Shown here piece by piece: positions 1 through 64,000 of a DNA stretch of 64,000 nt (positions within the stretch are counted from its first letter, which is position 1; the number at the start of each line of letters is the position of its first letter). The DNA lies in the IMG/VR virus record IMGVR_UViG_3300044957_001482, positions 34,179 to 98,178 of that record. One strand, given 5' to 3'. The notes beneath the pieces are model-generated. The model searched no databases, was not told the origin of the DNA, and saw nothing but the letters and a program-made list of their open reading frames with translations. This stretch comes from a virus. A program made the position numbers and the translations under genes.

Positions 1-188
1 GTTTCTACAGCCTTGAGTATTTCGTGGCGCGGGTAGATGCGTTCGTTGGCGTTGCGCTTGTCACCTTCGATACAGATGCCCTTGAGATAAAGGTTTTTTC
101 CGCCTTTACCCGTGGCATCATCTTCGGTGATTACCTCGATCCGGGCCTGGTTAAAGGTTAGATCTTCTCTGAGGTATCGTGCGCTCAT
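1..188 (-). CDS. 21: Prohead protease (gp21-like), N-terminal part
   Basis: Read on the minus strand from the ATG at 188, this gives 62 codons and runs off the left edge. The visible protein contains YLKGICIEGDKRNANERIYP followed by a helix-like ILKAVE. This is the typical N-terminal block of T4-type prohead proteases (glycine-rich strand, then N-x-R-x-YP). In T4 this serine protease cleaves core and shell proteins during head maturation. The catalytic residues lie outside the window, so activity cannot be judged. The start lies 6 bases after the stop of the acidic core protein gene. Portal, core proteins, then protease is the T4 head-gene order, which supports the call. Confidence 0.8.
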   Translation of the reverse strand, partial: MSARYLREDLTFNQARIEVITEDDATGKGGKNLYLKGICIEGDKRNANERIYPRHEILKAVE

Positions 189-194
189 TGCTGA

Positions 195-998
195 TTAGCC
201 TCTGGTACCACCGGGCAGCGGGCTCTTGACGTTGACGCCAGTGGCCTGATCCAGATGTGGTTTGACTGCTGGGCTGGGCTTCTGTGTGCCCTGTGCAGGT
301 GTATTACCAACCTTGCCAATGAGATCCTTGGTGGTAGGGGCCGGACGACCTTGTGCAGTGTCGCCAGTCATCCTGACCGGATCTGCTATGGCACCACGCG
401 CACCCGAATTGTTGGCGTTTGTGCTCTTCTTGTTGACCGAGCCTTCCTCCGAAGTAACAGGCTTGGGTGCGGCCTTGAGGCTGACTGCTTCCATGGCTGG
501 CTTGGGTTCCATGTTCATTTCTTTGGTTTCGTCGGCGTCGCCACCTTTGTCGGGGTCCATCATGTCTTCGTTGCCTTGGTTGTTGCCCATGAGTTCTTCA
601 AACTCGGCCATGAGCTCTTCCAGTTTGTCTTCCAGATCCATGACTCGGTCTTCGAGTTCTTCGTCACTGCCCATGTCATCGTGATGATCTACATCATCTT
701 CGCCCATTTCAAACTCTTCTTCTTCTTCTTCTTCTTCTTCCTCGTCTACGCATGAGGCTTCGTCTACGCATGAGGCTTCCATGTGCATGTCGTTTTCTTC
801 GTCCATTTCGACATCGTCGATCAGGTCGTCAGCAGCATCACCGCCCATGGCTTCGTCCAGTTCTTCTTCGGCTTCTTCAGCCATGATATTTTCATAAATC
901 TCGCGGCTCTTTTCTACCACGATGTCGTGGAAAAGTTCGCGAGCCTTTTGTTCTTCATCGTTGATCACGTACTCGATCAACTGTTCAAATCTGTTCAT
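195..998 (-). CDS. Acidic prohead core protein (gp67/gp68-like)
   Basis: 267 residues. The first 40 residues (FEQLIEYVINDEEQKARELF, then an amphipathic helix) resemble T4-type prohead core proteins, which begin with a short helical region (compare the EAIKSNDLVAARKLF segment of T4 gp67). Residues about 40-160 are extremely acidic, with an uninterrupted run of about ten Glu. The C-terminal 100 residues are low-complexity and rich in Ala, Pro, Lys and Thr. In T4 such proteins form the scaffold core inside the prohead and are degraded by gp21. The position between the portal and the gp21 start fits. The protein is much longer than T4 gp67 (80 aa) or gp68 (141 aa), so which of the two it corresponds to is unclear. 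ASCVDE is repeated in tandem just before the Glu run. Confidence 0.65.
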   Translation of the reverse strand: MNRFEQLIEYVINDEEQKARELFHDIVVEKSREIYENIMAEEAEEELDEAMGGDAADDLIDDVEMDEENDMHMEASCVDEASCVDEEEEEEEEEEFEMGEDDVDHHDDMGSDEELEDRVMDLEDKLEELMAEFEELMGNNQGNEDMMDPDKGGDADETKEMNMEPKPAMEAVSLKAAPKPVTSEEGSVNKKSTNANNSGARGAIADPVRMTGDTAQGRPAPTTKDLIGKVGNTPAQGTQKPSPAVKPHLDQATGVNVKSPLPGGTRG

Positions 999-1028
999 GA
1001 TAGAGGCTCCTATAGGAAAGTGTGTTTT

Positions 1029-1036
1029 TATTTACA
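1029..1036 (-). promoter_or_regulatory. Late-promoter-like box TGTAAATA
   Basis: On the minus strand this reads TGTAAATA, one base from the T4 late consensus TATAAATA. It ends 30 bases upstream of the ATG of the acidic core protein at 998. The same spacing is seen for the exact TATAAATA boxes at 7141, 7162 and 26229. It would be used by the gp55-type sigma factor encoded in this window. Confidence 0.5.
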
Positions 1037-1102
1037 TAACTTGTTGAAACTCATTGTAGTTGACGTGGAAAATGGTGAAAATTGCAGATTTATTGCAATG
1101 AG

Positions 1103-1321
1103 TTAGATCGCAGACGCTGCTGGCGGTGCGTACTGGGTACGAATTTTTTTGAGTTTTTCGCTGTGTTCAAACTTGCGTACATCGTTCATGCGACGCAGTT
1201 TGGTTAACTGACGCAGAGTGAGTCGAGTTTTTCTTAGGTCATGTTTGGTAATCTGGCTGTTGTCTTGGCCAAGGTCTTGATATGATTCCGGCTCACGGTT
1301 CCAGATTTCAGTTAGCAACAT
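1103..1321 (-). CDS. Small basic prohead core-type protein
   Basis: 72 residues, basic and probably helical (RKTRLTLRQLTKLRRMNDVR region), ending in a Pro/Ala-rich tail. It starts 8 bases after the portal stop and precedes the acidic core protein, where T4-type phages carry gp67 or gp68. Related marine phages often have a short protein with a similar LTLRQLxKLR pattern at this place. Function is assigned by position only: it is likely a small head-core or assembly protein. I see no enzymatic motif. Confidence 0.5.
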   Translation of the reverse strand: MLLTEIWNREPESYQDLGQDNSQITKHDLRKTRLTLRQLTKLRRMNDVRKFEHSEKLKKIRTQYAPPAASAI

Positions 1322-1329
1322 GCGATTAT

Positions 1330-3126
1330 TTATCCGCCTGTCGGGATCGTCGGTGTGGACGCTGCCGGGAGTACTCCGCCCGGTGCACCTGGTGCAGCCG
1401 GCGAGCCTGGCACTTCACCGGCTCCACCTTCGATTCCGGCCAATTCTTCACCTGCAGCGATATCGCTTTCGATGCCGCCCGGTGTAATTCCGATGGTGCG
1501 CAGATCTTTCCCGGCTGCGGCTGCCAGTTCGGCCTGATCGCGTTCTTCTTGCCACAGTCGCTCGTTTTCGGAGATTTCGTCCTTGCTGAGACCCAGGAAT
1601 CGTTCTAACAGAAATCGCTTGGACAGATAAGGAAACGGGTCGAGTCTTGAAAATGCATCTATGCGTGTGATATCCAGTTCGGCCTGCCGATAACTGGCGA
1701 AATTCTGTGGCGGACAAAATGCCAGGGTAAACAGTCCCGAATCGATGTTGAATCCACGCCATTTCAAGAACATCTTGAATTCGTCGTCCAGTTTTTGTGC
1801 AATTGCTGTCTGCAGGCGTTCGCAATATTGGTTGAATCGATATTCCTGTATCAGCGCAGTGCCCACACGTCCATCGTTAAGTGCGCGGTCAGATTCGTCG
1901 GGTCCTGTGGGTAAATAGCTGCTGGGCACTCTGAGCCCGCGAGCCATTTTGTTGTTGAAGTATCTGAGGTCGTCAATTTCTCCTAGATTCTGACCGCCAG
2001 GCAAGGTTTCCACCGATGACCCGCGACCGTCTTGTCCCTGTGGGAAAAAGTAATCTTCGTTGATCGAAAGTGGATTGTAACTGGCATCCATCATGTTGGC
2101 ACCGCCGCCGGTTACCGTGGGTATGCGACGTTGATGCATTTCGTTTTTCACCCGTTCCACAAACTGCATGGCCAGGTGACTGGGCATGTTGCCCACGTCA
2201 ATCTTGAAAATCCTGCGCTCGGGTGCACGGCTTACGCGATAGATCAGTATGGCGTCTTCCAGCAGCTCTTTCTGCTTGAATACTTTGTAGATGTTTTCCA
2301 AGATCGAACGGCCAAAGGGCCAGAACACATCCAATCCCTCATTGAGACTGAGGTGCACCACGTGCTTGGCATCGATGCAGGTTTCATTCATGGCCGTCAT
2401 GAAGCGTGCATTGCCCACACCTCCGCCCACACCACCACTGGGCATGGTATAGTTGGCCGATCCCGATATGGTCCCTGTCACCGGATTGGTCATGTAGTCC
2501 GTGGTGGTCTTTTGTGCGATGGACAGACTTTGAAAATTGGGGTTGATGTCGCGAATCACATACTGCTCAGGACGTTTGCCTTCGCTTTCGTTGACAATGA
2601 TACGCATGACCTTTGATGTGTCCACCCAATACATTTCAAAGGTCTCAGGATCTCGCACAAAAACCTGGTCGCCGTACTTGATGGTATTGCGGAACAGTTT
2701 GAAGATACGTTGGTCAAACTGATTGAGCTTGGTCCATTGTTGTAGTTGTTTGCGAATGATCTGAATTTCGTGATCAGTGGGATCGTCGCGAAACCTGATT
2801 TCAAACGGCGTGTCGTTGTCTTTGTTGGTCTGTGTAGAAAACTCTGCAACAATGTCCAGACATGCATTGATCTCGGAATCCATGTCCATGTTTTCGTACT
2901 GATTGTATCGTTCGATACGATTGGGGTGACCCGAATACACTTCGGGCAATCTGGATGCATAGTTTCGAAACACAAAATCCGCAGGCATGCCCATGCTGCC
3001 ATCGTTGCGTCTGTAGTTGGGCAATCCGTATTGATTGTGTCCAGATATCGGACTTATCACACCCGATGTATCTGCGACTTTGAAATACTTACGCCATGAC
3101 TTGGATTGATTTTCTCGATTAGCCAT
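1330..3126 (-). CDS. 20: Portal vertex protein (gp20)
   Basis: 598 residues, close to T4 gp20 (524 aa) and cyanophage portals. Conserved T4-type portal stretches are visible: NRIERYNQYENMDMDSEINA near residue 67, IVAEFSTQ, FEIRF, the KYGDQVFV segment near 150, HVVHLSL, FWPFGRSILENIYKVFKQKE, RVSRAPERRIF, and PRGLRVPSSYLP-like RVPSSYLPTG near 405. The portal forms the dodecameric ring through which DNA is packaged and starts prohead assembly. The C-terminal 50 residues are Gly/Pro/Ala-rich. The gene start overlaps the stop of the upstream homing endonuclease by 8 bases, so the two are probably co-transcribed from the tape-measure side. Confidence 0.95.
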   Translation of the reverse strand: MANRENQSKSWRKYFKVADTSGVISPISGHNQYGLPNYRRNDGSMGMPADFVFRNYASRLPEVYSGHPNRIERYNQYENMDMDSEINACLDIVAEFSTQTNKDNDTPFEIRFRDDPTDHEIQIIRKQLQQWTKLNQFDQRIFKLFRNTIKYGDQVFVRDPETFEMYWVDTSKVMRIIVNESEGKRPEQYVIRDINPNFQSLSIAQKTTTDYMTNPVTGTISGSANYTMPSGGVGGGVGNARFMTAMNETCIDAKHVVHLSLNEGLDVFWPFGRSILENIYKVFKQKELLEDAILIYRVSRAPERRIFKIDVGNMPSHLAMQFVERVKNEMHQRRIPTVTGGGANMMDASYNPLSINEDYFFPQGQDGRGSSVETLPGGQNLGEIDDLRYFNNKMARGLRVPSSYLPTGPDESDRALNDGRVGTALIQEYRFNQYCERLQTAIAQKLDDEFKMFLKWRGFNIDSGLFTLAFCPPQNFASYRQAELDITRIDAFSRLDPFPYLSKRFLLERFLGLSKDEISENERLWQEERDQAELAAAAGKDLRTIGITPGGIESDIAAGEELAGIEGGAGEVPGSPAAPGAPGGVLPAASTPTIPTGG

Positions 3127-3634
3127 TATCTTGCTCCATCAATTTTGCTGCTTTTTTTGCGGCAAAATATTTTTTTAATGTGTCAGAAATTTTTTTGGCT
3201 CGAAACGGATCGTAAGGTCTTCCAAGATTGGCTAGTCTGACTTTTTCTCTATGGTCTGCAGTCACAGTTCCTTTATAATTCTTTAGCTGCTCGGGGGTTC
3301 GTTTTTTTCCTTTGTTTCCTTCAGAAATCTTTCTTTTAGTTTCTTCAGAATGCTTCCAACCAACTGCGCACGCCCATTGATTGATTTTGATGTTATCTAG
3401 CAAGCCGCCATCAATTTTTCTTTTATACCTAGAAATTAACTCGCCCTCGAGTTTTTTTGCCTCATCGTTTGTTAATCCGTCCTGAACAATTACCCTGCGT
3501 TCAAGAGGAAGTAGTTGGGTTCGTGTGTGCGGTCGATGCAACCGTCTGCCAAATCCTTTTCCAATGTAGTACGGTTGACTGTCTTCATTTGCATATTGAT
3601 ATACATAGAATGTACGAGAATCGTGTTCTGCCAT
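3119..3634 (-). CDS. GIY-YIG homing endonuclease, free-standing, with NUMOD3
   Basis: 171 residues. The N-terminal GIY-YIG nuclease domain shows YVY at 10-12, YYIGKG at 22-27, an Arg-rich helix at 30-34, and Glu64 in LEGELISRY as the likely metal-binding catalytic residue. A NUMOD3-type DNA-binding motif (SEETKRKISEGNKGKK) covers about 96-111, and a second weaker basic repeat follows. Such nucleases cut a related genome lacking the gene and so spread by recombination. It is inserted between the tape-measure-like gene and the portal, and its 3' end overlaps the portal start by 8 bases. Local sequence looks more A/T-rich than its neighbours, which fits later arrival. Confidence 0.88.
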   Translation of the reverse strand: MAEHDSRTFYVYQYANEDSQPYYIGKGFGRRLHRPHTRTQLLPLERRVIVQDGLTNDEAKKLEGELISRYKRKIDGGLLDNIKINQWACAVGWKHSEETKRKISEGNKGKKRTPEQLKNYKGTVTADHREKVRLANLGRPYDPFRAKKISDTLKKYFAAKKAAKLMEQDNG

Positions 3635-3650
3635 GGTAGTTTATTTAACC

Positions 3651-6600
3651 CTAGTTTGCTGCTGCTTGGGCCATTTTCTGGTTGGCATCAGCGGTTCTGC
3701 TTTGACTTGTTGCTATCATCTGCAGTGTTTCCAGTATACGCCGCTGTGTCCCATCGTCTTTGTTTTGCAATGAATTGACCACTTGTTGCAGGGTAGATTT
3801 GAATTCTTGTGTTACCTGTTGTATGGCTGCGGATTGATCAACATTGGATTGTTGTATGACATCCTTGATAGCAGTGCCCAGTATTTCACCTATGTCAGGG
3901 CCAAACATTTTGCTACCGGCCTGAACACCGGCAAAGTCAAAATTCATCAACATGCCCGACTTGACAATCTCTTTCCAGGTGTTAGGGTCGGTAATAGTCT
4001 GTGTGGCGGAATCGTAGGCTCCCAGCTGCCCGGCAATTTTCTTCAGGGCTTCTATGTCGGTGGTGATTGGACCCTGGTTGAACCCGGTATAGTCGTCATA
4101 CTGCCCGAGCAGTCTAGCCTGGTCGACGACCAGGCCCGGGTCGATCAAACCATTTTGCTGATTGAATCCAAATGCATTGGCAGCAACATAGTCGTCCAGG
4201 CTACGAGAGTAGCGGGAGATCAAACCATTTTGCTGATTGAATCCAAATGCATTGGCAGCAACATAGTCGTCCAGGCTACGAGAGTAGCGGGAGATCAAAC
4301 CATTTTGCTGATTGAATCCAAATGCATTTCTGTCCGCTGCAGCAGCATAGGCAGCAACATAGTCGTCCAGGCTACGAGAGTAACGGGAGATTGCTGCGAG
4401 ATCTGTGCTTATAGTACCAGTGTCATTCACATTCCGAATGAGTTTGACTTTGACGTTATCATCGGTGCCCCGACGAGTGATATTTGAATTAACCATGCTT
4501 CGGAGGTCATGCAAGGTCTTTTCCAGCTTCGGCGAAAGACTGACCGGAATAGTGTCGCCATCGGGCAGTGGAACCACTGCCTCAGGGCCGGCTTCGCCAG
4601 CAATGGCTATGCCATCGGTCACACCGCCTTTGGCCATAGCAGGTATTTCCACATGAAAGTGACCGCCGGTGGAGTGGCGACTGGGGTTGGTATATTCATC
4701 GCGAACATATGACGCACCATTGCTTTTTAGCCACTCGACGATTTTCTCTGACTGTTCCGGAGTGGGAGGTTTTTGCAAAACAAAATCCAAGGCCGCACCT
4801 TTGTTGTGTGCACTCCCTGGGACTTCTTTTTGATGGTAGTGATCGAAAAAGCCAGAAAAATACCCAAAACCTGGCACCCCTTCCTGGATGTTTTGGGCCA
4901 AATTGATCAATCGCCGATCCAGCTGAGCCCCGGCCTGTTGGACATCACCGCGCTTGACACGCAGACCGAAATTTTGGAGATCGCCCACTGTGAAGCTTTG
5001 TTTTTGCGCGGGTCCCAGTGGAGCAGCAGTGCTTTTGTTGGCGGCTGCGGCTGCCGCAGGTGCAGCACCAGGTGCTGCACCAGGTGCTGCACCTCCAAAC
5101 ATCGAAGTCGGAGCAGGTAGAATATCAGCAGGTGCCACGTAACCCCCTGGGCCAGCGCCTGGCACTCGCACACTTTGGCTAGAACTCTGCCATTGTTTAC
5201 GGAAATCGTCTTCGATCTTACGCTTCTGGTCCAGGCTCAGTTCAACATCTTTCTTGAACAGTTTGCCAATTACCCCGTAGGCCCGGGTATTGGCTTCGGC
5301 CTGTGCATCACCGACAGCACTGCGCAGACCCGATTCGTACATTTCTTGTGCTTGTTTGATACCACGCAGTTTCTGCTCTTCGTCAAAGAGGGTTTGTTCT
5401 AATTTGCGTTCATTCGCAGTCTTTCCTATGCCCAGGATCCGACCAAGCAAATTGGCCTGGCTCTTGTTACGCTCGTCTTGCAGCTGTTTTCTAAGATTAT
5501 CGACTTTGCTCCGGGCCGCTGCTTCTTGTTCGCTCTTGGGTTCTGTCTCGGTAACTCCAAACATCTCGTTGAGCTTTTTTGTGCTAATGGCCACCGCCTC
5601 GGCAAAGGCCAGCGATGCCGCAGTGGCTGCAGGAAGACCTTTGGCTGACACGAAGCGTTCTACAGCTTCGTTGGCACGGATCTGCGTGGCACGCAGTTTG
5701 GCTTGATCGGTCAACATCTTGTCGGCTTTTTGACCCTCGGCCTCGGCCGATTTCTTGCGGTCAGCCTCGATTTTTTCTAGGATCTCGACAATGTCTTTCT
5801 CGGCCAGCCCGGCCAATTTCAAATCACCGGCCAGATCGCCAAAGACCTGATTGTAAGTACCGATCATGCCCATGGTAGTGCCCAGGCTGCGTGCAGTTTG
5901 GCCGTGGGCACGTGCGATGCGTTGTGCTCCTTCGGCAGCACTTATCTGACCAGCTATGATCTGTTGTGCCACGCGCATGCTTTCACCATTCGTGCCCATC
6001 AATGACTTTTGTGCTTTTTCGGTCTGTATGTAGCCGGTCTGTATGTCAGCAAAGCCCTGAGCTGCTTCGGCATTCAGACTCTGCAGTATCAGGAATGTGT
6101 CTTCCAAGGCCTTGGCCTCTTTGAATTTCCCTTGCTGGCGCAGGCTTTCCAACTGTGCAGCAAAGCGTTCCTGGCTGCGCACCTGTTCGCGTGCTTTTTC
6201 CTGTTCTTGGCGTGACAGGCCAGTGAGTTTGGTCAGTGCATCCTGTTCTTCGAGATATCGTCGAGCCCCCTGGGCCAGGCGGTTGAGATCATCAGCACTG
6301 CGCTCAGCACTGCGCACAGTGTAGTCACCGGCCACGCGTTGCTGTTTGACATAGTTGGCCATGATCTCGGCGACGTCGGTCATGTCGTAACCTAGTCTGA
6401 AAAAATATTCTCGCGATCCTGCCAGAGCCAGGCTCATCTTGGCCAACTGTTGTCGTCCGGTGACCACGCCGCCGCCAAACAGTGTGAGTTCAGTGGCATT
6501 CCGTGTTATGACCGATATCAGGCCTTCCAGTTCACTTGATTGCGCTGACACTGCGATACCAAACCGCTTGGCATCATCAAACACTCCAGTCAGGCCGTCA

Positions 6601-7130
6601 CTGGCAGCAGCACCCGATTGGGCCAGGTCCGAATATCCTTTGTACAGTCTATCGGACTGCTCGTTGGCTGCTTTCATCAGATCCGTAAAGCCCTGGGCAG
6701 CCAAGGCCGCGCCGGCAACGCCCGCGGTCATGGCCACTGCTCCGACATTGACCTTGGCCACATTGATTCCCAATGCACTCAACACTCCGCCCAGAGGTTT
6801 CAAAGCACGTCCCAGGGGAATCAACAGTCCTAGCACTGTGATCATACCAATGATACCGGTTGCGGCTTGATCTATGGAGTCATTGAATGCAGCAGCGCCC
6901 TTGGCACCGTTATTCATGGCCGTGGCCGCGGTGAGCACTGACCCTGCGAGATCCAACAGTGCATTCACGGCTTTTGCACCGGCTATTTCCAGCTGCTTGG
7001 ATGTCTGTGTGCTGCCCACACTGAGAGCGCGTGCAGTCTGATCGGTCACATAGCCCAGTGTGCGCAGTTCTTCATTGATCTGTGCCAGCAGTCTTGCACT
7101 TTCTTCCAGCTCTTGATTTGGATCGGCCAT
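3651..7130 (-). CDS. Tape-measure-like tail protein with M15-type peptidase domain
   Basis: 1159 residues. A hydrophobic Gly/Ala-rich segment at about 91-147 looks membrane-active, as in tail tape measures. Residues 150-650 are mainly helical and coiled-coil. An Ala/Pro/Gly linker at about 655-700 precedes a probable zinc peptidase of the VanY/endolysin type (M15): SAHNKGAALDF supplies His775 and Asp782, and GGHFHVEIP supplies His824/His826. After it comes GEAGPEAVVPLPDG (845-858), a signature common in phage tape-measure proteins. The C-terminal part holds three tandem 25-residue repeats. The likely role is to set tail length and help DNA and the peptidase cross the envelope. It replaces the usual T4 gp29 arrangement. 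It begins about 30 bases downstream of a TATAAATA box on the minus strand. Confidence 0.8.
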   Translation of the reverse strand: MADPNQELEESARLLAQINEELRTLGYVTDQTARALSVGSTQTSKQLEIAGAKAVNALLDLAGSVLTAATAMNNGAKGAAAFNDSIDQAATGIIGMITVLGLLIPLGRALKPLGGVLSALGINVAKVNVGAVAMTAGVAGAALAAQGFTDLMKAANEQSDRLYKGYSDLAQSGAAASDGLTGVFDDAKRFGIAVSAQSSELEGLISVITRNATELTLFGGGVVTGRQQLAKMSLALAGSREYFFRLGYDMTDVAEIMANYVKQQRVAGDYTVRSAERSADDLNRLAQGARRYLEEQDALTKLTGLSRQEQEKAREQVRSQERFAAQLESLRQQGKFKEAKALEDTFLILQSLNAEAAQGFADIQTGYIQTEKAQKSLMGTNGESMRVAQQIIAGQISAAEGAQRIARAHGQTARSLGTTMGMIGTYNQVFGDLAGDLKLAGLAEKDIVEILEKIEADRKKSAEAEGQKADKMLTDQAKLRATQIRANEAVERFVSAKGLPAATAASLAFAEAVAISTKKLNEMFGVTETEPKSEQEAAARSKVDNLRKQLQDERNKSQANLLGRILGIGKTANERKLEQTLFDEEQKLRGIKQAQEMYESGLRSAVGDAQAEANTRAYGVIGKLFKKDVELSLDQKRKIEDDFRKQWQSSSQSVRVPGAGPGGYVAPADILPAPTSMFGGAAPGAAPGAAPAAAAAANKSTAAPLGPAQKQSFTVGDLQNFGLRVKRGDVQQAGAQLDRRLINLAQNIQEGVPGFGYFSGFFDHYHQKEVPGSAHNKGAALDFVLQKPPTPEQSEKIVEWLKSNGASYVRDEYTNPSRHSTGGHFHVEIPAMAKGGVTDGIAIAGEAGPEAVVPLPDGDTIPVSLSPKLEKTLHDLRSMVNSNITRRGTDDNVKVKLIRNVNDTGTISTDLAAISRYSRSLDDYVAAYAAAADRNAFGFNQQNGLISRYSRSLDDYVAANAFGFNQQNGLISRYSRSLDDYVAANAFGFNQQNGLIDPGLVVDQARLLGQYDDYTGFNQGPITTDIEALKKIAGQLGAYDSATQTITDPNTWKEIVKSGMLMNFDFAGVQAGSKMFGPDIGEILGTAIKDVIQQSNVDQSAAIQQVTQEFKSTLQQVVNSLQNKDDGTQRRILETLQMIATSQSRTADANQKMAQAAAN
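4117..4135. repeat. 8-bp perfect hairpin inside the tape-measure gene
   Basis: The sequence gcctggtc, loop gac, gaccaggc forms a perfect stem just before the 75-bp repeats. It sits inside the 21 bases that separate two blocks shared with the giant gene near 36.5 kb. Confidence 0.6.
4143..4392 (-). repeat. Three 75-bp in-frame tandem repeats in the tape-measure gene
   Basis: Copies begin at 4143, 4218 and 4293 (plus-strand coordinates). Each codes for 25 residues including NAFGFNQQNGL and ISRYSRSLDDYVAA. The first two units are essentially identical. The third carries an extra 21 bp and a base change near its end. The near-identity shows that the duplication is recent. Confidence 0.92.
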
Positions 7131-7140
7131 AAAAACATCC

Positions 7141-7148
7141 TATAAATA
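7141..7148 (+). promoter_or_regulatory. Late promoter box TATAAATA (plus strand)
   Basis: Exact T4 late -10 box TATAAATA, 29 bases before the ATG of the gp26-like gene at 7178. T4 late promoters need only this box, recognised by gp55 with the sliding clamp. It lies upstream of, and crosses, the opposing box at 7162-7169. Confidence 0.85.
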
Positions 7149-7161
7149 AACTACTACTGCA

Positions 7162-7169
7162 TATTTATA
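7162..7169 (-). promoter_or_regulatory. Late promoter box TATAAATA (minus strand)
   Basis: The minus strand reads TATAAATA, 31 bases before the ATG of the tape-measure-like gene at 7130. With the plus-strand box it forms a crossed pair of late promoters in only 47 bases between two divergent structural genes. Confidence 0.85.
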
Positions 7170-7177
7170 GGTGCCCA

Positions 7178-8020
7178 ATGACCATGACTACCAACCCATT
7201 ACAACAGTTTTTCCGGCAGCCTGCGATCTATCTACGCCTGCCCAGCGGTGGCCAATTCTGGCCACCGGGCAGTGTTGACATCCCGCAGACCGGAGAACTA
7301 CCGGTGTTTCCCATGACTGCTGCCGACGAGATAACCTATCGTACGCCCGACGCACTGTTCAACGGGCAGGCTGTGGTCGACGTGGTGCAGAGCTGCATAC
7401 CCGCGATCAAAAATGCCTGGGCCATACCCAGCATCGATCTCAATCCCATCCTGGTGGCCATACGCATCGCCAGCTATGGACACGAAATGGAGATTGGAAC
7501 CACTTGTCCTGCCTGCAGCACCAATGCTGAATTTTCGCTGGACCTGAGATCAGTGCTGGATCAGATGCGAGCACCAGACTACACCACAGCTCTGCGCCAA
7601 GGAGACCTTGAAATCGCATTCCACCCCATGAGCTATCAGCAGCAGAATGCCAGCAATCTCGAACAGTTTGAAAGCCAGCAGATCATGCGTTCGGTGCCCG
7701 ACAGCGGACTGCCTGAGCGTGAAAAAGTGCAACAGATGTCAGAACTGATAAAGACCATAACACGTCTCACCATACGAGCACTCACTGCCAGCATTGCCAG
7801 CGTGCGCACTCCGCACGCCCTGGTCACTGATCCTGCACACATCCAGGAATGGCTGGAAAACTGCGACCGAGCACTGTTCACTGAGATACGCAATCATGCG
7901 ATCAAACTGCGCACTGACACCGAACTGCGGCCCATGGATCTCACTTGTCGTGACTGCGGACATCGATACGAGCAAGGACTGACTCTGGACATGGCAAGTT
8001 TTTTCGAACTCGCCTCCTGA
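7178..8020 (+). CDS. 26: Baseplate hub assembly protein (gp26-like)
   Basis: 280 residues. The segment LRLPSGGQFW, PVFPMTAADEI, RTPDALFNGQAVVDVVQSC (56-73), then AWAIPSIDLNPILVAIRIASYG (80-101) is characteristic of the T4-type baseplate protein family represented by gp26. Two CxxC pairs (C110/C113 and C257/C260) suggest a bound zinc ion. In T4 gp26 takes part in assembly of the central baseplate hub. The gene sits directly behind a TATAAATA late promoter and ahead of a small gene that begins 3 bases after its stop. The family call is strong. Equivalence to gp26 rather than another hub protein rests on memory of related phages. Confidence 0.75.
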   Translation: MTMTTNPLQQFFRQPAIYLRLPSGGQFWPPGSVDIPQTGELPVFPMTAADEITYRTPDALFNGQAVVDVVQSCIPAIKNAWAIPSIDLNPILVAIRIASYGHEMEIGTTCPACSTNAEFSLDLRSVLDQMRAPDYTTALRQGDLEIAFHPMSYQQQNASNLEQFESQQIMRSVPDSGLPEREKVQQMSELIKTITRLTIRALTASIASVRTPHALVTDPAHIQEWLENCDRALFTEIRNHAIKLRTDTELRPMDLTCRDCGHRYEQGLTLDMASFFELAS

Positions 8021-8022
8021 TC

Positions 8023-8235
8023 TTGAGCAATGACGAGATCTCTAAATATGTGGAACAACTGGATCAGGAGGCCAAAAACATACGCGCAGACAGCATGCGT
8101 CTGGCCTGGCACATGCGCGGCGGCGCTAGCTACGCACAGGTCATGATGATGAGTGCCGACGAGCGCAGGGCCATTTCTGAACTGATCAAAGAAAACATAG
8201 AAACCACGAAAAAATCTCGTTTACCCTGGTTCTGA
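8023..8235 (+). CDS. Small tail/baseplate assembly-type protein
   Basis: 70 residues, beginning with TTG two bases after the gp26-like stop (no in-frame ATG before residue 25). It is helical, with a conserved-looking core LAWHMRGGASY and an ending TTKKSRLPWF. Similar short proteins follow the gp26-like gene in related marine phages. The position suggests a role in hub or tail assembly, possibly as chaperone or gp51-type factor, but no motif proves it. Tight spacing indicates translational coupling. Confidence 0.6.
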   Translation: MSNDEISKYVEQLDQEAKNIRADSMRLAWHMRGGASYAQVMMMSADERRAISELIKENIETTKKSRLPWF

Positions 8236-8238
8236 CCC

Positions 8239-8742
8239 GTGAACATCGACACTGTCACACAACAACTCATTCAATGGCTGGAAACATTTGTCGAAAAGCC
8301 ACACCCGGCTCTGGGCGGCTGGTCGCCCTGTCCCTATGCACGGCAGGCTCGCATGACCGGTCAGATAAAAATCGTCCCGGGCACCGAGCTCGTAGACAAT
8401 GCCCGTCAGGCCGCTGCACAGGGACTATGGCAGAGAGAAGTGGTGATATATTGCTATCCCACTGATCGTTGGTCTGGCCGGGAGTTTGCCGATCAGGTCA
8501 GTCAAATAAACCAATTTTTACGACCACAGGGCATGTTTGCTCTGGATGATCACCCAGACAATGCCGAAATAGTCAATGGCATCAGTTTCAATTTTGGCGA
8601 GTGTGCGCTGATGATACTGCAACTCACTGACAAACTTGACACAGCAGCACGCGCCTTGGCAGCCAAAGGCTACTACGATGGCTGGCCCGAAGAGTATCTA
8701 GCGCAGTTGTTTCACGGACGCACGGATCCTAGGAAAATATAA
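8239..8742 (+). CDS. Unknown 167-aa protein upstream of the amidinotransferase
   Basis: 167 residues, start GTG three bases after the previous stop. The N-terminal part holds an aromatic and cysteine block (GGWSPCPYARQARM, about residues 26-39). The middle has alternating strands and helices, with LDDHPDNAE near 110. I do not recognise the family. It ends two bases before the amidinotransferase start and probably belongs to the same metabolic group as the next three genes rather than to the baseplate genes. The single conserved-looking Cys in PCPYA could be functional, but this is a guess. Confidence 0.6.
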   Translation: MNIDTVTQQLIQWLETFVEKPHPALGGWSPCPYARQARMTGQIKIVPGTELVDNARQAAAQGLWQREVVIYCYPTDRWSGREFADQVSQINQFLRPQGMFALDDHPDNAEIVNGISFNFGECALMILQLTDKLDTAARALAAKGYYDGWPEEYLAQLFHGRTDPRKI

Positions 8743-8744
8743 TC

Positions 8745-9977
8745 ATGTACAGTGTGTATCAACCATGGGATCCGTTGAAAATCTGCGTGGTAGGACGCAG
8801 CTATCCTCCCGAGTTTTACAGTTTCATCGACAACCCTCGCTTGCGAGCACTGTTTGAAAAAATCGCAATCGAAACCGAAGAGGACTACCAAAAACTCATA
8901 GTCACATTAACCAATCTAGGAGTCAGAGTCATACGCCCAAACGTTCCCAGTGTGTGTGCAGATGATTTTGTAAGCAATTATCAACGGATCCCTGGCCCAA
9001 TCAGCATGGTGCCCAGAGACCAGATGATCATGGTCGGAGAGAAATTTTTCGTATTTCCATACGACAGGATTTCGGTCAAATCGTCAGGCAGAAATATCCC
9101 CCGCGGGAACTGGACCGAGGATCTCTATCACAGGATCAAGGGGCCCGATTGGCCACAAGCATTTACACCCTATGAAAAATTACCATTGTGGATACAGGAT
9201 GAATGTCATACGATTCTCAAAATTGATGTCTGCCCTGGGGAAGATTTTGAAAATTTCGTCAAGGTTTCCAGCGGGTATCATTGGTGGTCTCCGATTACCA
9301 GTCTGGTCCAAGCAGCCGGCAATCCTGTGATCCAAAATCAGCACCATGCCGCGCTCAATTGTATTCCTGCAAACGGCGTTACCCAGATTGGAAAAGATTT
9401 ATATTTTGGAATATCAAACAATCATGGAGAAAATACCGACATAAAAAATCTCATCGATGATTTTTTTCAGGATTATCGATGCCACTTGATAACATCCGGC
9501 GGTCATATCGATGGATGTTTCAATCCAGTGATTCCGGGTCTAATCATAAGCACACGCGATATCTCTACCTATCAATCCACGTTTCCTGGGTGGCAAGTGG
9601 TTTTTTTACCAGGGGAAAGTTATGGAAAATTACAGCCGTTCCTGGACCTCAAAAAAAAGAATCAAGGAAAATGGTGGATCAAGGGCAGTGAGTACGATCA
9701 CGAGTTGATCGATTATGTAGAAACCTGGCTAGGCGACTGGGTAGGATATGTCGAAGAAAGTGTGTTTGACGTCAACTGCCTGACCGTTGACACAAAAAAT
9801 GTCATAGTTTCTTCTTATAACAGCTCAGTGTTTGATACGTTCGATCAGCACGGAATCACTGCACACATTTGTCCGTTGAGACACAGATATTTCTGGGACG
9901 GTGGAATACACTGCGTGACCCTGGACATAGATCGCGACGGCTATCAACAGGACTGGTTCCCAGACAGATCAAGATGA
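8745..9977 (+). CDS. Amidinotransferase/guanidine-hydrolase-fold enzyme
   Basis: 410 residues, close to arginine:glycine amidinotransferases and scyllo-inosamine-phosphate amidinotransferase. The pentein-fold landmarks are in order: an N-terminal WDPLKICVVG strand, VPRDQ at 89-93, GGHIDGCF at 252-259 giving His254 and Asp256, and GGIHCVT near the C-terminus giving nucleophilic Cys390. Members transfer an amidino group from arginine to an amine, or hydrolyse guanidines such as agmatine; the acceptor cannot be read here. All catalytic residues are present, so the enzyme is probably active. It is followed by a GNAT-like gene whose ATG overlaps its stop, so it is translated as part of an operon. 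Confidence 0.8.
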   Translation: MYSVYQPWDPLKICVVGRSYPPEFYSFIDNPRLRALFEKIAIETEEDYQKLIVTLTNLGVRVIRPNVPSVCADDFVSNYQRIPGPISMVPRDQMIMVGEKFFVFPYDRISVKSSGRNIPRGNWTEDLYHRIKGPDWPQAFTPYEKLPLWIQDECHTILKIDVCPGEDFENFVKVSSGYHWWSPITSLVQAAGNPVIQNQHHAALNCIPANGVTQIGKDLYFGISNNHGENTDIKNLIDDFFQDYRCHLITSGGHIDGCFNPVIPGLIISTRDISTYQSTFPGWQVVFLPGESYGKLQPFLDLKKKNQGKWWIKGSEYDHELIDYVETWLGDWVGYVEESVFDVNCLTVDTKNVIVSSYNSSVFDTFDQHGITAHICPLRHRYFWDGGIHCVTLDIDRDGYQQDWFPDRSR

Positions 9978-10417
9978 CCTACCAATTTGCTCGCATAGAT
10001 CTCAACAAGACATCTTACCAGGCCACAGTGGACTGGCAATATATCACGGATCGCGATGACCCGACACTGACCAAATTAAATAATATCTACCGCACCTACT
10101 GTATCTACAAACGCTTTGCCTCGGTCATGCCCGTGTTTCCAAGTAGATACCGTGACTCCATGTCCGATGTCATTGGCTATTATGACCAGGGTGAATTGGT
10201 GGCCTGGAGCCTGATACGAAGATTTGACTCTCACAATGCATTGTGTGATCAATTTGCCTGGACTTATCATCGACCAGGCATGAGACTGGGAATCGAAAGC
10301 ATGAAGACCGAATGCGCCATCTATCGAGCACGAGGTTTTCACTATCTCTACCTTGAGCAAGCGCATTTGTACAAGCAAGAGATCGACGGATTTGAATTAC
10401 TAGGACCTATGACATAA
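9974..10417 (+). CDS. GNAT-like N-acyltransferase-fold protein
   Basis: 147 residues from the ATG at 9974, which overlaps the stop of the amidinotransferase gene (ATGA). A longer reading in the same frame begins at 9869 inside the previous gene, but overlap and spacing favour 9974. The strand pattern DVIGYYDQGELVAWSLIRRF followed by a helix and YRARGFHYLYLEQAH resembles the central part of GNAT or arginyltransferase-like folds, where the second segment packs beside acyl-CoA or aminoacyl-tRNA. There is no clear Q/RxxGxG/A loop, so substrate and even activity are open. The context suggests that it acts on the same compound as the amidinotransferase. Confidence 0.6.
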   Translation: MTYQFARIDLNKTSYQATVDWQYITDRDDPTLTKLNNIYRTYCIYKRFASVMPVFPSRYRDSMSDVIGYYDQGELVAWSLIRRFDSHNALCDQFAWTYHRPGMRLGIESMKTECAIYRARGFHYLYLEQAHLYKQEIDGFELLGPMT

Positions 10418-10749
10418 TGGATTTATACACTATCTGGGCCGACAAGGACGGCGACATTTCGGATGTAGAGTGGGTAGCAGGAATGAAGCAATTTTTTGAT
10501 CATCTGGTTACCGAGGGCAAGATGCAGGGCTACAGAATCACACGTTGCAAAATGGGATTTCGTAGCATCTCAGACATGCCCGAATGGATGATCATCATGG
10601 AATTCCGGGACATGGCACAGATGGATCAGGCATTCCGCCGTGTGGCTCGCAAAGAAGGCGAACTGGAGGATGCTCATAGATCGTTCAATCAGTTTGTGGC
10701 AGGCAACATACAACATGCACTGTTCCGAGACTGGCCAGATGACATCTAA
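10417..10749 (+). CDS. Small ferredoxin-like alpha/beta protein (DUF6614-like)
   Basis: 110 residues. The start overlaps the GNAT-like stop by one base (TAATG). The order strand, helix (EWVAGMKQFFDHLV), strand (GYRITRCKMGF), strand (WMIIMEFRDMAQMDQAFRRV), helix is that of a dimeric ferredoxin-like (Dabb/NIPSNAP-type) fold. The pattern, including the RCKMGF and EFRDMAQMDQAF segments, recalls the small DUF6614 family from memory. No catalytic residue is evident. It is the last gene before a convergent intergenic region and is coupled to the amidinotransferase group. Confidence 0.6.
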   Translation: MDLYTIWADKDGDISDVEWVAGMKQFFDHLVTEGKMQGYRITRCKMGFRSISDMPEWMIIMEFRDMAQMDQAFRRVARKEGELEDAHRSFNQFVAGNIQHALFRDWPDDI

Positions 10750-10767
10750 GATGTGCTTCGCACATCT
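10749..10767 (+). terminator. Perfect 8-bp hairpin just after the amidinotransferase operon
   Basis: agatgtgc, loop ttc, gcacatct begins in the stop codon of the last gene of the group. A partly T-rich sequence follows (gttctt) but no clean T tract. It is a likely terminator or 3' end stabiliser. Confidence 0.5.
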
Positions 10768-11157
10768 GTTCTTCGCTTGCGCTCGAACTGTTTGTCTGTA
10801 CTAAGTATCATCCAGATTTAGTGGTCATACTTGCCCGTTGCCGGGCAAGTAATGGTCGCATCATCCGAGTTTACGCAGCCATTTTGCACGAGAAGATTTG
10901 TACTTGATGAACAGACAATTCTGTCGAGAACTGTCGGTCTAATACGTACAACGGAGGTGGTTGTGCTGTACCCCCTACTTCAGCCTTGACTCACAACGGA
11001 ACGTGTGTGACCCTGTGCAAACAAAGTCGACCACGCCAAGGTTGTGTCTTTTTCACAGAGCCTTGATCATTTCAGCCTTAGTTAGCTGTTGCCTTTGACA
11101 CCCAAGATCCGCCGGTAAACTAATACAAGCTCAATGGGGACCAGTCCTGTTCACTGG
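10750..11157. other. Gene-free convergent region with several hairpins
   Basis: About 400 bases between two converging operons with no open frame longer than a few dozen codons. Besides the two perfect hairpins listed, weaker inverted repeats occur at about 10946-10971 and 11037-11065, and gaccagt/actggtc (11139-11159) overlaps the stop of the minus-strand gene. I found no tRNA-like cloverleaf and no late promoter box. It may hold a bidirectional terminator or an untranslated RNA. Confidence 0.5.
10829..10850. terminator. Perfect 9-bp GC-rich hairpin
   Basis: acttgcccg, loop ttgc, cgggcaagt. It lies in the gene-free convergent region and has no T tract on either side, so it could be a terminator element or part of a structured RNA. 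Confidence 0.45.
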
Positions 11158-12186
11158 TCACAGAGTCTTTGAAAGTTGCCTTACGAAAGTGTGATATGTG
11201 TTTGGTTCTAACAGTTGATGTAATTGTTGTGTGTTGGTAAATTTTTTGAGGCCATACGATCTAAGATTGAGATTATGATGATATAGTAAATGATGTTGAA
11301 TAGCTGCTTCACGCATAAGGTCGAGGTCAAATCGGTCAAGCGCAAGATTCTGTCCGTTGAGTATGGCCTGTATGATGCGGTCAAATGCCCAGACAAATCG
11401 CATACGGTCATAGTGAATCCTGGACCAAACTCGATAGAGGCTCAACCAGGACGACCATCTATCTTCGACCAACTCAACACCAACATGCTTCAAAAGATCG
11501 GGCATTGCTTGATCTAGACAGAACCAATTTTCTGTGGCTTCTAGACCATAGTAATTACAATGATCGAATCGCTCGTCGCTGAATCCTGGCTGTGCAGGGG
11601 GCATGTTGAGAGCCAGGAATTCTCGCAGATCCCAGATTTGATCGAGTCCTTGTGATTTCCATATCGCATAATCCCGGCCAAAGAAAAATTCAATGAAATC
11701 GTGATTTTGTTGGTCCGCGGTCTGGTTGACAGCCGAAGCATCTTGCCATTTTTTTCTCAGTTTCCGAGGTTCCCATTTTGTATGGTACCGATGATACTGG
11801 CTGGACAACCGCACACGTATCATGTAGTCGCTGTGTGTACATGCTAGATCCACGGTTTTTTGATCTAGCACAGGGTCAAATGGCCATTTATTGTCCGAGT
11901 CGATGTCAATTTGACCACGTTCAAAATTGTGAAGATACACTATCTGTGTGGTTGATTGGGACAATGGCCGTAGCGTGTCAACACACTGTTGAAGTTCGTT
12001 GAGGCTGGTAGCATGATTCACAGCAAACTGGTGAGCATTTCGCTCAGTCAATGGGTTGTCTCCGACTTCACAGGTGCTGTTGGATTTTACATGGTAGTGA
12101 TGATCCTGGCCAGACAGCCTCAGGATGCTCCAGGCCAAAAAGGTGCCTCCGACTGCAGGATCTGTGATTAGAGAAATCAACGGCAT
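11158..12186 (-). CDS. Unknown 342-aa protein, possibly sulfotransferase-like
   Basis: 342 residues. The N-terminus (LITDPAVGGTFLAWSILRLSG) is a strand, a Gly-containing loop and a helix, as in the cofactor-binding loop of sulfotransferase-like phage proteins, but the loop is not a classical P-loop. The rest is rich in His, Trp and Tyr without a recognised motif. It is the last gene of the gp55-gp47-gp46 transcription unit and overlaps the nuclease gene before it by 10 bases. The function is unknown; a group transferase is the best guess. Confidence 0.5.
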   Translation of the reverse strand: MPLISLITDPAVGGTFLAWSILRLSGQDHHYHVKSNSTCEVGDNPLTERNAHQFAVNHATSLNELQQCVDTLRPLSQSTTQIVYLHNFERGQIDIDSDNKWPFDPVLDQKTVDLACTHSDYMIRVRLSSQYHRYHTKWEPRKLRKKWQDASAVNQTADQQNHDFIEFFFGRDYAIWKSQGLDQIWDLREFLALNMPPAQPGFSDERFDHCNYYGLEATENWFCLDQAMPDLLKHVGVELVEDRWSSWLSLYRVWSRIHYDRMRFVWAFDRIIQAILNGQNLALDRFDLDLMREAAIQHHLLYHHNLNLRSYGLKKFTNTQQLHQLLEPNTYHTFVRQLSKTL

Positions 12187-12692
12187 AAATCACGCACGGT
12201 ATTGGCATTGAGTTCCCAGAACAGCTCATGGTCCATGATGATCCACTGGCCACGAAGCCCGGCGGCATAATTGAAATGTCTGGTATAGATCAATGAAGTC
12301 TGATTGGGCTGCAACTGAACAGCCACATACGTGCCTTTGCGATTGAACTTCATAAAAATAATGTTGAAATCGCCGAGATCAGACACAGCCATGCATTGAT
12401 CGATCCAGTCGTCCAAAATTTTGACCGATCCTGAAAAAAGCTGATGAAAAGGAAAGTTCTGGTAATTTTTGCATTCTGCGTTGAGCCTGGAAAACGATTC
12501 GCCGGGTATGATGTCGCCCTTGAATGTGCGTATCTGTCCTTCGTGCAACAACTGTTTGCGATGGGTGTTTTTTCCACCTATGTACGCGCCCGACCCCGGC
12601 GCTCGCATGAATCGCTCACCGTAGAGTTCGGTGAGAAAATCCGCGATGTAACGCTCAAAGGAGTTGCCTTTGGTTTTGCTGGGACTGGGCAT
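12177..12692 (-). CDS. RecB/Hjc-type nuclease, putative Holliday junction resolvase
   Basis: 171 residues with the PD-(D/E)xK nuclease pattern: KGNSFERYIADFL (8-20, with the helix Glu), RAPGSGAYIGG (30-40), KGDIIP (about 58-63, metal Asp), and AECKNYQNF (about 71-79, the ExK pair). This is the layout of archaeal Hjc-type resolvases and related phage nucleases. It sits among the recombination genes gp46/gp47, so a role in resolving recombination or replication intermediates is likely. It begins 4 bases after the dehydrogenase stop and overlaps the following gene. The exact substrate is not shown by the sequence. Confidence 0.75.
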   Translation of the reverse strand: MPSPSKTKGNSFERYIADFLTELYGERFMRAPGSGAYIGGKNTHRKQLLHEGQIRTFKGDIIPGESFSRLNAECKNYQNFPFHQLFSGSVKILDDWIDQCMAVSDLGDFNIIFMKFNRKGTYVAVQLQPNQTSLIYTRHFNYAAGLRGQWIIMDHELFWELNANTVRDLCR

Positions 12693-12696
12693 GGTG

Positions 12697-13275
12697 TTAT
12701 TGTTTATGATCTAGATTGACCCAGGCAGTAATTTCCTCTATACAGGTGTTACTTTGCATGGCAAGACACAGCGTTATCATGTCAATGATATCAGTTAGAG
12801 AATGGCCAAGGTCTGTGGGTTCTGCGAGTGCCCGACTCGTTGGCTTCGCCAATTGATCGACATTGAGCAACGTTGTCCTGAATCTCACATGGTTTTGCTT
12901 AAAGGCTCTGCTCCATTGATGACTGTGATATCGCAAAACTGCTTTGTTGGCAGCATAGAGATCATGGTCCAACACAGGCGGAATTTCCGAGACACTGGCC
13001 ACTCCACCTATATTAATAATGTAGCCGGATTTATCACACTGCTTCCAGGTTGTAGCAAGTTGGTTGAGTAATTTGGTTTGGCAAAAATCACCGTTGATTT
13101 CGCCATATACCCCATCATATGCATTGTTTATAAAAATATCATGGTCAAGACTTGCCTGTACTAGATCATTGATATTATTTCGTAGATCGTGCCCGGTACT
13201 GCGGCTAACACTGCTTCCCTTAAAATGTTGACAAATGGCCAGGCCCAGGCCTTGATTTCCGCCGGTTATCAACAT
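12697..13275 (-). CDS. Short-chain dehydrogenase/reductase
   Basis: 192 residues, a short classical SDR. The NAD(P) loop TGGNQGLG is at 4-11, NNA at 50-52, a strand ending INIGGVAS with the likely catalytic Ser94, and YAANK giving Tyr107 and Lys111 at the usual 13-residue spacing from the serine. It is shorter than typical SDRs (about 250 aa), mainly in the substrate-binding C-terminal part. The start overlaps the gp46 stop by 7 bases, so it is translated with the recombination genes. The substrate is unknown; it may feed the modification enzymes elsewhere in the window. Confidence 0.85.
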   Translation of the reverse strand: MLITGGNQGLGLAICQHFKGSSVSRSTGHDLRNNINDLVQASLDHDIFINNAYDGVYGEINGDFCQTKLLNQLATTWKQCDKSGYIINIGGVASVSEIPPVLDHDLYAANKAVLRYHSHQWSRAFKQNHVRFRTTLLNVDQLAKPTSRALAEPTDLGHSLTDIIDMITLCLAMQSNTCIEEITAWVNLDHKQ

Positions 13276-15035
13276 TTGACTTCTATGTCGGAACTATAAT
13301 TGGTAAATCCGCCTTCTTTGACCACACGCAAGATATTGTTCACACGCCCGACCAATTCGTCTCGATGACTTACTAGCCAAATTGATTTTTTACGATCTCG
13401 GCTTATCTTTTTCAATAACGATAGAGAATTTTCCATGCCTGCAGTGTCCATGCCCGAATCAATTAATTCATCAATAAACAGGAGATTGATGGAGGAATAC
13501 AAACTTTCCCACACATCACGGAATGCCCAGCTCATTGACAGTATCAATCGATTGCGCTCGCCGCGACTCAAGTTATCAAAATCAAGATCGCGCCCTAGCT
13601 CTGAGATCTCGACTGTGAGATCGTTCTGGAATATGACCCGATGAGGCAATCCAATGCGGTCAAGATAATAAGTGAGACGAGAATTTAGATAGGAAAGATT
13701 TTGTTCGATGATTTTTTTGCGTATGAACGAATCTTTGTTGGTGAGAAGCTTGAGCAAGAAGTCCTGGTGATCTTGCAGCCGAACAAGTTCGTTTAGCGAG
13801 TCATAGTCTACCACTTGCAGAGCCTGTTTCTGCATCTCTACGATTTGCTCACCGTAGGGATCAATTTCCCCTTGCCGCAGCGCAAGGTCTCGACGCAACT
13901 GATCTAGGCTGCTGCGATGATTCAGCGCCTGTTCTAGATCATCATAGAACACTGCGGGCATTGGACCAGCGATGCCCAGCCGAGCCAAGGCATCGGTATG
14001 TTCTGTTCGTTGGGTCTGATTTGCAAGTAGTTGCGCGACAGTGTCTTTGAGCTCGATCTGCTTGTTTTGTAGCAAGTCGTCCTGGTGATGGTCGTGCAGT
14101 TCGTGCCCGCAGGCGTGACACCGGCGTTCCTGTAATTTTTGTATATCCTTCCTGAGAGCAGCCTCGGCCTTGACAAGACGTGCCAGATCAAGGTCTATGC
14201 TGACAATCCATTTTTGTGCGTCCACACGCGCTGTAACAGCGCGGTTGTATTCGTCTAATGCACGGTGCGATCTGATTTCCTGATCGATATCGATATGCTC
14301 CAGTTGGTCTATAGCAGTCTGCAGTGCAACACAATCTTCTTGTTGCTTTTTGATCCACAGTGTCTGGCGCGTTTTAAGACTTTCGATCTGTTGTTCGATT
14401 CTACGATTGGCTTCCTGCAACGCTCGGATACGTAACTCTTCGGCAACAATGGTTTCCCTGGTAGAACGATTCAGCTCCTTGATACGTTCTGCTCGCTCGC
14501 TCAGCTGTGTAATGCCCAACAGTTGTTCGATGATTGCTCTCTGATCATTGGATTTGAGACTAAGAAACGGTTCGGTATAGGTATTTAGAGCTACAATGTG
14601 TCGGAACATGTCGTGGCTCATTCCTAGCAATGTGTCGATGGCAACCTGTGTTTCTCTGCTATCGCCTTGGCTGTCATCGGTTACCACTTGTTCCTGGTGG
14701 TTAACATAAAATCTGAGTACATTGGGTTTGCGACCTCGTTCCACTCGGTATTCCTGTCCGTTGACAGAAAAATCAAGACTGACCAACATGTTCTTACCGT
14801 TGGTTTTGTTGATGAGATTGTCTCGACGGATGTTGGTCAGGGCCTGACCATACAGCGCGTAACTCAGTGCATTGATAATAGTGGTTTTACCGGTTCCGTT
14901 TCTCGATCCATCGCCACCGAGGTCTAGATTTTCTCCCAGCACCAACGTAAGATCCTGTCGGTCAAAATTAACAGTCTGCGATGCGTTGCCCACACTCATG
15001 AAATTTCGCACAATAAGATGTTTTATCTGAATCAT
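13269..15035 (-). CDS. 46: Recombination endonuclease subunit gp46 (Rad50/SbcC-like)
   Basis: 588 residues from the ATG at 15035, chosen because MIQIKHLIVRNFMSVGN aligns with the T4 gp46 start; an upstream in-frame ATG at 15128 would add a 31-residue unconserved leader. Walker A is GSRNGTGKTT (43-52), with the insert typical of marine T4-like gp46. Coiled coils flank a zinc-hook CHACGH (306-311). The ABC signature LSRGE is at 489-493, Walker B LLFIDELID at 518-526, and the H-loop His at about 557. With gp47 it resects DNA ends for recombination-dependent replication. The gene is separated from gp47 by a radical SAM gene. Confidence 0.95.
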   Translation of the reverse strand: MIQIKHLIVRNFMSVGNASQTVNFDRQDLTLVLGENLDLGGDGSRNGTGKTTIINALSYALYGQALTNIRRDNLINKTNGKNMLVSLDFSVNGQEYRVERGRKPNVLRFYVNHQEQVVTDDSQGDSRETQVAIDTLLGMSHDMFRHIVALNTYTEPFLSLKSNDQRAIIEQLLGITQLSERAERIKELNRSTRETIVAEELRIRALQEANRRIEQQIESLKTRQTLWIKKQQEDCVALQTAIDQLEHIDIDQEIRSHRALDEYNRAVTARVDAQKWIVSIDLDLARLVKAEAALRKDIQKLQERRCHACGHELHDHHQDDLLQNKQIELKDTVAQLLANQTQRTEHTDALARLGIAGPMPAVFYDDLEQALNHRSSLDQLRRDLALRQGEIDPYGEQIVEMQKQALQVVDYDSLNELVRLQDHQDFLLKLLTNKDSFIRKKIIEQNLSYLNSRLTYYLDRIGLPHRVIFQNDLTVEISELGRDLDFDNLSRGERNRLILSMSWAFRDVWESLYSSINLLFIDELIDSGMDTAGMENSLSLLKKISRDRKKSIWLVSHRDELVGRVNNILRVVKEGGFTNYSSDIEVKC

Positions 15036-15128
15036 TCTATTTTTATAGATTCCTATAGTGATAATACAAAAGTTCGATAACTGATTGTGATGTTCGCCGG
15101 GGGGGTCGTCGACAAAAATACATTGCAA

Positions 15129-16646
15129 TTATACTTGATATCCCATTGCAGATGCAATTTCTCGATGAGTATCGGCAAACGTTTCATGTCTTCGTTGGTC
15201 AAGCATTGACATGTATTCCACGAATTCCTGACCGTTGCTACCGGCACTGGCTGATATTCTTTTTGCCAAATTTGAAAGTTCTTTGATATTGTGATTTTTA
15301 TACTTGGAAACCACCAATTCCTTTGCTAAATCGGTCATGTAATCGACACAAAGATATGTTGGCTGGTCTAGATAGTTAAGAGTGATATTTAGATCTTGTT
15401 CGCTGGCCCAAAAAAACAATGACTCGAGATACAAAACATTCTGTATGTTAACTGTTGGCATTATGTAAATGCGTAGTTGGCTGTCGGCCCAACTTTTTAA
15501 CTTGTTGATATTGTCTTGTATTTCTTTCCAAGATCCGCCACGTTGCAATTCAAATCTTTGGTTGGTGTCATCGATGCTGACAGCTATGTCTACCGATTGA
15601 AATTTTTTTAACAATGGCATGAATTTTTCTGGATAAACAGAACCATTGGTATTGATGTGTAGACGTATGTGATCACTGTCTCCGGACTGGATAGCCAGTT
15701 CTAAAAACAAATATATGTTTTTGAGCAACAACGGCTCGCCACCGTAAAAATCGATATTGATAAGGTTGGGCAACAGATTGATCAGTTGTTCGAGAAAATC
15801 TTTGTTGTGGTCAAACCATCTGCCCTGGTACAGTAAAGACAAAATTTCAGTTTTATCATCGTGTGCGGAGTATCTCAACTTTTCAACAGCGATACTCGAG
15901 CTGGAGGCCGGGGAACATATCCTGCATTTGAAATTGCAAATATTACCGGCCTTGATGTCAATGGATTGCAGCGTTGGATTGTCAATGAGCTCACTCAACA
16001 AATGTTGTCGATACAGACTCAAATGATTTTGTCGATTGCTGGTCAGCCCATTTTTTTCAAGATTCCAGCAATGACTGCATCCAACCGGCTGCTTGCCGTC
16101 AGACAATTCTCGACGCAGAGCGGTAAGGCTGGTGCCGTGAAATATATTTTGCATGGTATCCGTGGATACCGAACCAATTTTGCCTTGATAAACACAACAC
16201 GGTGCATAATGTCCGGTATTGCTAACAGCCAGGTGCATCCAGGGCATGGGGCAAAGGGTCTGTTCGTTGATCAAAAAATTGTCAGGCAATATTTTACCGG
16301 AATCTATGTCGTGAATTTCACAAACAATGGGCGACGAATCTGCATCACCGTATACTCGGTGGCTGAGATCAAACAGATGCTGAGTTGGCTCGCCGCAAAA
16401 AATCAATATAAAAAAATTGCTGATATCTACAAGTTTGGCTGCCCGTTGTATATGATCGGCCAATTGCTGGCTTGGCGCATGTTGACAATAAAAAACAATA
16501 CGTTCATTGTGTTGATACTCAAATCGATGCAGGCTTGTTAATTTTCTATAGATAGACCCGGTGGACTGATTGATTGTAGACAGATCGATCGACTCGATGA
16601 CCAAATATCTCGTTCCGATGTAATCCGATACTCCTCTATTCATCAT
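15129..16646 (-). CDS. Radical SAM enzyme with N-terminal cysteine (SPASM/twitch-like) module
   Basis: 505 residues. A N-terminal domain of about 120 residues (with DISNFFILIF) is shared with the radical SAM protein at 55851. Then follows a cysteine module: C132 in CPMPWMHLAV, C150-C151, and C190/C193 in CSHCW, probably binding an auxiliary FeS cluster. The radical SAM core has CNFKCRIC (C237, C241, C244) and YGGEP at 301-305 for SAM binding. The substrate is unknown. The start overlaps the stop of gp47 (ATGA), and 93 bases separate its end from gp46. Related phage proteins are usually labelled twitch-domain radical SAM proteins of unknown role. Confidence 0.85.
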   Translation of the reverse strand: MMNRGVSDYIGTRYLVIESIDLSTINQSTGSIYRKLTSLHRFEYQHNERIVFYCQHAPSQQLADHIQRAAKLVDISNFFILIFCGEPTQHLFDLSHRVYGDADSSPIVCEIHDIDSGKILPDNFLINEQTLCPMPWMHLAVSNTGHYAPCCVYQGKIGSVSTDTMQNIFHGTSLTALRRELSDGKQPVGCSHCWNLEKNGLTSNRQNHLSLYRQHLLSELIDNPTLQSIDIKAGNICNFKCRICSPASSSSIAVEKLRYSAHDDKTEILSLLYQGRWFDHNKDFLEQLINLLPNLINIDFYGGEPLLLKNIYLFLELAIQSGDSDHIRLHINTNGSVYPEKFMPLLKKFQSVDIAVSIDDTNQRFELQRGGSWKEIQDNINKLKSWADSQLRIYIMPTVNIQNVLYLESLFFWASEQDLNITLNYLDQPTYLCVDYMTDLAKELVVSKYKNHNIKELSNLAKRISASAGSNGQEFVEYMSMLDQRRHETFADTHREIASAMGYQV

Positions 16647-17659
16647 AGTGTGCGATAGATGTTCATTAGCAATTTTGGATCGTAAAATTCCGATTCAAGC
16701 CGGGCAATCTGATCGATCACAATCTGATCCACGGATTCAAACTTTACATCACCGGGCGCCATATCTTCTTCCAGTGCAGATTGTTTGTTGGGCATAAGTG
16801 CTATCTCTTGCAATGCATATTTGCCAGCAAATGTTTCTTTAATATAATTGGCTTCCTCATAAGAAATTTCAATATCTAGCTGGACTCGGACATGCATCTT
16901 GGGTTTCAGTATTTGATCCCCGCGATCAATTAAGGTTGACAAGTCAAATACATTGTAAAGAGGCTGATCGGGCCAGGCATGATATTCGGGCTCCGCACCC
17001 CAAGGCAATATCATGCAACCACGTTGGTCATCGCCGGCATCGGCAAAGTTATGGGGGAAACAGTTTCCAATGTAATTGATGTTGTTCTTGTGCTGACGTA
17101 GATGAAAATGTCCAGAAAAGACTTTTCCAAACCCTCGAAAGTGCTCGGCCTTGATCTCACCATGATCGGGCATTTCGACCATGGCATTCATTTTAAAATG
17201 TGGTAATTCAAAATGACCAAACATATACTGACCGGACATTTTTTGGATTCGCTTGTGATCATCTCCTACCAGCCACGGCGCGATCACAACATCACCTTCG
17301 CGGAACCAATCATTGCATATGTGTATGTTGGGCAGGTGCTGTGCCCAGGAAGCTCCGTGTATGTCGCGCCGATCTCGATAGTAGAGATCGTGGTTGCCGG
17401 GAATGAAGAAAAATTGCGAAAATGCCGATGACAATTTTTCTAGGCTCCTGAGGCTGAAATCCAGAGTATGCAAATTGATAGATGCTCGGTGATGATGCCA
17501 GTCGCCTAGAAATAGTCCGGTTTCGCATTCATGTTCTTGAGCCATTTCGATGACCCAATCAACAAATCGTTCACAGTCTTGATTGTGAACCACACTGTTT
17601 GATTTCAACCCAAAATGAATGTCAGTGAATGCGATTGCCTTACAAAACAAGTTTGCCAT
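16643..17659 (-). CDS. 47: Recombination endonuclease subunit gp47 (Mre11/SbcD-like)
   Basis: 338 residues, matching T4 gp47 (339 aa). The metallophosphoesterase motifs are all present: DIHFG (Asp13, His15), GDWHHHR (Asp53), GNHD (Asn89, His90), GHFELP (His149) and GHFHLR (His184, His186). It is the nuclease partner of gp46 in end resection. It starts 12 bases after the gp55 stop, and its own stop overlaps the radical SAM start, so gp55, gp47 and the radical SAM gene form one coupled unit. Confidence 0.95.
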   Translation of the reverse strand: MANLFCKAIAFTDIHFGLKSNSVVHNQDCERFVDWVIEMAQEHECETGLFLGDWHHHRASINLHTLDFSLRSLEKLSSAFSQFFFIPGNHDLYYRDRRDIHGASWAQHLPNIHICNDWFREGDVVIAPWLVGDDHKRIQKMSGQYMFGHFELPHFKMNAMVEMPDHGEIKAEHFRGFGKVFSGHFHLRQHKNNINYIGNCFPHNFADAGDDQRGCMILPWGAEPEYHAWPDQPLYNVFDLSTLIDRGDQILKPKMHVRVQLDIEISYEEANYIKETFAGKYALQEIALMPNKQSALEEDMAPGDVKFESVDQIVIDQIARLESEFYDPKLLMNIYRTL

Positions 17660-17671
17660 GAGACGATTTCT

Positions 17672-18565
17672 TTATTCCTCTGAGGTGGTCACAGTCACAG
17701 CGCCTCTTCCAAACGGGTACTTCCCGGAGTTTTGTCGTGTCCAAGAAGGATTCAGTCCATTCATTTCCAAGATATCATCTCGGATGTTTTGATTTTTCTT
17801 TTCGATGTTGAGTATGCGAGTAAATGAATTGGTTATGGCCGCAGTATAGTAGGCAAAAGGATTTTGGCTCTTGGATTCGTCAAACTGCAGACCAATCTGA
17901 CTGAGTTGCAGCAGCGCCTGACCTCGCATTTCTTCGTTGTAGGTATAGCCACGCCAGTTCGATCTAGTGGCATAGCGTTCGCACAGTTTTATGAACATCT
18001 CGGCCAAGCGTCGCGTCATGGCGCCGTGATCCTTGGAAAATTCGCCGGTGTCTAGATCCCCGCGCCAGTGGCTTTTGCCCACGATGCAAGGCACGCGATC
18101 CTCGCGAATACGATAGTGCCAGAACGGAGGGAAATTCAAACGTATGTGTGTGGGATCCAATGTCGGCATGTCTGCTAACTCGGTCAGTGAATCATCCTCG
18201 AGGTCCTCGAGCTCCAGGATATCCTCCACTGTGCGTTTTTTTGCCTGCGCCTTGGCGACTTTTTTGGCGGCCATGGGTATGTGATCCCACACCGTGACGC
18301 GAAACACAAGATCGGTATTGGCAATGCGTTTGGGATCTACGACTTCTCCGGTCTCGCGGCGGATGCGATCTGCTCGATTGCGTCGAGCCTCGGCCACAGT
18401 GCGTTGATTGATGCGATCCGCAGACGCCAGTATGATATCATATTGGTGATCCTGTGCTGGGTCTAGGAAGCTGCAGTAGGTATTTTTGCTGAGATGTATT
18501 TCTTTTAGTAGGTCACGGTTGTTGAGGTAGTTGACCTTGGGCCAAGGCCGAGTGTAATAAGTCAT
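17672..18565 (-). CDS. 55: Late transcription sigma factor (gp55)
   Basis: 297 residues; T4 gp55 is 185. The N-terminal VNYLNNRDLLKEI and the C-terminal block (MTRRLAEMFIKLCERYATRS, then NWRGYTYNEEM, LQFDESKSQNPFAYYTAAIT and a helix with NIEKKNQNIRDDI) match the conserved core of T4-type late sigma factors. The middle, about 80-135, is a basic then acidic insertion. It redirects host RNA polymerase to TATAAATA late promoters, several of which lie in this window. It is the first gene of a minus-strand unit behind a sigma70-like promoter, in line with middle or early expression. Confidence 0.92.
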   Translation of the reverse strand: MTYYTRPWPKVNYLNNRDLLKEIHLSKNTYCSFLDPAQDHQYDIILASADRINQRTVAEARRNRADRIRRETGEVVDPKRIANTDLVFRVTVWDHIPMAAKKVAKAQAKKRTVEDILELEDLEDDSLTELADMPTLDPTHIRLNFPPFWHYRIREDRVPCIVGKSHWRGDLDTGEFSKDHGAMTRRLAEMFIKLCERYATRSNWRGYTYNEEMRGQALLQLSQIGLQFDESKSQNPFAYYTAAITNSFTRILNIEKKNQNIRDDILEMNGLNPSWTRQNSGKYPFGRGAVTVTTSEE

Positions 18566-18593
18566 TGGTAGATGATCTCCAGAACATATACTT

Positions 18594-18621
18594 ATTGTAA
18601 CAGGTTTTGACAGTAGAACAA
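18594..18621 (-). promoter_or_regulatory. Sigma70-like promoter upstream of gp55
   Basis: Read on the minus strand: -35 TTGTTC (18621-18616), 16-base spacer, -10 TACAAT (18599-18594). The start codon of gp55 is about 30 bases further on. The -10 matches the consensus in 5 of 6 positions, the -35 in 3 of 6. This host-type promoter would let gp55 be made before late transcription. Confidence 0.45.
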
Positions 18622-18651
18622 TAATTCTTAAACTGGGTATTTTACCAAAAG

Positions 18652-18659
18652 GTTAAATA
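18652..18659 (+). promoter_or_regulatory. Weak late-promoter-like box GTTAAATA
   Basis: Two changes from TATAAATA, 18 bases before the ATG at 18678 of the first gene of the large plus-strand tail operon. The spacing is shorter than for the strong boxes, so this is tentative. Confidence 0.3.
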
Positions 18660-18677
18660 CATAATAGGAAAAATGTC

Positions 18678-19754
18678 ATGGCCGAAGAATCAGATTTTTT
18701 TTCAAAATTCCGTACCCGTAAATCACCACGGCCTGTAAATACTGCCACAGATCCGGTGTTTGTAAGCCGAGCCCCCGAGGTCACGGTGACCGCGAGCGGT
18801 ACTACTACCAGGTTTGATCAGCCAGATGCAGGCAGTACAACCACTGTAACAGAACCTGGTGTCCCCAGGTTGGTTGGTGGACCAGACCCGGAAGCACAAC
18901 AGGCAGCCGAGGATAGGTCTGGCACGGCAAACGCACAACAACAGGCCGGCAACCAGCAAGGGCTCAACCAGACCACACAACGTGATTGGCGGGTCAGAAT
19001 AGAGCTGGCGCCAGGGTCGGATTATCTCTATCGCGCCGAAGATGCTGGTTCTGGTATCCTAAAGCCTCTGATAGCTACCAACGGCGTAATCTTTCCGTAT
19101 GTTCCTGCCATTGCCACCAATTACACCGCCAACTACGAAAAATATGAACTCACACACAGCAACATACGTGGCTATTTTTATAAAAATAGCCACGTAGGCG
19201 ATATCACAGTGGCCGGCACATTCACTGCTCAGAACACGCAGGAGGCACAGTATCTCCTGGCAGTGATACATTTCTTTAGATCCGTGACCAAGATGTTCTA
19301 CGGTCAGGATTCGAAGCGCGGAACTCCACCACCCTTGGTGTATCTCAGCGGGTTCGGCGAATATCAGTACAACAATCATTCTTGCCTGGTCAGTAACTTC
19401 AACTACAATCTACCCAACACAGTTGATTACATACGAGTGAGTCCCAATAATCTTGGGTTGAGCCTGGCCGCTCGCAGACCGACCACAAGTTCAAATCCGT
19501 TTACCATCAACAGCATCGTGAGCCGTCTGCGGAATGCCACTCCAGGAGGATTACCACCGGGTGCCGAGCCCGGGCCTGTAAACTTTGGCATCGTGGAGCA
19601 AACACAATCGGGCACTGCAGACACTACCTATGTGCCCACGCGTATTGACATCACTGTGACCTTGCTGCCGTTACAGACTCGCAGCCAGGTCAGCCAGCAG
19701 TTCAGCTTGCGAAACTTTGCCAACGGCAACGCCCTGCGTGGAGGATTCTGGTAA
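18678..19754 (+). CDS. Baseplate tail-tube cap/initiator protein (gp48/gp54-like)
   Basis: 358 residues. The C-terminal 240 residues carry the block YFYKNSHVGDITVAGTFTAQ, EAQYLLAVIHFFRSVTKMFYG, GTPPPLVYLSGFG and LPNTVDYI seen in T4-type gp48/gp54 proteins, which cap the baseplate hub and start tail-tube growth. The N-terminal 100 residues are low-complexity and contain a module (about 27-54) nearly identical to the start of the protein encoded at 20057. The gene contains a 32-bp perfect palindrome at 19165. Its stop overlaps the gp53 start by one base. Whether it corresponds to gp48 or gp54 is not decided. Confidence 0.72.
   Translation: MAEESDFFSKFRTRKSPRPVNTATDPVFVSRAPEVTVTASGTTTRFDQPDAGSTTTVTEPGVPRLVGGPDPEAQQAAEDRSGTANAQQQAGNQQGLNQTTQRDWRVRIELAPGSDYLYRAEDAGSGILKPLIATNGVIFPYVPAIATNYTANYEKYELTHSNIRGYFYKNSHVGDITVAGTFTAQNTQEAQYLLAVIHFFRSVTKMFYGQDSKRGTPPPLVYLSGFGEYQYNNHSCLVSNFNYNLPNTVDYIRVSPNNLGLSLAARRPTTSSNPFTINSIVSRLRNATPGGLPPGAEPGPVNFGIVEQTQSGTADTTYVPTRIDITVTLLPLQTRSQVSQQFSLRNFANGNALRGGFW
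18757..18839 (+). repeat. 83-bp module shared with 20133-20215 (copy 1)
   Basis: Matches 20133-20215 at 80 of 83 positions by eye. It encodes the PEVTVTASGTTTRFDQP segment near the N-terminus of two neighbouring, otherwise unrelated baseplate proteins. Confidence 0.93.
19165..19196. repeat. 32-bp perfect palindrome inside a coding sequence
   Basis: The left arm tacgtggctattttta is followed directly by its exact reverse complement. It encodes RGYFYKNSHV in frame, within a conserved part of the baseplate protein. In RNA it would form a long hairpin with a very small loop. Confidence 0.95.
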
Positions 19755-20053
19755 TGGCTACCTATGATGCCACCAGTCCATACTATCTCACTTCGTACAG
19801 CCAATTTTTCTTGGATGTCATGGACAATCGTCCCATACCCAAGCAGAACGATGACATTCTGTTTTCCATCAACTTGACCTACCAATATCGTCCTGATCTC
19901 TTGGCCTTTGATCTCTACGGAACACCAACACTATGGTGGGTATTTTACCAACGCAATCCCGACACACTCACTGCGCCTCCGTTGGATTTTGCTGTGGGCA
20001 CAAGCATCTATCTGCCCAAACTCGGTACATTGAAATCGATCCTGGGGTTCTAG
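19754..20053 (+). CDS. 53: Baseplate wedge protein gp53
   Basis: 99 residues; T4 gp53 is 196 and marine relatives are often shorter. LTYQYRPDLLAFDLYGTPTLWW (about 41-62), VFYQRNPD, and an ending IYLPKLGTLKSIL match the LysM-like region of gp53, which joins neighbouring baseplate wedges. The start overlaps the previous stop by one base (TAATG), and the next gene begins 4 bases on. Confidence 0.88.
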   Translation: MATYDATSPYYLTSYSQFFLDVMDNRPIPKQNDDILFSINLTYQYRPDLLAFDLYGTPTLWWVFYQRNPDTLTAPPLDFAVGTSIYLPKLGTLKSILGF

Positions 20054-20056
20054 TCG

Positions 20057-22756
20057 ATGGCTCTTCCTGTTGTTCCCCAAACCCAAGACAACGGTAATCT
20101 AGACACAGGAACCAATCCACCGATCACTCCACTGTTTGTAAGCCAAACCCCCGAGGTCACGGTGACCGCGAGCGGTACTACTACCAGGTTTGATCAGCCA
20201 GGTGCAGGCAGTACACGCACTGAATTTGTCAACGAGGCCGGTGAGGTAACTGCTGTCACCACGTCTTTCCCGGTGACTCGTACGGACGAGACTGTTACCA
20301 ATCGTGACCAACAGACCGAGCGCATAGATCCTCAACCCAATGTACTCAGTAGATTTAGCAGCTATACCTATGCTGCATCGGTATATCTCTTGACTCCCCA
20401 GCAGTTTGAAGTGTATCAAGAGCAAAAAAAGAAAAATGTCAATGGCTACTATTTGCTGTTCCAGAGCGGCGGTGCGCCGCCCAATGTGCAAGGTCCCCAG
20501 ACCAGCACGCAACGCTCGGCACAGACCAACATCAATGGTGCGATCTCCGGCGGGCAGATCGAACCAGCCACCATCCAGCCCGACGGTCGCAATCCATATT
20601 TCGCTGACGATTTTTACATAGACACTATCACCATTGAGAATTTTCTGCCAGGCCGGGCCACACGAAGCGCACACTCAGTGTCGACGTTGAAGTTCACGGT
20701 GATCGAACCCAACAATATCACTTTGATCGATCGACTGTATCTGGCAGTGAAAAATTCAGCACCACTAAACCCTGCGGGCATAGTAAACTATAGCGCGGCT
20801 GTGTATCTCATGGTCATTAGATTCTACGGGTACGATGCCAACGGCAACATGCAGATCGTGGGCGCAGCTGATGCCCAGACCGGGCTCACTGATCCCAGTG
20901 CTGTGATTGAAAAATTCATACCATTCAGGATCACCCAAATCAACTGGGAGATCGGCAGCAATCTGGTCACATATGAATTAAACTGCGTAGCCCTCGGTCT
21001 GCAGGTGGCCGGTGGAACTCGCCGCGGCACCATACCGGCTGATGTTGAACTGTCCGGGTCGACCGTGGAAAGTCTCCTCCGAGGCGAAGTGATCTACAGC
21101 ACTGCGCAGGCCCCGACTGCTGCACCGGGCGGAACTACCACTGCGGCACGCACCAATCAAGCAGCCAATGGCAGCATTGGCGGTGGCCGGCCTGTGAACA
21201 CTCCACCGGCCCCGCTCAAGGCCGATGCAGCGCCCACTCCACGTCGGGTCATACGCCAGGGCTTGATCGCGGCCATGAACGAACTGCAACAGCAGTATGT
21301 TCGCGAAGGCAAGGTTACCTACGCGGATGAGTACGAACTCGTGTTTGCCAATGGGGCCGAGACCATTGCCGCGGCCACCATAGCCAAGCCCGGTCGCAAG
21401 GTCAACAAATCAGCCACGGCCACGCCTCGGGGCACACAGGACACCCAAGTCAACAGTCCTGACAAACAAAACGTAGACATGACCACACGCAACTGGCCGA
21501 TCACAGCCGGCATGCAACTGCTACAGGCCATAGAAAAGATCATTCGAAACAGCAACTATATCACAGACCAAGCCGAGCAAGTACGCACAGAAAGCACCGG
21601 CACTACCGAACCCAACCCCAAGAGTGCCAGCGAAACCTTTAGCTGGTTTAACATCTTGACCACGGCCACTCAGCTGCAATTTGATCCCTTGCGAAACGAT
21701 TATGCCTATCGGGTAAAATACACCGTGGTACCCTATCGTGTGACCGATTTCCGGAGTGTGTATTTTTCCGAGACCAAATTTCTGGGCGTGCACAAACGCT
21801 ATCCCTGGTGGTTCACTGGGCTCAACACCGAAGTTCGAGAATACCGAGCCAAATTCAACTCTCTCTACCATGAAACGGTGACGCTCGGCAATCTCGCCGG
21901 CAATGGCCTACAGGCTTATCGAGAAAAATTTTCAAACAGTGGAGTGGTCATACCGTTTCTACAGGTACAGGCTCGCAGCACGGAATCGCAGCAAGGTGCC
22001 GAAGGCGGAGCCAACGAATTGGCAGCATCGGCAGCTGAGTATCTCTATTCAGCGTCAGACAATGGCAACGTGAGTCTGCGCATACTGGGCGACCCGGCCT
22101 GGATTCTACAGGGCAGCGTGACCGGGGCGGTGGATGAGGGCAGCATCAACTATTCGCCATTCGAGCCCGATGGTAGCATCAATTTTGAAACCAATGATGT
22201 GTTGTTTGAGATTGTGTGGCAACGTCCTGAAGATTACGACCTACAGACCGGACTGGCTGATCCTTACAGCCGCACTTCGCGACAGTTTGGCACTCGATTG
22301 CCTCTGCAGAGTGTGATATATCGAGCCACGAAAACCAACAGCGAATTTCGGCGCGGCAGTTTTGAAACTGTGGTCGAAGGTACCTTGTATCAATATCCAG
22401 TGCCCGATAGTGCTGCAGCCACGGTGTCAGGACGAGCCACCAGGGCCGCTGCTGGAGCACAAGACCGTGCACGCCAGAGTGTCTCTTCCGTTGACAATGC
22501 AGGTTCAGAATCCTCCAACGTAGTTTTGCGATCCGCAGTGTTGAGCAGCAACGGAGCAGGTCCAGTGGTAGCACCCGCGTCGCCGGGAGCCCAGACCGAC
22601 GCAAGACCATCCACCGGGCAGCTCGATCAGTCGGGCACAGATTTCTACGATAGAGTTCGGGAAGCACCCGCGTCGCCGGGAGCCCAGACCGGCGCAAGAC
22701 CATCCACCGGGCAGCTCGATCAGCCGGGCACAGGTTTCTACGATAGATTTCGGTAG
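20057..22756 (+). CDS. Baseplate hub-type structural protein
   Basis: 899 residues. The N-terminal 50 residues share the PEVTVTASGTTTRFDQP module with the gene at 18678. The region 170-320 (DTITIENFLPG, then FTVIEPNNITLIDRLYLAV, IRFYGYDANGNM, FRITQINWEIGSNLVTYEL) looks like a hub beta-domain as in gp27-type or late-control-D-type proteins. Residues 550-620 (YRVKYTVVPYRVTDFRSVY, KRYPWWFTGLNTEVREY) are typical of related marine phage hub proteins. The C-terminus is two copies of a 31-residue unit. The likely role is central hub, receiving the gp5-like spike encoded next. The T4 homologue cannot be fixed from the sequence alone. Confidence 0.65.
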   Translation: MALPVVPQTQDNGNLDTGTNPPITPLFVSQTPEVTVTASGTTTRFDQPGAGSTRTEFVNEAGEVTAVTTSFPVTRTDETVTNRDQQTERIDPQPNVLSRFSSYTYAASVYLLTPQQFEVYQEQKKKNVNGYYLLFQSGGAPPNVQGPQTSTQRSAQTNINGAISGGQIEPATIQPDGRNPYFADDFYIDTITIENFLPGRATRSAHSVSTLKFTVIEPNNITLIDRLYLAVKNSAPLNPAGIVNYSAAVYLMVIRFYGYDANGNMQIVGAADAQTGLTDPSAVIEKFIPFRITQINWEIGSNLVTYELNCVALGLQVAGGTRRGTIPADVELSGSTVESLLRGEVIYSTAQAPTAAPGGTTTAARTNQAANGSIGGGRPVNTPPAPLKADAAPTPRRVIRQGLIAAMNELQQQYVREGKVTYADEYELVFANGAETIAAATIAKPGRKVNKSATATPRGTQDTQVNSPDKQNVDMTTRNWPITAGMQLLQAIEKIIRNSNYITDQAEQVRTESTGTTEPNPKSASETFSWFNILTTATQLQFDPLRNDYAYRVKYTVVPYRVTDFRSVYFSETKFLGVHKRYPWWFTGLNTEVREYRAKFNSLYHETVTLGNLAGNGLQAYREKFSNSGVVIPFLQVQARSTESQQGAEGGANELAASAAEYLYSASDNGNVSLRILGDPAWILQGSVTGAVDEGSINYSPFEPDGSINFETNDVLFEIVWQRPEDYDLQTGLADPYSRTSRQFGTRLPLQSVIYRATKTNSEFRRGSFETVVEGTLYQYPVPDSAAATVSGRATRAAAGAQDRARQSVSSVDNAGSESSNVVLRSAVLSSNGAGPVVAPASPGAQTDARPSTGQLDQSGTDFYDRVREAPASPGAQTGARPSTGQLDQPGTGFYDRFR
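20133..20215 (+). repeat. 83-bp module shared with 18757-18839 (copy 2)
   Basis: Second copy of the N-terminal module. Three base differences from copy 1, in the same reading frame. Confidence 0.93.
22571..22756 (+). repeat. Tandem pair of 93-bp units at the 3' end of the hub gene
   Basis: Units 22571-22663 and 22664-22756 encode APASPGAQTxARPSTGQLDQ followed by xGTxFYDR. They differ at a handful of bases. The second copy supplies the present stop codon, so the duplication extended the protein. Confidence 0.9.
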
Positions 22757-22779
22757 ATCTGACCAATGGAGACAATGCC

Positions 22780-22962
22780 ATGCTGCTTGAAGACCCCAAA
22801 CAGACTGCTGCCAGCAACGGAGATATCACTTCCAGAACTGCCATCATCAGTGGTGTTACCGTTGAGGAAGGTGTTGCGGGCGCAGGCCGACTAACATCCT
22901 TCCAGAAGGATCAGGTCTATGTTTCACTAAACTCTCCGCAACGACTAAACAAGGATATGTAA
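22780..22962 (+). CDS. Small unknown protein between hub genes
   Basis: 60 residues filling the gap between the hub gene (stop 22756) and the gp5-like gene (start 22967). No recognised motif. The composition is soluble, with a Gly/Val-rich middle (SGVTVEEGVAGAG). Spacing and strand fit the operon and no other frame is open there. It may be a small baseplate component or assembly factor. Confidence 0.55.
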   Translation: MLLEDPKQTAASNGDITSRTAIISGVTVEEGVAGAGRLTSFQKDQVYVSLNSPQRLNKDM

Positions 22963-22966
22963 TTGC

Positions 22967-24469
22967 ATGCCTGAAGAAATACAACGCAGCCGAGGTCGGC
23001 CTTCTAACTATCGTCAGGATCGCGGCGGCGTGCCTGCCGAATATGGTCCGTTTGTTGGTGTGGTCATGAACAATGTTGATGTCACACGCAACGGTCGCTT
23101 GCAGGTCTTTATCGAAGTGTTTGCTGCCGGAGACATGAACGATGATTCAAAATGGACCACGGTAAGTTATCTTCCGCATTTTTACGGAGCCACACCACCG
23201 GGCAACACCGGAACAGCCAACGACGGTCAATATCCCGGCAACCAGAATTCCTATGGCATGTGGTTCACACCGCCCGATCTCGGAGTCAAAGTCATTTGTA
23301 TTTTTGCCAACGGTGATCGTAGCCAGGGCTATTACATTGGTGTGATACCGGAAAACAGTCTCAACCACATGATTCCGGCCATTGGTGCCGAGGGCAACTA
23401 TATTCCCGGCAATGAGAACCAGACCGTGTATTTTAAAAACGCACCGTTGATGCCGGTCACAGAGATCAACACTGCCAACGAGCGCTTGGACAATGCCGGA
23501 CGATTCTTTGAGCAGGCCAAGCCCATACAGTCAGTGGTGGCCAGTGCCATGTTCCAGCAGGGTCTGGCACGAGACATCGAACGTGGGCCCATACGCAGCA
23601 GCGCCCAACGCGAAAGCCCCAGTGCCTGCTTTGGTTTCAGCACACCCGGGGTAGCCATCTATCAGGGCGGGCTGACTCCACGAGAAATACGAGCACAACT
23701 CAACAGTGGTACAGTGCAACCCGCTGACCTACGAGTGATTGGTCGCATGGGCGGACACACCCTGGTCATGGACGACGGTGACATCGACGGCACCAACAGC
23801 CTGTTTAGATTGCGCACAGCCAAGGGCCATCAGATAACCATGAATGATTCGGGAAATTTCCTGTACATCATACATGCCAACGGACAGACCTGGATCGAAC
23901 TGGGAGTAGAAGGCACAGTGGACATATTTTCCACCAATTCGGTCAATGTGCGCACTCAAGGCGATGTCAATCTGCATGCAGATCGAGACATCAACATGTG
24001 GGCCGGGCGAGATTTCAATGTCAAGGCCGTGGGCAACGTGATCATGGAGGCCGGAGTCAACTGCAACATCACTGCTACCGATGATTTCAAAATCTACAGC
24101 AAAGCCACGCTGGGAGTTCGTGCCGACGGTACTCTGGCATTGCAGAGCAAGGGCGGTTCCTGGAACGCTGGTCCCAGCATGAAAGTCACAGCGGGCATGA
24201 TCGATCTCAACGGCCCTCGGGCGCCCACGGTGGAACGACCAGTTCCTCTCAAGAAGACCAAGCTGGACGAAACCGAATTCAACGCAGCCACGGGGTGGGA
24301 AGTCAAGACTGAAAAACTCGAAAGCATCGTACCGCGGGCGCCCACGCACGAACCCTGGCCCTATCACAATCAAGGGGTAGATGTGGATGTAAGTCTGCAA
24401 CAAAGTGGCAACCAGGCTCCTCCGGGCTCGTCGCCGATACCAGCCGGTGTAAACATTTCTAGATCATGA
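22967..24469 (+). CDS. 5: Baseplate spike protein (gp5/VgrG-like), no lysozyme domain
   Basis: 500 residues. An OB-fold-like N-terminal region (about 24-135) shows YGPFVGVVMNNVDVTRNGRL and MWFTPPDLGVKVICIF, as in gp5/VgrG proteins. Middle residues 235-300 have GHTLVMDDGDIDGTNSLFRL and TAKGHQITMND, the usual lead-in to the needle. Residues 310-410 form a repetitive strand region (NVRTQGDVNLHADRDINMWA pattern) expected to wind into the trimeric beta-helix needle. The T4 gp5 lysozyme domain is absent. Peptidoglycan cleavage might instead come from the peptidase domain of the tape-measure-like protein. The stop overlaps the next start (ATGA). Confidence 0.85.
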   Translation: MPEEIQRSRGRPSNYRQDRGGVPAEYGPFVGVVMNNVDVTRNGRLQVFIEVFAAGDMNDDSKWTTVSYLPHFYGATPPGNTGTANDGQYPGNQNSYGMWFTPPDLGVKVICIFANGDRSQGYYIGVIPENSLNHMIPAIGAEGNYIPGNENQTVYFKNAPLMPVTEINTANERLDNAGRFFEQAKPIQSVVASAMFQQGLARDIERGPIRSSAQRESPSACFGFSTPGVAIYQGGLTPREIRAQLNSGTVQPADLRVIGRMGGHTLVMDDGDIDGTNSLFRLRTAKGHQITMNDSGNFLYIIHANGQTWIELGVEGTVDIFSTNSVNVRTQGDVNLHADRDINMWAGRDFNVKAVGNVIMEAGVNCNITATDDFKIYSKATLGVRADGTLALQSKGGSWNAGPSMKVTAGMIDLNGPRAPTVERPVPLKKTKLDETEFNAATGWEVKTEKLESIVPRAPTHEPWPYHNQGVDVDVSLQQSGNQAPPGSSPIPAGVNISRS

Positions 24470-25824
24470 GTCTCTTTTCTTTTATAGATCCTGCCACCGG
24501 TGCTCGGTTTCGAGTGGAAGGCCGTACTGATCTCACCGAAGCACAGGCACGCACTATTTTTGAGCAGCAACGCACAGCTGGCGGTCTGGTAGGCATGCGC
24601 GCCGGCGACACTGTTAATTCCTGGACCCAGGCCATGTCAGGACTCGACTCTGCGCGTGCCGAAGTAGCGCAGAGCGTGGCTCAGGCACCGCGGCCTGGCA
24701 CAGCAGTGCAAACAGTCAGTCGTCTCACACAGGCCAGTTTTTCTGGTGTGCCATCGGCGGGTATCTCTGTAGCTGACTATGGTCGACAACTCCCGGCCTT
24801 GCGCAGCATAGCCAATCTTGACCAATCAGTGGTACGTGGTACAGTGGCCCAGGCAGCAACCCTGTCCGGCCAGACCGTGGACCAGATTTCCAATCTGGGA
24901 GGAGTGGGGAAATTTGGTCTATCGGCCATGCAACTGGAACGCCAGGGAGTGATCAAGCCAGGCACTGTGGCGAGGTTTCTGGGACCGGGCAGTACCAATA
25001 CTCTCCAGAGTGTTCTCAAAAGCCCTGCGGTATGGACCGGCAAGCAAGGCATGTCGGGTTTGTCTGATATGTTGAGCAACGGCCCGGCACAGGACCGCAT
25101 GCAACAAGACCTTATGAAAACAGGCCTGAAACAAATCAAATCGTTCGGCATACCAGTTGATTCGCTCAGCGCCCAATCCGTGGCCGGTCTGACCTTGACC
25201 TCGGCCAAGAGTGTGGAAGGTGCAGTGGACTGGGCACAAGGACGGGCCGGCGGCATTGCTTCGGGACTGCAGAGTCAGTTTGACAACATCGCACGCAATG
25301 CCAGTTTCGCTGTGGGCTTTACCAACACCAAGGTCAGCAATGCCATGAAAGGCATAGAAATACCTCAACCCGCCACTGACACTGTGCAAAGACAAACCGT
25401 AGATGCTGCTGCCACCCGTGTGGTAGGCAACGAAAAAGTGCCACCGGTCAGTTACAATACACAAAAACAAACCGTAGATGCTGCTGCTCTCGATAGCATC
25501 CTACTGGAACAAAAGGAAGCGATAGATCGGGTAAAAGTGTTGAATGAGCGATGGGGCACCACCCTAGACCAAGAAGATCTCATCGCAGACAATCCAAACA
25601 TTGCAGTTGATATTGTGAGAGAACTTGAAAGCATAGCCTCAGATCTAACCGATACCAAAGCTCAATTCCAGAATATAAAACAGCGCGCCGAAGCATTCAA
25701 GCCCCCTCGGACTGTCATATCAGAACGGGCAGAGCTTTTTATCAGATTGATATTAAGCACCCTTAAAAGTGTGGATCAGAGTGTTGTAAGAGTGCGCCAA
25801 AAAGCTGAAGCCGCCCGGCGGTAA
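24466..25824 (+). CDS. Baseplate-associated structural protein of unknown role
   Basis: 452 residues. The central block GKFGLSAMQLERQGVIKPGT (about 148-167), VLKSPAVWTGKQGMSGLSDM, then QDRMQQDLM, recurs in tail proteins of marine T4-like phages from memory, with no proven function. The GLSAMQLE..G.IKPGT piece recalls peptidoglycan-related domains, but I see no catalytic residue. QTVDAAA occurs twice, 75 bases apart (25393 and 25468). The C-terminal third is helical and coiled-coil-like. Its place between the gp5-like and gp25 genes suggests a hub or wedge component. Confidence 0.6.
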   Translation: MSLFSFIDPATGARFRVEGRTDLTEAQARTIFEQQRTAGGLVGMRAGDTVNSWTQAMSGLDSARAEVAQSVAQAPRPGTAVQTVSRLTQASFSGVPSAGISVADYGRQLPALRSIANLDQSVVRGTVAQAATLSGQTVDQISNLGGVGKFGLSAMQLERQGVIKPGTVARFLGPGSTNTLQSVLKSPAVWTGKQGMSGLSDMLSNGPAQDRMQQDLMKTGLKQIKSFGIPVDSLSAQSVAGLTLTSAKSVEGAVDWAQGRAGGIASGLQSQFDNIARNASFAVGFTNTKVSNAMKGIEIPQPATDTVQRQTVDAAATRVVGNEKVPPVSYNTQKQTVDAAALDSILLEQKEAIDRVKVLNERWGTTLDQEDLIADNPNIAVDIVRELESIASDLTDTKAQFQNIKQRAEAFKPPRTVISERAELFIRLILSTLKSVDQSVVRVRQKAEAARR

Positions 25825-25834
25825 ATAATTTGCT

Positions 25835-26209
25835 ATGCCCACATTCATCGGCTTTAATACTATCGGACAGGTAAAGAAGTTTACTTTGACCGATTTTGAC
25901 CTGATCAAGCGCGATCTGCTCAATGCATTCCTCATCCGCCAGGGAGAACTGCCAGGCCGCCCTGGCTACGGCACACAGTTGTGGAACCTCCATTTTGAAA
26001 ATCAGATCGAGCCCTTGCAGGCAGCCATAGTCAACGAAATACAGCGAGTGGCCGGCGGCGATCCGCGCATACAGGTCACAGACGTACAGGTATTTCCACA
26101 ACAGAACGGCATATTGATACAGTTGCAAATCGTGGTAGTGCCCACTACCACAGCAGAGATACTCAGCATATTTTTCGACCTACAGAAACGCAACGCCAGT
26201 TACGTATAA
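25835..26209 (+). CDS. 25: Baseplate wedge protein gp25
   Basis: 124 residues (T4 gp25: 132). RPGYGTQLWNLHFENQIEPL (about 40-60) and VAGGDPRIQVTDV hold the features of the gp25/lysozyme-like baseplate family, which is also found in contractile injection systems and is structural despite its name. It starts 10 bases after the previous stop. Confidence 0.93.
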   Translation: MPTFIGFNTIGQVKKFTLTDFDLIKRDLLNAFLIRQGELPGRPGYGTQLWNLHFENQIEPLQAAIVNEIQRVAGGDPRIQVTDVQVFPQQNGILIQLQIVVVPTTTAEILSIFFDLQKRNASYV

Positions 26210-26228
26210 CTAAGCTGTTTTTGATAGC

Positions 26229-26236
26229 TATAAATA
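26229..26236 (+). promoter_or_regulatory. Late promoter box TATAAATA upstream of gp6
   Basis: Exact TATAAATA, 28 bases before the ATG at 26265, in the 55-base gap between gp25 and gp6. It gives the largest wedge genes their own late promoter. Confidence 0.85.
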
Positions 26237-26264
26237 TCACTACACAACCCAAAGTCGGAATTCA

Positions 26265-29200
26265 ATGGCACAAACTACAAGACAAACAGCGATATTTGGT
26301 GTAGAGGACTGGAAACAGATTTACCAGACCTATCGCGAAGCAGATTTTCAAAGCTATGACTTTGAAACCCTGCGCAAAAGTTTCATTGACTACCTACGCC
26401 TGTATTATCCCGAAACATTCAACGACTACATCGAATCATCGGAATTCATCGCCTTGCTGGATGTGATCGCGTTCATGGGACAGGCCATGGCATTCCGAGC
26501 CGATCTCAATGCCAGAGAAAACTATCTAGACACTGCCGAGCGCAGAGATTCGGTGGTGAGACTGGCAAATCTGGTCAGCTATACCGCCAAGCGCAACACT
26601 GCAGCATCGGGTTATCTCAAGGTATTCAATGTGGTTACCACCGAAAACGTGGTAGACTACAACGGAGTCAATTTGAGCAATGTCACGGTGAACTGGACCG
26701 ACCCTACCAACCCAGACTGGCAAGAGCAGTTCACGGCCATAATCAATGCAGCCATGGTCAGCGGACAACGAGTGGGGCGCCCGGGAAATCGCCAGACCAT
26801 CCTGGGAGTGCGCACCGACGAATACGCCATAAATCTTGTTCCTGGCTTCCTGCCCGTGGTCACATATTCGGCCACAGTGGACGGCATCAATATGCCGTTT
26901 GAGGCAGTGACTGCTACGTCACAAGGCGAACCCTATGTCTATGAACCGCCTCCCAGACCTGGCACACCATTCAATGTTTTATTCCGCAATGATCAACTGG
27001 GATTCAGCAGTGCTGACACCGGTTATTTTTTCCTGTTCAAGCAAGGCACCCTGCAAAATCAAGATTTCAACTTGGCCGAACGCATTTCCAATCGCACAGT
27101 CAATGTCAATATCGAAGGCGTCAACAACCAGGATCGCTGGCTGTTTCAGTTGGACAATGTTGGTACCGTGACCCGCGAGTGGGTTTACGTCGATAATATC
27201 TATGCCGCGGCCGGAGAACCCGGTCTGCGTCCAGTATACTCCACTACCAGTCGTGCCAACGATCAGATTACCCTGGTATTTGGTGATGGTGTGTTTGCCG
27301 AGATACCCGTGGGAACTTTCCGTGCCTACGTGCGCGCCTCCAATGGCCTGCAATACATCATCAATCCCGAAGAAATGCAGAATGTGGTCATACCCATATC
27401 CTACATCAGTCGCAGTGGCAACCTGGAAACCATAACTTTTACCTGTGGTATCACGCGTCCGATATCCAATGCCCAGACCCGCGAGCGCATTGATTCTATC
27501 AAACAACGTGCCCCGGCACGGTACTATGCTCAAAATCGCATGGTCAACGGTGAAGACTACAATCTTTTTCCTTTCACTGCATTCAATTCTATCATCAAGA
27601 GCAAGGCACTGAACCGCGCATCCATCGGTACCAGTCGTTATCTTGATCTGGTAGATAACACTGGCAAATATTCCAGCACCAACACTTTTGGTAGCGACGG
27701 TGGGATGTGGCAAGAAAATCCACTGCCAACCATACTGTTTTCCTGGACCAATCGCAACGAGATCGTAGACATCATTACCAATCAAGTGCAACCACAACTG
27801 GGCGAAGCCATCACCAAACAGTTTTACTATGCCAACTTTCCGAGAAAATTGGTCAACACCGTGGAATTTGTGTGTACGTCGACCAGCTCCACTACCAATG
27901 CCATCAGTACCAGTTCGCAGGAATTTTTCCAATACGTGAGTGAACTCCTGGGCCAGCAAATCAAGTTTGCCGATACCATTGGTGGCCTGATCGCCGGACT
28001 GCCTTACTATGTCAGGACCGTGGACACAACCAATCTGCGATTCACGGTGAGCGCCACAGTGGGTGGCCCGTCGGTGGCCTTGACCACGGCCACTCAGGGC
28101 GCGATGACCGCTCGTGCTGAGCTGATCACGTTCAACACCACCTGGAATCAGAGTACCACCTTTACCAACGAAACCACTGGTTATTTTAAAAACAACAGCG
28201 GCAGCCCGGTGTCGGTGGGGGCAGATTCCAGCCAGGTACTCAAATACATCGTGCCTAGAGCATTGATACTGTTCCGTGCCCCTGCTGGTTATTATTTTGA
28301 TCGTAACAATCGCCTCCGGTTAGGTGAACCCACACGTGCCGACGAAAGAGTCACACTGTGGGCATCGCCATTGCGTGTGGACGGCGATGGATCCAACGGC
28401 GGTATCGGCAATTTTTCCAACGAAACCGGACCGGTGGTACTCAACAACTTTGTCCCCACCGGTGCCATAGTAGACACCGTGATTCCTCAGTTCATAGCTG
28501 ATTTGCCCAGATCCGTGGAGAATCAGGCTCGCGAGCAGATCGAACTGTTTCGCAATTTTGGCCTGGGATATGACAACAGTGGGTCCTTGACTGGAACTCC
28601 GAGTACGTGGTATCTCATAAATCAGCAAAGCCTAGATATTGATGCTCCTTTTGCCATCACTCCGGGAATCAGCGGTCGTAATACCAACACCGGGCAGGAC
28701 GCATCGTGGATGGTGCAGTTCGTGGTAGAAAATCAGAACTACGCTATAACATTCCGCGGTCTTGCCTATTACTTTGGATCGGTGTTGCAGACAAGATTTT
28801 TCTTCTACGAAGGGCAACAAGTGTATGACAGTCGCACTGGTACAATTATCCGCGACTTTGTCAACGTGCTGGCCGTCAACACTCGCCCGGATTCAACCGA
28901 TCCCTTGCCAGGAGACATACCGGTGACCATCATAGGACAACCGGTACAAAGCGATGGCTTTGTGGATGATTTCCAGGTCCTGATTGGTTTTCGTGACAGC
29001 GACAATGACGGCGTGCCCGACGACCCGGATTTCTTTAACGAAATCGTGTCTCCAGCAGTGAATCCCAACCAAAAGCTGGTATTTTTTGAACAAACTGTTG
29101 ACTTTGATAACCTGCAGCGGTATCTACTGGTCCAACCCGGACGAGTGACCAGCGACTATCCTACCCGGGATGCGATTGAGCTGGCCAAATTCGCATGGTC

Positions 29201-29954
29201 GCCGGGCCAAGTGTTTTATGCATACGACGAACAAACTTTCTACCAACTATCACGCACTGTGACTGGGGTTCTGACGATCGACCCGGTTAGTGGTTGGATC
29301 GCCCGCACAGGACGCCAGGCTCTGTACTATCAATATCGGCACAATTCTCCGCTGACCAATCGCATCGATCCGGGTACCACCAATATCATTGATCTTTACG
29401 TGGTCACACTGAGTTACTACACTGCCTATCAGAACTGGCTCAAAGACACCACCGAGACCATACCCGAACCTCTGCCGCCCACGATCAATGATCTCAATGT
29501 CGAGTATCAACATCTCAACGATTTCAAAATGATTTCTGACAACTTGGTGTTGAATTCAGTGTCATTCAAGCCGCTGTTTGGCGCCAAAGCTTCTCCAGAA
29601 TTACGAGCCACAATCAAAGTCATACGAGCACAGAATTCCACAGCCAGCGTCAGCGAAATCAAGAGTTCGGTCCTGGCTGAAATGAACAACTATTTCAGCA
29701 TTGACAAATGGGACTTTGGATCTACCTTTTACTTCAGCGAACTGGCAGGGGTCCTGCATCGGCAATTGGGTACCATTATCAGTTCTGTGATCCTGGTACC
29801 CCTGGATCCACAAAAATCATTTGGGGATCTCTACGAAATACGCAGTCAACCCAATGAAATTTTTGCCAATGGTGCCACTATCGATAACATCGATGTGATC
29901 GAGGCATTGACTAGTAGTAATCTTCGAACCCGACCCGGCAGCGGAGTGATTTAA
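26265..29954 (+). CDS. 6: Baseplate wedge protein gp6
   Basis: 1229 residues, about twice T4 gp6 (660). The N-terminal part is diagnostic: YPETFNDYIESSEFIALLDV, IAFMGQAMAFRADLNARENY, LDTAERRDSVVRLANLVSYT (about 46-110). The gp6 C-terminal part (about 1120-1200) is recognisable from NYFSIDKWDFGSTFYFSELA and VLHRQLGTIISSVILVPLD. The middle, 200-1050, is an expanded strand-rich region including a DNDGVPDDPDF stretch that looks like a calcium-binding loop. gp6 forms the iris-like ring of the baseplate. The stop and the start of the next gene share one base. Confidence 0.92.
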   Translation: MAQTTRQTAIFGVEDWKQIYQTYREADFQSYDFETLRKSFIDYLRLYYPETFNDYIESSEFIALLDVIAFMGQAMAFRADLNARENYLDTAERRDSVVRLANLVSYTAKRNTAASGYLKVFNVVTTENVVDYNGVNLSNVTVNWTDPTNPDWQEQFTAIINAAMVSGQRVGRPGNRQTILGVRTDEYAINLVPGFLPVVTYSATVDGINMPFEAVTATSQGEPYVYEPPPRPGTPFNVLFRNDQLGFSSADTGYFFLFKQGTLQNQDFNLAERISNRTVNVNIEGVNNQDRWLFQLDNVGTVTREWVYVDNIYAAAGEPGLRPVYSTTSRANDQITLVFGDGVFAEIPVGTFRAYVRASNGLQYIINPEEMQNVVIPISYISRSGNLETITFTCGITRPISNAQTRERIDSIKQRAPARYYAQNRMVNGEDYNLFPFTAFNSIIKSKALNRASIGTSRYLDLVDNTGKYSSTNTFGSDGGMWQENPLPTILFSWTNRNEIVDIITNQVQPQLGEAITKQFYYANFPRKLVNTVEFVCTSTSSTTNAISTSSQEFFQYVSELLGQQIKFADTIGGLIAGLPYYVRTVDTTNLRFTVSATVGGPSVALTTATQGAMTARAELITFNTTWNQSTTFTNETTGYFKNNSGSPVSVGADSSQVLKYIVPRALILFRAPAGYYFDRNNRLRLGEPTRADERVTLWASPLRVDGDGSNGGIGNFSNETGPVVLNNFVPTGAIVDTVIPQFIADLPRSVENQAREQIELFRNFGLGYDNSGSLTGTPSTWYLINQQSLDIDAPFAITPGISGRNTNTGQDASWMVQFVVENQNYAITFRGLAYYFGSVLQTRFFFYEGQQVYDSRTGTIIRDFVNVLAVNTRPDSTDPLPGDIPVTIIGQPVQSDGFVDDFQVLIGFRDSDNDGVPDDPDFFNEIVSPAVNPNQKLVFFEQTVDFDNLQRYLLVQPGRVTSDYPTRDAIELAKFAWSPGQVFYAYDEQTFYQLSRTVTGVLTIDPVSGWIARTGRQALYYQYRHNSPLTNRIDPGTTNIIDLYVVTLSYYTAYQNWLKDTTETIPEPLPPTINDLNVEYQHLNDFKMISDNLVLNSVSFKPLFGAKASPELRATIKVIRAQNSTASVSEIKSSVLAEMNNYFSIDKWDFGSTFYFSELAGVLHRQLGTIISSVILVPLDPQKSFGDLYEIRSQPNEIFANGATIDNIDVIEALTSSNLRTRPGSGVI

Positions 29955-32900
29955 TGGCGAAGGTACGATCGGTAGATTTTCTACCCGAAATTTTTCAAAC
30001 TGACACCAATCGCCAGTTTTTGGCTGCCACACTCGACATGTTGGTGCAAGAGCCAAAGTTTAAAAAATCACAGGGATTCATTGGTCGCACCGTGGGTCCC
30101 GGGGTCAATCCATCGGACCGATACATCGTTGAACCCGATCGAGTTCGTGCTGATTATCAACTTGAACCGGGGGTGATATGCCTGGAGGAAAACCCTGATC
30201 GGATCAAAGAGGCCATTACATATCCGGGCATGCAAGATGCCATTTCCTTCCAGGGCGGCAACGGAAATCGGGCCGATCGGTTGTACCAAAGCGACTATTA
30301 TACTTGGGATCCGTTTGTAGAATTTGATTCATTGGTGAATTTCAGCCAGTACTACTGGCTGCCCAATGGTCCAGACCCGGTCACGGTGGCCGCCACAGGG
30401 ATTCCAGTTTCCAACGATTTTACAGTGACCAGAGCCAACGGAGTCTATACTTTTTCAGGAGTCGCCGGAAACACTCCGCTGATAGAGCTGGTACGAGGCG
30501 GCAACTATACTTTCCGGGTCTCGCAAAACACCAAAGAAACTGTCAACTATCGTGTGACCAATCAAGGAACCTCGGCCTACGTGATCGACGGTGCGTCTAA
30601 CCCCACGCTGACCTTGGTGCGTGGCAATACCTATGTTTTCAATCTCACACTGCGCGGTCTGTTTCCTTTCTGGATCAAGATCTTGCCCACTCAGGGCGTG
30701 TTTGATGCCTATTCGCAGGGAGTCATCGGAAACGGCAATGCCGCTGGACTGATAACATTTGTGGTGCCACAGGATGCACCGGACACCTTGTACTATGTGA
30801 GCCAAAATCAACCCAACATGCAAGGAGTGTTCAACATTGTCAACGGACAGTCGGGTACCGGTCCTGGTTTTTGGATACAGACCGATCCGGGATTGTCCGG
30901 CACTCTGGAAGCCACCCCCAATATCAGCAGCAGAACAGTGATGGGAGTGTCTAACAACGGTGAGGACCTGGGCACCATATCTTTCAACGTTCCATCTCGT
31001 ACCGCACAGCAGTTTTACTATGATCTAGCGCAATTCACGGTACCAGTGGACCTGGTCACTGATTTCAGGTTCAACCAGATCAACAATCAGCCGCTCAACG
31101 AAGTCATCCAGCGACTGCAGGCCTATGACATGGCAAATTTTGACAGTGCACAGACGTCGGGCAGCCCGGGAAGCTATGATTATAATCCAGGCCCAGACGT
31201 GGAGCTCACAGAATTCGCACGCACCGGCATCGACGGAGTGACCTATCTTGAAAACCGCACATTGATATTCCTCAATGTAGATTCTGGATGGGAACGTACC
31301 ACGTTGTTTGATCCATTGTCTCGAGATCCGGCCAACAATTTTACCACAGGAAGTTTTGATACCACTCTGTATGATCAGGTTCTTCCCATTTTGCCCGAAG
31401 ACAGACAACAACTCTGGCAGATCAACATCGAAACTCGCGAGGGAATTTCGTTTGTGAACTTGGTCAAGGTCGCAGATATTCCGTCACTGTCCAAATTCAC
31501 AGTGCGCTATGGCACGGTTTATAGCAACACCACTTGGTTTAAGAATGACGTTGGACGGTTTGAGCCGGTGCCGTTGTTGACTGCAGTGCGAGACACTTTT
31601 TATTATCAGGACGGAACCGATCCTGATTTGTTTGGAGTCATACGTCTGGTGGACCCGGTACAGAGTTCGACGCTGTTTGTTGATGATATTCTGGACCAGA
31701 CAAACTACCAGAGTCCAAACGGAGTAGAATTTACCAATGGACTCAAAGTGGTATTTCGCGGAGACGTGGTTCCGGCCAGTTACGGGTCGGGCACGATTGG
31801 AATTGACTGCAGCGGCACCAGCAGCGAGTTCAATACCATCATTACCTATTCCACTGAAAATCTCTACATCGGTCAGGAAATACTGTTTTTTGGACCAGTG
31901 TCTGCAGGCCTTGTGCCCGGCAGATCTTACTACGTTTTCACCATAGTCAATCAATTTCAGTTCTCGGTCAGTGCAGTGCCAGGAGGAATGGCCGTACCGT
32001 TGAGTACCGCAACTGTGAATTTCACCGCCACGGCGATTAACTATCGCGAATACTATGTGTCAGGCGTAGGCACTGCTATAAAGTTGCTTCCAGTGAGTGA
32101 TTTCGTAGTTGTGGAATCATATGCAGGTGACAGCAGTGATTTCGTAGTTGTGGAATCATATGCAGGTGACAGCAATGACAGCACACTTGCTGTCGAGCCT
32201 CTGCAACCCGATTACATAACCATAGATCGTGCCAGTCGAGATCTCAATGCCTGGACACGCAGCAATCGATGGTTCCACATCGATGTGATCACGGCCACGG
32301 CTGCTTACAACAACACCGTGATTGATGTGCGAAACGAAAGCCGCGCCAAACGCCCTATTTTGCAGTTTCGTCCTGGTATACGTCTTTTCAACATGGGCAC
32401 CGAGGGCAAACAACCAGTTGATATCATAGATCTATCACAGACCGACGCATTCAGCAACGTACAAGGCGCGACCTCTTATACCATCAATGGCTACAGTTTT
32501 GTCAATGGCACCCGAGTGATCTTTGGTGCGGATCAGGACCCTGCGGTAAAAAACAAGATCTGGGTGGTAGAATTCATTGTGCCAGACACAGTGTTCCCGT
32601 TGATAGCGCAACCAGTGATCAATCTCACCCTGGCACCAGACGGAATTACCTTGGTAGATCAGTCTGTGATCAGCTTGAATCCAGTGCTGTTCGCCGATGG
32701 CACACAAGCCACTGGGAATACCTTCTGGTTCACAGGTGTGTCCTGGGTGCTTGCACAACGCAAGGAATCAGTCAATCAGGCACCGTTGTTTGATGTATAT
32801 GATGACACTGAAATAAGTTTTGGCGATCGAGTCAAATACCCCAGTACAAATTTTCAAGGCAGCAAACTGTTTAGTTATGCAGTGTCGGATCCCGGTGTTC

Positions 32901-35900
32901 CAGACGCGATACTTGAATTTCCATTGCGATATCTCAATGTTGCCAACATCGGTGACATCGTATTTGAAAACAATCTTTATCGCGACCAGTTCGTATACAC
33001 TCGTGACAATGTCAGTGTCACTTTGCCTATCAGTCTGGGCACGACTCGAGAATATCGATCGCGCACACAGTATCAACGGTTGCTGGGATGGCAGCGAGCC
33101 CGCACACAGTCGTTGGTATATCAGCAATTCAAGTTCATTAACGATGGCACTTTGTTGCAGTTGGACATACGTGCCGAGCAACGCCAGGATATTCCGCCCG
33201 TCAAAGTCTATGTTGAGTCGACGTTTGTGTCGCCCGGTGACTACACTGTGACTCGCGGCAACGATTCTACCACCATTGCATTTGATATTTCGTTGCCGGA
33301 TGGTGCGATAATTGAAGTGTTGATTCTCAGCGATCAGGTCAGCAAAACTGGATTTTATCGGGTACCTATCAACCTTGAAAACAATCCGTTGAATGCCAAC
33401 AGCCGGGAGCTCACACTGGGTACCATACGCACTCATTATCAAGGACTGTGCGAAAACCTCACGGAACTTCAAGGGCCAATCTCGGGAGCTAATAACAGTC
33501 GAGATCTTGGTAATCTAGTACCGTATGGACTGACCATATTGCAGCAGAGCAGTCCACTGACACTGGCTGGATATTTCCTTCGCAGTGCGGAATTCAATAT
33601 ATTTGACAGTTTGATTTTCAACAATCAAGAGTACATCAAATACAAAAATCAGATTCTACAATCAGTCACAGAACAGGAACTGCAATTCCAGACAGCCGCA
33701 CAGATTCTAGACCAGGCCATAGAATCAGTCACTGCAGGTCGTGTGCAGTCACAGCCTTTCTACTGGTCGGACATGATTCCGTCGGGTGCAGTGTTCACCC
33801 AGACCAACTACACTGTTACCATTACCACGACCAATACCTTTAACACCTTGCAGATCTACGATTACCACTCGGCCAACTATCGTGGACTCAATGTATATCT
33901 CAATGATAGGATATTGCTTCGCGGCCGCGATTATGTTGTGGCCACCGACGGTGCAAGAATCACTGTGCTGATCTCAATGTCCTTGGGAGATGTCCTGACA
34001 TTGAGAGAATACAGCGAAACCTATGGCAATTTCTGTCCCAATACTCCAACCAAACTGGGACTTTACCCAGCCTGGGAACCTCGGGTCGCAGTGGAACGCA
34101 CATCCACCGGCGAGCAAACCGTGATCGTGGGCCACGACGGAAGTATCACCAAGCCGTTTGACGACATACGCGACGAAGTCTTGCTGGAGTTCGAACGCCG
34201 CATTTACAACAACCTCAAATTGGATGGAAATCCGGTACCGCTGACCATCAGTGATGTGTTGCCCGGCGAGTTCCGCGACACCGGTTATTCGCTGGAAGAA
34301 ATACAGACCATACTCAATGAAGATTTCCTGAGCTATGTGGCCTGGAACAAACTGGATTATCGCGCTCAAGAATATCGAGCCAACAACGAATTCACATACA
34401 ACTACAGTCAGGCCACCAGCAAGATCAACAATGTTCCTTTGCCGGGAGCCTGGCGCGGTATCAATCGATATTTCTACGACACGCAGCAACCACAGTTGAC
34501 TCCCTGGGAAATGCTGGGATTCACTGTGGAACCAGCCTGGTGGACGCTGGTCTACGGGTCAGCACCGTACACACAGGACAACCTGGTGCTATGGGATGAC
34601 CTGGCGCAAGGTCTGGTACGAGACCCGCAGGGATCCTACATCCTATCACAGTATGCCAGGCCAGGTCTGCAACAGGTAATACCCACAGACTCCCAGGGAC
34701 AACTGCAATCGCCGTTGACAGCTGTGGTTGGAACCTTTGATGCGCAGCAGTTCAGACGCAGTTGGAGCCTCGGCGACGGCGGCCCGGTCGAAGCGTCTTG
34801 GTGGAACTCCAGCTCATACCCATTTGCTGTGATGCGTCTGTTGGCACTGACACGGCCAGCCAAGTTTTTTGCTCTGTTTGTGGATCGAGATCTCTATCGT
34901 TATTCTGAAGAATACCGGCAATTTCTCTACGACGACCGTTATCGATTGGATGCCAATGGAGTACAAGTCTATGGCAACGGAGTCAGCAAGGCCGGCTATC
35001 TTGATTGGATCGTCGACTACAATCGTCAGAGCGGGCTGGATTCTACTCAGGATCTAACCAATGATCTTTCCAGGCTGGATGTGCGCCTTTGCTACCGCAT
35101 GGCAGCATTCAGCGACAAGCAATATATCAAGCTGTACACAGAAAAGAGCAGCCCCAACAGCGAAAACACATCGTTCCTGATCCCCGACGAAAACTATCAA
35201 CTTTTGCTTTATAAAAATCAACCATTTGATCGTGCTGTTTACAGTGCAGTGATCGTGCAGCGTGTTCCCGGCGGATACGCAGTCTATGGCTACAGCACAG
35301 CACAGCCATTTTTCACGGTGTTTGAAGGGCAGACCGCAGGAACTCTGGTACCTATCACGGTGTCCGGCAAGACTGTGCGCGTTCCAGCCCGGTACACTGC
35401 AAAAGCGTTGTCGATACCGTATGGATTTATATTTGCTGACGAAAATTCGGTCAGTGATTTCTTGTTGGGATATGGCGAATATCTCGAGTTACAGGGACTG
35501 TCTTTTACCAACACCGAGAATGGCTATCAACTCGATTGGAAACAGATGGTGGTGGAGTTTCTGTATTGGAGCCAGCAGGGATGGGATGACAATTCAGTCA
35601 TCGTGTTGAATCCGCTGGCCTCCAGATTGTCAATCGAGCGCTCCCGGGCCGTGGTCGACAACATCAACATACAGACCACCAACAAGATTTTGTTGGATCA
35701 GAATCGTCGTGCACTGCCTGTGCGCAACCTCAACATCGTGCGATTAAACAACATATTCACGGTTGAGCCGCTGGATGATCGTGCGTTGAGTTTCATTGAT
35801 CTGACCTACACCAGTTATGAGCACATGATTGTGCTGAACAATGTCAGCTTGTTTGGTGATCTTATCTATGATCCGGTGACTGTAGCAAGACAAAGTCGTC

Positions 35901-38900
35901 TGAATATCATAGCAATATCTACGGCAGAATGGAACGGACAGATCGATACTCCAGGATTCATACTGAATCAGAACACAGTCGAGGAATGGAACCCGACCCA
36001 ACGCTACAGCAAAGGTGAGATCGTTCTTTACAAGGATTCGTATTGGAGTGCAGCGACCATTGTGCAGCCCAGTGAATACTTTAATTTCTCTGACTGGGTA
36101 CAGAGCGACTACGAACAGATCGAGCTGGGGCTGCTGCCAAACCTGGCCAACAAGGCCAATCAGATTGCCAACAGCTACAACATCAATCAGGCCAATCTTG
36201 AAACCGACAATGACTTGCTGAGCTACGGATTGATTGGATTCAGGCCTCGGCAGTACATGACAGCATTGCAACTAGACGATGTCAGTCAGGTCAATGTATA
36301 TCGACAGTTTCTGGACACCAAGGGCACCATACTCAGTGCCGAACTGTTAGCACGAGCCAGACTGGGCAAGGAAAGTGCAGATTATCAAATCTATGAAAAC
36401 TGGGCAGTGCAACGCGCAGTCTACGGAGCCAACGCCAATCGCAGTTTCTTTGAATTGCGACTGAATCGTGCCCTGCTAACTGCCAACCCCAGCACCATAC
36501 AAGTGATACAGTCCGAGCAGTCTAGCCTAGCCGATCAAACCATTTTGCTAAGTGATATCTGGAGACAGAGCTATCGTCTGACCAGCACTGATATTTTGCC
36601 TACCACCACGGTGGCTATCACTGACACAGCGCTGCCATCTGCTGGGTATGTGAGTCTCGACGATGTTGACGTCACGGTATTCGATCTCGACGACCGCAAT
36701 GCATTGTCAACGGTAATTGATCAGATCAATTTGGACACCAAGATCTGGGTGGCTCGCATAAACGACTATGACTGGAACGTTTATCGTGTGGGATCGGTTC
36801 CAGGTAATATCAGCCATTGTTGCGACAACCTCGATGGTACCAGTCTGGTCATATTCACAGAATTCCATGGTCTAGTGATTGGACAACAAATCATTATCAA
36901 ATATTTTGATACACTGATCGACGGTGTCTACACCGTGCTGTCGATACCTTCTCTGAGCAAGATTACCATTGGCTTTCGATTCCTCGGCGATCAGACCGTG
37001 GTCAACGGAGCAGGCATTGGGTTTGTCCTGGAAACCATGCGAGTAACGCAGCTCAGCGATATCATAAATTTGCCGTATGCCAATCAAATTCAACCCGGGG
37101 CACGGGTATGGGCAGACAACAATGGCGACGGGCGTTGGACCGTGGTCGAAAAACAACAGGTATTTGTGTCAGTCACACAGCTGGAGCCAAAGATACTTGA
37201 TACACAATCGGGTTATGGAAGTTCGGTGTCTCAGGCCACAGATCGTTTTGCTGCATTGGTAGGATCGCCATCATATTTTGAATCAGTGCCTGCTGGCAAT
37301 GATCTCTATGGAGCTGTCTATGTTTATGTAAGAGGTCACTCCGAGGTGTATCAGCCGGTCAGTCCGGCAAATGACAGAGATGCGGTATTGTACTTGAATA
37401 CTCCGGGCACTCGAGGATTTGGTAATGCCGTGGAATTTGGTAACCGCAGCTGGGCTGCGGCCGGGGCCAGTGCAAGTCTAGGGGAATTTGGAACTGAAAA
37501 CTACGGTTACGTCAATGTAATTCATCTCGACACCAGCGATTATACGCCCGGATCCAACCCCTACATTGGATGTCAAGTATTGGTCAATCCCGATGACACC
37601 GACAGTGCCTCGGAATTTGGTTACAGCCTGGCCATGAGTCTCGATGAACGGTGGCTTTATGTTGGCGCACCTGGGGCCAACCGAGTGTATGCGTATGGTC
37701 TTGTGATCTGGCAAGATCAGTTTGTGCGCACAACAATGGAGGATAGCACTGTAGAGTTTGACATTGCAGGCCAGATCCAGATCGACAATGAAAATCAAGT
37801 TGAAGTCTTGATAGACAACACCTTGCAAACACTGAACGTAGACTACACAGTCAGTGCTGATTTCTCGACGATAACAATTGTCGACTATGTGGAAAACGGC
37901 GAGCTGGTCATACAGCGAAGAAAAGACGTATCGCTGGATCCTGCTGCAGGACCAACCTATGCCAATATTGGACAATATTTCTTCACCGTGGCCACTGCTG
38001 AGAACCTCTATAGTTTTTCTATAGAAGTGGTCAAAGAATATAACATAGTAATCGACGGAATACCCACAAAAATCATAGAAACGGTTCAACAAAGACCCAA
38101 CATTGACTATGAGTTCGGCGACGGGTCCAGCCTTGATCTAACATTTAAATATGCATTTGGGCCCGAAGTCCAGCAGATAAATCTACGTGCCCAAGGCTAT
38201 TGGCAGTTTGTCGACTCGCTGGCTGTCCCGGACCTGCCTGTTGACGCACGATTTGGCCATTCGGTTTCAACCAGTACCGACGGCCGCCAGGTCATGGTAG
38301 GGGCACCATACCATGAAGTTAACCAACAGGATCGAGCAGGATCGGTCTATGTTTTTGACAGAAACGTACAACGTTTTATCTACGGGCAAGAATCCAGCAC
38401 AGTTGATTTCACATTGTTGGGATCTGTGACTGAGCCAGTGGCAGTCACAGTCAATGGACAGTTTCTGATCAGCCAGTCAAGTTCGGTGATAGACGCTCCC
38501 AACTCATTCACGGTGTTTTATAATTCCTATATCAGTAGTTGGCAGGTGCGGATCAATGCTGATCTTGCAGTGGGCGATGTGATTGAAATAGAAACCAATC
38601 AGTTCCGACTGCTGCAGGCCCTGGCACAGGAATCAGCTGAAGAATTCGCAGAGTTTGGTACCTCTACGGACCTTTGCAGCACCAATTGCAGTCTATATAT
38701 AGGAGCACCGAGCAGCAGCGTGCAAGTTTACAAGGGCGGAGTAGTGGAACGCTGGGTCAATCAGGCCACGGTCTACGGTACCATATCGGCCACCAATGCT
38801 CCAGTTTCTCTCACGCCGGGCCACACCTTGCGTGTCAACGACATTGATGTAGCGGTGCCCGCTGCACCCAACAACACACCTGCTGGACTGGCCGCCAGCA

Positions 38901-41900
38901 TCAACTCCCAGGTGCCCAATGTGTCGGCACTGATTGGGTCCGGCGGGCGGATGACCATAAATGTAATCAATCTTTCTGCCACGGTACCGGACAATCGCGT
39001 TGAAGTCTTGCCGGGCACAATAGGCACAGTGTTTGATGACCTTGGCTTTGAATTGTTTGCACGCACCCAGACCATACTCAATCCGTATGCCAAGGGCTAC
39101 GCTGGATTTGGCTACAGTTTGTCGGTGTCCGACACTACCGTCGAACTGGCCGTGGGTACTCCGTCGGGCACCATGTATTTTGTAGCACTGTTTGATGACG
39201 GCAACACAGACTTTGACGGTGCTGCCACAGATTTCTTCAGCGAAACCGTGCAGAGCGGCACAGTGCTAATATACAATTTCTTCCCCAGTGCCAACGCATC
39301 ATTGAGCAATCCCGGGCAGTTTGTTTTTGGGCAACAGATAACCACTGATTCTGTGGCATATCTCGACAAATTTGGTCAATCGGTTGACTACACATCGGGA
39401 CTGTTATGGATTGGGTCTCCGGGGTTTGAATCTGATGATTTACAGAATGCCAACACCGGGCGTGTCTATTTGTTTGACAATCCCGGACGTTTGCTAGCCT
39501 GGGTACCGCTGCACACACAACAACCAGTGGTAGATGTCAGGCTTCTGAATTCGATATTTCTCTACAATCGCATCACTTCTGCTACCACTGAATTCCTGGA
39601 TTTCTTTGATCCTCTGCAAGGCAAAATACTAGGTGCAGCCCGACAGAACATTGACTACATCGGTAGTGTGGATCCGGCCTTTTACAATATTGGTTCTGCT
39701 GCGGTGCGCAGTGGCACCACCTGGGGATCTGCGCAGGTAGGGGAAGTGTGGTGGGATATTTCGTCGGTGCGATTCATCGATCCCAATCAGGATAACACAG
39801 TGTATGCTGCCCGTCGATGGGGACAACCATTCCCGGGCAGCACCGTGGATGTCTATCAGTGGATAGTAAGTCCGGTGCCTCCGGCCAACTATCCCGGACC
39901 GGGCACAGTTCGCGACATCATAAATTATTCTGTCAACACTGTGCTGAGTTCTTCTGGGATCATATCAACCGAATATTTCTTCTGGGTACAGGGCATATCA
40001 TTGGTATCCACAGCCAAAGGCAAAACATTGTCAGTGGACGCAGTGGCACGCTACATCGAAAATCCACAGGCTACAGGTATCTCGTACCTAGCACCCATCA
40101 ACGCAAGCACCGTGGCAATATACAACTGTGAAAATCTGCTAGAGGCTGCAGATACCATCCTACATATTGAATACGATCGTGAATTCACTGCAGACAATGT
40201 CCACGTGGAATACGAGCTGATTGCCCAGGATCGCCCCGACGGCTTTCTCAGCGACAACCTCTATAGAAAGCTACAAGACAGTCTGTGTGGAGTGGATGTT
40301 GCAGGCAACTTGGTACCAGACATGTTCTTGAGCCCACCCGAGCGGTACGGGGTACAATTCAGGCCGCGCCAGAGCATGTTCGTGAATCGATTCCTGTCCT
40401 TGCAAAACTATGTGACCAGTACCAACACTGTATTGGCACAATTTCCAATTTCAGAAACTCGTAGTTTTAATCTTCTGAACAGCCGAGATCCCGAACCCAC
40501 TGCGGCATCTGGGCAATGGGATCGGCGGGTAGCCACACTGGAGGTACTTGGTTTCCAGGTTCTCACGGACATACCCATTGGGTTCAGATATCTAGTGTCA
40601 TCAGACGAAAGCCAACAAGGTCGTTGGACCATCTACGAAGTGGTTTTGTCTTTGATAGACAACACAGTCAAGACTTTCCAACTGGTGCTGGTACAAAATT
40701 ATTATACGCCGGATTATTGGTCCTATATCAATTGGTATCTTCCCGGCTACAATTTCAGCATCCGTCCGGTGCTGGAAGTTCCAAATGTGTCCAGTCTGGA
40801 TACGATAACAGTGCCAGTGGGATCCAGTGTCAAGGTCACAGCCAATGGTCGCGGCAAATTTGAAATCTATCGTCGCGGACTCGCAGGATTTGACCGAGTG
40901 GGACTGGAGGATGGAACCATTGAAATATCTCCAGATATCTACGACTATGCAGCAGGTAGATTTGGCTTCGATGTTGAGGTATTTGATACGCAATACTTTG
41001 ATCAGGAACCGGTGATCGAGACCAGAAAGATCGTGCAGGCCATCAATCAGGAACTGTTCGTGGATGATCTTCTCATAGAACGCAATCGCCTGCTGATGCT
41101 GATGTTTGATTATGTTCTCAGTGAGTCAGTGGCGCCCGAATGGCTGGTCAAAACCAGTTTGATTGACGTGGATCACAGGATTCGTGAATTGTTGCCTTTC
41201 CAGAATTATGTTCGTGACAATCAAGAATTTGTAATCGATTACATACAAGAAGTCAAACCCTATCATGTACAGGTGCGAGAATTCAATCTTACCTATTCAG
41301 GCCAAAACAATTATGAAGGCAGCTTGGTTGATTTTGATGTTCCGGCCTACTTTGACACTGCTCTGACACTACCGCAATTTGTAAGTCCAATCTTGCTGCC
41401 CTACGAAGCAGGAACAGCTCAGGTCAGTAACTTCTTGAGTGATGTGGCATCGACTGCAGCGGTCTGGCAGCAATGGCCATGGAGTCAATGGATCGCCAAT
41501 CATCTTCTGGTTGTAGACCTTGTGATAGTTCCTGAGAGCAAGCGAGGATCAGGGTACACAGATCCTCCGCAGATAATCATTGTGGGAGATGCAGCGGTCC
41601 CGGCCACTGCGGTGGCAGTGATCAATGCATCAGGACAGATGATAGCGATCAACGTGACTTCGCGCGGATCAGGTTATCGATCCACACCCACAGTCGAGAT
41701 CTCGGGAGGCAACGGAACCGGTGCCGAGGCCTATGCAGTACTGATTGGGCAAGGCCTGGCACAGGATTTCAGTGGGGAAATAGTTACCGCCCAGCGATCG
41801 CCATACAACCTGGTGCGATCGATCAAGACGGTGATCAAATATGATCGCTATCAATATGTGTCAACCGTCGTGATCTGGCGGCCTGACGCGGTTTACGAAA

Positions 41901-44689
41901 ATGGCACCTTGGTGCGGCACCTTGATCGAGTCTGGCGCGCAGACAACACTGCCGGTGGCGTGGTAGTTGGTCCTGATTTCGATCTCGAGTACTGGCAACC
42001 GGTACCTGCATCTGCTCTAAGTGGTGCAGATCGCACCATGGGATTCTATGTGGCAGGGGTAGATTCGCCCGGACTGGAATTGCCGTTGTTGATAGACGGA
42101 ATATCATATCCTGGCGTCCAGGTCCAGGGCAACCCGTTGAGGACGCAGGACGAGCGACCACTGGATGTGATATATCGCAGCAGTTTCAAGGACCTGTTCT
42201 TGGGTCTAGATCCCACAGATATCAATGTCGACGGTGGAGAGTTCATAGGATCGTTTGAAGGACATGCTCCAGAGGAGCTGATCAACGGCAGTGAATTTGA
42301 TACCGTGGATATCAAGGTATTCACACGGCCCGGTTCGGACTGGCAGGGTGATGGTCATGGGTTCCAGATCGGTGCAGTGAACACGATATACAAATCCGTG
42401 ACGAATTTTTCATGGTCCTGGGCCGGAGTGTTGAAAAATCCGGCAGCGTTGATCGCTACCAACCAATCCACCGGCACAGTATTGACCCAGGATCTTGATT
42501 ATGTGGTTGACTGGAGCAATCAAACCATTTCTATCGTGCCTGGCCGGGTCGGCGAGGATCAGTTGGTCAACACCATGTTGTTTGAAGTTGGCGGAGGCAG
42601 CCAGTTGTATCGCACGATACTGAAAGGCAACGACGTTGAGTACGGCATTTTCTATGTTCCGGTAAACACAGCAGAAATACAAAATGTTGTGGTTTTTGTG
42701 GATGGCCAGGTCAGTGCCTCGCCAACATGGGAACCGTGGATTGCCAGCCAGCCGTGGTCTCTAAATCAATCGTATGATCAAAACACAGTGGTCAACAACG
42801 CAGGAATCTATTACAGGTCCACTCGAGCAGTGATACCAGGCATAGAAATCAGCAATTTAACCTACTGGTTGCCTTTTGTGCCTACCCTGATGACTCAGGT
42901 AACCATGCCCACAGAGCCATCCCCGGAATCTGGACTCACCGTGGTAGTAATGGGCTATGTCACTGTACCAGTTGGTAATCTGATCATAGGGCGTCAATAC
43001 ACCATACAGATTGCAGGATCCACTGATTGGTCCACAGTGGGAGCACCAGATTCAACACCAGGCACAGTGTTTACAGCTCAGGCCAGTGGCACTGGATCAG
43101 GAACAGCGATCACCGATTATGAGTGGAGCTCGCCACAAATACAGTATCAAATAGTAGATTCCGAAGTGTTGCTGACTCAAACAATACCATTGGTCAATTC
43201 TCTGTCGGGCACCAACTCAGTGAACATGATCGTGACACTGAATGGGTTGAGATTGCAACCACCAGCCGGAATCCGATGGTCAGGTGATGGAAGCACCACT
43301 GATTTTGGGTTGCCACAACGTCTGGGAACCAGTTTTTCTCAGAGTTCAATCAGTGCTACCACCGACATCGCGGTATGGGTCAATGATATTTTTCAAACTC
43401 AGAGCATTGGTTCTGTTGTCGGAGATTACAGCGTAACCAACTGGGACGGCAGCAACGTGCCAGGTCGTCAGGTGGTGTTTGCAGTACCACCACCCCTACG
43501 CGCAGAAATCGTTATCACAGTGTCGACGTTGTCTCAGTATTCGGTGGCCGGCAACAGTCTGGAAATTTCTCCGTTGCTCAATCTCGGAGATATAATTTCT
43601 ATTATCACATTCAATGACACCTCGCAGCAAGGCATTTTGACCACAGTGTTCAATGGTCCGGTCATCGCCAACACTCCGGTAATCGAAGGTTATGATTACA
43701 CTGACTTTGATGTTGGTTTGATCACCGGCGGCGCCGGATCATTTGATTATAGCTCGACCTCGATAATCACAACCAATCAGTTTGATCTCTACTCGACTGG
43801 TTTCACAGCTGGCCGTTTGTGGGTCACACTGGACGGAGTAAAACAGTACGAAGGTTTAGATTATACCATACAAGGACAATATTTGATCCTGGCCAGTGGC
43901 ACCATTGGATTGGATCAATCTCTGGTAGTGACTCAGTTCACCGAAAGCATCGTGCCCGCGAGCGCAGCCTTTAGAATTTTCCAAGACATGCGAGGAACAC
44001 AGGCCACATATAGAATCACACCGTCCTCTACCACACAGTTGGCTCGGCCTTTGTTGCAGTTTGACAGCGAGATCCGAGTGGTCGATGCATCAGCCCTGAC
44101 TGAACCAAATCTCAATCTGGGCATATTTGGGGAGATCACGGTCAACAGTGAGCGCATTACCTATCGTGTGAGAGACCTTGCGTCCAACCGCCTAACAGGA
44201 CTACGTCGCGGAACTGCAGGAACTGCTGCAGCCGATCATGCGGTTGGCTCTGCGGTATATGATATCGGCCGCGGCAACTTGTTGACTGAAGAATATCAGA
44301 ACTATGTGGTCAGTGACACCACTGTGGCCGACGGCAGTATCACGGTGTATTATGCTCCCAACATCGAAATCTCTGATTTTGGTGATAGTAGCTCAATCTA
44401 TGTTGAAAGTATAGAGGTCTACGTGGGTGGAACAAGACAGTATAGATTTGGGGATACTACTGCAGTGAGCCAGTATCGTTGGATTGTCACGGATTTTGAT
44501 CCTTTGGCCATTGAATTCATTCGAAACGAAGATCCGTTGGCATTGGACCCGGCACCGCCGGCAGGAGTTGAAGTTACCATCCTACAGCGTCGTGCTTTGG
44601 GATGGTATGGCCCCGGAGTCAGACAAACCAATGGGCTTGCGTTGCAGGAAACAAACACTGTGGCCGCACGGTTTTTGACCGGAAGATAA
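29954..44689 (+). CDS. Giant baseplate wedge/structural protein (gp7-like position), 4911 aa
   Basis: 4911 residues in one open frame immediately after gp6, where T4 has gp7 (1032 aa). The N-terminal part (VDFLPEIFQTDTNRQFLAAT, then FVEFDSLVNFSQYYWLPNGP near 115-135) is conserved in giant proteins at this position in marine T4-like phages from memory. Repeated strand-rich modules follow. About six FG-GAP-like units (about 2420, 2554, 2766, 2900, 3052 and 3140; for example FGYSLAMSLDERWLYVGAPG) could form a beta-propeller. A conserved IQEVKPYHVQVREFNLTYSG block lies near 3770. Other modules: STDWSTVGA...GTVFTAQASG near 4360, ITYRVRDLASNRLTGLRRGT near 4735. It probably builds the outer wedge and may contact the host. 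No frameshift is seen across 14.7 kb. Confidence 0.8.
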   Translation: MAKVRSVDFLPEIFQTDTNRQFLAATLDMLVQEPKFKKSQGFIGRTVGPGVNPSDRYIVEPDRVRADYQLEPGVICLEENPDRIKEAITYPGMQDAISFQGGNGNRADRLYQSDYYTWDPFVEFDSLVNFSQYYWLPNGPDPVTVAATGIPVSNDFTVTRANGVYTFSGVAGNTPLIELVRGGNYTFRVSQNTKETVNYRVTNQGTSAYVIDGASNPTLTLVRGNTYVFNLTLRGLFPFWIKILPTQGVFDAYSQGVIGNGNAAGLITFVVPQDAPDTLYYVSQNQPNMQGVFNIVNGQSGTGPGFWIQTDPGLSGTLEATPNISSRTVMGVSNNGEDLGTISFNVPSRTAQQFYYDLAQFTVPVDLVTDFRFNQINNQPLNEVIQRLQAYDMANFDSAQTSGSPGSYDYNPGPDVELTEFARTGIDGVTYLENRTLIFLNVDSGWERTTLFDPLSRDPANNFTTGSFDTTLYDQVLPILPEDRQQLWQINIETREGISFVNLVKVADIPSLSKFTVRYGTVYSNTTWFKNDVGRFEPVPLLTAVRDTFYYQDGTDPDLFGVIRLVDPVQSSTLFVDDILDQTNYQSPNGVEFTNGLKVVFRGDVVPASYGSGTIGIDCSGTSSEFNTIITYSTENLYIGQEILFFGPVSAGLVPGRSYYVFTIVNQFQFSVSAVPGGMAVPLSTATVNFTATAINYREYYVSGVGTAIKLLPVSDFVVVESYAGDSSDFVVVESYAGDSNDSTLAVEPLQPDYITIDRASRDLNAWTRSNRWFHIDVITATAAYNNTVIDVRNESRAKRPILQFRPGIRLFNMGTEGKQPVDIIDLSQTDAFSNVQGATSYTINGYSFVNGTRVIFGADQDPAVKNKIWVVEFIVPDTVFPLIAQPVINLTLAPDGITLVDQSVISLNPVLFADGTQATGNTFWFTGVSWVLAQRKESVNQAPLFDVYDDTEISFGDRVKYPSTNFQGSKLFSYAVSDPGVPDAILEFPLRYLNVANIGDIVFENNLYRDQFVYTRDNVSVTLPISLGTTREYRSRTQYQRLLGWQRARTQSLVYQQFKFINDGTLLQLDIRAEQRQDIPPVKVYVESTFVSPGDYTVTRGNDSTTIAFDISLPDGAIIEVLILSDQVSKTGFYRVPINLENNPLNANSRELTLGTIRTHYQGLCENLTELQGPISGANNSRDLGNLVPYGLTILQQSSPLTLAGYFLRSAEFNIFDSLIFNNQEYIKYKNQILQSVTEQELQFQTAAQILDQAIESVTAGRVQSQPFYWSDMIPSGAVFTQTNYTVTITTTNTFNTLQIYDYHSANYRGLNVYLNDRILLRGRDYVVATDGARITVLISMSLGDVLTLREYSETYGNFCPNTPTKLGLYPAWEPRVAVERTSTGEQTVIVGHDGSITKPFDDIRDEVLLEFERRIYNNLKLDGNPVPLTISDVLPGEFRDTGYSLEEIQTILNEDFLSYVAWNKLDYRAQEYRANNEFTYNYSQATSKINNVPLPGAWRGINRYFYDTQQPQLTPWEMLGFTVEPAWWTLVYGSAPYTQDNLVLWDDLAQGLVRDPQGSYILSQYARPGLQQVIPTDSQGQLQSPLTAVVGTFDAQQFRRSWSLGDGGPVEASWWNSSSYPFAVMRLLALTRPAKFFALFVDRDLYRYSEEYRQFLYDDRYRLDANGVQVYGNGVSKAGYLDWIVDYNRQSGLDSTQDLTNDLSRLDVRLCYRMAAFSDKQYIKLYTEKSSPNSENTSFLIPDENYQLLLYKNQPFDRAVYSAVIVQRVPGGYAVYGYSTAQPFFTVFEGQTAGTLVPITVSGKTVRVPARYTAKALSIPYGFIFADENSVSDFLLGYGEYLELQGLSFTNTENGYQLDWKQMVVEFLYWSQQGWDDNSVIVLNPLASRLSIERSRAVVDNINIQTTNKILLDQNRRALPVRNLNIVRLNNIFTVEPLDDRALSFIDLTYTSYEHMIVLNNVSLFGDLIYDPVTVARQSRLNIIAISTAEWNGQIDTPGFILNQNTVEEWNPTQRYSKGEIVLYKDSYWSAATIVQPSEYFNFSDWVQSDYEQIELGLLPNLANKANQIANSYNINQANLETDNDLLSYGLIGFRPRQYMTALQLDDVSQVNVYRQFLDTKGTILSAELLARARLGKESADYQIYENWAVQRAVYGANANRSFFELRLNRALLTANPSTIQVIQSEQSSLADQTILLSDIWRQSYRLTSTDILPTTTVAITDTALPSAGYVSLDDVDVTVFDLDDRNALSTVIDQINLDTKIWVARINDYDWNVYRVGSVPGNISHCCDNLDGTSLVIFTEFHGLVIGQQIIIKYFDTLIDGVYTVLSIPSLSKITIGFRFLGDQTVVNGAGIGFVLETMRVTQLSDIINLPYANQIQPGARVWADNNGDGRWTVVEKQQVFVSVTQLEPKILDTQSGYGSSVSQATDRFAALVGSPSYFESVPAGNDLYGAVYVYVRGHSEVYQPVSPANDRDAVLYLNTPGTRGFGNAVEFGNRSWAAAGASASLGEFGTENYGYVNVIHLDTSDYTPGSNPYIGCQVLVNPDDTDSASEFGYSLAMSLDERWLYVGAPGANRVYAYGLVIWQDQFVRTTMEDSTVEFDIAGQIQIDNENQVEVLIDNTLQTLNVDYTVSADFSTITIVDYVENGELVIQRRKDVSLDPAAGPTYANIGQYFFTVATAENLYSFSIEVVKEYNIVIDGIPTKIIETVQQRPNIDYEFGDGSSLDLTFKYAFGPEVQQINLRAQGYWQFVDSLAVPDLPVDARFGHSVSTSTDGRQVMVGAPYHEVNQQDRAGSVYVFDRNVQRFIYGQESSTVDFTLLGSVTEPVAVTVNGQFLISQSSSVIDAPNSFTVFYNSYISSWQVRINADLAVGDVIEIETNQFRLLQALAQESAEEFAEFGTSTDLCSTNCSLYIGAPSSSVQVYKGGVVERWVNQATVYGTISATNAPVSLTPGHTLRVNDIDVAVPAAPNNTPAGLAASINSQVPNVSALIGSGGRMTINVINLSATVPDNRVEVLPGTIGTVFDDLGFELFARTQTILNPYAKGYAGFGYSLSVSDTTVELAVGTPSGTMYFVALFDDGNTDFDGAATDFFSETVQSGTVLIYNFFPSANASLSNPGQFVFGQQITTDSVAYLDKFGQSVDYTSGLLWIGSPGFESDDLQNANTGRVYLFDNPGRLLAWVPLHTQQPVVDVRLLNSIFLYNRITSATTEFLDFFDPLQGKILGAARQNIDYIGSVDPAFYNIGSAAVRSGTTWGSAQVGEVWWDISSVRFIDPNQDNTVYAARRWGQPFPGSTVDVYQWIVSPVPPANYPGPGTVRDIINYSVNTVLSSSGIISTEYFFWVQGISLVSTAKGKTLSVDAVARYIENPQATGISYLAPINASTVAIYNCENLLEAADTILHIEYDREFTADNVHVEYELIAQDRPDGFLSDNLYRKLQDSLCGVDVAGNLVPDMFLSPPERYGVQFRPRQSMFVNRFLSLQNYVTSTNTVLAQFPISETRSFNLLNSRDPEPTAASGQWDRRVATLEVLGFQVLTDIPIGFRYLVSSDESQQGRWTIYEVVLSLIDNTVKTFQLVLVQNYYTPDYWSYINWYLPGYNFSIRPVLEVPNVSSLDTITVPVGSSVKVTANGRGKFEIYRRGLAGFDRVGLEDGTIEISPDIYDYAAGRFGFDVEVFDTQYFDQEPVIETRKIVQAINQELFVDDLLIERNRLLMLMFDYVLSESVAPEWLVKTSLIDVDHRIRELLPFQNYVRDNQEFVIDYIQEVKPYHVQVREFNLTYSGQNNYEGSLVDFDVPAYFDTALTLPQFVSPILLPYEAGTAQVSNFLSDVASTAAVWQQWPWSQWIANHLLVVDLVIVPESKRGSGYTDPPQIIIVGDAAVPATAVAVINASGQMIAINVTSRGSGYRSTPTVEISGGNGTGAEAYAVLIGQGLAQDFSGEIVTAQRSPYNLVRSIKTVIKYDRYQYVSTVVIWRPDAVYENGTLVRHLDRVWRADNTAGGVVVGPDFDLEYWQPVPASALSGADRTMGFYVAGVDSPGLELPLLIDGISYPGVQVQGNPLRTQDERPLDVIYRSSFKDLFLGLDPTDINVDGGEFIGSFEGHAPEELINGSEFDTVDIKVFTRPGSDWQGDGHGFQIGAVNTIYKSVTNFSWSWAGVLKNPAALIATNQSTGTVLTQDLDYVVDWSNQTISIVPGRVGEDQLVNTMLFEVGGGSQLYRTILKGNDVEYGIFYVPVNTAEIQNVVVFVDGQVSASPTWEPWIASQPWSLNQSYDQNTVVNNAGIYYRSTRAVIPGIEISNLTYWLPFVPTLMTQVTMPTEPSPESGLTVVVMGYVTVPVGNLIIGRQYTIQIAGSTDWSTVGAPDSTPGTVFTAQASGTGSGTAITDYEWSSPQIQYQIVDSEVLLTQTIPLVNSLSGTNSVNMIVTLNGLRLQPPAGIRWSGDGSTTDFGLPQRLGTSFSQSSISATTDIAVWVNDIFQTQSIGSVVGDYSVTNWDGSNVPGRQVVFAVPPPLRAEIVITVSTLSQYSVAGNSLEISPLLNLGDIISIITFNDTSQQGILTTVFNGPVIANTPVIEGYDYTDFDVGLITGGAGSFDYSSTSIITTNQFDLYSTGFTAGRLWVTLDGVKQYEGLDYTIQGQYLILASGTIGLDQSLVVTQFTESIVPASAAFRIFQDMRGTQATYRITPSSTTQLARPLLQFDSEIRVVDASALTEPNLNLGIFGEITVNSERITYRVRDLASNRLTGLRRGTAGTAAADHAVGSAVYDIGRGNLLTEEYQNYVVSDTTVADGSITVYYAPNIEISDFGDSSSIYVESIEVYVGGTRQYRFGDTTAVSQYRWIVTDFDPLAIEFIRNEDPLALDPAPPAGVEVTILQRRALGWYGPGVRQTNGLALQETNTVAARFLTGR
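32096..32173 (+). repeat. Identical 39-bp tandem duplication in the giant gene
   Basis: Units 32096-32134 and 32135-32173 are identical and encode DFVVVESYAGDS twice. The in-frame duplication must be recent. Confidence 0.97.
36513..36549 (+). repeat. Short sequence shared with the antisense of the tape-measure gene
   Basis: Two blocks, ccgagcagtctagcct and cgatcaaaccattttgct, occur here 3 bases apart and at 4105-4159 21 bases apart, on the same (plus) strand. Here they are sense and encode EQSSLADQTILL. At 4.1 kb they lie opposite the coding strand of the tape-measure gene. Confidence 0.85.
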
Positions 44690-44707
44690 ATCAGGATAAA
44701 TAATAAC

Positions 44708-44857
44708 ATGTCGGAAAATGTTAAATCTACAGAATCCACAGAGACTACGCCGGCATCGGCTAACCAGCCCAATGAGCATGGCACAGTGTCCGTGCAAGGG
44801 TTTGTCAGGATCTGGGACCCAAACACAGCCAATGTATTTGTGGAGAAGCGAGCATGA
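44708..44857 (+). CDS. Short paralogue of the following structural protein's N-terminus
   Basis: 49 residues. The C-terminal VQGFVRIWDPNTANVFVEKR parallels EGFVKIHDPVSGDILVDKKN near the start of the next protein, so this looks like a remnant or a dedicated short version of that domain. The first 25 residues are Ser/Thr/Glu-rich and flexible. Its stop overlaps the next ATG (ATGA), so it is likely translated and coupled rather than chance. Confidence 0.6.
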   Translation: MSENVKSTESTETTPASANQPNEHGTVSVQGFVRIWDPNTANVFVEKRA

Positions 44858-45459
44858 TCGTGCCCGGACTATGTAAAATCGAAGGCTTTGTCAAGATCCA
44901 TGATCCGGTATCGGGGGATATTCTAGTTGACAAAAAAAATGCCATCCATTATGAAAATATTTCTATTGCCATGGCGCAGACCTTGAGCGATCGCAATCTT
45001 GGTTACATTTATGAAATGGCATTTGGCAACGGTGGTAGCTCTGTAGATCCTACCGGGGTCATTACCTATCTTCCACCCAATGTCACCGGTCAGAATGCCG
45101 ATCTCTACAACGAAACCTATGCCAAAGTAGTCAACGACAATTTAGCTGCTGACACTGACCCTATCAATAACAAAATGACAGTGCTGCACACCTCGGGTAC
45201 AGTGTATACAGATATCCTGGTCACTTGTCTACTGGACTATGGCGAACCGCCTACTCAGCAGGCTTTTGATAACTCCACCAATTTCAACGGTGAGTTTGTG
45301 TTCGATGAACTGGGGCTCAAGGCCTGGAACGGTGCGCTCGATAACCTACGGTTGATAACACACGTGATTTTTCACCCGGTACAAAAAAGTTTGAATAGAC
45401 AGATACAGATTGATTACACTTTGCGCATTCAAACGCTGAGCAATATCAATGCTGTATAA
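44854..45459 (+). CDS. Virion structural protein of marine T4-like type
   Basis: 201 residues. EGFVKIHDPVSGDILVDKKNAIHYENIS (7-34), YIYEMAFGNGGSSVDPTGVITYLPPN and LVTCLLDYGEPPTQQAFDN, FVFDELGLKAW, IQIDYTLRIQ are recognisable from structural proteins encoded after the giant wedge gene in marine T4-like phages. The exact role is not known; a fibre-attachment or baseplate periphery position is likely. It overlaps the 49-aa gene before it and is followed by a TATAAATA box and the fibre-like genes. Confidence 0.7.
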   Translation: MIVPGLCKIEGFVKIHDPVSGDILVDKKNAIHYENISIAMAQTLSDRNLGYIYEMAFGNGGSSVDPTGVITYLPPNVTGQNADLYNETYAKVVNDNLAADTDPINNKMTVLHTSGTVYTDILVTCLLDYGEPPTQQAFDNSTNFNGEFVFDELGLKAWNGALDNLRLITHVIFHPVQKSLNRQIQIDYTLRIQTLSNINAV

Positions 45460-45462
45460 ATA
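45455..45462 (+). promoter_or_regulatory. Late promoter box TATAAATA before the fibre-like gene
   Basis: Exact TATAAATA, starting just before the stop codon of the upstream gene and 20 bases before the ATG at 45483. The spacing is shorter than for the other boxes, and part of the match is supplied by the stop codon. Confidence 0.55.
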
Positions 45463-45482
45463 AAAAATAAGGTAACAAAGAA

Positions 45483-47279
45483 ATGGCATATACAATTACA
45501 CTAACTGATGGTAACGTTTTTGCAACCATACCCGACGGTCAGACCAACACCACGAGTTCAATGACTCTGATTGGTAAAAACTTTGCCGGATACGGACAAT
45601 TCCTGGATACCAACTTTGTTCGTTTGTTGGAAAATGGTTCAAACCTCAATGCACCCAGTGCACCTCTTACCGGGCAATTATGGTGGGACAAGGCCAACAA
45701 CCTGCTCAAGGTCTACAATGGCTCGGTATTCAAGACCATTTCTGCTGCCACTGCGTCGGCTACAGCACCTTCCAGCAATGTGACTGGTGATCTCTGGTAC
45801 GATACCGTAAATCAACAGCTCAAAGTGTGGACTGGTTCTCAGTTCATTGTGGTTGGTCCTGCGTTTTCGAGCAGCCAGGGCACATCGGGTGCACTGCCCG
45901 AAACTATTGCGGATTCGGGAGGTGTCACCAAGTTTATCACCAGTCTCTACGTTAACAACAACCGTGTGGGCATAGTCTACAATTCGGGATCATTTACCCC
46001 CCAGGCATCACTGCAATCGACCTTCCCGACTATATTTCCGGGTATCACACTGACCACTACCAATGGTGCATTTTTCGCAGGCACTGCTAACAATGCTACA
46101 TTCCTCGATGGACAACCGGCTAGCAGTTATGTGAGTTCGGTAGATCCCAACACATCAGTCACTGGCAATCTGCGTATTCTAAACAACAACGGATTCTTTG
46201 TGGGCGTCAGCAACGTGTTTACAGTTACCACGACCTCTACAGATGCCAACGTACTCAGTGCCATTTCGGGTGGTAACTTGGTCATACAGGCCAATGTGAG
46301 CGGGACTCGCCAAACAGTGGCATCGGCACTGGGCAGCAATGGAACATTTGCCATCGCCAACGCTGCCACGGTAGGAACCACGCTGGCAGTCAACGGTAAC
46401 GTTACCGGCGGCAACATCAACACAGCCGGTACGGTGTCAACTTCGGGCAACATAGTCGGGGGCAATGCTGTGATCACTGCATCGGTACAAGGCGCCACGG
46501 TCAGTGCCACTGGTAATGTGCAGGCAGGAAACTTGAGAACCACTGGGGTGATATCGGCGACAGGAAACATCTCGGCAGCCGGTAATATCTCGGGTACGTT
46601 TCTTTTGGGCAATGGTAGTCTGTTGACTGGCATCAGTGCAGCAGTATCGGTCCAAAAAATAAACAACGGAACGTCAGAAGCAAACATAGGTGTGCCCGGT
46701 GGCAACGCCAACATCAGTATTGGGGGCATATCAAATGTAGTAGTATTCACCAGTGATGCGAATTCAGGCGCTATTTTTGCCCTGCCGGTCTCAGTGCCAT
46801 CCATTGCCAAGACCGGGGCCAATGCAGTAGGCAACATCGGATCATCTTCCAACTTTTTCAACAGAATCTTCGCCACAGCCACCACTGCTCTCTATGCTGA
46901 CGTGGCAGAGCGTTTTGCTGCCGACGAGTACCTCGAACCAGGCACAGTGGTAGAATTGGGTGGCTCTGCTGAAATCACTCGTGCACAGAATGAACTGAGC
47001 GATTCGGTGTTTGGAGTGATTTCAACACACGCTGCCTATCTCATGAATGGTGGTGCAGGCAGCGACAACACACATCCACCAGTGGCAATGACCGGTAGAG
47101 TACCGGTTAAAGTGGTAGGAGTGGTAAATAAAGGTGATCGATTGGTCTCGGCGGGCAACGGTGTGGCCCGTGCTGCATTGCCTGGCGAGGCCACGGCGTT
47201 CAATGTGATTGGTCGGTCTCTGCTTGCCAAGCACACAACAGAAATTGGGCTAGTTGAAGCCATTGTAACTATCAAATAA
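45483..47279 (+). CDS. Tail-fibre-like structural protein
   Basis: 598 residues. Two copies of a typical fibre attachment repeat lie near residues 60-118 (TGQLWWDKANNLLKVYNGS and TGDLWYDTVNQQLKVWTGSQ). A Gly/Asn/Thr-rich repetitive shaft follows at about 215-390 (GNVTGGNINTAGTVSTSGNI pattern). The C-terminal domain begins at LYADVAERFAADEYLEPGTV (about 467) and continues through VFGVISTHAAYLMN, GRVPVKVVGVVNKGDRL. This head domain is common at the end of marine phage fibres. Likely a trimeric fibre for host recognition, and a candidate target for the downstream sugar and modification enzymes. Confidence 0.8.
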   Translation: MAYTITLTDGNVFATIPDGQTNTTSSMTLIGKNFAGYGQFLDTNFVRLLENGSNLNAPSAPLTGQLWWDKANNLLKVYNGSVFKTISAATASATAPSSNVTGDLWYDTVNQQLKVWTGSQFIVVGPAFSSSQGTSGALPETIADSGGVTKFITSLYVNNNRVGIVYNSGSFTPQASLQSTFPTIFPGITLTTTNGAFFAGTANNATFLDGQPASSYVSSVDPNTSVTGNLRILNNNGFFVGVSNVFTVTTTSTDANVLSAISGGNLVIQANVSGTRQTVASALGSNGTFAIANAATVGTTLAVNGNVTGGNINTAGTVSTSGNIVGGNAVITASVQGATVSATGNVQAGNLRTTGVISATGNISAAGNISGTFLLGNGSLLTGISAAVSVQKINNGTSEANIGVPGGNANISIGGISNVVVFTSDANSGAIFALPVSVPSIAKTGANAVGNIGSSSNFFNRIFATATTALYADVAERFAADEYLEPGTVVELGGSAEITRAQNELSDSVFGVISTHAAYLMNGGAGSDNTHPPVAMTGRVPVKVVGVVNKGDRLVSAGNGVARAALPGEATAFNVIGRSLLAKHTTEIGLVEAIVTIK

Positions 47280-47291
47280 CTGGAAAAAAAT

Positions 47292-48257
47292 ATGACTTAC
47301 AGTGTCGGTGGATTAATTGAAGCAGTAGACTACAATGGATTTGTAAGCACCAATGTAGGAGCCAACGTCAATGCTACCTGGAGCACCGGCGTCGACAGCG
47401 AGGGCTACGGACAGACCGCACTGAGCACAGTGTCTACGAGTGCCCAGGTAACTGCTACGTCTTGGGCCAGCCTTGTCAACACCATTGCAGCCATGGCCAA
47501 TCACCAAGGAACTGCTATCACAGCTCGCACTGCACCTGTGACTGGTAACACGATTTCGATACTGAATGTACTCAGTACCGACATCGCCAACTGCTATACC
47601 AATCGTGGCAGAGCAGTGGCACAAGGCAGTCAATTCACGGGCTGGACCGGAACCAACAGCAAAACCACTGCCACTTCGGGCGCAGCCTGGTCCATTACAT
47701 TTACAAACACCGTTACCTTTACATCTGCTGACGCTGCTCGTTACTTTTTCAATGCAGGTGGAACCATCAAGATTGACGTGTCAAAGACATCGACCGGTCA
47801 GACCGGAGATCCTGAGTGGAACGATCTGGCCAACACTCTGTGCGGAGACATCTACATTTCGGGTGGGGCCTACAGTCAAGTCATAGCCGGAACTACCTAT
47901 ACCGGAACTACCAAGATAGGTGGCACAGGCACGCCTAATATTCTGTTGACTACCACCGGCTATTTTGACCTCACTGCCGGTGCTGCTGCCACCGTGGTTT
48001 ACAAGCAGTTCGCCGACACTGCACCGTATACCAATAACTTTATTCAGCATGCCATTGCCAAGAACGCCGGTGGTACAGCACTGGTTATCACTACCACCTG
48101 GAGTGCCGTGGATGGTGATCCAATATCAGGAGGTACAGCTGCATCGGGTGCCACTCCGGGAACAGCTCCTTGTGCCATCGTGACCTACTATCCACCGTCC
48201 ACCACGTATCTTTCGGCCAGCTGGGGCACACCCACAGTGGCAGCGACTACAGCCTAA
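47292..48257 (+). CDS. Fibre-associated structural protein
   Basis: 321 residues, rich in Thr, Ser, Gly and Ala and mostly strand. It begins YSVGGLIEAVDYNGFVSTN and contains FTSADAARYFFNAGGTIKID and GDPEWNDLANTLCGDIYISG, which recur in virion proteins of T4-like cyanophages from memory. Function is unproven; by position it is a fibre, whisker or fibre-tip protein. The start is 12 bases after the fibre gene stop. Confidence 0.7.
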   Translation: MTYSVGGLIEAVDYNGFVSTNVGANVNATWSTGVDSEGYGQTALSTVSTSAQVTATSWASLVNTIAAMANHQGTAITARTAPVTGNTISILNVLSTDIANCYTNRGRAVAQGSQFTGWTGTNSKTTATSGAAWSITFTNTVTFTSADAARYFFNAGGTIKIDVSKTSTGQTGDPEWNDLANTLCGDIYISGGAYSQVIAGTTYTGTTKIGGTGTPNILLTTTGYFDLTAGAAATVVYKQFADTAPYTNNFIQHAIAKNAGGTALVITTTWSAVDGDPISGGTAASGATPGTAPCAIVTYYPPSTTYLSASWGTPTVAATTA

Positions 48258-48288
48258 ACTGTAGACTTTTTACCTGCAAGGTTCTATA

Positions 48289-48612
48289 ATGTCAGTTATG
48301 GAACCTAACTCAGATCAATTGTTTGAACATGCCCGCGCACGATTTGACCATGAATCGGCGCGGCGGCTTCTTAGAGAAAAGTATCAGGCACGCATGTTGT
48401 TTGCACATGCCGGTGGTATGTGGCGAGCAGGACCAGATTTGATAACACTGCTGCATGCTTGCTCGCACGCAGACAGCGTCGTGATAACGGATCTCTATGA
48501 CAATCCAGTGCAGGTATCTGTGAAAGAATTCACAGCATTGGTCATGCAGCGATGGCAAGAACAGATGAATGCCTGGCTGATAGAACACGAGCACTACAAC
48601 AAGCAACGATGA
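48289..48612 (+). CDS. Small conserved protein after the fibre genes
   Basis: 107 residues, helical, with a single alpha/beta-like core: FDHESARRLLREKYQARMLF, GGMWRAGPDLITLL, VVITDLYDNPVQV and RWQEQMNAWLIEH. Related phages often have a protein of this kind next to structural genes; a fibre-assembly chaperone role is possible but unproven. Its stop overlaps the ATG of the first glycosyltransferase-like gene (ATGA), so it begins the coupled cassette that runs to 63742. Confidence 0.6.
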   Translation: MSVMEPNSDQLFEHARARFDHESARRLLREKYQARMLFAHAGGMWRAGPDLITLLHACSHADSVVITDLYDNPVQVSVKEFTALVMQRWQEQMNAWLIEHEHYNKQR

Positions 48613-49403
48613 CCATCGGCGCGACCATACTGGCGTTCAACAACGGTACCATCGATTATGTGGCCCTGGCCGCATGGTCAGCACGCCGGATCAAACACTG
48701 GTTAAAAATACCAGTCTGTATCATCACCGACGCTGCCACCGTTGATCCGATATTTGATCACGTGGTACAGACATTGGCCCTGGGTGAACGCAGCCGCTAC
48801 TTTGAAGATCTGGCAGCCCTGGTGCCCTGGCACAATGCCAACCGAGCCGATGCCTATGATCTAACACCTTGGGATCGCACATTGTTGTTGGATGCTGACT
48901 ATGTGGTCAACAGCGACGTGCTTTCTGCTGTGATCGATACCTGCCAGGAATTTACCTGCCATCGTTATGCCTGGGATTTGGCCACAGGACAGATGATGGA
49001 TGACCTCAATTGGTTGGGACGCTATCGGTTTCCACAATGGTGGGCCACGGTCATGGTTTTTGATCGTAGCCCGCATGCCCGGCACATTTTTGATACCATG
49101 CGCATGGTTCGGAAAAATTGGGAACACTATCGTTTGTTGTACAGTATTACCAACCCCACGTTTCGCAATGATCATGCTCTCAGTATCGCTCTGGGAGTGT
49201 GTTCGGGACATACCCTGGTAACACGAGACATCGCCTGGCCTATGATGTCGATCATGCCGCACACTGCCTTGACACAGATCGATGAGTGGTCCTTTGGTCT
49301 GGAATACAAACGTGACCACAAACCGTTGTGTTGTCGGATCGCACACACTGATTTTCATGCCATGGGCAAGGGATATCTAGGAGCCATAGTTGCGTCCCAT
49401 TGA
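48609..49403 (+). CDS. GT-A-type glycosyltransferase-like protein
   Basis: 264 residues from the ATG at 48609 (a longer frame from 48552 lies inside the previous gene). Opening strand MTIGATILAFNNGTIDYVAL, then LLLDADYVV with Asp95 and Asp97 as the DxD-type metal motif, then WWATVMVFDRS and FRNDHALSIAL, as in nucleotide-sugar transferases. The protein at 49390 is a paralogue. The likely donor is a nucleotide sugar; the acceptor is unknown. It is translationally coupled on both sides. Confidence 0.7.
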   Translation: MTIGATILAFNNGTIDYVALAAWSARRIKHWLKIPVCIITDAATVDPIFDHVVQTLALGERSRYFEDLAALVPWHNANRADAYDLTPWDRTLLLDADYVVNSDVLSAVIDTCQEFTCHRYAWDLATGQMMDDLNWLGRYRFPQWWATVMVFDRSPHARHIFDTMRMVRKNWEHYRLLYSITNPTFRNDHALSIALGVCSGHTLVTRDIAWPMMSIMPHTALTQIDEWSFGLEYKRDHKPLCCRIAHTDFHAMGKGYLGAIVASH

Positions 49404-50163
49404 AGAACAGGGATATCTTGTTGTGGCAGTCAATGCCAATGAGATTGACTATGTGTCTTGCGCTCAGCGGCTCATGCAAACAGTCAAGCACTGGCATCCA
49501 GCTGCCAGGACCTGTTTGATAACTGATCAGCCCTATGAACATCCTGTGTTTGATCATGTTAGGATTTTGCCTGCAGTTGATAGGGACAATGTCTATGCCA
49601 ACGATGCTCAGGCATTTCGGCTGACACCATTTCGCGAAACCATCAAGCTCGAAGCCGATATGTTGATGGTAAGTGACTGTTCTCATTGGTGGAACATGCT
49701 GCGTCACAGAGATCTGGTAATCAGTGTCGGCTGCCGAACATGGCAGGATCGGGTCAGTTCTTCGCAGCATTACCGACGAGCATTTGTTGAAAATTCGTTG
49801 CCTGACGTATACAATGCCATTACCTATTGGCGATTGAGCGAAACTGCAAGAAATTTCTTCCGTTGGGTCAAAATAATTTTTTCGGACTGGGGTCGCTACC
49901 GTAGGTTGATCAAGTATCCCGAAGCAGTGCCCAGTACAGACCTGGTCTATGCCATGGCCGCACAGATCGTGGGGCCCGAGCAAGTCACGCTGCCGTTTGC
50001 TGCCTATCCTCGCATGGTACACATGAAACAGCATCATGCCGGAACTGTCTTGAAAGATTGGTCACAGGAATTGGTCTGGGAATACCACGACCATCGATTG
50101 CGGATCAACACCGTGGCTCAGTGGGGAGCTTTTCATTATCATGTCAAACACTGGCAACCATGA
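49390..50163 (+). CDS. GT-A-like glycosyltransferase paralogue
   Basis: 257 residues, start TTG inside the end of the previous gene. YLVVAVNANEIDYVSCAQRL, TCLITDQPYEHPVFDHV and KLEADMLM align with the same places in the preceding protein. The metal motif here is EAD (88-90) instead of DAD. The middle ISVGCRTWQDR and YNAITYWRLSETA also parallel it. The variant motif may mean a different donor or loss of activity. Confidence 0.6.
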   Translation: MRPIEEQGYLVVAVNANEIDYVSCAQRLMQTVKHWHPAARTCLITDQPYEHPVFDHVRILPAVDRDNVYANDAQAFRLTPFRETIKLEADMLMVSDCSHWWNMLRHRDLVISVGCRTWQDRVSSSQHYRRAFVENSLPDVYNAITYWRLSETARNFFRWVKIIFSDWGRYRRLIKYPEAVPSTDLVYAMAAQIVGPEQVTLPFAAYPRMVHMKQHHAGTVLKDWSQELVWEYHDHRLRINTVAQWGAFHYHVKHWQP

Positions 50164-50480
50164 CTCCTGAAGAATTTTTCAACGTGGCCTGGCCTGAGGC
50201 CGCCCCAGTCACATACCGTCTGTATCACGATAGCCGTGGGTTTCCGTTATTTTACAGCATGGAACACGTGCCTGGTACATACATCGAGATCACACAGCAA
50301 CAATATGCTGCAAACAGCATGTGGGTGCAAGTAATCAACGGTTGCCTAGAACCCCGGGCCTGGCAGACCGTAGGAAAATTGATTCCGTCCGATTCGGGGA
50401 TCAGTTGTCACTCACAGGATGTGGCCATTGTATGTGCCAACGGGATCAACTGGAGAGTAAAAAATTATGAAAAAAATTGA
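50160..50480 (+). CDS. Small unknown protein in the modification cassette
   Basis: 106 residues from the ATG at 50160, which overlaps the previous stop (ATGA). A longer in-frame start at 50058 lies within the previous gene and is less likely. Strand-rich, with YHDSRGFPLFYSMEHVPGTY and ITQQQY near the middle. I do not recognise the family. It could be an acceptor, a binding module or an assembly protein, since it sits between two glycosyltransferase-like genes. Confidence 0.55.
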   Translation: MTPEEFFNVAWPEAAPVTYRLYHDSRGFPLFYSMEHVPGTYIEITQQQYAANSMWVQVINGCLEPRAWQTVGKLIPSDSGISCHSQDVAIVCANGINWRVKNYEKN

Positions 50481-51393
50481 TGTAGCAGATCTTGATTGTA
50501 TCTATCTAACCTACGACGAGCCCCAGCGCGAAGAATTTTGGGTACGTATACGCAACATGATTCCTTGGGCTCGCAGAGTAGACGGAGTCAAAGGATCCGA
50601 TGCTGCACACAAGGCCGCCGGAGAAGCGTCGACCACGGAACGGTTCATACTGATTGACGGGGACAACATACCCGATGCTAAATTTTTCAATCTTGTACTG
50701 GAATTGGCCACTCCGGAGTGGGAGCAGGCAGTGTTTCGATGGCGTGCTCGCAATCATATCAATGGGTTGATGTATGGTAATGGTGGTATTTCGTCTTGGA
50801 CGCGCACATTTGTAGCCAACATGCGCACTCACGAAGCCACCGACGGCCGTACAGAAACCGAAGTGGAATTCTGTTTTGATCCTTTGTATTGGGCCATGCA
50901 CGACTGTTACAGCACTACCTACCCCAACGGGTCTGCGTTCCATGCCTGGCGAGCAGGGTTCAGGGAAGGGGTAAAAATGTGTCTGAACAAAGGTGCTTGC
51001 CCCACTGCAGCGGAATTTCGAGACCGAGTCCATCATAGAAATCTCGATCATCTCACCATATGGCACAACGTTGGTGCCGATGTTGAACATGGGTGGTGGT
51101 CCATGGCAGGGTCTCGGCAAGGCACATACATGACCATGCTGACCAATTGGGATCACCGCCAGGTACAGGATTTTGATGCCTTGGCTGATCTCTGGAACAC
51201 AGTAGAATCATCGGATCCTCGTATCTTAGCCGGCCGCGTGGCCGAGGATCTGCACACTCAGTTAGGACTACCAATGATCACGATGGAAGCACCGCAGAGC
51301 AAGTTTTTCAAACAACACTATAGATCCAATTGGCATAACCAAGGGCCAATGGTCAGAGAAATTGATGTGATACGCCGTCAAGAAGGATGGTGA
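50467..51393 (+). CDS. GT-A-like glycosyltransferase (DGD type)
   Basis: 308 residues. DCIYLTYDEPQREEFW at the start, RFILIDGDNIP with DGD at 64-66 as the likely metal motif, FRWRARNHINGLMYGNGGIS (about 95-114), and EVEFCFDPLYWAM resemble glycosyltransferase-like proteins of marine T4-like phages. It is a different subfamily from the pair upstream. The end overlaps the sulfotransferase-like gene. Confidence 0.65.
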   Translation: MKKIDVADLDCIYLTYDEPQREEFWVRIRNMIPWARRVDGVKGSDAAHKAAGEASTTERFILIDGDNIPDAKFFNLVLELATPEWEQAVFRWRARNHINGLMYGNGGISSWTRTFVANMRTHEATDGRTETEVEFCFDPLYWAMHDCYSTTYPNGSAFHAWRAGFREGVKMCLNKGACPTAAEFRDRVHHRNLDHLTIWHNVGADVEHGWWSMAGSRQGTYMTMLTNWDHRQVQDFDALADLWNTVESSDPRILAGRVAEDLHTQLGLPMITMEAPQSKFFKQHYRSNWHNQGPMVREIDVIRRQEGW

Positions 51394-52019
51394 TGATAGA
51401 AGCAGTGATTGCCCAGGCCAAGCAACAGGAAAAAAATATACTGATACTGTCCAGCGCACGCAGCGGTACTCATGCCCTGGGAGCGGAATTCAAATTTCGA
51501 GATCCCCAGATTCAAAACTTGGGAGAAATATGCGTGATGGGCCGCGCCAGCCCTCCCCACAGCGAAATCACAAAATTATTCAATACTCACAGTTTGTCTG
51601 TGGCGCATATAGTGCAAATGATACCAAAATTTTTTTTATCAGCGCAAGTTGACCGTATCAAACAACACACTATCATAATTTGTCTGCGTCGTAAAAACAA
51701 AGTCAAGCAGTTTGCAAGCAATTATTATTTCAAACACATACATCAAGGGCCTTGGCACAATCTAGCACAAACTGGATTCCAAGGTCGTCCTGCGCAGGTA
51801 GTGGCCAGTGAACAGGATGTCCTGCAATTTTTGCAAGAACAAATGATTGACGATTTTTTCCTGCCTGATTTCAATTTTTGCTATGAAGATATCCATTACA
51901 ATCAAACAAAGATTGTACCAAATGAATTTCCTTTTCCCATAGAGCAAATTTTTTCTAATCTTGACTACGTGCAATCAAATCTTGGAGATTGGACCTATCA
52001 TCATAAACATTTGCTATGA
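51387..52019 (+). CDS. Sulfotransferase-like protein
   Basis: 210 residues (an alternative ATG at 51393 removes two). After a short helix, NILILSSARSGTHALG (17-32) matches the 5'-phosphosulfate-binding loop of sulfotransferases, where SxRSGT is typical. HTIIICLRRKNKVKQFASNY near 93-112 is placed like the 3'-phosphate-binding region. It would transfer sulfate from PAPS to a sugar, protein or other hydroxyl or amine. It is shorter than most sulfotransferases (250-300 aa). It overlaps both neighbours. Confidence 0.7.
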   Translation: MVMIEAVIAQAKQQEKNILILSSARSGTHALGAEFKFRDPQIQNLGEICVMGRASPPHSEITKLFNTHSLSVAHIVQMIPKFFLSAQVDRIKQHTIIICLRRKNKVKQFASNYYFKHIHQGPWHNLAQTGFQGRPAQVVASEQDVLQFLQEQMIDDFFLPDFNFCYEDIHYNQTKIVPNEFPFPIEQIFSNLDYVQSNLGDWTYHHKHLL

Positions 52020-53431
52020 ACAACAAAGGCGACGAAACCATCAACAATAAATCCGGCTTCATGACCGGAGCCGAAGACATGCGAGACCGCTTGGGGTCTA
52101 GCCTTTGTCTGGCCAAATGGAAACAGGTCAGCCTGCATCTACCCACGGGCCTAAACAACAGTTGCTATCACCCTCCGCTGCATAGGGTGGATGTATCGGA
52201 GATACAGAAAATGCCGTCGGCACTGCATAATACTCAGCACAAAAAACAGCAGCGTCGTGACATGCTGGCAGGCATAAGACCCAGTGAATGTTCCTACTGT
52301 TGGGCCATGGAGGACAACGACAAGCTAAGTGATCGTCATTATCGTTCGGGCGAGCCCTGGGCTGCCAAAGATTTCCACAGCATTATGGTTTCTACCGGCA
52401 ACGAAGATAATGTATTGCCCAGTTATGTAGAAGTGAATTTTAACCATGCATGCAATCTCCGTTGCAGCTATTGCAGCCCGCAGTTTTCCACTACCTGGCA
52501 ACAGGAAATAGACCAATGGGGAGCATATCCTACCTCGGTTCCGCACAACGCGCCAGAGCATTTCCAGGGCGCCCGGAGACCCATTCCGGTACGCGAACAC
52601 AATCCCTATGTGGAAGCATTTTGGCAGTGGTGGCCCGACCTTTATCCTGAACTCACACATTTCCGTATGACCGGCGGCGAGCCACTGTTAGATAAAAACA
52701 CGTATCGAGTGTTTGACTATGTGTTGGCCAATCCCAAACCTGATCTACATCTCTGTGTCACGTCAAATTTTTCGGTAGACGAACGCTCTTGGCAACGATA
52801 TAAAAAATATGTAAAGCAGTTGTGTGAAGAAGGCATACTGGAACATTTCATGCAATATGTAAGTCTAGACGGTTGGGGCACTCGAGCAGAGTACATGCGT
52901 CATGGCCTAGATTTTGAGTTACTATGGGACCGAGTCAATCAGTTTCTTGAGGAAATCCCCTATCGAAACAGTCTGACGTTCATTGTGACCATGAACAATC
53001 TTTCGGTTACCAGTCTGGATCAGCTGTTTGCAGGTATCCTGGGTCTTAGAAAAACCTACAGCCATACCTATCAGCGAGTTTGGTTTGATACACCGGTATT
53101 GAGACAGCCGGAGTGGCAGAGTCTACAGATCTTGCCCGAAAGTTATGCAGAAAAATTGGCATGGCTGTGGGCCTGGATGGTACGTCAGACCGAACAACCG
53201 GAAGATCCGTTTCATGGGTTCAAGGACTATGAGGTCGCACGCCTCGACCGAGACATTGCCTGGATGAGATCCGGACAGAATCTAGACCCAAAAAAACTAC
53301 AACAACATCGAGCAGATTTCTATAGATTTTTTTCTGAGCACGATCGTCGTCGCGGCACTGATTTCCTTGGAACCTTTCTGGAGATGGCTACCTGGTGGCA
53401 CGAATGCGAGTATCATGCTCGGCAACTATAG
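52016..53431 (+). CDS. Radical SAM enzyme, subtype with CxAKW/CxHPPxH module
   Basis: 471 residues. The N-terminal cysteine module is C31 (CLAKW), C50 (CYHPPLH) and C92/C95 (CSYCW). The radical SAM motif CNLRCSYC gives C146, C150 and C153, and MTGGEPLL is at 218-225. The C-terminal part is helical and rich in Trp/Arg. The close relative at 54520 shares the HPPxH and SALHN/SAIHN-QKK features. Two clusters are likely: the catalytic one and a N-terminal auxiliary one. The substrate is unknown. The ATG overlaps the sulfotransferase-like stop. Confidence 0.85.
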   Translation: MNNKGDETINNKSGFMTGAEDMRDRLGSSLCLAKWKQVSLHLPTGLNNSCYHPPLHRVDVSEIQKMPSALHNTQHKKQQRRDMLAGIRPSECSYCWAMEDNDKLSDRHYRSGEPWAAKDFHSIMVSTGNEDNVLPSYVEVNFNHACNLRCSYCSPQFSTTWQQEIDQWGAYPTSVPHNAPEHFQGARRPIPVREHNPYVEAFWQWWPDLYPELTHFRMTGGEPLLDKNTYRVFDYVLANPKPDLHLCVTSNFSVDERSWQRYKKYVKQLCEEGILEHFMQYVSLDGWGTRAEYMRHGLDFELLWDRVNQFLEEIPYRNSLTFIVTMNNLSVTSLDQLFAGILGLRKTYSHTYQRVWFDTPVLRQPEWQSLQILPESYAEKLAWLWAWMVRQTEQPEDPFHGFKDYEVARLDRDIAWMRSGQNLDPKKLQQHRADFYRFFSEHDRRRGTDFLGTFLEMATWWHECEYHARQL

Positions 53432-54527
53432 ACTAGTGGTCGATCAATGGGCCGAAGTCTACGATCTATTGAGTCCCTATGCCGACGAATCCTTTTGGCG
53501 ATGGACCGATGTTGAGTTTGATCCTGGTTCGATCTATGTGGTAGGCCGCCTGATAGTCAAGGAAAACTGGCAATCCATTCGCGATCTATGCGAACTCTAC
53601 CCTGGCAGGATCGTGTTCTGTAATCCGGCCGAAGGGTCAGAGACCATAAAATTGCAGTTACAACGCCTGCGCATTACCGATTTGATACAGTCGGGAAAAA
53701 TGCTGTTGTTGACTTCCGGCGATCTAGAACCTGGATTCAATCATTTTTCTACCGACGTATACTTTTCCAACATCTGTGAGTACGACGAGAATCTCCGGGC
53801 CGCAGAAATGTCCGACCAAGTCTACACTCATTCAAAAACCCATGACTTTTTGTTTCTAAATGGAAGACTGAGACCGCATCGGCGTTATCTCATACACCGT
53901 TTCAGGCAAATCGGACTACTGGATCGTGCACTGTGGACCTGTCTACAGAGCCGGGTGGACATGCCCTGGAGCAGTAGTCTTGATCTTTCCGACATGCCCG
54001 CGCAGGAACAATTGAAATTGTTGCCCGCGGCCTACGAAATCGATCGGGCTGTGCCAAATCTTGGTCGACCTCTGCCTGATCGCGACGTCAAACACTTTCT
54101 GTTCGGCAACACCTGGGGCGATGCCATTGTCAATCCTCGTTGTTATATCGACACTGCATTCAGTGTGATAACCGAAACCATTTATGACTATCCGTATTCG
54201 TTTCGTACCGAAAAGATCTGGAAACCCATGATAATGGCCCATCCCTGGATAGCAGTGGCCAATACCGGATATTATCGGGATCTACGTGCGCGCGGTTTTC
54301 GTACGTTTGATCACCTGATCGACGAAAGTTTTGACAGTGTCGAGGATCCCCACATTCGTATCGAGCACATTGTTCAGGTAATCTCAGATATCGTGATCAA
54401 TGGACCTGTGTCTTTCTTGATGGCTGCCCAAGAGGTATGTAAATACAATCAACTACACCTTAGAGAACACAATCGTCTCGAACGATCTGCATTTCCGCAA
54501 AATTTGATTGGATATATCGATGGATGA
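53415..54527 (+). CDS. Exostosin/fucosyltransferase-like GT-B protein
   Basis: 370 residues from the ATG at 53415, the first start that does not extend far into the previous gene. The C-terminal half carries AFSVITETIYDYPYSFRTEK, IWKPMIMAHPWIAVANTGYY and LRARGFRTFDHLIDESFDSV, the donor-site pattern of exostosin-type (GT47-like) and related phage glycosyltransferases. The N-terminal half is the likely acceptor domain. The protein at 58775 is a divergent paralogue. It overlaps both neighbours, which are radical SAM genes. Confidence 0.65.
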   Translation: MLGNYRLVVDQWAEVYDLLSPYADESFWRWTDVEFDPGSIYVVGRLIVKENWQSIRDLCELYPGRIVFCNPAEGSETIKLQLQRLRITDLIQSGKMLLLTSGDLEPGFNHFSTDVYFSNICEYDENLRAAEMSDQVYTHSKTHDFLFLNGRLRPHRRYLIHRFRQIGLLDRALWTCLQSRVDMPWSSSLDLSDMPAQEQLKLLPAAYEIDRAVPNLGRPLPDRDVKHFLFGNTWGDAIVNPRCYIDTAFSVITETIYDYPYSFRTEKIWKPMIMAHPWIAVANTGYYRDLRARGFRTFDHLIDESFDSVEDPHIRIEHIVQVISDIVINGPVSFLMAAQEVCKYNQLHLREHNRLERSAFPQNLIGYIDG

Positions 54528-55854
54528 TTTAGAATTTCGTCAACAGGTATTAGACAAGAAATCCGCCAGTTTTTGTGCAGCCAAATGGTACAATGCCACC
54601 ATCTGGCTGGGATCGGGCATGACTACCAGTTGTCATCATCCTCCGGCACATTACATTGATTTTGGTCGCATGATACAACATCCGTCGGCCATACACAATA
54701 GCTTGCAAAAAAAACAAGACCGCAAGATGATGAAGTATGGTGAACGTCCTCCGGGCTGTGAATACTGCTGGAAGATCGAGGACATGGGCCGCGACGCAGT
54801 GAGCGATCGGGTGTACAAAAGCCGCATCTACTCGCAGTCCGAGTTGGACGAAGCCTATGACATGGATTCTGATGCCGATGTCAACCTCAAAACACTGGAA
54901 ATAGCATTTGATCGCACCTGCCAATTGGCCTGCAGCTATTGCAATCCGGCATTCAGTACCACCTGGGTGCGAGACATCAAGACCAACGGTGCCTATCAAG
55001 GCTTGGTGTCCGATGGTCGCAATCATTTTACTCACACTCATGATTCCGCACAATTGTACAATTATGGCGAAAACAACCCCTATGTGGATGCATTTTTTCG
55101 ATGGTGGGAAACCGACTTACATCGCACACTCAAAGAACTGCGTATCACCGGTGGTGAACCCTTGATGTCGGCGCATACCTGGAAATTGATTGAATGGTTT
55201 CGAGACAATCCAGGACGCAGTCAGACTCGCCTGTCCATCAACAGCAACCTCAGCATGCCCAGTGAGCGCCTGTCGGAGTTACTGTCAGCATGCGAGGGCA
55301 TAGAACTAGACATCTATACCAGCAACGAAAGCATGGACACTCATGCCGAATATATTCGCGATGGCCTGGTTTGGCAGCAGTGGGTCGACAACATGTGGTT
55401 GCTGATGCACAGCGGTCGTCTACGCGGACTACATGTCATGAATACTATCAATGCTCTATGCCTAGAGAGTCTTCCTGAATTCTTGACCATGCTGGTGACT
55501 TGGAAAAGCCAATGGGGTGCAGACTTTCCGAATTTTACTTTGAATATCTTGAGATTTCCTAGTTTCCAGTCACCCCTGGTGTTGCCGTATGACATACGGA
55601 TGCATCACCGTGGCCGCCTTCAACGTTGGCTCGACATTTATTCTGGTCATGTCATGATACAACCGCATGAGCGCAATCATGTACAACGCTTAATTGATTA
55701 CCTCGATGTGGTAAAAACACCGCATTCAGAAGCCTTTGACTTGAAAAAATTAACAAACGATTTTGGACAATTTTATCGACAGTACGATGCCAGACGTCAC
55801 AAAGACTTTGTTAAAACATTTTCTACCCTATCATCCTGGTATCAAAAACTATGA
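54520..55854 (+). CDS. Radical SAM enzyme, second CxAKW/HPPxH subtype member
   Basis: 444 residues from the ATG at 54520. C19 (CAAKW), C38 in CHHPPAH, C80/C83 in CEYCW; radical SAM motif CQLACSYC (C134, C138, C141); RITGGEPLM at 208-216. It is clearly paralogous to the protein at 52016 (SAIHNSLQKKQDRKM vs SALHNTQHKKQQRRDM). The stop overlaps the next radical SAM gene (ATGA). The pair may act on related positions of one product or form a heteromer. Confidence 0.85.
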   Translation: MDDLEFRQQVLDKKSASFCAAKWYNATIWLGSGMTTSCHHPPAHYIDFGRMIQHPSAIHNSLQKKQDRKMMKYGERPPGCEYCWKIEDMGRDAVSDRVYKSRIYSQSELDEAYDMDSDADVNLKTLEIAFDRTCQLACSYCNPAFSTTWVRDIKTNGAYQGLVSDGRNHFTHTHDSAQLYNYGENNPYVDAFFRWWETDLHRTLKELRITGGEPLMSAHTWKLIEWFRDNPGRSQTRLSINSNLSMPSERLSELLSACEGIELDIYTSNESMDTHAEYIRDGLVWQQWVDNMWLLMHSGRLRGLHVMNTINALCLESLPEFLTMLVTWKSQWGADFPNFTLNILRFPSFQSPLVLPYDIRMHHRGRLQRWLDIYSGHVMIQPHERNHVQRLIDYLDVVKTPHSEAFDLKKLTNDFGQFYRQYDARRHKDFVKTFSTLSSWYQKL

Positions 55855-57572
55855 CCTTAGAAAAATTAGTATCCGATTACTCCTGCCGTTTTGAGTTGTT
55901 ATCTGTTACCAATCTCGACGATTGGTATAGCATGGATCCTCTGGAAAGACCACAATGGTTATACCAGCAGATAAAAAGATTACACCGTGAAAAATATCAT
56001 GACAATCAACGCCTAGTCTTTACACTGAGTCAGGATGATGAATATCTCCACGAGTCAGATGCGTTGGGATTGATTTTGACCAATCTGGTGGAAAGTATCA
56101 ATCAAATTGACATCAGTAATTTTTTTGTAGTTTTGTTCCTCGCTCGTAATCAGAATTTAATCGTTGCTTCAGAACAGTTGCTTACCGTGAGCACCGATCC
56201 TGTACCTATCACTGTGGAGTGGTTTGGCGATCTTGCAGTGTCATCTAAAAAATTATCAAAAACATCAGTCAATACCGGATATACCTATAATTCTCGAGTT
56301 CCTTTAAAACTGAGTGTGGATTCCATGACACCGGAGCAGAGAGAACGGTTGTTGTTCAGTGATTATTTTTGCATGTATCCATGGTTGCATCTTTATGTCG
56401 AGCCCAGTGGTCAGACCTATCCTTGTTGTGGGTATGCATATAGACCCGAATTTTCTGTGGGAAATACCACTCGCCAGAGTCTGATCGAAATATGGAACGA
56501 TCGTCCCATTCGAGATCTACGACTTAATATGTTAGGAGATCGCCCCACCCAAGGTTGTGCTAGATGTTACGAGCAAGAACGTGCTGGATTTGTCAGTATG
56601 CGTATCAGTGCAAACAAGCATCACGGTCATCACATCGACAAAATAGACCTGACCCAAGTCGACGGAACTGTGGATCCCATGCAATTGATTTATTGGGATG
56701 TGCGTTTCAATAATCTTTGCAATCTAAGGTGCCGAACCTGCGGCCCCAGCTTCAGTAGCAGTTGGTATCAAGATCAAGTCGCTATTTCTCCTGATTATGC
56801 GCAATCGCATCGACCATTGATATATGCCGGAAAATATGAAACTGATTTATGGAATCAGTTGCTAGGACAGCTAGACTATGTCGAACAGATTTATTTTGCT
56901 GGCGGCGAACCTTTGATTACCGATGAGCACTATCGTATTCTAGAAGAACTGGAACGTCGCGGACGATTTGACGTCCGCCTGATCTACAACACTAATTTTA
57001 CCGAGATACGCCTCAAAGATCGAATGGTATTTGATTATTGGAAAAAATTTCACAGTGTCAGTGTGGGTGCCAGTCTGGATGCCGCCGATTCGCGCGGTGA
57101 ATATATACGCAAAGGAACGGTATGGAGTGAGGTCGAGGACAATCGTCGGCGCATGATAGAAATTTGTCCTCGAGTGGATTTTTATGTCAGTGCCACATTG
57201 TCTATACTCAATGCCTGGCATTTGCCTGACTTTCATCGAGATTGGAGTAAACGCGGTCTTATCAAACCTCAGGATTTTAACATCAATGTGTTGACCGATC
57301 CGCCGGTCTACAGGTTGGATATTGCACCATCAGAATATCGCGATCAAATACGAGAAAAGTATCTCAATCACTTGGCCTGGCTGAGCCCACAAGATGCACT
57401 GCGTCGTGCCAGCAACGGTTTCCAGTCTGCCATTAAATTTATGGATAACAAAAATAATTCTCACCTTGTTCCTGCCTTTTGGAAACGTACGAAACAATTG
57501 GATGCTGTGAGAAAAGAATCCATGCTGGACAGCATTCCTGAACTGTCGGCCCTATTGCCAGATCGAATATAA
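55851..57572 (+). CDS. Radical SAM enzyme with extra N-terminal domain
   Basis: 573 residues, the longest of the set. The N-terminal 125 residues (QIDISNFFVVLF near 85-96) match the extra domain of the radical SAM protein between gp47 and gp46. The cysteine module is C174 (CMYPWLHLYV), C192-C193, C236/C239 (CARCY). The radical SAM motif CNLRCRTC gives C290, C294 and C297, and FAGGEPLI is at 349-356. SVGASLDAADSRGEYIRKGT follows, as in SPASM-type maturases. The shared extra domain suggests a substrate shared with the 15129 enzyme. Confidence 0.87.
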   Translation: MTLEKLVSDYSCRFELLSVTNLDDWYSMDPLERPQWLYQQIKRLHREKYHDNQRLVFTLSQDDEYLHESDALGLILTNLVESINQIDISNFFVVLFLARNQNLIVASEQLLTVSTDPVPITVEWFGDLAVSSKKLSKTSVNTGYTYNSRVPLKLSVDSMTPEQRERLLFSDYFCMYPWLHLYVEPSGQTYPCCGYAYRPEFSVGNTTRQSLIEIWNDRPIRDLRLNMLGDRPTQGCARCYEQERAGFVSMRISANKHHGHHIDKIDLTQVDGTVDPMQLIYWDVRFNNLCNLRCRTCGPSFSSSWYQDQVAISPDYAQSHRPLIYAGKYETDLWNQLLGQLDYVEQIYFAGGEPLITDEHYRILEELERRGRFDVRLIYNTNFTEIRLKDRMVFDYWKKFHSVSVGASLDAADSRGEYIRKGTVWSEVEDNRRRMIEICPRVDFYVSATLSILNAWHLPDFHRDWSKRGLIKPQDFNINVLTDPPVYRLDIAPSEYRDQIREKYLNHLAWLSPQDALRRASNGFQSAIKFMDNKNNSHLVPAFWKRTKQLDAVRKESMLDSIPELSALLPDRI

Positions 57573-57573
57573 C

Positions 57574-58794
57574 ATGAATATTCCTCATAAAACTTTCTGT
57601 GTGTTGCCTTGGATCAGTTTAGAAACCAGTCCGATCGGAACGGTTCGGCCGTGTTGTTTGGCCGACGACGAAATTGTTGACGATGCTGGCAACAAGTTTG
57701 AACTGATTACCGCAACTTTTGATCAAGTGCAACAAAGCCAACACATGCAACGCCTGCGTAAACAATTTTTGGCTGGGGAGAAACCGCAGACCTGTCGCAA
57801 GTGCTGGAATGAAGAACGCGGAGGTCGAACCAGCAAACGTATGCACACCCAGGATCGTCTCAAGCACATACTACCCGATTGGGAGTGGACTGCAGATGCC
57901 AAACCATTGATGTTTCTGGATCTCAAACTGGGCAACATCTGTAACTTAAAGTGTCGTATCTGTGGGTCTTGGTCCAGCAGTCAGTTTGCTGTGGAAGAAA
58001 TAAATCAGTTACCCACCGACGAAGACAAGAAAAAATCATATGCTTATCAGATGCTGAGAGCCGGAGCCTGGCCCAAAGAAAACGAACATTTCTGGTCAGA
58101 AATAGATCAAGCGTTGGGCCAAATTCTTTTTATTGAATTTACCGGCGGCGAGCCTTTTATGATTGACCAGCACTTTGATATGTTGCAGAGTATTGTGGAT
58201 CGTGGAATTGCCAACCAAGTGGAAATACACTACAACACCAATGGCACACAATATCCCGAGCGTGGCGAAGCAATTTGGAAGCATTTCAAAATAGTAGAGG
58301 TTGCATTCAGTATCGACGATGTAGGTGAGCGATTTGAATATCAGCGCACAAATGCAAATTGGGCTGTAGTACTTGATAATATCACACGTTTTCAATACTT
58401 GCAAGATCAAATGCCTAATTTGCGCTTGCAATGCTGTTCAACAGTGAACATATTCAATGTTCGTTATATTGATCAATTGTCTCATTGGATAGCACTGCAA
58501 CGATTTGATTTTGTGTATTGGAACATGCTGCATGACGCCTGGTACTTTTCGATTGCTACACTTCCTGACTCAGTCAAGGCTGCTATTACAGAGCACCTAG
58601 ATACAGCAAATGTGCCATCACAATACCGTGCGGAGTTTGATCGTATTATAGATTTCATGAATACTGGTGCATCAACAGATGGATTTATGTTGCGAATGAA
58701 AATACGCGATCTAGATCGCAAACGCAATCAAAACTTTCGTGACGTGGCTCCAGAAATGGCCCAGTTGATTAATTATGACTATGCATCGATTTAA
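57574..58794 (+). CDS. Radical SAM enzyme, compact PCC subtype
   Basis: 406 residues, starting almost directly with the cysteine module: C9 (CVLPWISL), C27-C28, C74/C77 (CRKCW). Radical SAM motif CNLKCRIC gives C123, C127 and C130; FTGGEPFM at 189-196. VAFSIDDVGERFEYQRTNAN corresponds to the SIDD/SLDG segment of the others. The start is one base after the previous stop; the end overlaps the next gene by 20 bases. Function unknown. Confidence 0.87.
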   Translation: MNIPHKTFCVLPWISLETSPIGTVRPCCLADDEIVDDAGNKFELITATFDQVQQSQHMQRLRKQFLAGEKPQTCRKCWNEERGGRTSKRMHTQDRLKHILPDWEWTADAKPLMFLDLKLGNICNLKCRICGSWSSSQFAVEEINQLPTDEDKKKSYAYQMLRAGAWPKENEHFWSEIDQALGQILFIEFTGGEPFMIDQHFDMLQSIVDRGIANQVEIHYNTNGTQYPERGEAIWKHFKIVEVAFSIDDVGERFEYQRTNANWAVVLDNITRFQYLQDQMPNLRLQCCSTVNIFNVRYIDQLSHWIALQRFDFVYWNMLHDAWYFSIATLPDSVKAAITEHLDTANVPSQYRAEFDRIIDFMNTGASTDGFMLRMKIRDLDRKRNQNFRDVAPEMAQLINYDYASI

Positions 58795-59794
58795 GATATT
58801 GTGCAACCACGACGATCCAAATTCGTTTTGTCATGGTTCTTTTAGTAAATTTTTATCAAAACATTTCGATTTGGTAAGATTTGGTGACGGAATCAAGCAC
58901 AATAAGAAAGATACACTAATTGCTGTAGCTGCTTTCAATTTCAAGAGCGGAAATCCTGAGGCCAATGACTGGTATCGTTCTTATCTTGATCAAGGGTTCA
59001 AAATATTAGTAGATGGGTTATGGGAGCATAAAGAATTTTCAAAAATCTTTCGGTCAACATATAAATTTGATAATTTGCCACACTGGCCAGAAACTGATGG
59101 TAATTTTTTTATATGTCATATAAAAAATTGGTTTTGGTATCTTGAATCCGTGTGGTACACTGATATGGGATATCACACCTATAGACCAAACAAAACATAT
59201 ACCAAACTAGCGCTCATGCCCATGCGTGTTAACCGTCGGCATAGAAGTGAAACTTTGGTAAGAATGAGCAGCATGCTAGATGACATGATTTGGAGTTATG
59301 CATCGCATGAGAAATATTTACCCAACGACTTCTCGCCAGATCATCCTCAGTTTCAGCGCCATTTTGATCCTAGCTGGTATGATAGTACTTACTACAGCCT
59401 TGTGACTGAGACTTACGCAGAGGAAGACGCACATATTTCTTCAGATATTTTTGTCACAGAAAAAACTTTCAAGCCCGTGGCATTCTATCATCCTTTTATG
59501 TGTGTGGCACAACAGGGGCACTTAGCTTATTTAAAAAGTCAAGGATTTGAAACATTTGAAAACATGTTTGACGAAAGTTATGATCAAATTCCTACGGTGG
59601 GTGAGCGAATCAAACACATTGTATCTCAGTCTAAATCATTTAAACGAAAATATTACCGTAAACGAAAACCTTACAGTCAACTGACATGGGACAAACTTGC
59701 TCATAATCATGACAGATTTTACAATCAGCAGATAGTAGAATCATGTCTGATTAAAGAATTAGTCGAACCTATTTTACAATATGCCGAATCCTAA
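58775..59794 (+). CDS. Exostosin-like glycosyltransferase, divergent paralogue
   Basis: 339 residues (an internal ATG two codons in is equally possible). The C-terminal donor-site pattern is YSLVTETYAEEDAHISSDIF, VTEKTFKPVAFYHPFMCVAQ, LKSQGFETFENMFDESYDQI. The gene looks more A/T-rich than its neighbours, which suggests a different origin. It lies between two radical SAM genes, like the paralogue at 53415, and overlaps both. Confidence 0.65.
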   Translation: MTMHRFKILCNHDDPNSFCHGSFSKFLSKHFDLVRFGDGIKHNKKDTLIAVAAFNFKSGNPEANDWYRSYLDQGFKILVDGLWEHKEFSKIFRSTYKFDNLPHWPETDGNFFICHIKNWFWYLESVWYTDMGYHTYRPNKTYTKLALMPMRVNRRHRSETLVRMSSMLDDMIWSYASHEKYLPNDFSPDHPQFQRHFDPSWYDSTYYSLVTETYAEEDAHISSDIFVTEKTFKPVAFYHPFMCVAQQGHLAYLKSQGFETFENMFDESYDQIPTVGERIKHIVSQSKSFKRKYYRKRKPYSQLTWDKLAHNHDRFYNQQIVESCLIKELVEPILQYAES

Positions 59795-61082
59795 CGCCCC
59801 TGCCACACTTTGCATGGCTCCGTGGACTCATACATATCTGAGTCCTCAAACCGAGCGCAGAATGTGTTGTGCCAGTCGTGAACCAGCACAAAATTTTCAA
59901 CAATACATCGACACTGCTGCCGGCACTGGCCAATATCGTCCCAGCACATTGGACGAACACTGGAACAGTGATCACATGCGGTCAGTTAGGCGCCGCATGA
60001 TGGCCGGTGAAACATTGCCCGAGTGTGAAGTCTGCAATAACAAATTGCTTAACACTGATGTTTATCGTGATTATTTCTGGCGGTTGTTCCAACATCGGTA
60101 TGATGAAATCTGGCAGTCCACGGACGACAATGGTCATACTTCCATGCAGCCCACCAGCTGGGACTACAGATTCTCAAATCTTTGTAATTTCAAATGTCGT
60201 ACCTGCGGAGACATGCTGAGTTCTTCTTGGGAAACCGAACAGCGCCAGTATAACATGGTTGACTGGTCCGATCCCAAAAATGCTTGGATGCGCTCTGATA
60301 TTCGGGCTGAAATTGCGAAATTTCAAGACCAACAGGTCGAACAAGAATTCGCACAAGCAGTCGAACAACATCGGGTAGAAGAAATCTACTGGGTAGGCGG
60401 CGAGCCGTTGATGTACGAACAACACTGGAGGTACATGCGACGCATCATTGAGCTAGGCGACGGCTCTGGGCTCTACGCACGTTACAATACCAACCTCAGT
60501 CGTGTCACCTGGCAAAAAGCCAATTTATTCACAGACATACTTTCTCAGGTCAGAGACTGGCAGATCTGTGCCAGCCTGGATGGCACTGGTTCAGTGGGCG
60601 AGTATTTGCGAACAGGTCTGGACTACAAACAATGGGTAGAAAATTTTCGATTTGGTGTTCAACACCAAAAAACTGCCAGACAGATGAGAATCGATTTTAC
60701 TCTGACTTTGCCTGGGTTGGGAGAAATACTTCACATCGAAAAGCTGGCCGCTGAATTTGGCGTAGATATATTGGCCAAGGTCGTTTTTAGTTTTTCTCCC
60801 AACATTGTGTTGAGTCCACTGGCCTTGCCTCGAAAGTTGTTGGACCGCAGCATTGCTTGTATACTACCGCTGGTGACCACCAGAGTCATGAAAGACATGT
60901 TGCAACAATTGCAACAGAGACCAACTTTCCAGGAACAATGGCCGGATACCGCTGATCAGGCACTGGTCCAGGGCAAAAAAAGACTTTTAGACATCGAAGC
61001 CGTGCGCAAGGATACATACACTATCTCGGATATATTCCAACAACAGGACAGCGAAATATATGCATGGTGGCAAGGCATCTGA
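59781..61082 (+). CDS. Radical SAM enzyme, fifth in the cassette
   Basis: 433 residues. C11 (CMAPWTHTYL), C29-C30, C82/C85 (CEVC); radical SAM motif CNFKCRTC (C135, C139, C142); WVGGEPLM at 204-211; then ICASLDGTGSVGEYLRTGLD near 250-270. The C-terminal half is helical. The start lies inside the end of the preceding glycosyltransferase gene, and the stop overlaps the next gene by 23 bases. Product unknown. Confidence 0.87.
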   Translation: MPNPNAPATLCMAPWTHTYLSPQTERRMCCASREPAQNFQQYIDTAAGTGQYRPSTLDEHWNSDHMRSVRRRMMAGETLPECEVCNNKLLNTDVYRDYFWRLFQHRYDEIWQSTDDNGHTSMQPTSWDYRFSNLCNFKCRTCGDMLSSSWETEQRQYNMVDWSDPKNAWMRSDIRAEIAKFQDQQVEQEFAQAVEQHRVEEIYWVGGEPLMYEQHWRYMRRIIELGDGSGLYARYNTNLSRVTWQKANLFTDILSQVRDWQICASLDGTGSVGEYLRTGLDYKQWVENFRFGVQHQKTARQMRIDFTLTLPGLGEILHIEKLAAEFGVDILAKVVFSFSPNIVLSPLALPRKLLDRSIACILPLVTTRVMKDMLQQLQQRPTFQEQWPDTADQALVQGKKRLLDIEAVRKDTYTISDIFQQQDSEIYAWWQGI

Positions 61083-62154
61083 ACAGATATGTATCACAGC
61101 GCGAGACTACCGTGATGGCCGACTCCACGATATTGTCATAAACACAATCTCCAGTTCGCTGTGTGACAAATGGCTAGAACATGTGATAGATCTCGTGAGA
61201 TCACAGGCTCACCTTGAAAAAAATTATTGTTGGTTGGGCTGGCCCGACAACGATCGCAACGGTCACTATATTCTAGAACAGATCAATCAGAGCATCGACG
61301 CCATCAATCAAGCCGATCTAGGTTACAACATACAGGACCGGTTTGAGTGGTCACAGTGCATGACCGATCAACCCCGAGATGGGCGAGTTGTGGGCCGAAA
61401 TATCATTCATGAAAGGTTTAACGACCTGCATAGATATTTCGAAGATCTCCAAGGAACCAGCGGAAATCTCAGCCTCTACTATCAGTGCGCCGACGCAGTG
61501 ACTCGTTGGCATATCCGACAACTTAATCTTTTGTGCCACGAATTTGAGTGCTGGGCATTGAGTTATCGTCGTCAGCTCGAAGCGCCGGAATGGATACGAC
61601 CCAGTACCTTGATGTGCTGGCTGTCGGCTCCGCGATTTCTCCTGGACGATCGAGATTTTGAATTGTTTGGCATCGACGCCATCAATCGCGACCCGGGCGG
61701 TGTGTATGTGGGAGTCAACAAAGCCGTGGGCAAGCATCACTGGGAAGTGTTCAACGACGAGGGCGGCGACAGTCGGTTGGATAGCTTGACCACTGGTTCA
61801 TTGAGATCTCAGACTGAGGCCGCGGGAGATTTTGATATCGAATGGGGTCGTTGTGCTCGCGATTATCCTTGGCAAAAAGAACGACTGCAACAATTTGAAA
61901 CATGGTTGCACTGCAACGGGTTTGATCCTCGAGATCCTGGGCTAACTATCGGTCACCCCAAGGTAGCGCAGGTCGACCTGGATCTGAGTTTTGGAACCAC
62001 CGACACTCAATCAATATGGAAACAGTTGTCCTGCTGTCTTGACGTATGGAAAGTCTCTGTGGCCGGCGTCGAGGCAACGTATGATTACCACTGGTCAGAC
62101 TGTGATTTTACTCAGCGGCAAATCGAAATTATCAAACGGAGAGAGCAATGTTAA
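61060..62154 (+). CDS. Unknown 364-aa protein of the radical SAM cassette
   Basis: 364 residues. No recognised enzymatic motif. Trp/Asp-rich, with YCWLGWPDNDRNGHYILEQI near 56-75, CHEFECWALSYRRQLEAPEW near 160-180 and DPGGVYVGVNKAVGKHHWEV near 210-230. I recall similar proteins beside radical SAM genes in other marine phages but know of no function. It overlaps the radical SAM gene before it and the 34-aa gene after it. It may be an accessory or scaffold protein for the enzymes. Confidence 0.6.
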   Translation: MHGGKASEQICITARDYRDGRLHDIVINTISSSLCDKWLEHVIDLVRSQAHLEKNYCWLGWPDNDRNGHYILEQINQSIDAINQADLGYNIQDRFEWSQCMTDQPRDGRVVGRNIIHERFNDLHRYFEDLQGTSGNLSLYYQCADAVTRWHIRQLNLLCHEFECWALSYRRQLEAPEWIRPSTLMCWLSAPRFLLDDRDFELFGIDAINRDPGGVYVGVNKAVGKHHWEVFNDEGGDSRLDSLTTGSLRSQTEAAGDFDIEWGRCARDYPWQKERLQQFETWLHCNGFDPRDPGLTIGHPKVAQVDLDLSFGTTDTQSIWKQLSCCLDVWKVSVAGVEATYDYHWSDCDFTQRQIEIIKRREQC

Positions 62155-62252
62155 ACTGGTTTTGCAACGTCATCGAACGAATCAAACTTGAAATCCGTTA
62201 TCGGAAAAAACTCAAAGAACTACGTAAAAGAGATCCCTTTATCTACAAATGA
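62148..62252 (+). CDS. 34-aa basic miniprotein before the carbamoyltransferase
   Basis: 34 residues: a hydrophobic/amphipathic start MLNWFCNVIERIK, a strongly basic helix, and an ending ELRKRDPFIYK. It overlaps the previous stop by 7 bases and the carbamoyltransferase ATG by 4, so it is placed to be translated. Short peptides ending in a DPFIYK-like motif are, from memory, found next to carbamoyltransferases in other marine phages, so it is likely real. It may bind the enzyme or a membrane. Confidence 0.65.
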   Translation: MLNWFCNVIERIKLEIRYRKKLKELRKRDPFIYK

Positions 62253-63742
62253 ACAATATTCTAGGCATCAGTGCCGGATTTCACGACGCTGCTGTCACTG
62301 TGATTGATCGCAGTGGAAATATCTTGTTTGCAGCGCACAGCGAGAGATACAGCAAGGTCAAGAATGATTCAGCACTGCACATGGATCTCTTGGCCGAGGG
62401 TCTGAGTTACGGAATTGATTCTCTGGCATTCTTTGAAAGACCCTGGATGCACAATTTGCAGCAGTGGTGGTCGCAACAAAAACACTACGGCGCCTGGCGC
62501 GTGAAGGATCGCATACGCGAGCTGGCGCCTCCAGAACAGTCTCACGATCTGCTACAACGGCCGGCTCAGGCCTTCCCGCATCATCTGTCTCATGCTGCCG
62601 CAGGGTTTCAAACCTCACGGTTTGATTCAGCCGCAGTGGTGGTGATAGATGCCATCGGTGAGCTGGATACCATATCCATTTATCGTGCTTGGTATGATCA
62701 GTCGGGCCGTGCTCAGTATAAAAGGCTGTGGCGCCAGGGCTATCCGCACAGCATTGGTTTGTTTTACAGCGCCGTGACTGCAGCAGTGGGGCTGAAGCCC
62801 ATGGACGAGGAATACATCACCATGGGCATGGCTGCCTATGGTTCAGACCATGGACGAGCTTGGCTACAGAAAAATTTCATAGCAGATGCTGACGCCATTT
62901 GTTTTTCACAAAATCTGCATATTGGATTTACCGACGGAACCTTTGATTACTGGTGCAAGGAAAGCCTGGCAGCATCGGCACAGAGTCTCACCGAAGAATT
63001 GATCATGTCAGTGATGCGTCGGGCCGCTGCATTAACCAAGGAACCCAACTTGGTCTACATGGGCGGCGTGGCCTTGAACTGTGTGGCCAACCGACGCCTG
63101 GGACAGATATTTGATCGTACCTGGATCATGCCCAATCCCGGAGATGCGGGATCCAGTCTTGGTGCGGCGGCCCTGGCCCATGGTGGTCGATTGTCATGGA
63201 AAGATGCGTATCTGGGACATTGTATCCAAGGAGATTATCCAGTCAAACCATTGCTGGATCACTTGATCAGTGCTAAAATAGTGGGGGTTGCATCGGGCCC
63301 GGCCGAGTTTGGCCCGCGTGCATTGGGTAATCGCAGTTTGTTGGCGGACCCGCGTGGTCCTGACATCAAGGATCGCGTGAATGAGATCAAGCGTCGACAG
63401 AAATTCCGACCCTTTGCCCCGGTTATTCTGGCAGAAATGGTCAACGAATATTTTGACATGCCGCATGGTTGGACAGACAGCGATTACATGCAGGTGGTTG
63501 CACGCTGCCGTCGTCCGGATCTTTTTCCTGCCATATGTCATTATGATGGTACCAGCAGAGTACAAACAGTGCCCAGAAACTCAAGATCGGGGATACGACG
63601 ACTGTTGGAGTCCTGGTTTGTGATGACCGGGTGCCCCATGTTACTGAATACCAGCTTAAACATACGAGGAGAGCCCATGGTCAATGACCGTGCAGATGCC
63701 GACCGATTTGAAAAATCATACGATGTCAAGGTATTGAGTTAG
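62249..63742 (+). CDS. Carbamoyltransferase (NodU/CmcH family)
   Basis: 497 residues. The N-terminal Kae1-like domain begins ILGISAGFHDAAVTVID and contains HHLSHAAAGF (111-120, metal-binding His residues). MGGVALNCVANRRL is near 271-284 and PGDAGSSLGAAALA near 297-310. The C-terminal YrdC-like part holds AEFGPRALGNRSLLADPR (352-369), KFRPFAPVIL (385-394) and LNTSLNIRGEPMV (466-478). Family members transfer a carbamoyl group from carbamoyl phosphate through a carbamoyl-AMP intermediate to a sugar or natural product hydroxyl. The key motifs are present, so it is probably active. It is the last intact gene of the cassette. Confidence 0.93.
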   Translation: MNNILGISAGFHDAAVTVIDRSGNILFAAHSERYSKVKNDSALHMDLLAEGLSYGIDSLAFFERPWMHNLQQWWSQQKHYGAWRVKDRIRELAPPEQSHDLLQRPAQAFPHHLSHAAAGFQTSRFDSAAVVVIDAIGELDTISIYRAWYDQSGRAQYKRLWRQGYPHSIGLFYSAVTAAVGLKPMDEEYITMGMAAYGSDHGRAWLQKNFIADADAICFSQNLHIGFTDGTFDYWCKESLAASAQSLTEELIMSVMRRAAALTKEPNLVYMGGVALNCVANRRLGQIFDRTWIMPNPGDAGSSLGAAALAHGGRLSWKDAYLGHCIQGDYPVKPLLDHLISAKIVGVASGPAEFGPRALGNRSLLADPRGPDIKDRVNEIKRRQKFRPFAPVILAEMVNEYFDMPHGWTDSDYMQVVARCRRPDLFPAICHYDGTSRVQTVPRNSRSGIRRLLESWFVMTGCPMLLNTSLNIRGEPMVNDRADADRFEKSYDVKVLS

Positions 63743-63743
63743 C

Positions 63744-63914
63744 ATGGATCAACACATTGCATTTATAGGTGATAGCTATTGTTCGGACTACACAGCAAAT
63801 CACGAACAGTTGTTGTTTGATACCCACAAACTGGGATGTCGCAATCGAGGAACCGTGACATCTATCTATTGTTGGCCGCCGCTGCTGTCCGTCATAGCAA
63901 GGACTGAGAGATGA
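63744..63914 (+). pseudogene. Truncated SGNH-hydrolase-like start
   Basis: 56 codons. IAFIGDSYCSDY contains the GDS block of SGNH/GDSL hydrolases with the nucleophile-type Ser, but the remainder has no hydrolase features and the frame stops inside the next gene's start. SGNH proteins follow carbamoyltransferases in some phage cassettes, so this is probably a phage gene cut off where a different sequence begins. Confidence 0.5.
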
Positions 63915-64000
63915 GTGATTTCGTGAGTGGTTTCTGGGGCTGGTACGTCGGCATCACCGTCGTTGCCAGCGTCATCGGCTGTCTCTTGCTGATGAAATCG
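63911..64000 (+). CDS. ccoP: Start of a bacterial cbb3 oxidase diheme subunit (CcoP-like)
   Basis: 30 codons to the window edge: MSDFVSGFWGWYVGITVVAS then a hydrophobic segment with GCLLLM. This matches the short N-terminal membrane anchor (FixP_N) of CcoP, subunit III of cbb3-type cytochrome oxidase; the SDFxSGFWxxY start is typical of betaproteobacterial forms. CcoP carries two c-type hemes in the periplasm; those motifs lie beyond the window. A short frame ending TGA at 63905-63907, 3 bases before this ATG, could be the tail of a preceding operon gene. Such a gene is foreign to T4-like phages. Confidence 0.65.
   Translation, partial: MSDFVSGFWGWYVGITVVASVIGCLLLMKS

Follow-up and report, generated by a model that had tools for sequence, protein, structure and literature searches.

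Sixteen genes on one strand follow each other at positions 48289-63742 of the analysed window, a stretch of 64000 nucleotides that is the terminal part of a 98-kb IMG/VR contig (contig end 98178, window position 64000) from a T4-like jumbo myophage. Their order, families, conservation, solubility and link to the fibre genes were established computationally. We tentatively suggest, with a little less than an even chance, that the locus serves this T4-like jumbo phage lineage as a line for decorating the virion, tailoring a glycan or side chains. It is more doubtful that five N-terminal-Twitch (N-Twitch) radical SAM (rSAM) enzymes, the new-fold protein X14 and a miniprotein-assisted carbamoyltransferase together furnish virion tail proteins with an ornament not known before.

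Cassette layout and conservation

The features of the window considered here are the following:

8745..9977, + strand: amidinotransferase (phmmer: HsvA 6e-11, StrB1-type 1.6e-9, AGAT 1e-8)
15129..16646, - strand: sixth N-Twitch rSAM gene, between gp46- and gp47-like genes
29954..44689, + strand: giant 4911-aa protein of the baseplate/virion structure, immediately before the fibre genes (phrog_10938, E 6e-291)
44854..45459, + strand: f201, small virion protein, syntenic in 17/17 relatives
45483..47279, + strand: f598, fibre protein, syntenic in 17/17
47292..48257, + strand: f321, Thr/Ser-rich fibre-type protein, syntenic in 17/17, C-terminus WGTPT conserved
48289..48612, + strand: g1, 107 aa, conserved (17/17 relatives), no family match
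48609..49403, + strand: g2, GT-A-like by motif (DADY), start corrected, syntenic in 17/17, without Pfam/PDB profile support
49390..50163, + strand: g3, GT-A-like by motif (phrog_1903)
50160..50480, + strand: g4, small, start corrected, ATGA overlap
50467..51393, + strand: g5, GT2/GT-A-like, DGD motif (A4; weak Glyco_tranf_2_3)
51387..52019, + strand: g6, sulfotransferase-like by eye, accessory, variable slot, without Pfam/PDB match
52016..53431, + strand: R7 (g7), N-Twitch rSAM enzyme (NF033640 3.6e-89; CxxxCxxC 57/57)
53415..54527, + strand: E8 (g8), GT-B-like, start corrected (AlphaFold pLDDT 94.2; Foldseek WaaG/POGLUT1/EXT, low significance)
54508..55854, + strand: R9 (g9), N-Twitch rSAM enzyme (NF033640 1.3e-83; motif 67/67)
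55851..57572, + strand: R10 (g10), N-Twitch rSAM enzyme (NF033640 9e-114; SPASM 2e-13; motif 13/13)
57574..58794, + strand: R11 (g11), N-Twitch rSAM enzyme (NF033640 1.7e-100; motif 63/63)
58775..59794, + strand: E12 (g12), exostosin-like by motif, facultative (35/80 loci)
59781..61082, + strand: R13 (g13), N-Twitch rSAM enzyme (NF033640 3.3e-83), paired with X14 in 80/80 loci
61060..62154, + strand: X14 (g14), 364 aa, without PDB fold match, probable rSAM partner (pLDDT 87)
62148..62252, + strand: m15 (g15), 34-aa miniprotein, carbamoyltransferase partner, C-terminus RYRKKLKELRKRDPFIYK nearly invariant
62249..63742, + strand: C16 (g16), predicted NodU/CmcH-type O-carbamoyltransferase (Pfam Carbam_trans_C 1e-48, _N 6e-32; phrog_1601 1e-89)
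63744..63914, + strand: first part of a GDSL/SGNH-like gene (FIGDSYCS, by eye), truncated close to where the contig ends

The order of giant baseplate-type gene, three fibre-type genes and cassette recurs in all 17 relatives examined upstream, which bears out the claim of the first-pass annotation that the block sits behind fibre genes. Homologues of the 4911-aa protein occur among the giant virion proteins of PA5oct, SCTP-2, Atu_ph07 and Phosso. Homologues of f598 are present in Atu_ph07 (2e-47) and PA5oct (5e-43, MS-detected), and the PA5oct homologue of f201 is annotated as found in the virion by ESI-MS/MS. This fixed place behind genes whose PA5oct homologues are MS-detected virion proteins supports decoration of the virion.

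Room between the cassette genes is almost nil. The junctions are, in order, -4, -14, -4, -14, -7, -4, -17, -20, -4, +1, -20, -14, -23, -7 and -4, computed with internal ATG starts at 48609 (second gene), 50160 (fourth) and 53415 (eighth), the mechanical ORF starts being too long; the second and fourth starts were taken from the sequence directly. With corrected starts, the overlaps of 4 to 23 bases and the single one-base gap described earlier are reproduced exactly. Tight overlaps are not the product of chance, since 654 of 701 junctions between neighbouring cassette genes overlap in 80 relatives and 25 more lie at 0-10 nt.

X14 matches 272 IMG/VR stretches, and the conservation counts refer to the best 80 of these 272 loci, not dereplicated. 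R13 and X14 are adjacent in all 80, the other rSAM genes occur in 69-75, and in 62 one order is shared by eight core genes; variation is confined to some cassette slots. Homologues of X14 thus bring the same gene set with them, as it had been proposed to check, rather than occurring only singly in unrelated contexts. Gene distances co-vary loosely in a mirror-tree test (Spearman mostly 0.1-0.5, with g5 values confounded by paralogues), and we do not claim a single inherited unit from these weak correlations; they point to a fixed order with reshuffled alleles. The earlier idea of one pathway therefore keeps its footing in order and packing, but is weakened by these values. Moraphages were tried as the cassette lineage and set aside: their predicted hosts are Bacteroidota, and the available parts of their description hold no rSAM enzyme or carbamoyltransferase.

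Enzyme families of the cassette

The five rSAM enzymes score 280-381 bits against the NF033640 (N-terminal-Twitch radical SAM) profile, whose family cut-off is 170 bits. CxxxCxxC is present in 100% of each group and four auxiliary N-terminal cysteines are conserved in each, so the annotation as five rSAM enzymes with auxiliary cysteine modules stands. They form separate orthologous groups in a quick tree, and R10 of this contig has an extra N-terminal extension of ~165 aa. We know of no reaction assigned to the NF033640 family. Unlike the family at large, five fixed paralogues are found here in one operon. Records of ~340 kb contain 11-19 N-Twitch family matches each, many outside the cassette. 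Because of these further copies, one of them between gp46 and gp47, N-Twitch enzymes are not tied to fibres. A-type Fe-S carriers were found in 10 of 12 records of relatives.

X14 has no sequence match in PDB, Pfam, PHROGs, GTDB genomes or phage isolates. Its model is confident, with no fold match in PDB and nine viral structural matches, among them a 300-aa Atu_ph07 protein, probably the one located between rSAM genes. A sequence link to that protein was dropped (hhalign probability 0.1). X14 is probably a partner protein of the rSAM enzymes.

Both Pfam domains of C16 lie above their cut-offs (PF16861, 165 bits; PF02543, 112 bits), and its nearest solved enzymes in PDB are NovN, GdmN and TobZ, O-carbamoyltransferases of sugars and antibiotics. 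Together with phrog_1601, these matches confirm the NodU/CmcH carbamoyltransferase annotation, with O-carbamoyl transfer as the predicted reaction. C16 shares both domains and the GPRALGNRS and HHLSHA motifs with NovN, GdmN, TobZ and NodU, but it is shorter (497 aa) and paired with a 34-aa miniprotein ending in RDPFIYK. An argument from the TobZ specificity residues W408/G421/R423 was dropped since the positions could not be safely mapped.

Judged by its genomic context, m15 is the partner of the carbamoyltransferase. The expected co-occurrence of the miniprotein was found with the carbamoyltransferase but not with the cassette as a whole, since the pair lies mostly outside rSAM cassettes (rSAM genes in 12 of 51 m15 loci with enough upstream DNA). 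Its frozen C-terminus makes an rSAM precursor peptide tempting; this was rejected, as most copies precede a carbamoyltransferase without rSAM genes. Assignment to DUF5989 was also discarded (PF19451 profile match in 0 of 6 records). The SxtI carbamoyltransferase has the small neighbours SxtJ and SxtK (PMC2885083), and these, like DUF5989, resemble the present pair in placing a tiny ORF next to a carbamoyltransferase, a likeness of arrangement; the DUF5989 profile finds no match in these phages.

Phage enzymes of the C16 superfamily carbamoylate 5-hydroxymethylcytosine (PMC8670742), so C16 could act on DNA in a hypermodification pathway. We consider this hardly credible. C16 is 26% identical to the 5hmC carbamoyltransferase, which has GPRALCNTT where C16 has GPRALGNRS, and its position in a tail operon argues against DNA modification. 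PF00303 (thymidylate synthase/dCMP hydroxymethylase) is absent from 20 of 21 cassette records, several of them ~340 kb, and DNA carbamoylation was rejected for lack of this homologue (1 of 21 records).

Glycosyltransferase (GT) assignments are weak. Of three proteins proposed as GT-A-like, the 308-aa g5 retains some support from Glyco_tranf_2_3 (5 of 24 members, best E 0.0012; 66-80% identity among relatives), while g2 (283 aa before start correction) and g3 (257 aa) have no convincing Pfam or PDB profile match; phrog_1903, matched by g3, carries no functional annotation. Of two proposed exostosin-like proteins, the 339-aa E12 has no profile support. E8 (386 aa before start correction) has no profile match either, but its model comes closest to GT-B enzymes, with low significance (WaaG prob 0.96, POGLUT1 0.92, EXT1-EXT2 0.38). 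For the sulfotransferase-like 210-aa g6, no Pfam or PDB sulfotransferase match was found, and the gene is private to its own contig, not conserved among relatives. Relatives carry other inserts, some APS-kinase-like or sulfotransferase-like, and the data do not support a constant sulfate step in the pathway.

Possible roles of the cassette

No multi-spanning membrane protein is encoded in the conserved cassette set, and two TM-like segments occur in 1 of 193 accessory ORFs. Genes of the NDP-sugar epimerase family were found in 11 of 12 records and 29 of 54 neighbourhoods, and an amidinotransferase homologue lies in a convergent block just behind C16 in 40 of 54 relatives. Soluble products, A-type Fe-S carriers, epimerases and the amidinotransferase favour decoration in the cytosol, with the virion as the most likely target.

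The same enzymes might instead change host LPS or capsule during infection and block superinfection. Such a role has been proposed for GTs of the corresponding region in T4-like marine phages (PMC7029224), the epimerases fit such remodelling and the E8 model resembles WaaG, an LPS-core enzyme class. On the other hand, the late, fibre-linked position is against it, and neither conserved nor accessory genes include a flippase, polymerase, polyprenyl-phosphate enzyme or membrane GT. Peripheral enzymes could still act on LPS. Host-surface remodelling is unlikely, and LPS synthesis is disfavoured.

A diffusible product, either a small molecule or cofactor-like (of aminoglycoside or nucleoside type), that arises through amidinotransferase, carbamoyltransferase, GT and rSAM steps and controls the host or competitors would suit the kinship of C16 with NovN, GdmN and TobZ, the adjoining amidinotransferase related to StrB1-type, AGAT and SxtG enzymes, and the halogenase, AMP ligase and epimerase among the accessory genes of relatives. 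We regard it as improbable, given a position locked behind fibre genes and no recognised export or resistance gene, carrier protein or core scaffold enzyme.

The rSAM enzymes and X14 could also work without sugars, in a RiPP-like manner, crosslinking or epimerising residues of a structural protein, a reading also proposed for CHxS-tailed proteins in related isolate phages. Behind the corresponding fibre genes, Atu_ph07 and Phosso carry in this slot rSAM/SPASM genes adjoining a structural-like protein with a conserved C-terminal CHxSCHxSCHxxRxRR. An rSAM/SPASM gene lies directly 5' of CHxS-tailed proteins in these two phages, SURPRISE13, DT01 and 11 of 15 IMG/VR stretches collected by a relaxed degenerate motif scan, and the viral structural neighbours of X14 include the Atu_ph07 protein. 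That similarity is without sequence support, however, and the Atu_ph07 rSAM enzymes belong to a different subfamily (C-terminal SPASM by eye). The CHxS tail is absent from the window and the cassette relatives. The cassette holds no ORF resembling a precursor; the small m15 occurs mostly without rSAM genes, and the GT-like and carbamoyl genes would be left unexplained. We find a sugar-free route quite unlikely.

Virion decoration is supported by the core order, the overlaps and the five rSAM groups with their cysteines kept; by the lack of a multi-spanning membrane protein, the epimerases, Fe-S carriers and sugar/antibiotic-type relatives of C16; and by the same-slot rSAM/SPASM genes of Atu_ph07 and Phosso and the gene arrangement of Vibrio phage K566 described below. 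It is weakened by the weak GT calls, the absence of a Cys-rich tail from the fibre proteins here, the rSAM copies elsewhere and the weakly covarying gene distances. The enzymes would be made late, along with the tail operon, and before lysis would, in the cytosol, assemble a short glycan on a tail-fibre or baseplate protein and tailor it chemically, or else modify side chains of that protein. The GT-like proteins would transfer sugars, and five non-interchangeable N-Twitch enzymes, with X14 as dedicated partner, may each perform one radical step on sugar or acceptor protein, such as epimerisation, deoxygenation, or C-C or C-S bond formation. Fe-S clusters could be delivered by host or phage A-type carriers, and m15-C16 would cap a hydroxyl with a carbamoyl group. 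From phage to phage, the final groups would vary with the facultative genes (GDSL, APS kinase, sulfotransferase, halogenase, FkbM methyltransferase, epimerase). The phage would probably gain by having its receptor binding altered or shielded.

In the literature searched, the earlier statement that such a line has no known product holds, and rSAM tailoring of a virus particle is a kind of virion maturation without earlier description. If this holds, lytic phages possess a multi-step, oxygen-sensitive radical chemistry for their own coat, with five uncharacterised rSAM reactions for which the conserved gene order is a guide. It would help explain the hoarding of rSAM enzymes and Fe-S carriers by aquatic T4-like phages, hint at what the NF033640 family and the m15-carbamoyltransferase pair do, and tie to a second, cultivable system, the CHxS-tailed virion-type proteins beside rSAM genes.

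Comparison with known systems

Mycobacteriophage GTs decorate capsid and tail proteins, according to Freeman 2023, cited in PMC12619734. The resemblance to the cassette is functional only. To our knowledge, no rSAM or carbamoyl steps belong to that glycosylation. In Vibrio phage K566, N-Twitch rSAM and GT-like genes are interleaved near a fibre-like gene. The T4-like environmental genome TARA_ERS488813_N000010 (183 kb) resembles the present phages in combining many rSAM genes (12) with an A-type carrier, but in the parts of the source available it is discussed for Fe-S metabolism and no cassette is described (PMC5332604).

T4-like marine phages have already been reported to contain GTs and rSAM cassettes in their fibre region (PMC7029224). 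The host recognition cluster (HRC) of those pelagimyophages and cyanomyophages likewise follows a giant baseplate protein, to whose VrlC the 4911-aa protein may be homologous, and fibre genes, and holds GTs and, in some genomes, rSAM gene cassettes. By its published description the HRC is hypervariable and non-syntenic, whereas the block seen here, with its 12-16 genes including X14 and all five rSAM groups, keeps a fixed order in 80 contigs.

Gene packing and conservation of the cassette

The window is the final 64 kb of an IMG/VR record of 98,178 bases. It includes a module of T4-like myovirus type, with a portal, gp46/gp47-like genes, a baseplate hub and a gp6-like wedge, and encodes a 4911-aa virion protein, whose relatives are giant structural proteins of the jumbo phages PA5oct, Salicola SCTP-2, Atu_ph07 and Phosso. 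The longest related records measure 345-349 kb. The 16 plus-strand genes at 48289-63742 form the tight line described in the first-pass annotation, with 14 junctions overlapping by 4-23 bases and one 1-base gap after correction of the starts. The five radical SAM (rSAM) genes claimed there (R7, R9, R10, R11 and R13) were all assigned to NF033640, and the final gene, C16, is a NodU/CmcH-type carbamoyltransferase, as proposed. Profile and fold comparisons gave weak backing to the GT-A-like and exostosin-like labels and none to the sulfotransferase label. The slot of the sulfotransferase-like gene varies among relatives.

The 364-aa protein X14 matches 272 IMG/VR stretches, and the same gene set accompanies it. 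Among the best 80 of these 272 (not dereplicated), we found R13 in 80/80, the 34-aa miniprotein m15 in 76, R9 and C16 in 75 each, R10 and R11 in 74 each, R7 in 69 and the exostosin-like E8 in 66, with eight core genes keeping their order in 62; these figures are conditional on X14, since it was used to select the loci. Upstream, in stretches from 17 large records, the order giant protein, f201, f598, f321 (fibre-type genes), g1, g2 is identical in 17/17, followed by g3, g4 and g5 in 17/17 as far as the available DNA reaches. The cassette is a real, widely conserved, largely uncharacterised biosynthetic block. In pelagimyophages, hypervariable host-recognition clusters bring together fibre genes, GTs and cassettes of radical SAM genes (PMC7029224), and 12 rSAM genes have been reported from one T4-like genome (PMC5332604). 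No paper on the exact gene combination was found in the literature searched, within which the statement that it has no known product stands.

Radical SAM enzymes and X14

In a quick maximum-likelihood tree the five enzymes form separate groups on long stems, four of them each on one side of a branch and R7 likewise bar one outlying sequence; this grouping is partly circular because the group labels are profile best hits. Operon position agrees with it. All full-length members keep CxxxCxxC, and each group has four conserved auxiliary cysteines. Each relative of ~340 kb (G008 among them) has 11-19 matches to the N-Twitch family, most of them outside the cassette, which holds just five or six; the cut-off was passed by 0/14 cellular control genomes. 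One further gene lies in the window:

15129-16646, N-Twitch radical SAM gene between gp46- and gp47-like recombination genes, syntenic in records G005 and G008

A-type Fe-S carriers, encoded in 10/12 records, fit a heavy Fe-S demand. In the isolate Vibrio phage K566 (L088:14959-24426), GT-like genes are interspersed with four N-Twitch rSAM genes, and a fibre-like gene lies nearby; this phage offers a cultivable relative system.

X14 was not found in 84,980 GTDB species genomes (pattern-based scan) or in 50,697 phage records. About ninety columns are invariant in an alignment of 44 sequences. Its structure model (pLDDT 87, pTM 0.86) had no PDB fold match at E < 0.4 and nine matches at probability 1.00 among viral predicted structures, including a 768-aa and a 300-aa protein of Atu_ph07. 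Since X14 always adjoins R13, the simplest inference is an rSAM partner or substrate binder.

Miniprotein, flanking genes and possible targets

62148-62252, RDPFIYK miniprotein (m15)
8745-9977, amidinotransferase related to HsvA, inosamine-phosphate amidinotransferase and AGAT

The start of m15 is variable and its end, RYRKKLKELRKRDPFIYK, almost invariant; a DNA pattern for this end matches at least 120 stretches (L089-L208). Among the matches listed, a profile recovers m15 in 104, with C16 at most 1.7 kb downstream in 87 of them and following in 56/63 with sufficient downstream DNA; any rSAM gene is near in only 12/51 having 3 kb upstream. Most of these m15 copies thus have no rSAM gene upstream, and we reject m15 as the cassette precursor peptide; it is a partner of the carbamoyltransferase. 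Both genes form a widespread module of uncultured phages, mostly lacking rSAM; in marine virus AG-345-D19 the pair adjoins an rSAM and an amidinotransferase-like gene.

A convergent block downstream of C16 contains the amidinotransferase in 40/54 neighbourhoods, GT-B-like genes (at least one of E12 type in 51/54) and an epimerase in 29/54, a count limited by the length of available DNA. The amidinotransferase adjoins the cassette in most relatives and lies elsewhere on the contig in the window's own phage. Among the inserts of relatives are GDSL-like (56), APS-kinase-like (18), FkbM methyltransferase, AMP-ligase, NDP-sugar epimerase and tryptophan-halogenase genes, the last phage-borne and behind the cassette in eight loci (L013:14757-16004; PF04820, 4.5e-91). 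In the window, a GDSL-like ORF is cut short immediately ahead of the final ~100 bases; positions 63895-64000 read MSDFVSGFWGWYVGITVVASVIGCLLLMKS, which by eye resembles the beginning of a cbb3 oxidase subunit from bacteria, and the 30 aa encoded match nothing in Pfam. On these grounds the end of the contig may be chimeric.

A sugar-like ornament made in the cytosol agrees with the fibre-linked position and with the presence of epimerases, an amidinotransferase and a carbamoyltransferase. Lipid-linked host polysaccharide is disfavoured as the target since multi-spanning proteins are lacking, though LPS could yet be a substrate of peripheral enzymes. Phage carbamoyltransferases can use 5hmC (PMC8670742); DNA is an unlikely substrate here. 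Our best reading, held at a little under even chances, is virion decoration, and there is a substantial chance that the cassette holds something categorically new.

CHxS-tailed proteins in isolate jumbo phages

The strongest hint on the target from outside the lineage comes from the isolates Atu_ph07 and Phosso. Their f201/f598 homologues (phmmer 6e-63 and 2e-47 in Atu_ph07) are followed directly by a cupin-like gene, then by an rSAM/SPASM gene with 81% identity between the two phages and by a structural-like protein of about 40% identity, whose end reads DFCHSSCHASCHNSRSRR or DYCHTSCHASCHSSRSRR. The same slot carries additional rSAM genes, and its 300-aa gene probably encodes the fold neighbour of X14. 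Burkholderia phage SURPRISE13 and Pseudomonas phage DT01 have the cupin-rSAM-CHxS triad as well. In jumbo phages of four host genera, structural-like proteins with the exact C-terminus CHxSCHxSCHxxRxRR directly follow cupin and rSAM/SPASM genes. A motif scan recovered the CHxS tail in 14/15 IMG/VR stretches, invariably at the exact C-terminus, with the rSAM gene immediately preceding it in 11.

CHxS-tailed structural-like genes:
L257:13119-14009, minus strand
L260:7001-7921
L261:4560-5120
L262:4525-5061
also in L263-L277

This arrangement looks like a radical-modified virion tail. The rSAM enzymes beside the CHxS-tailed proteins in the isolates belong to a different subfamily from the N-Twitch enzymes of the cassette, so the comparison supports radical enzymes acting on virion-type proteins in this slot rather than the exact chemistry of the cassette.
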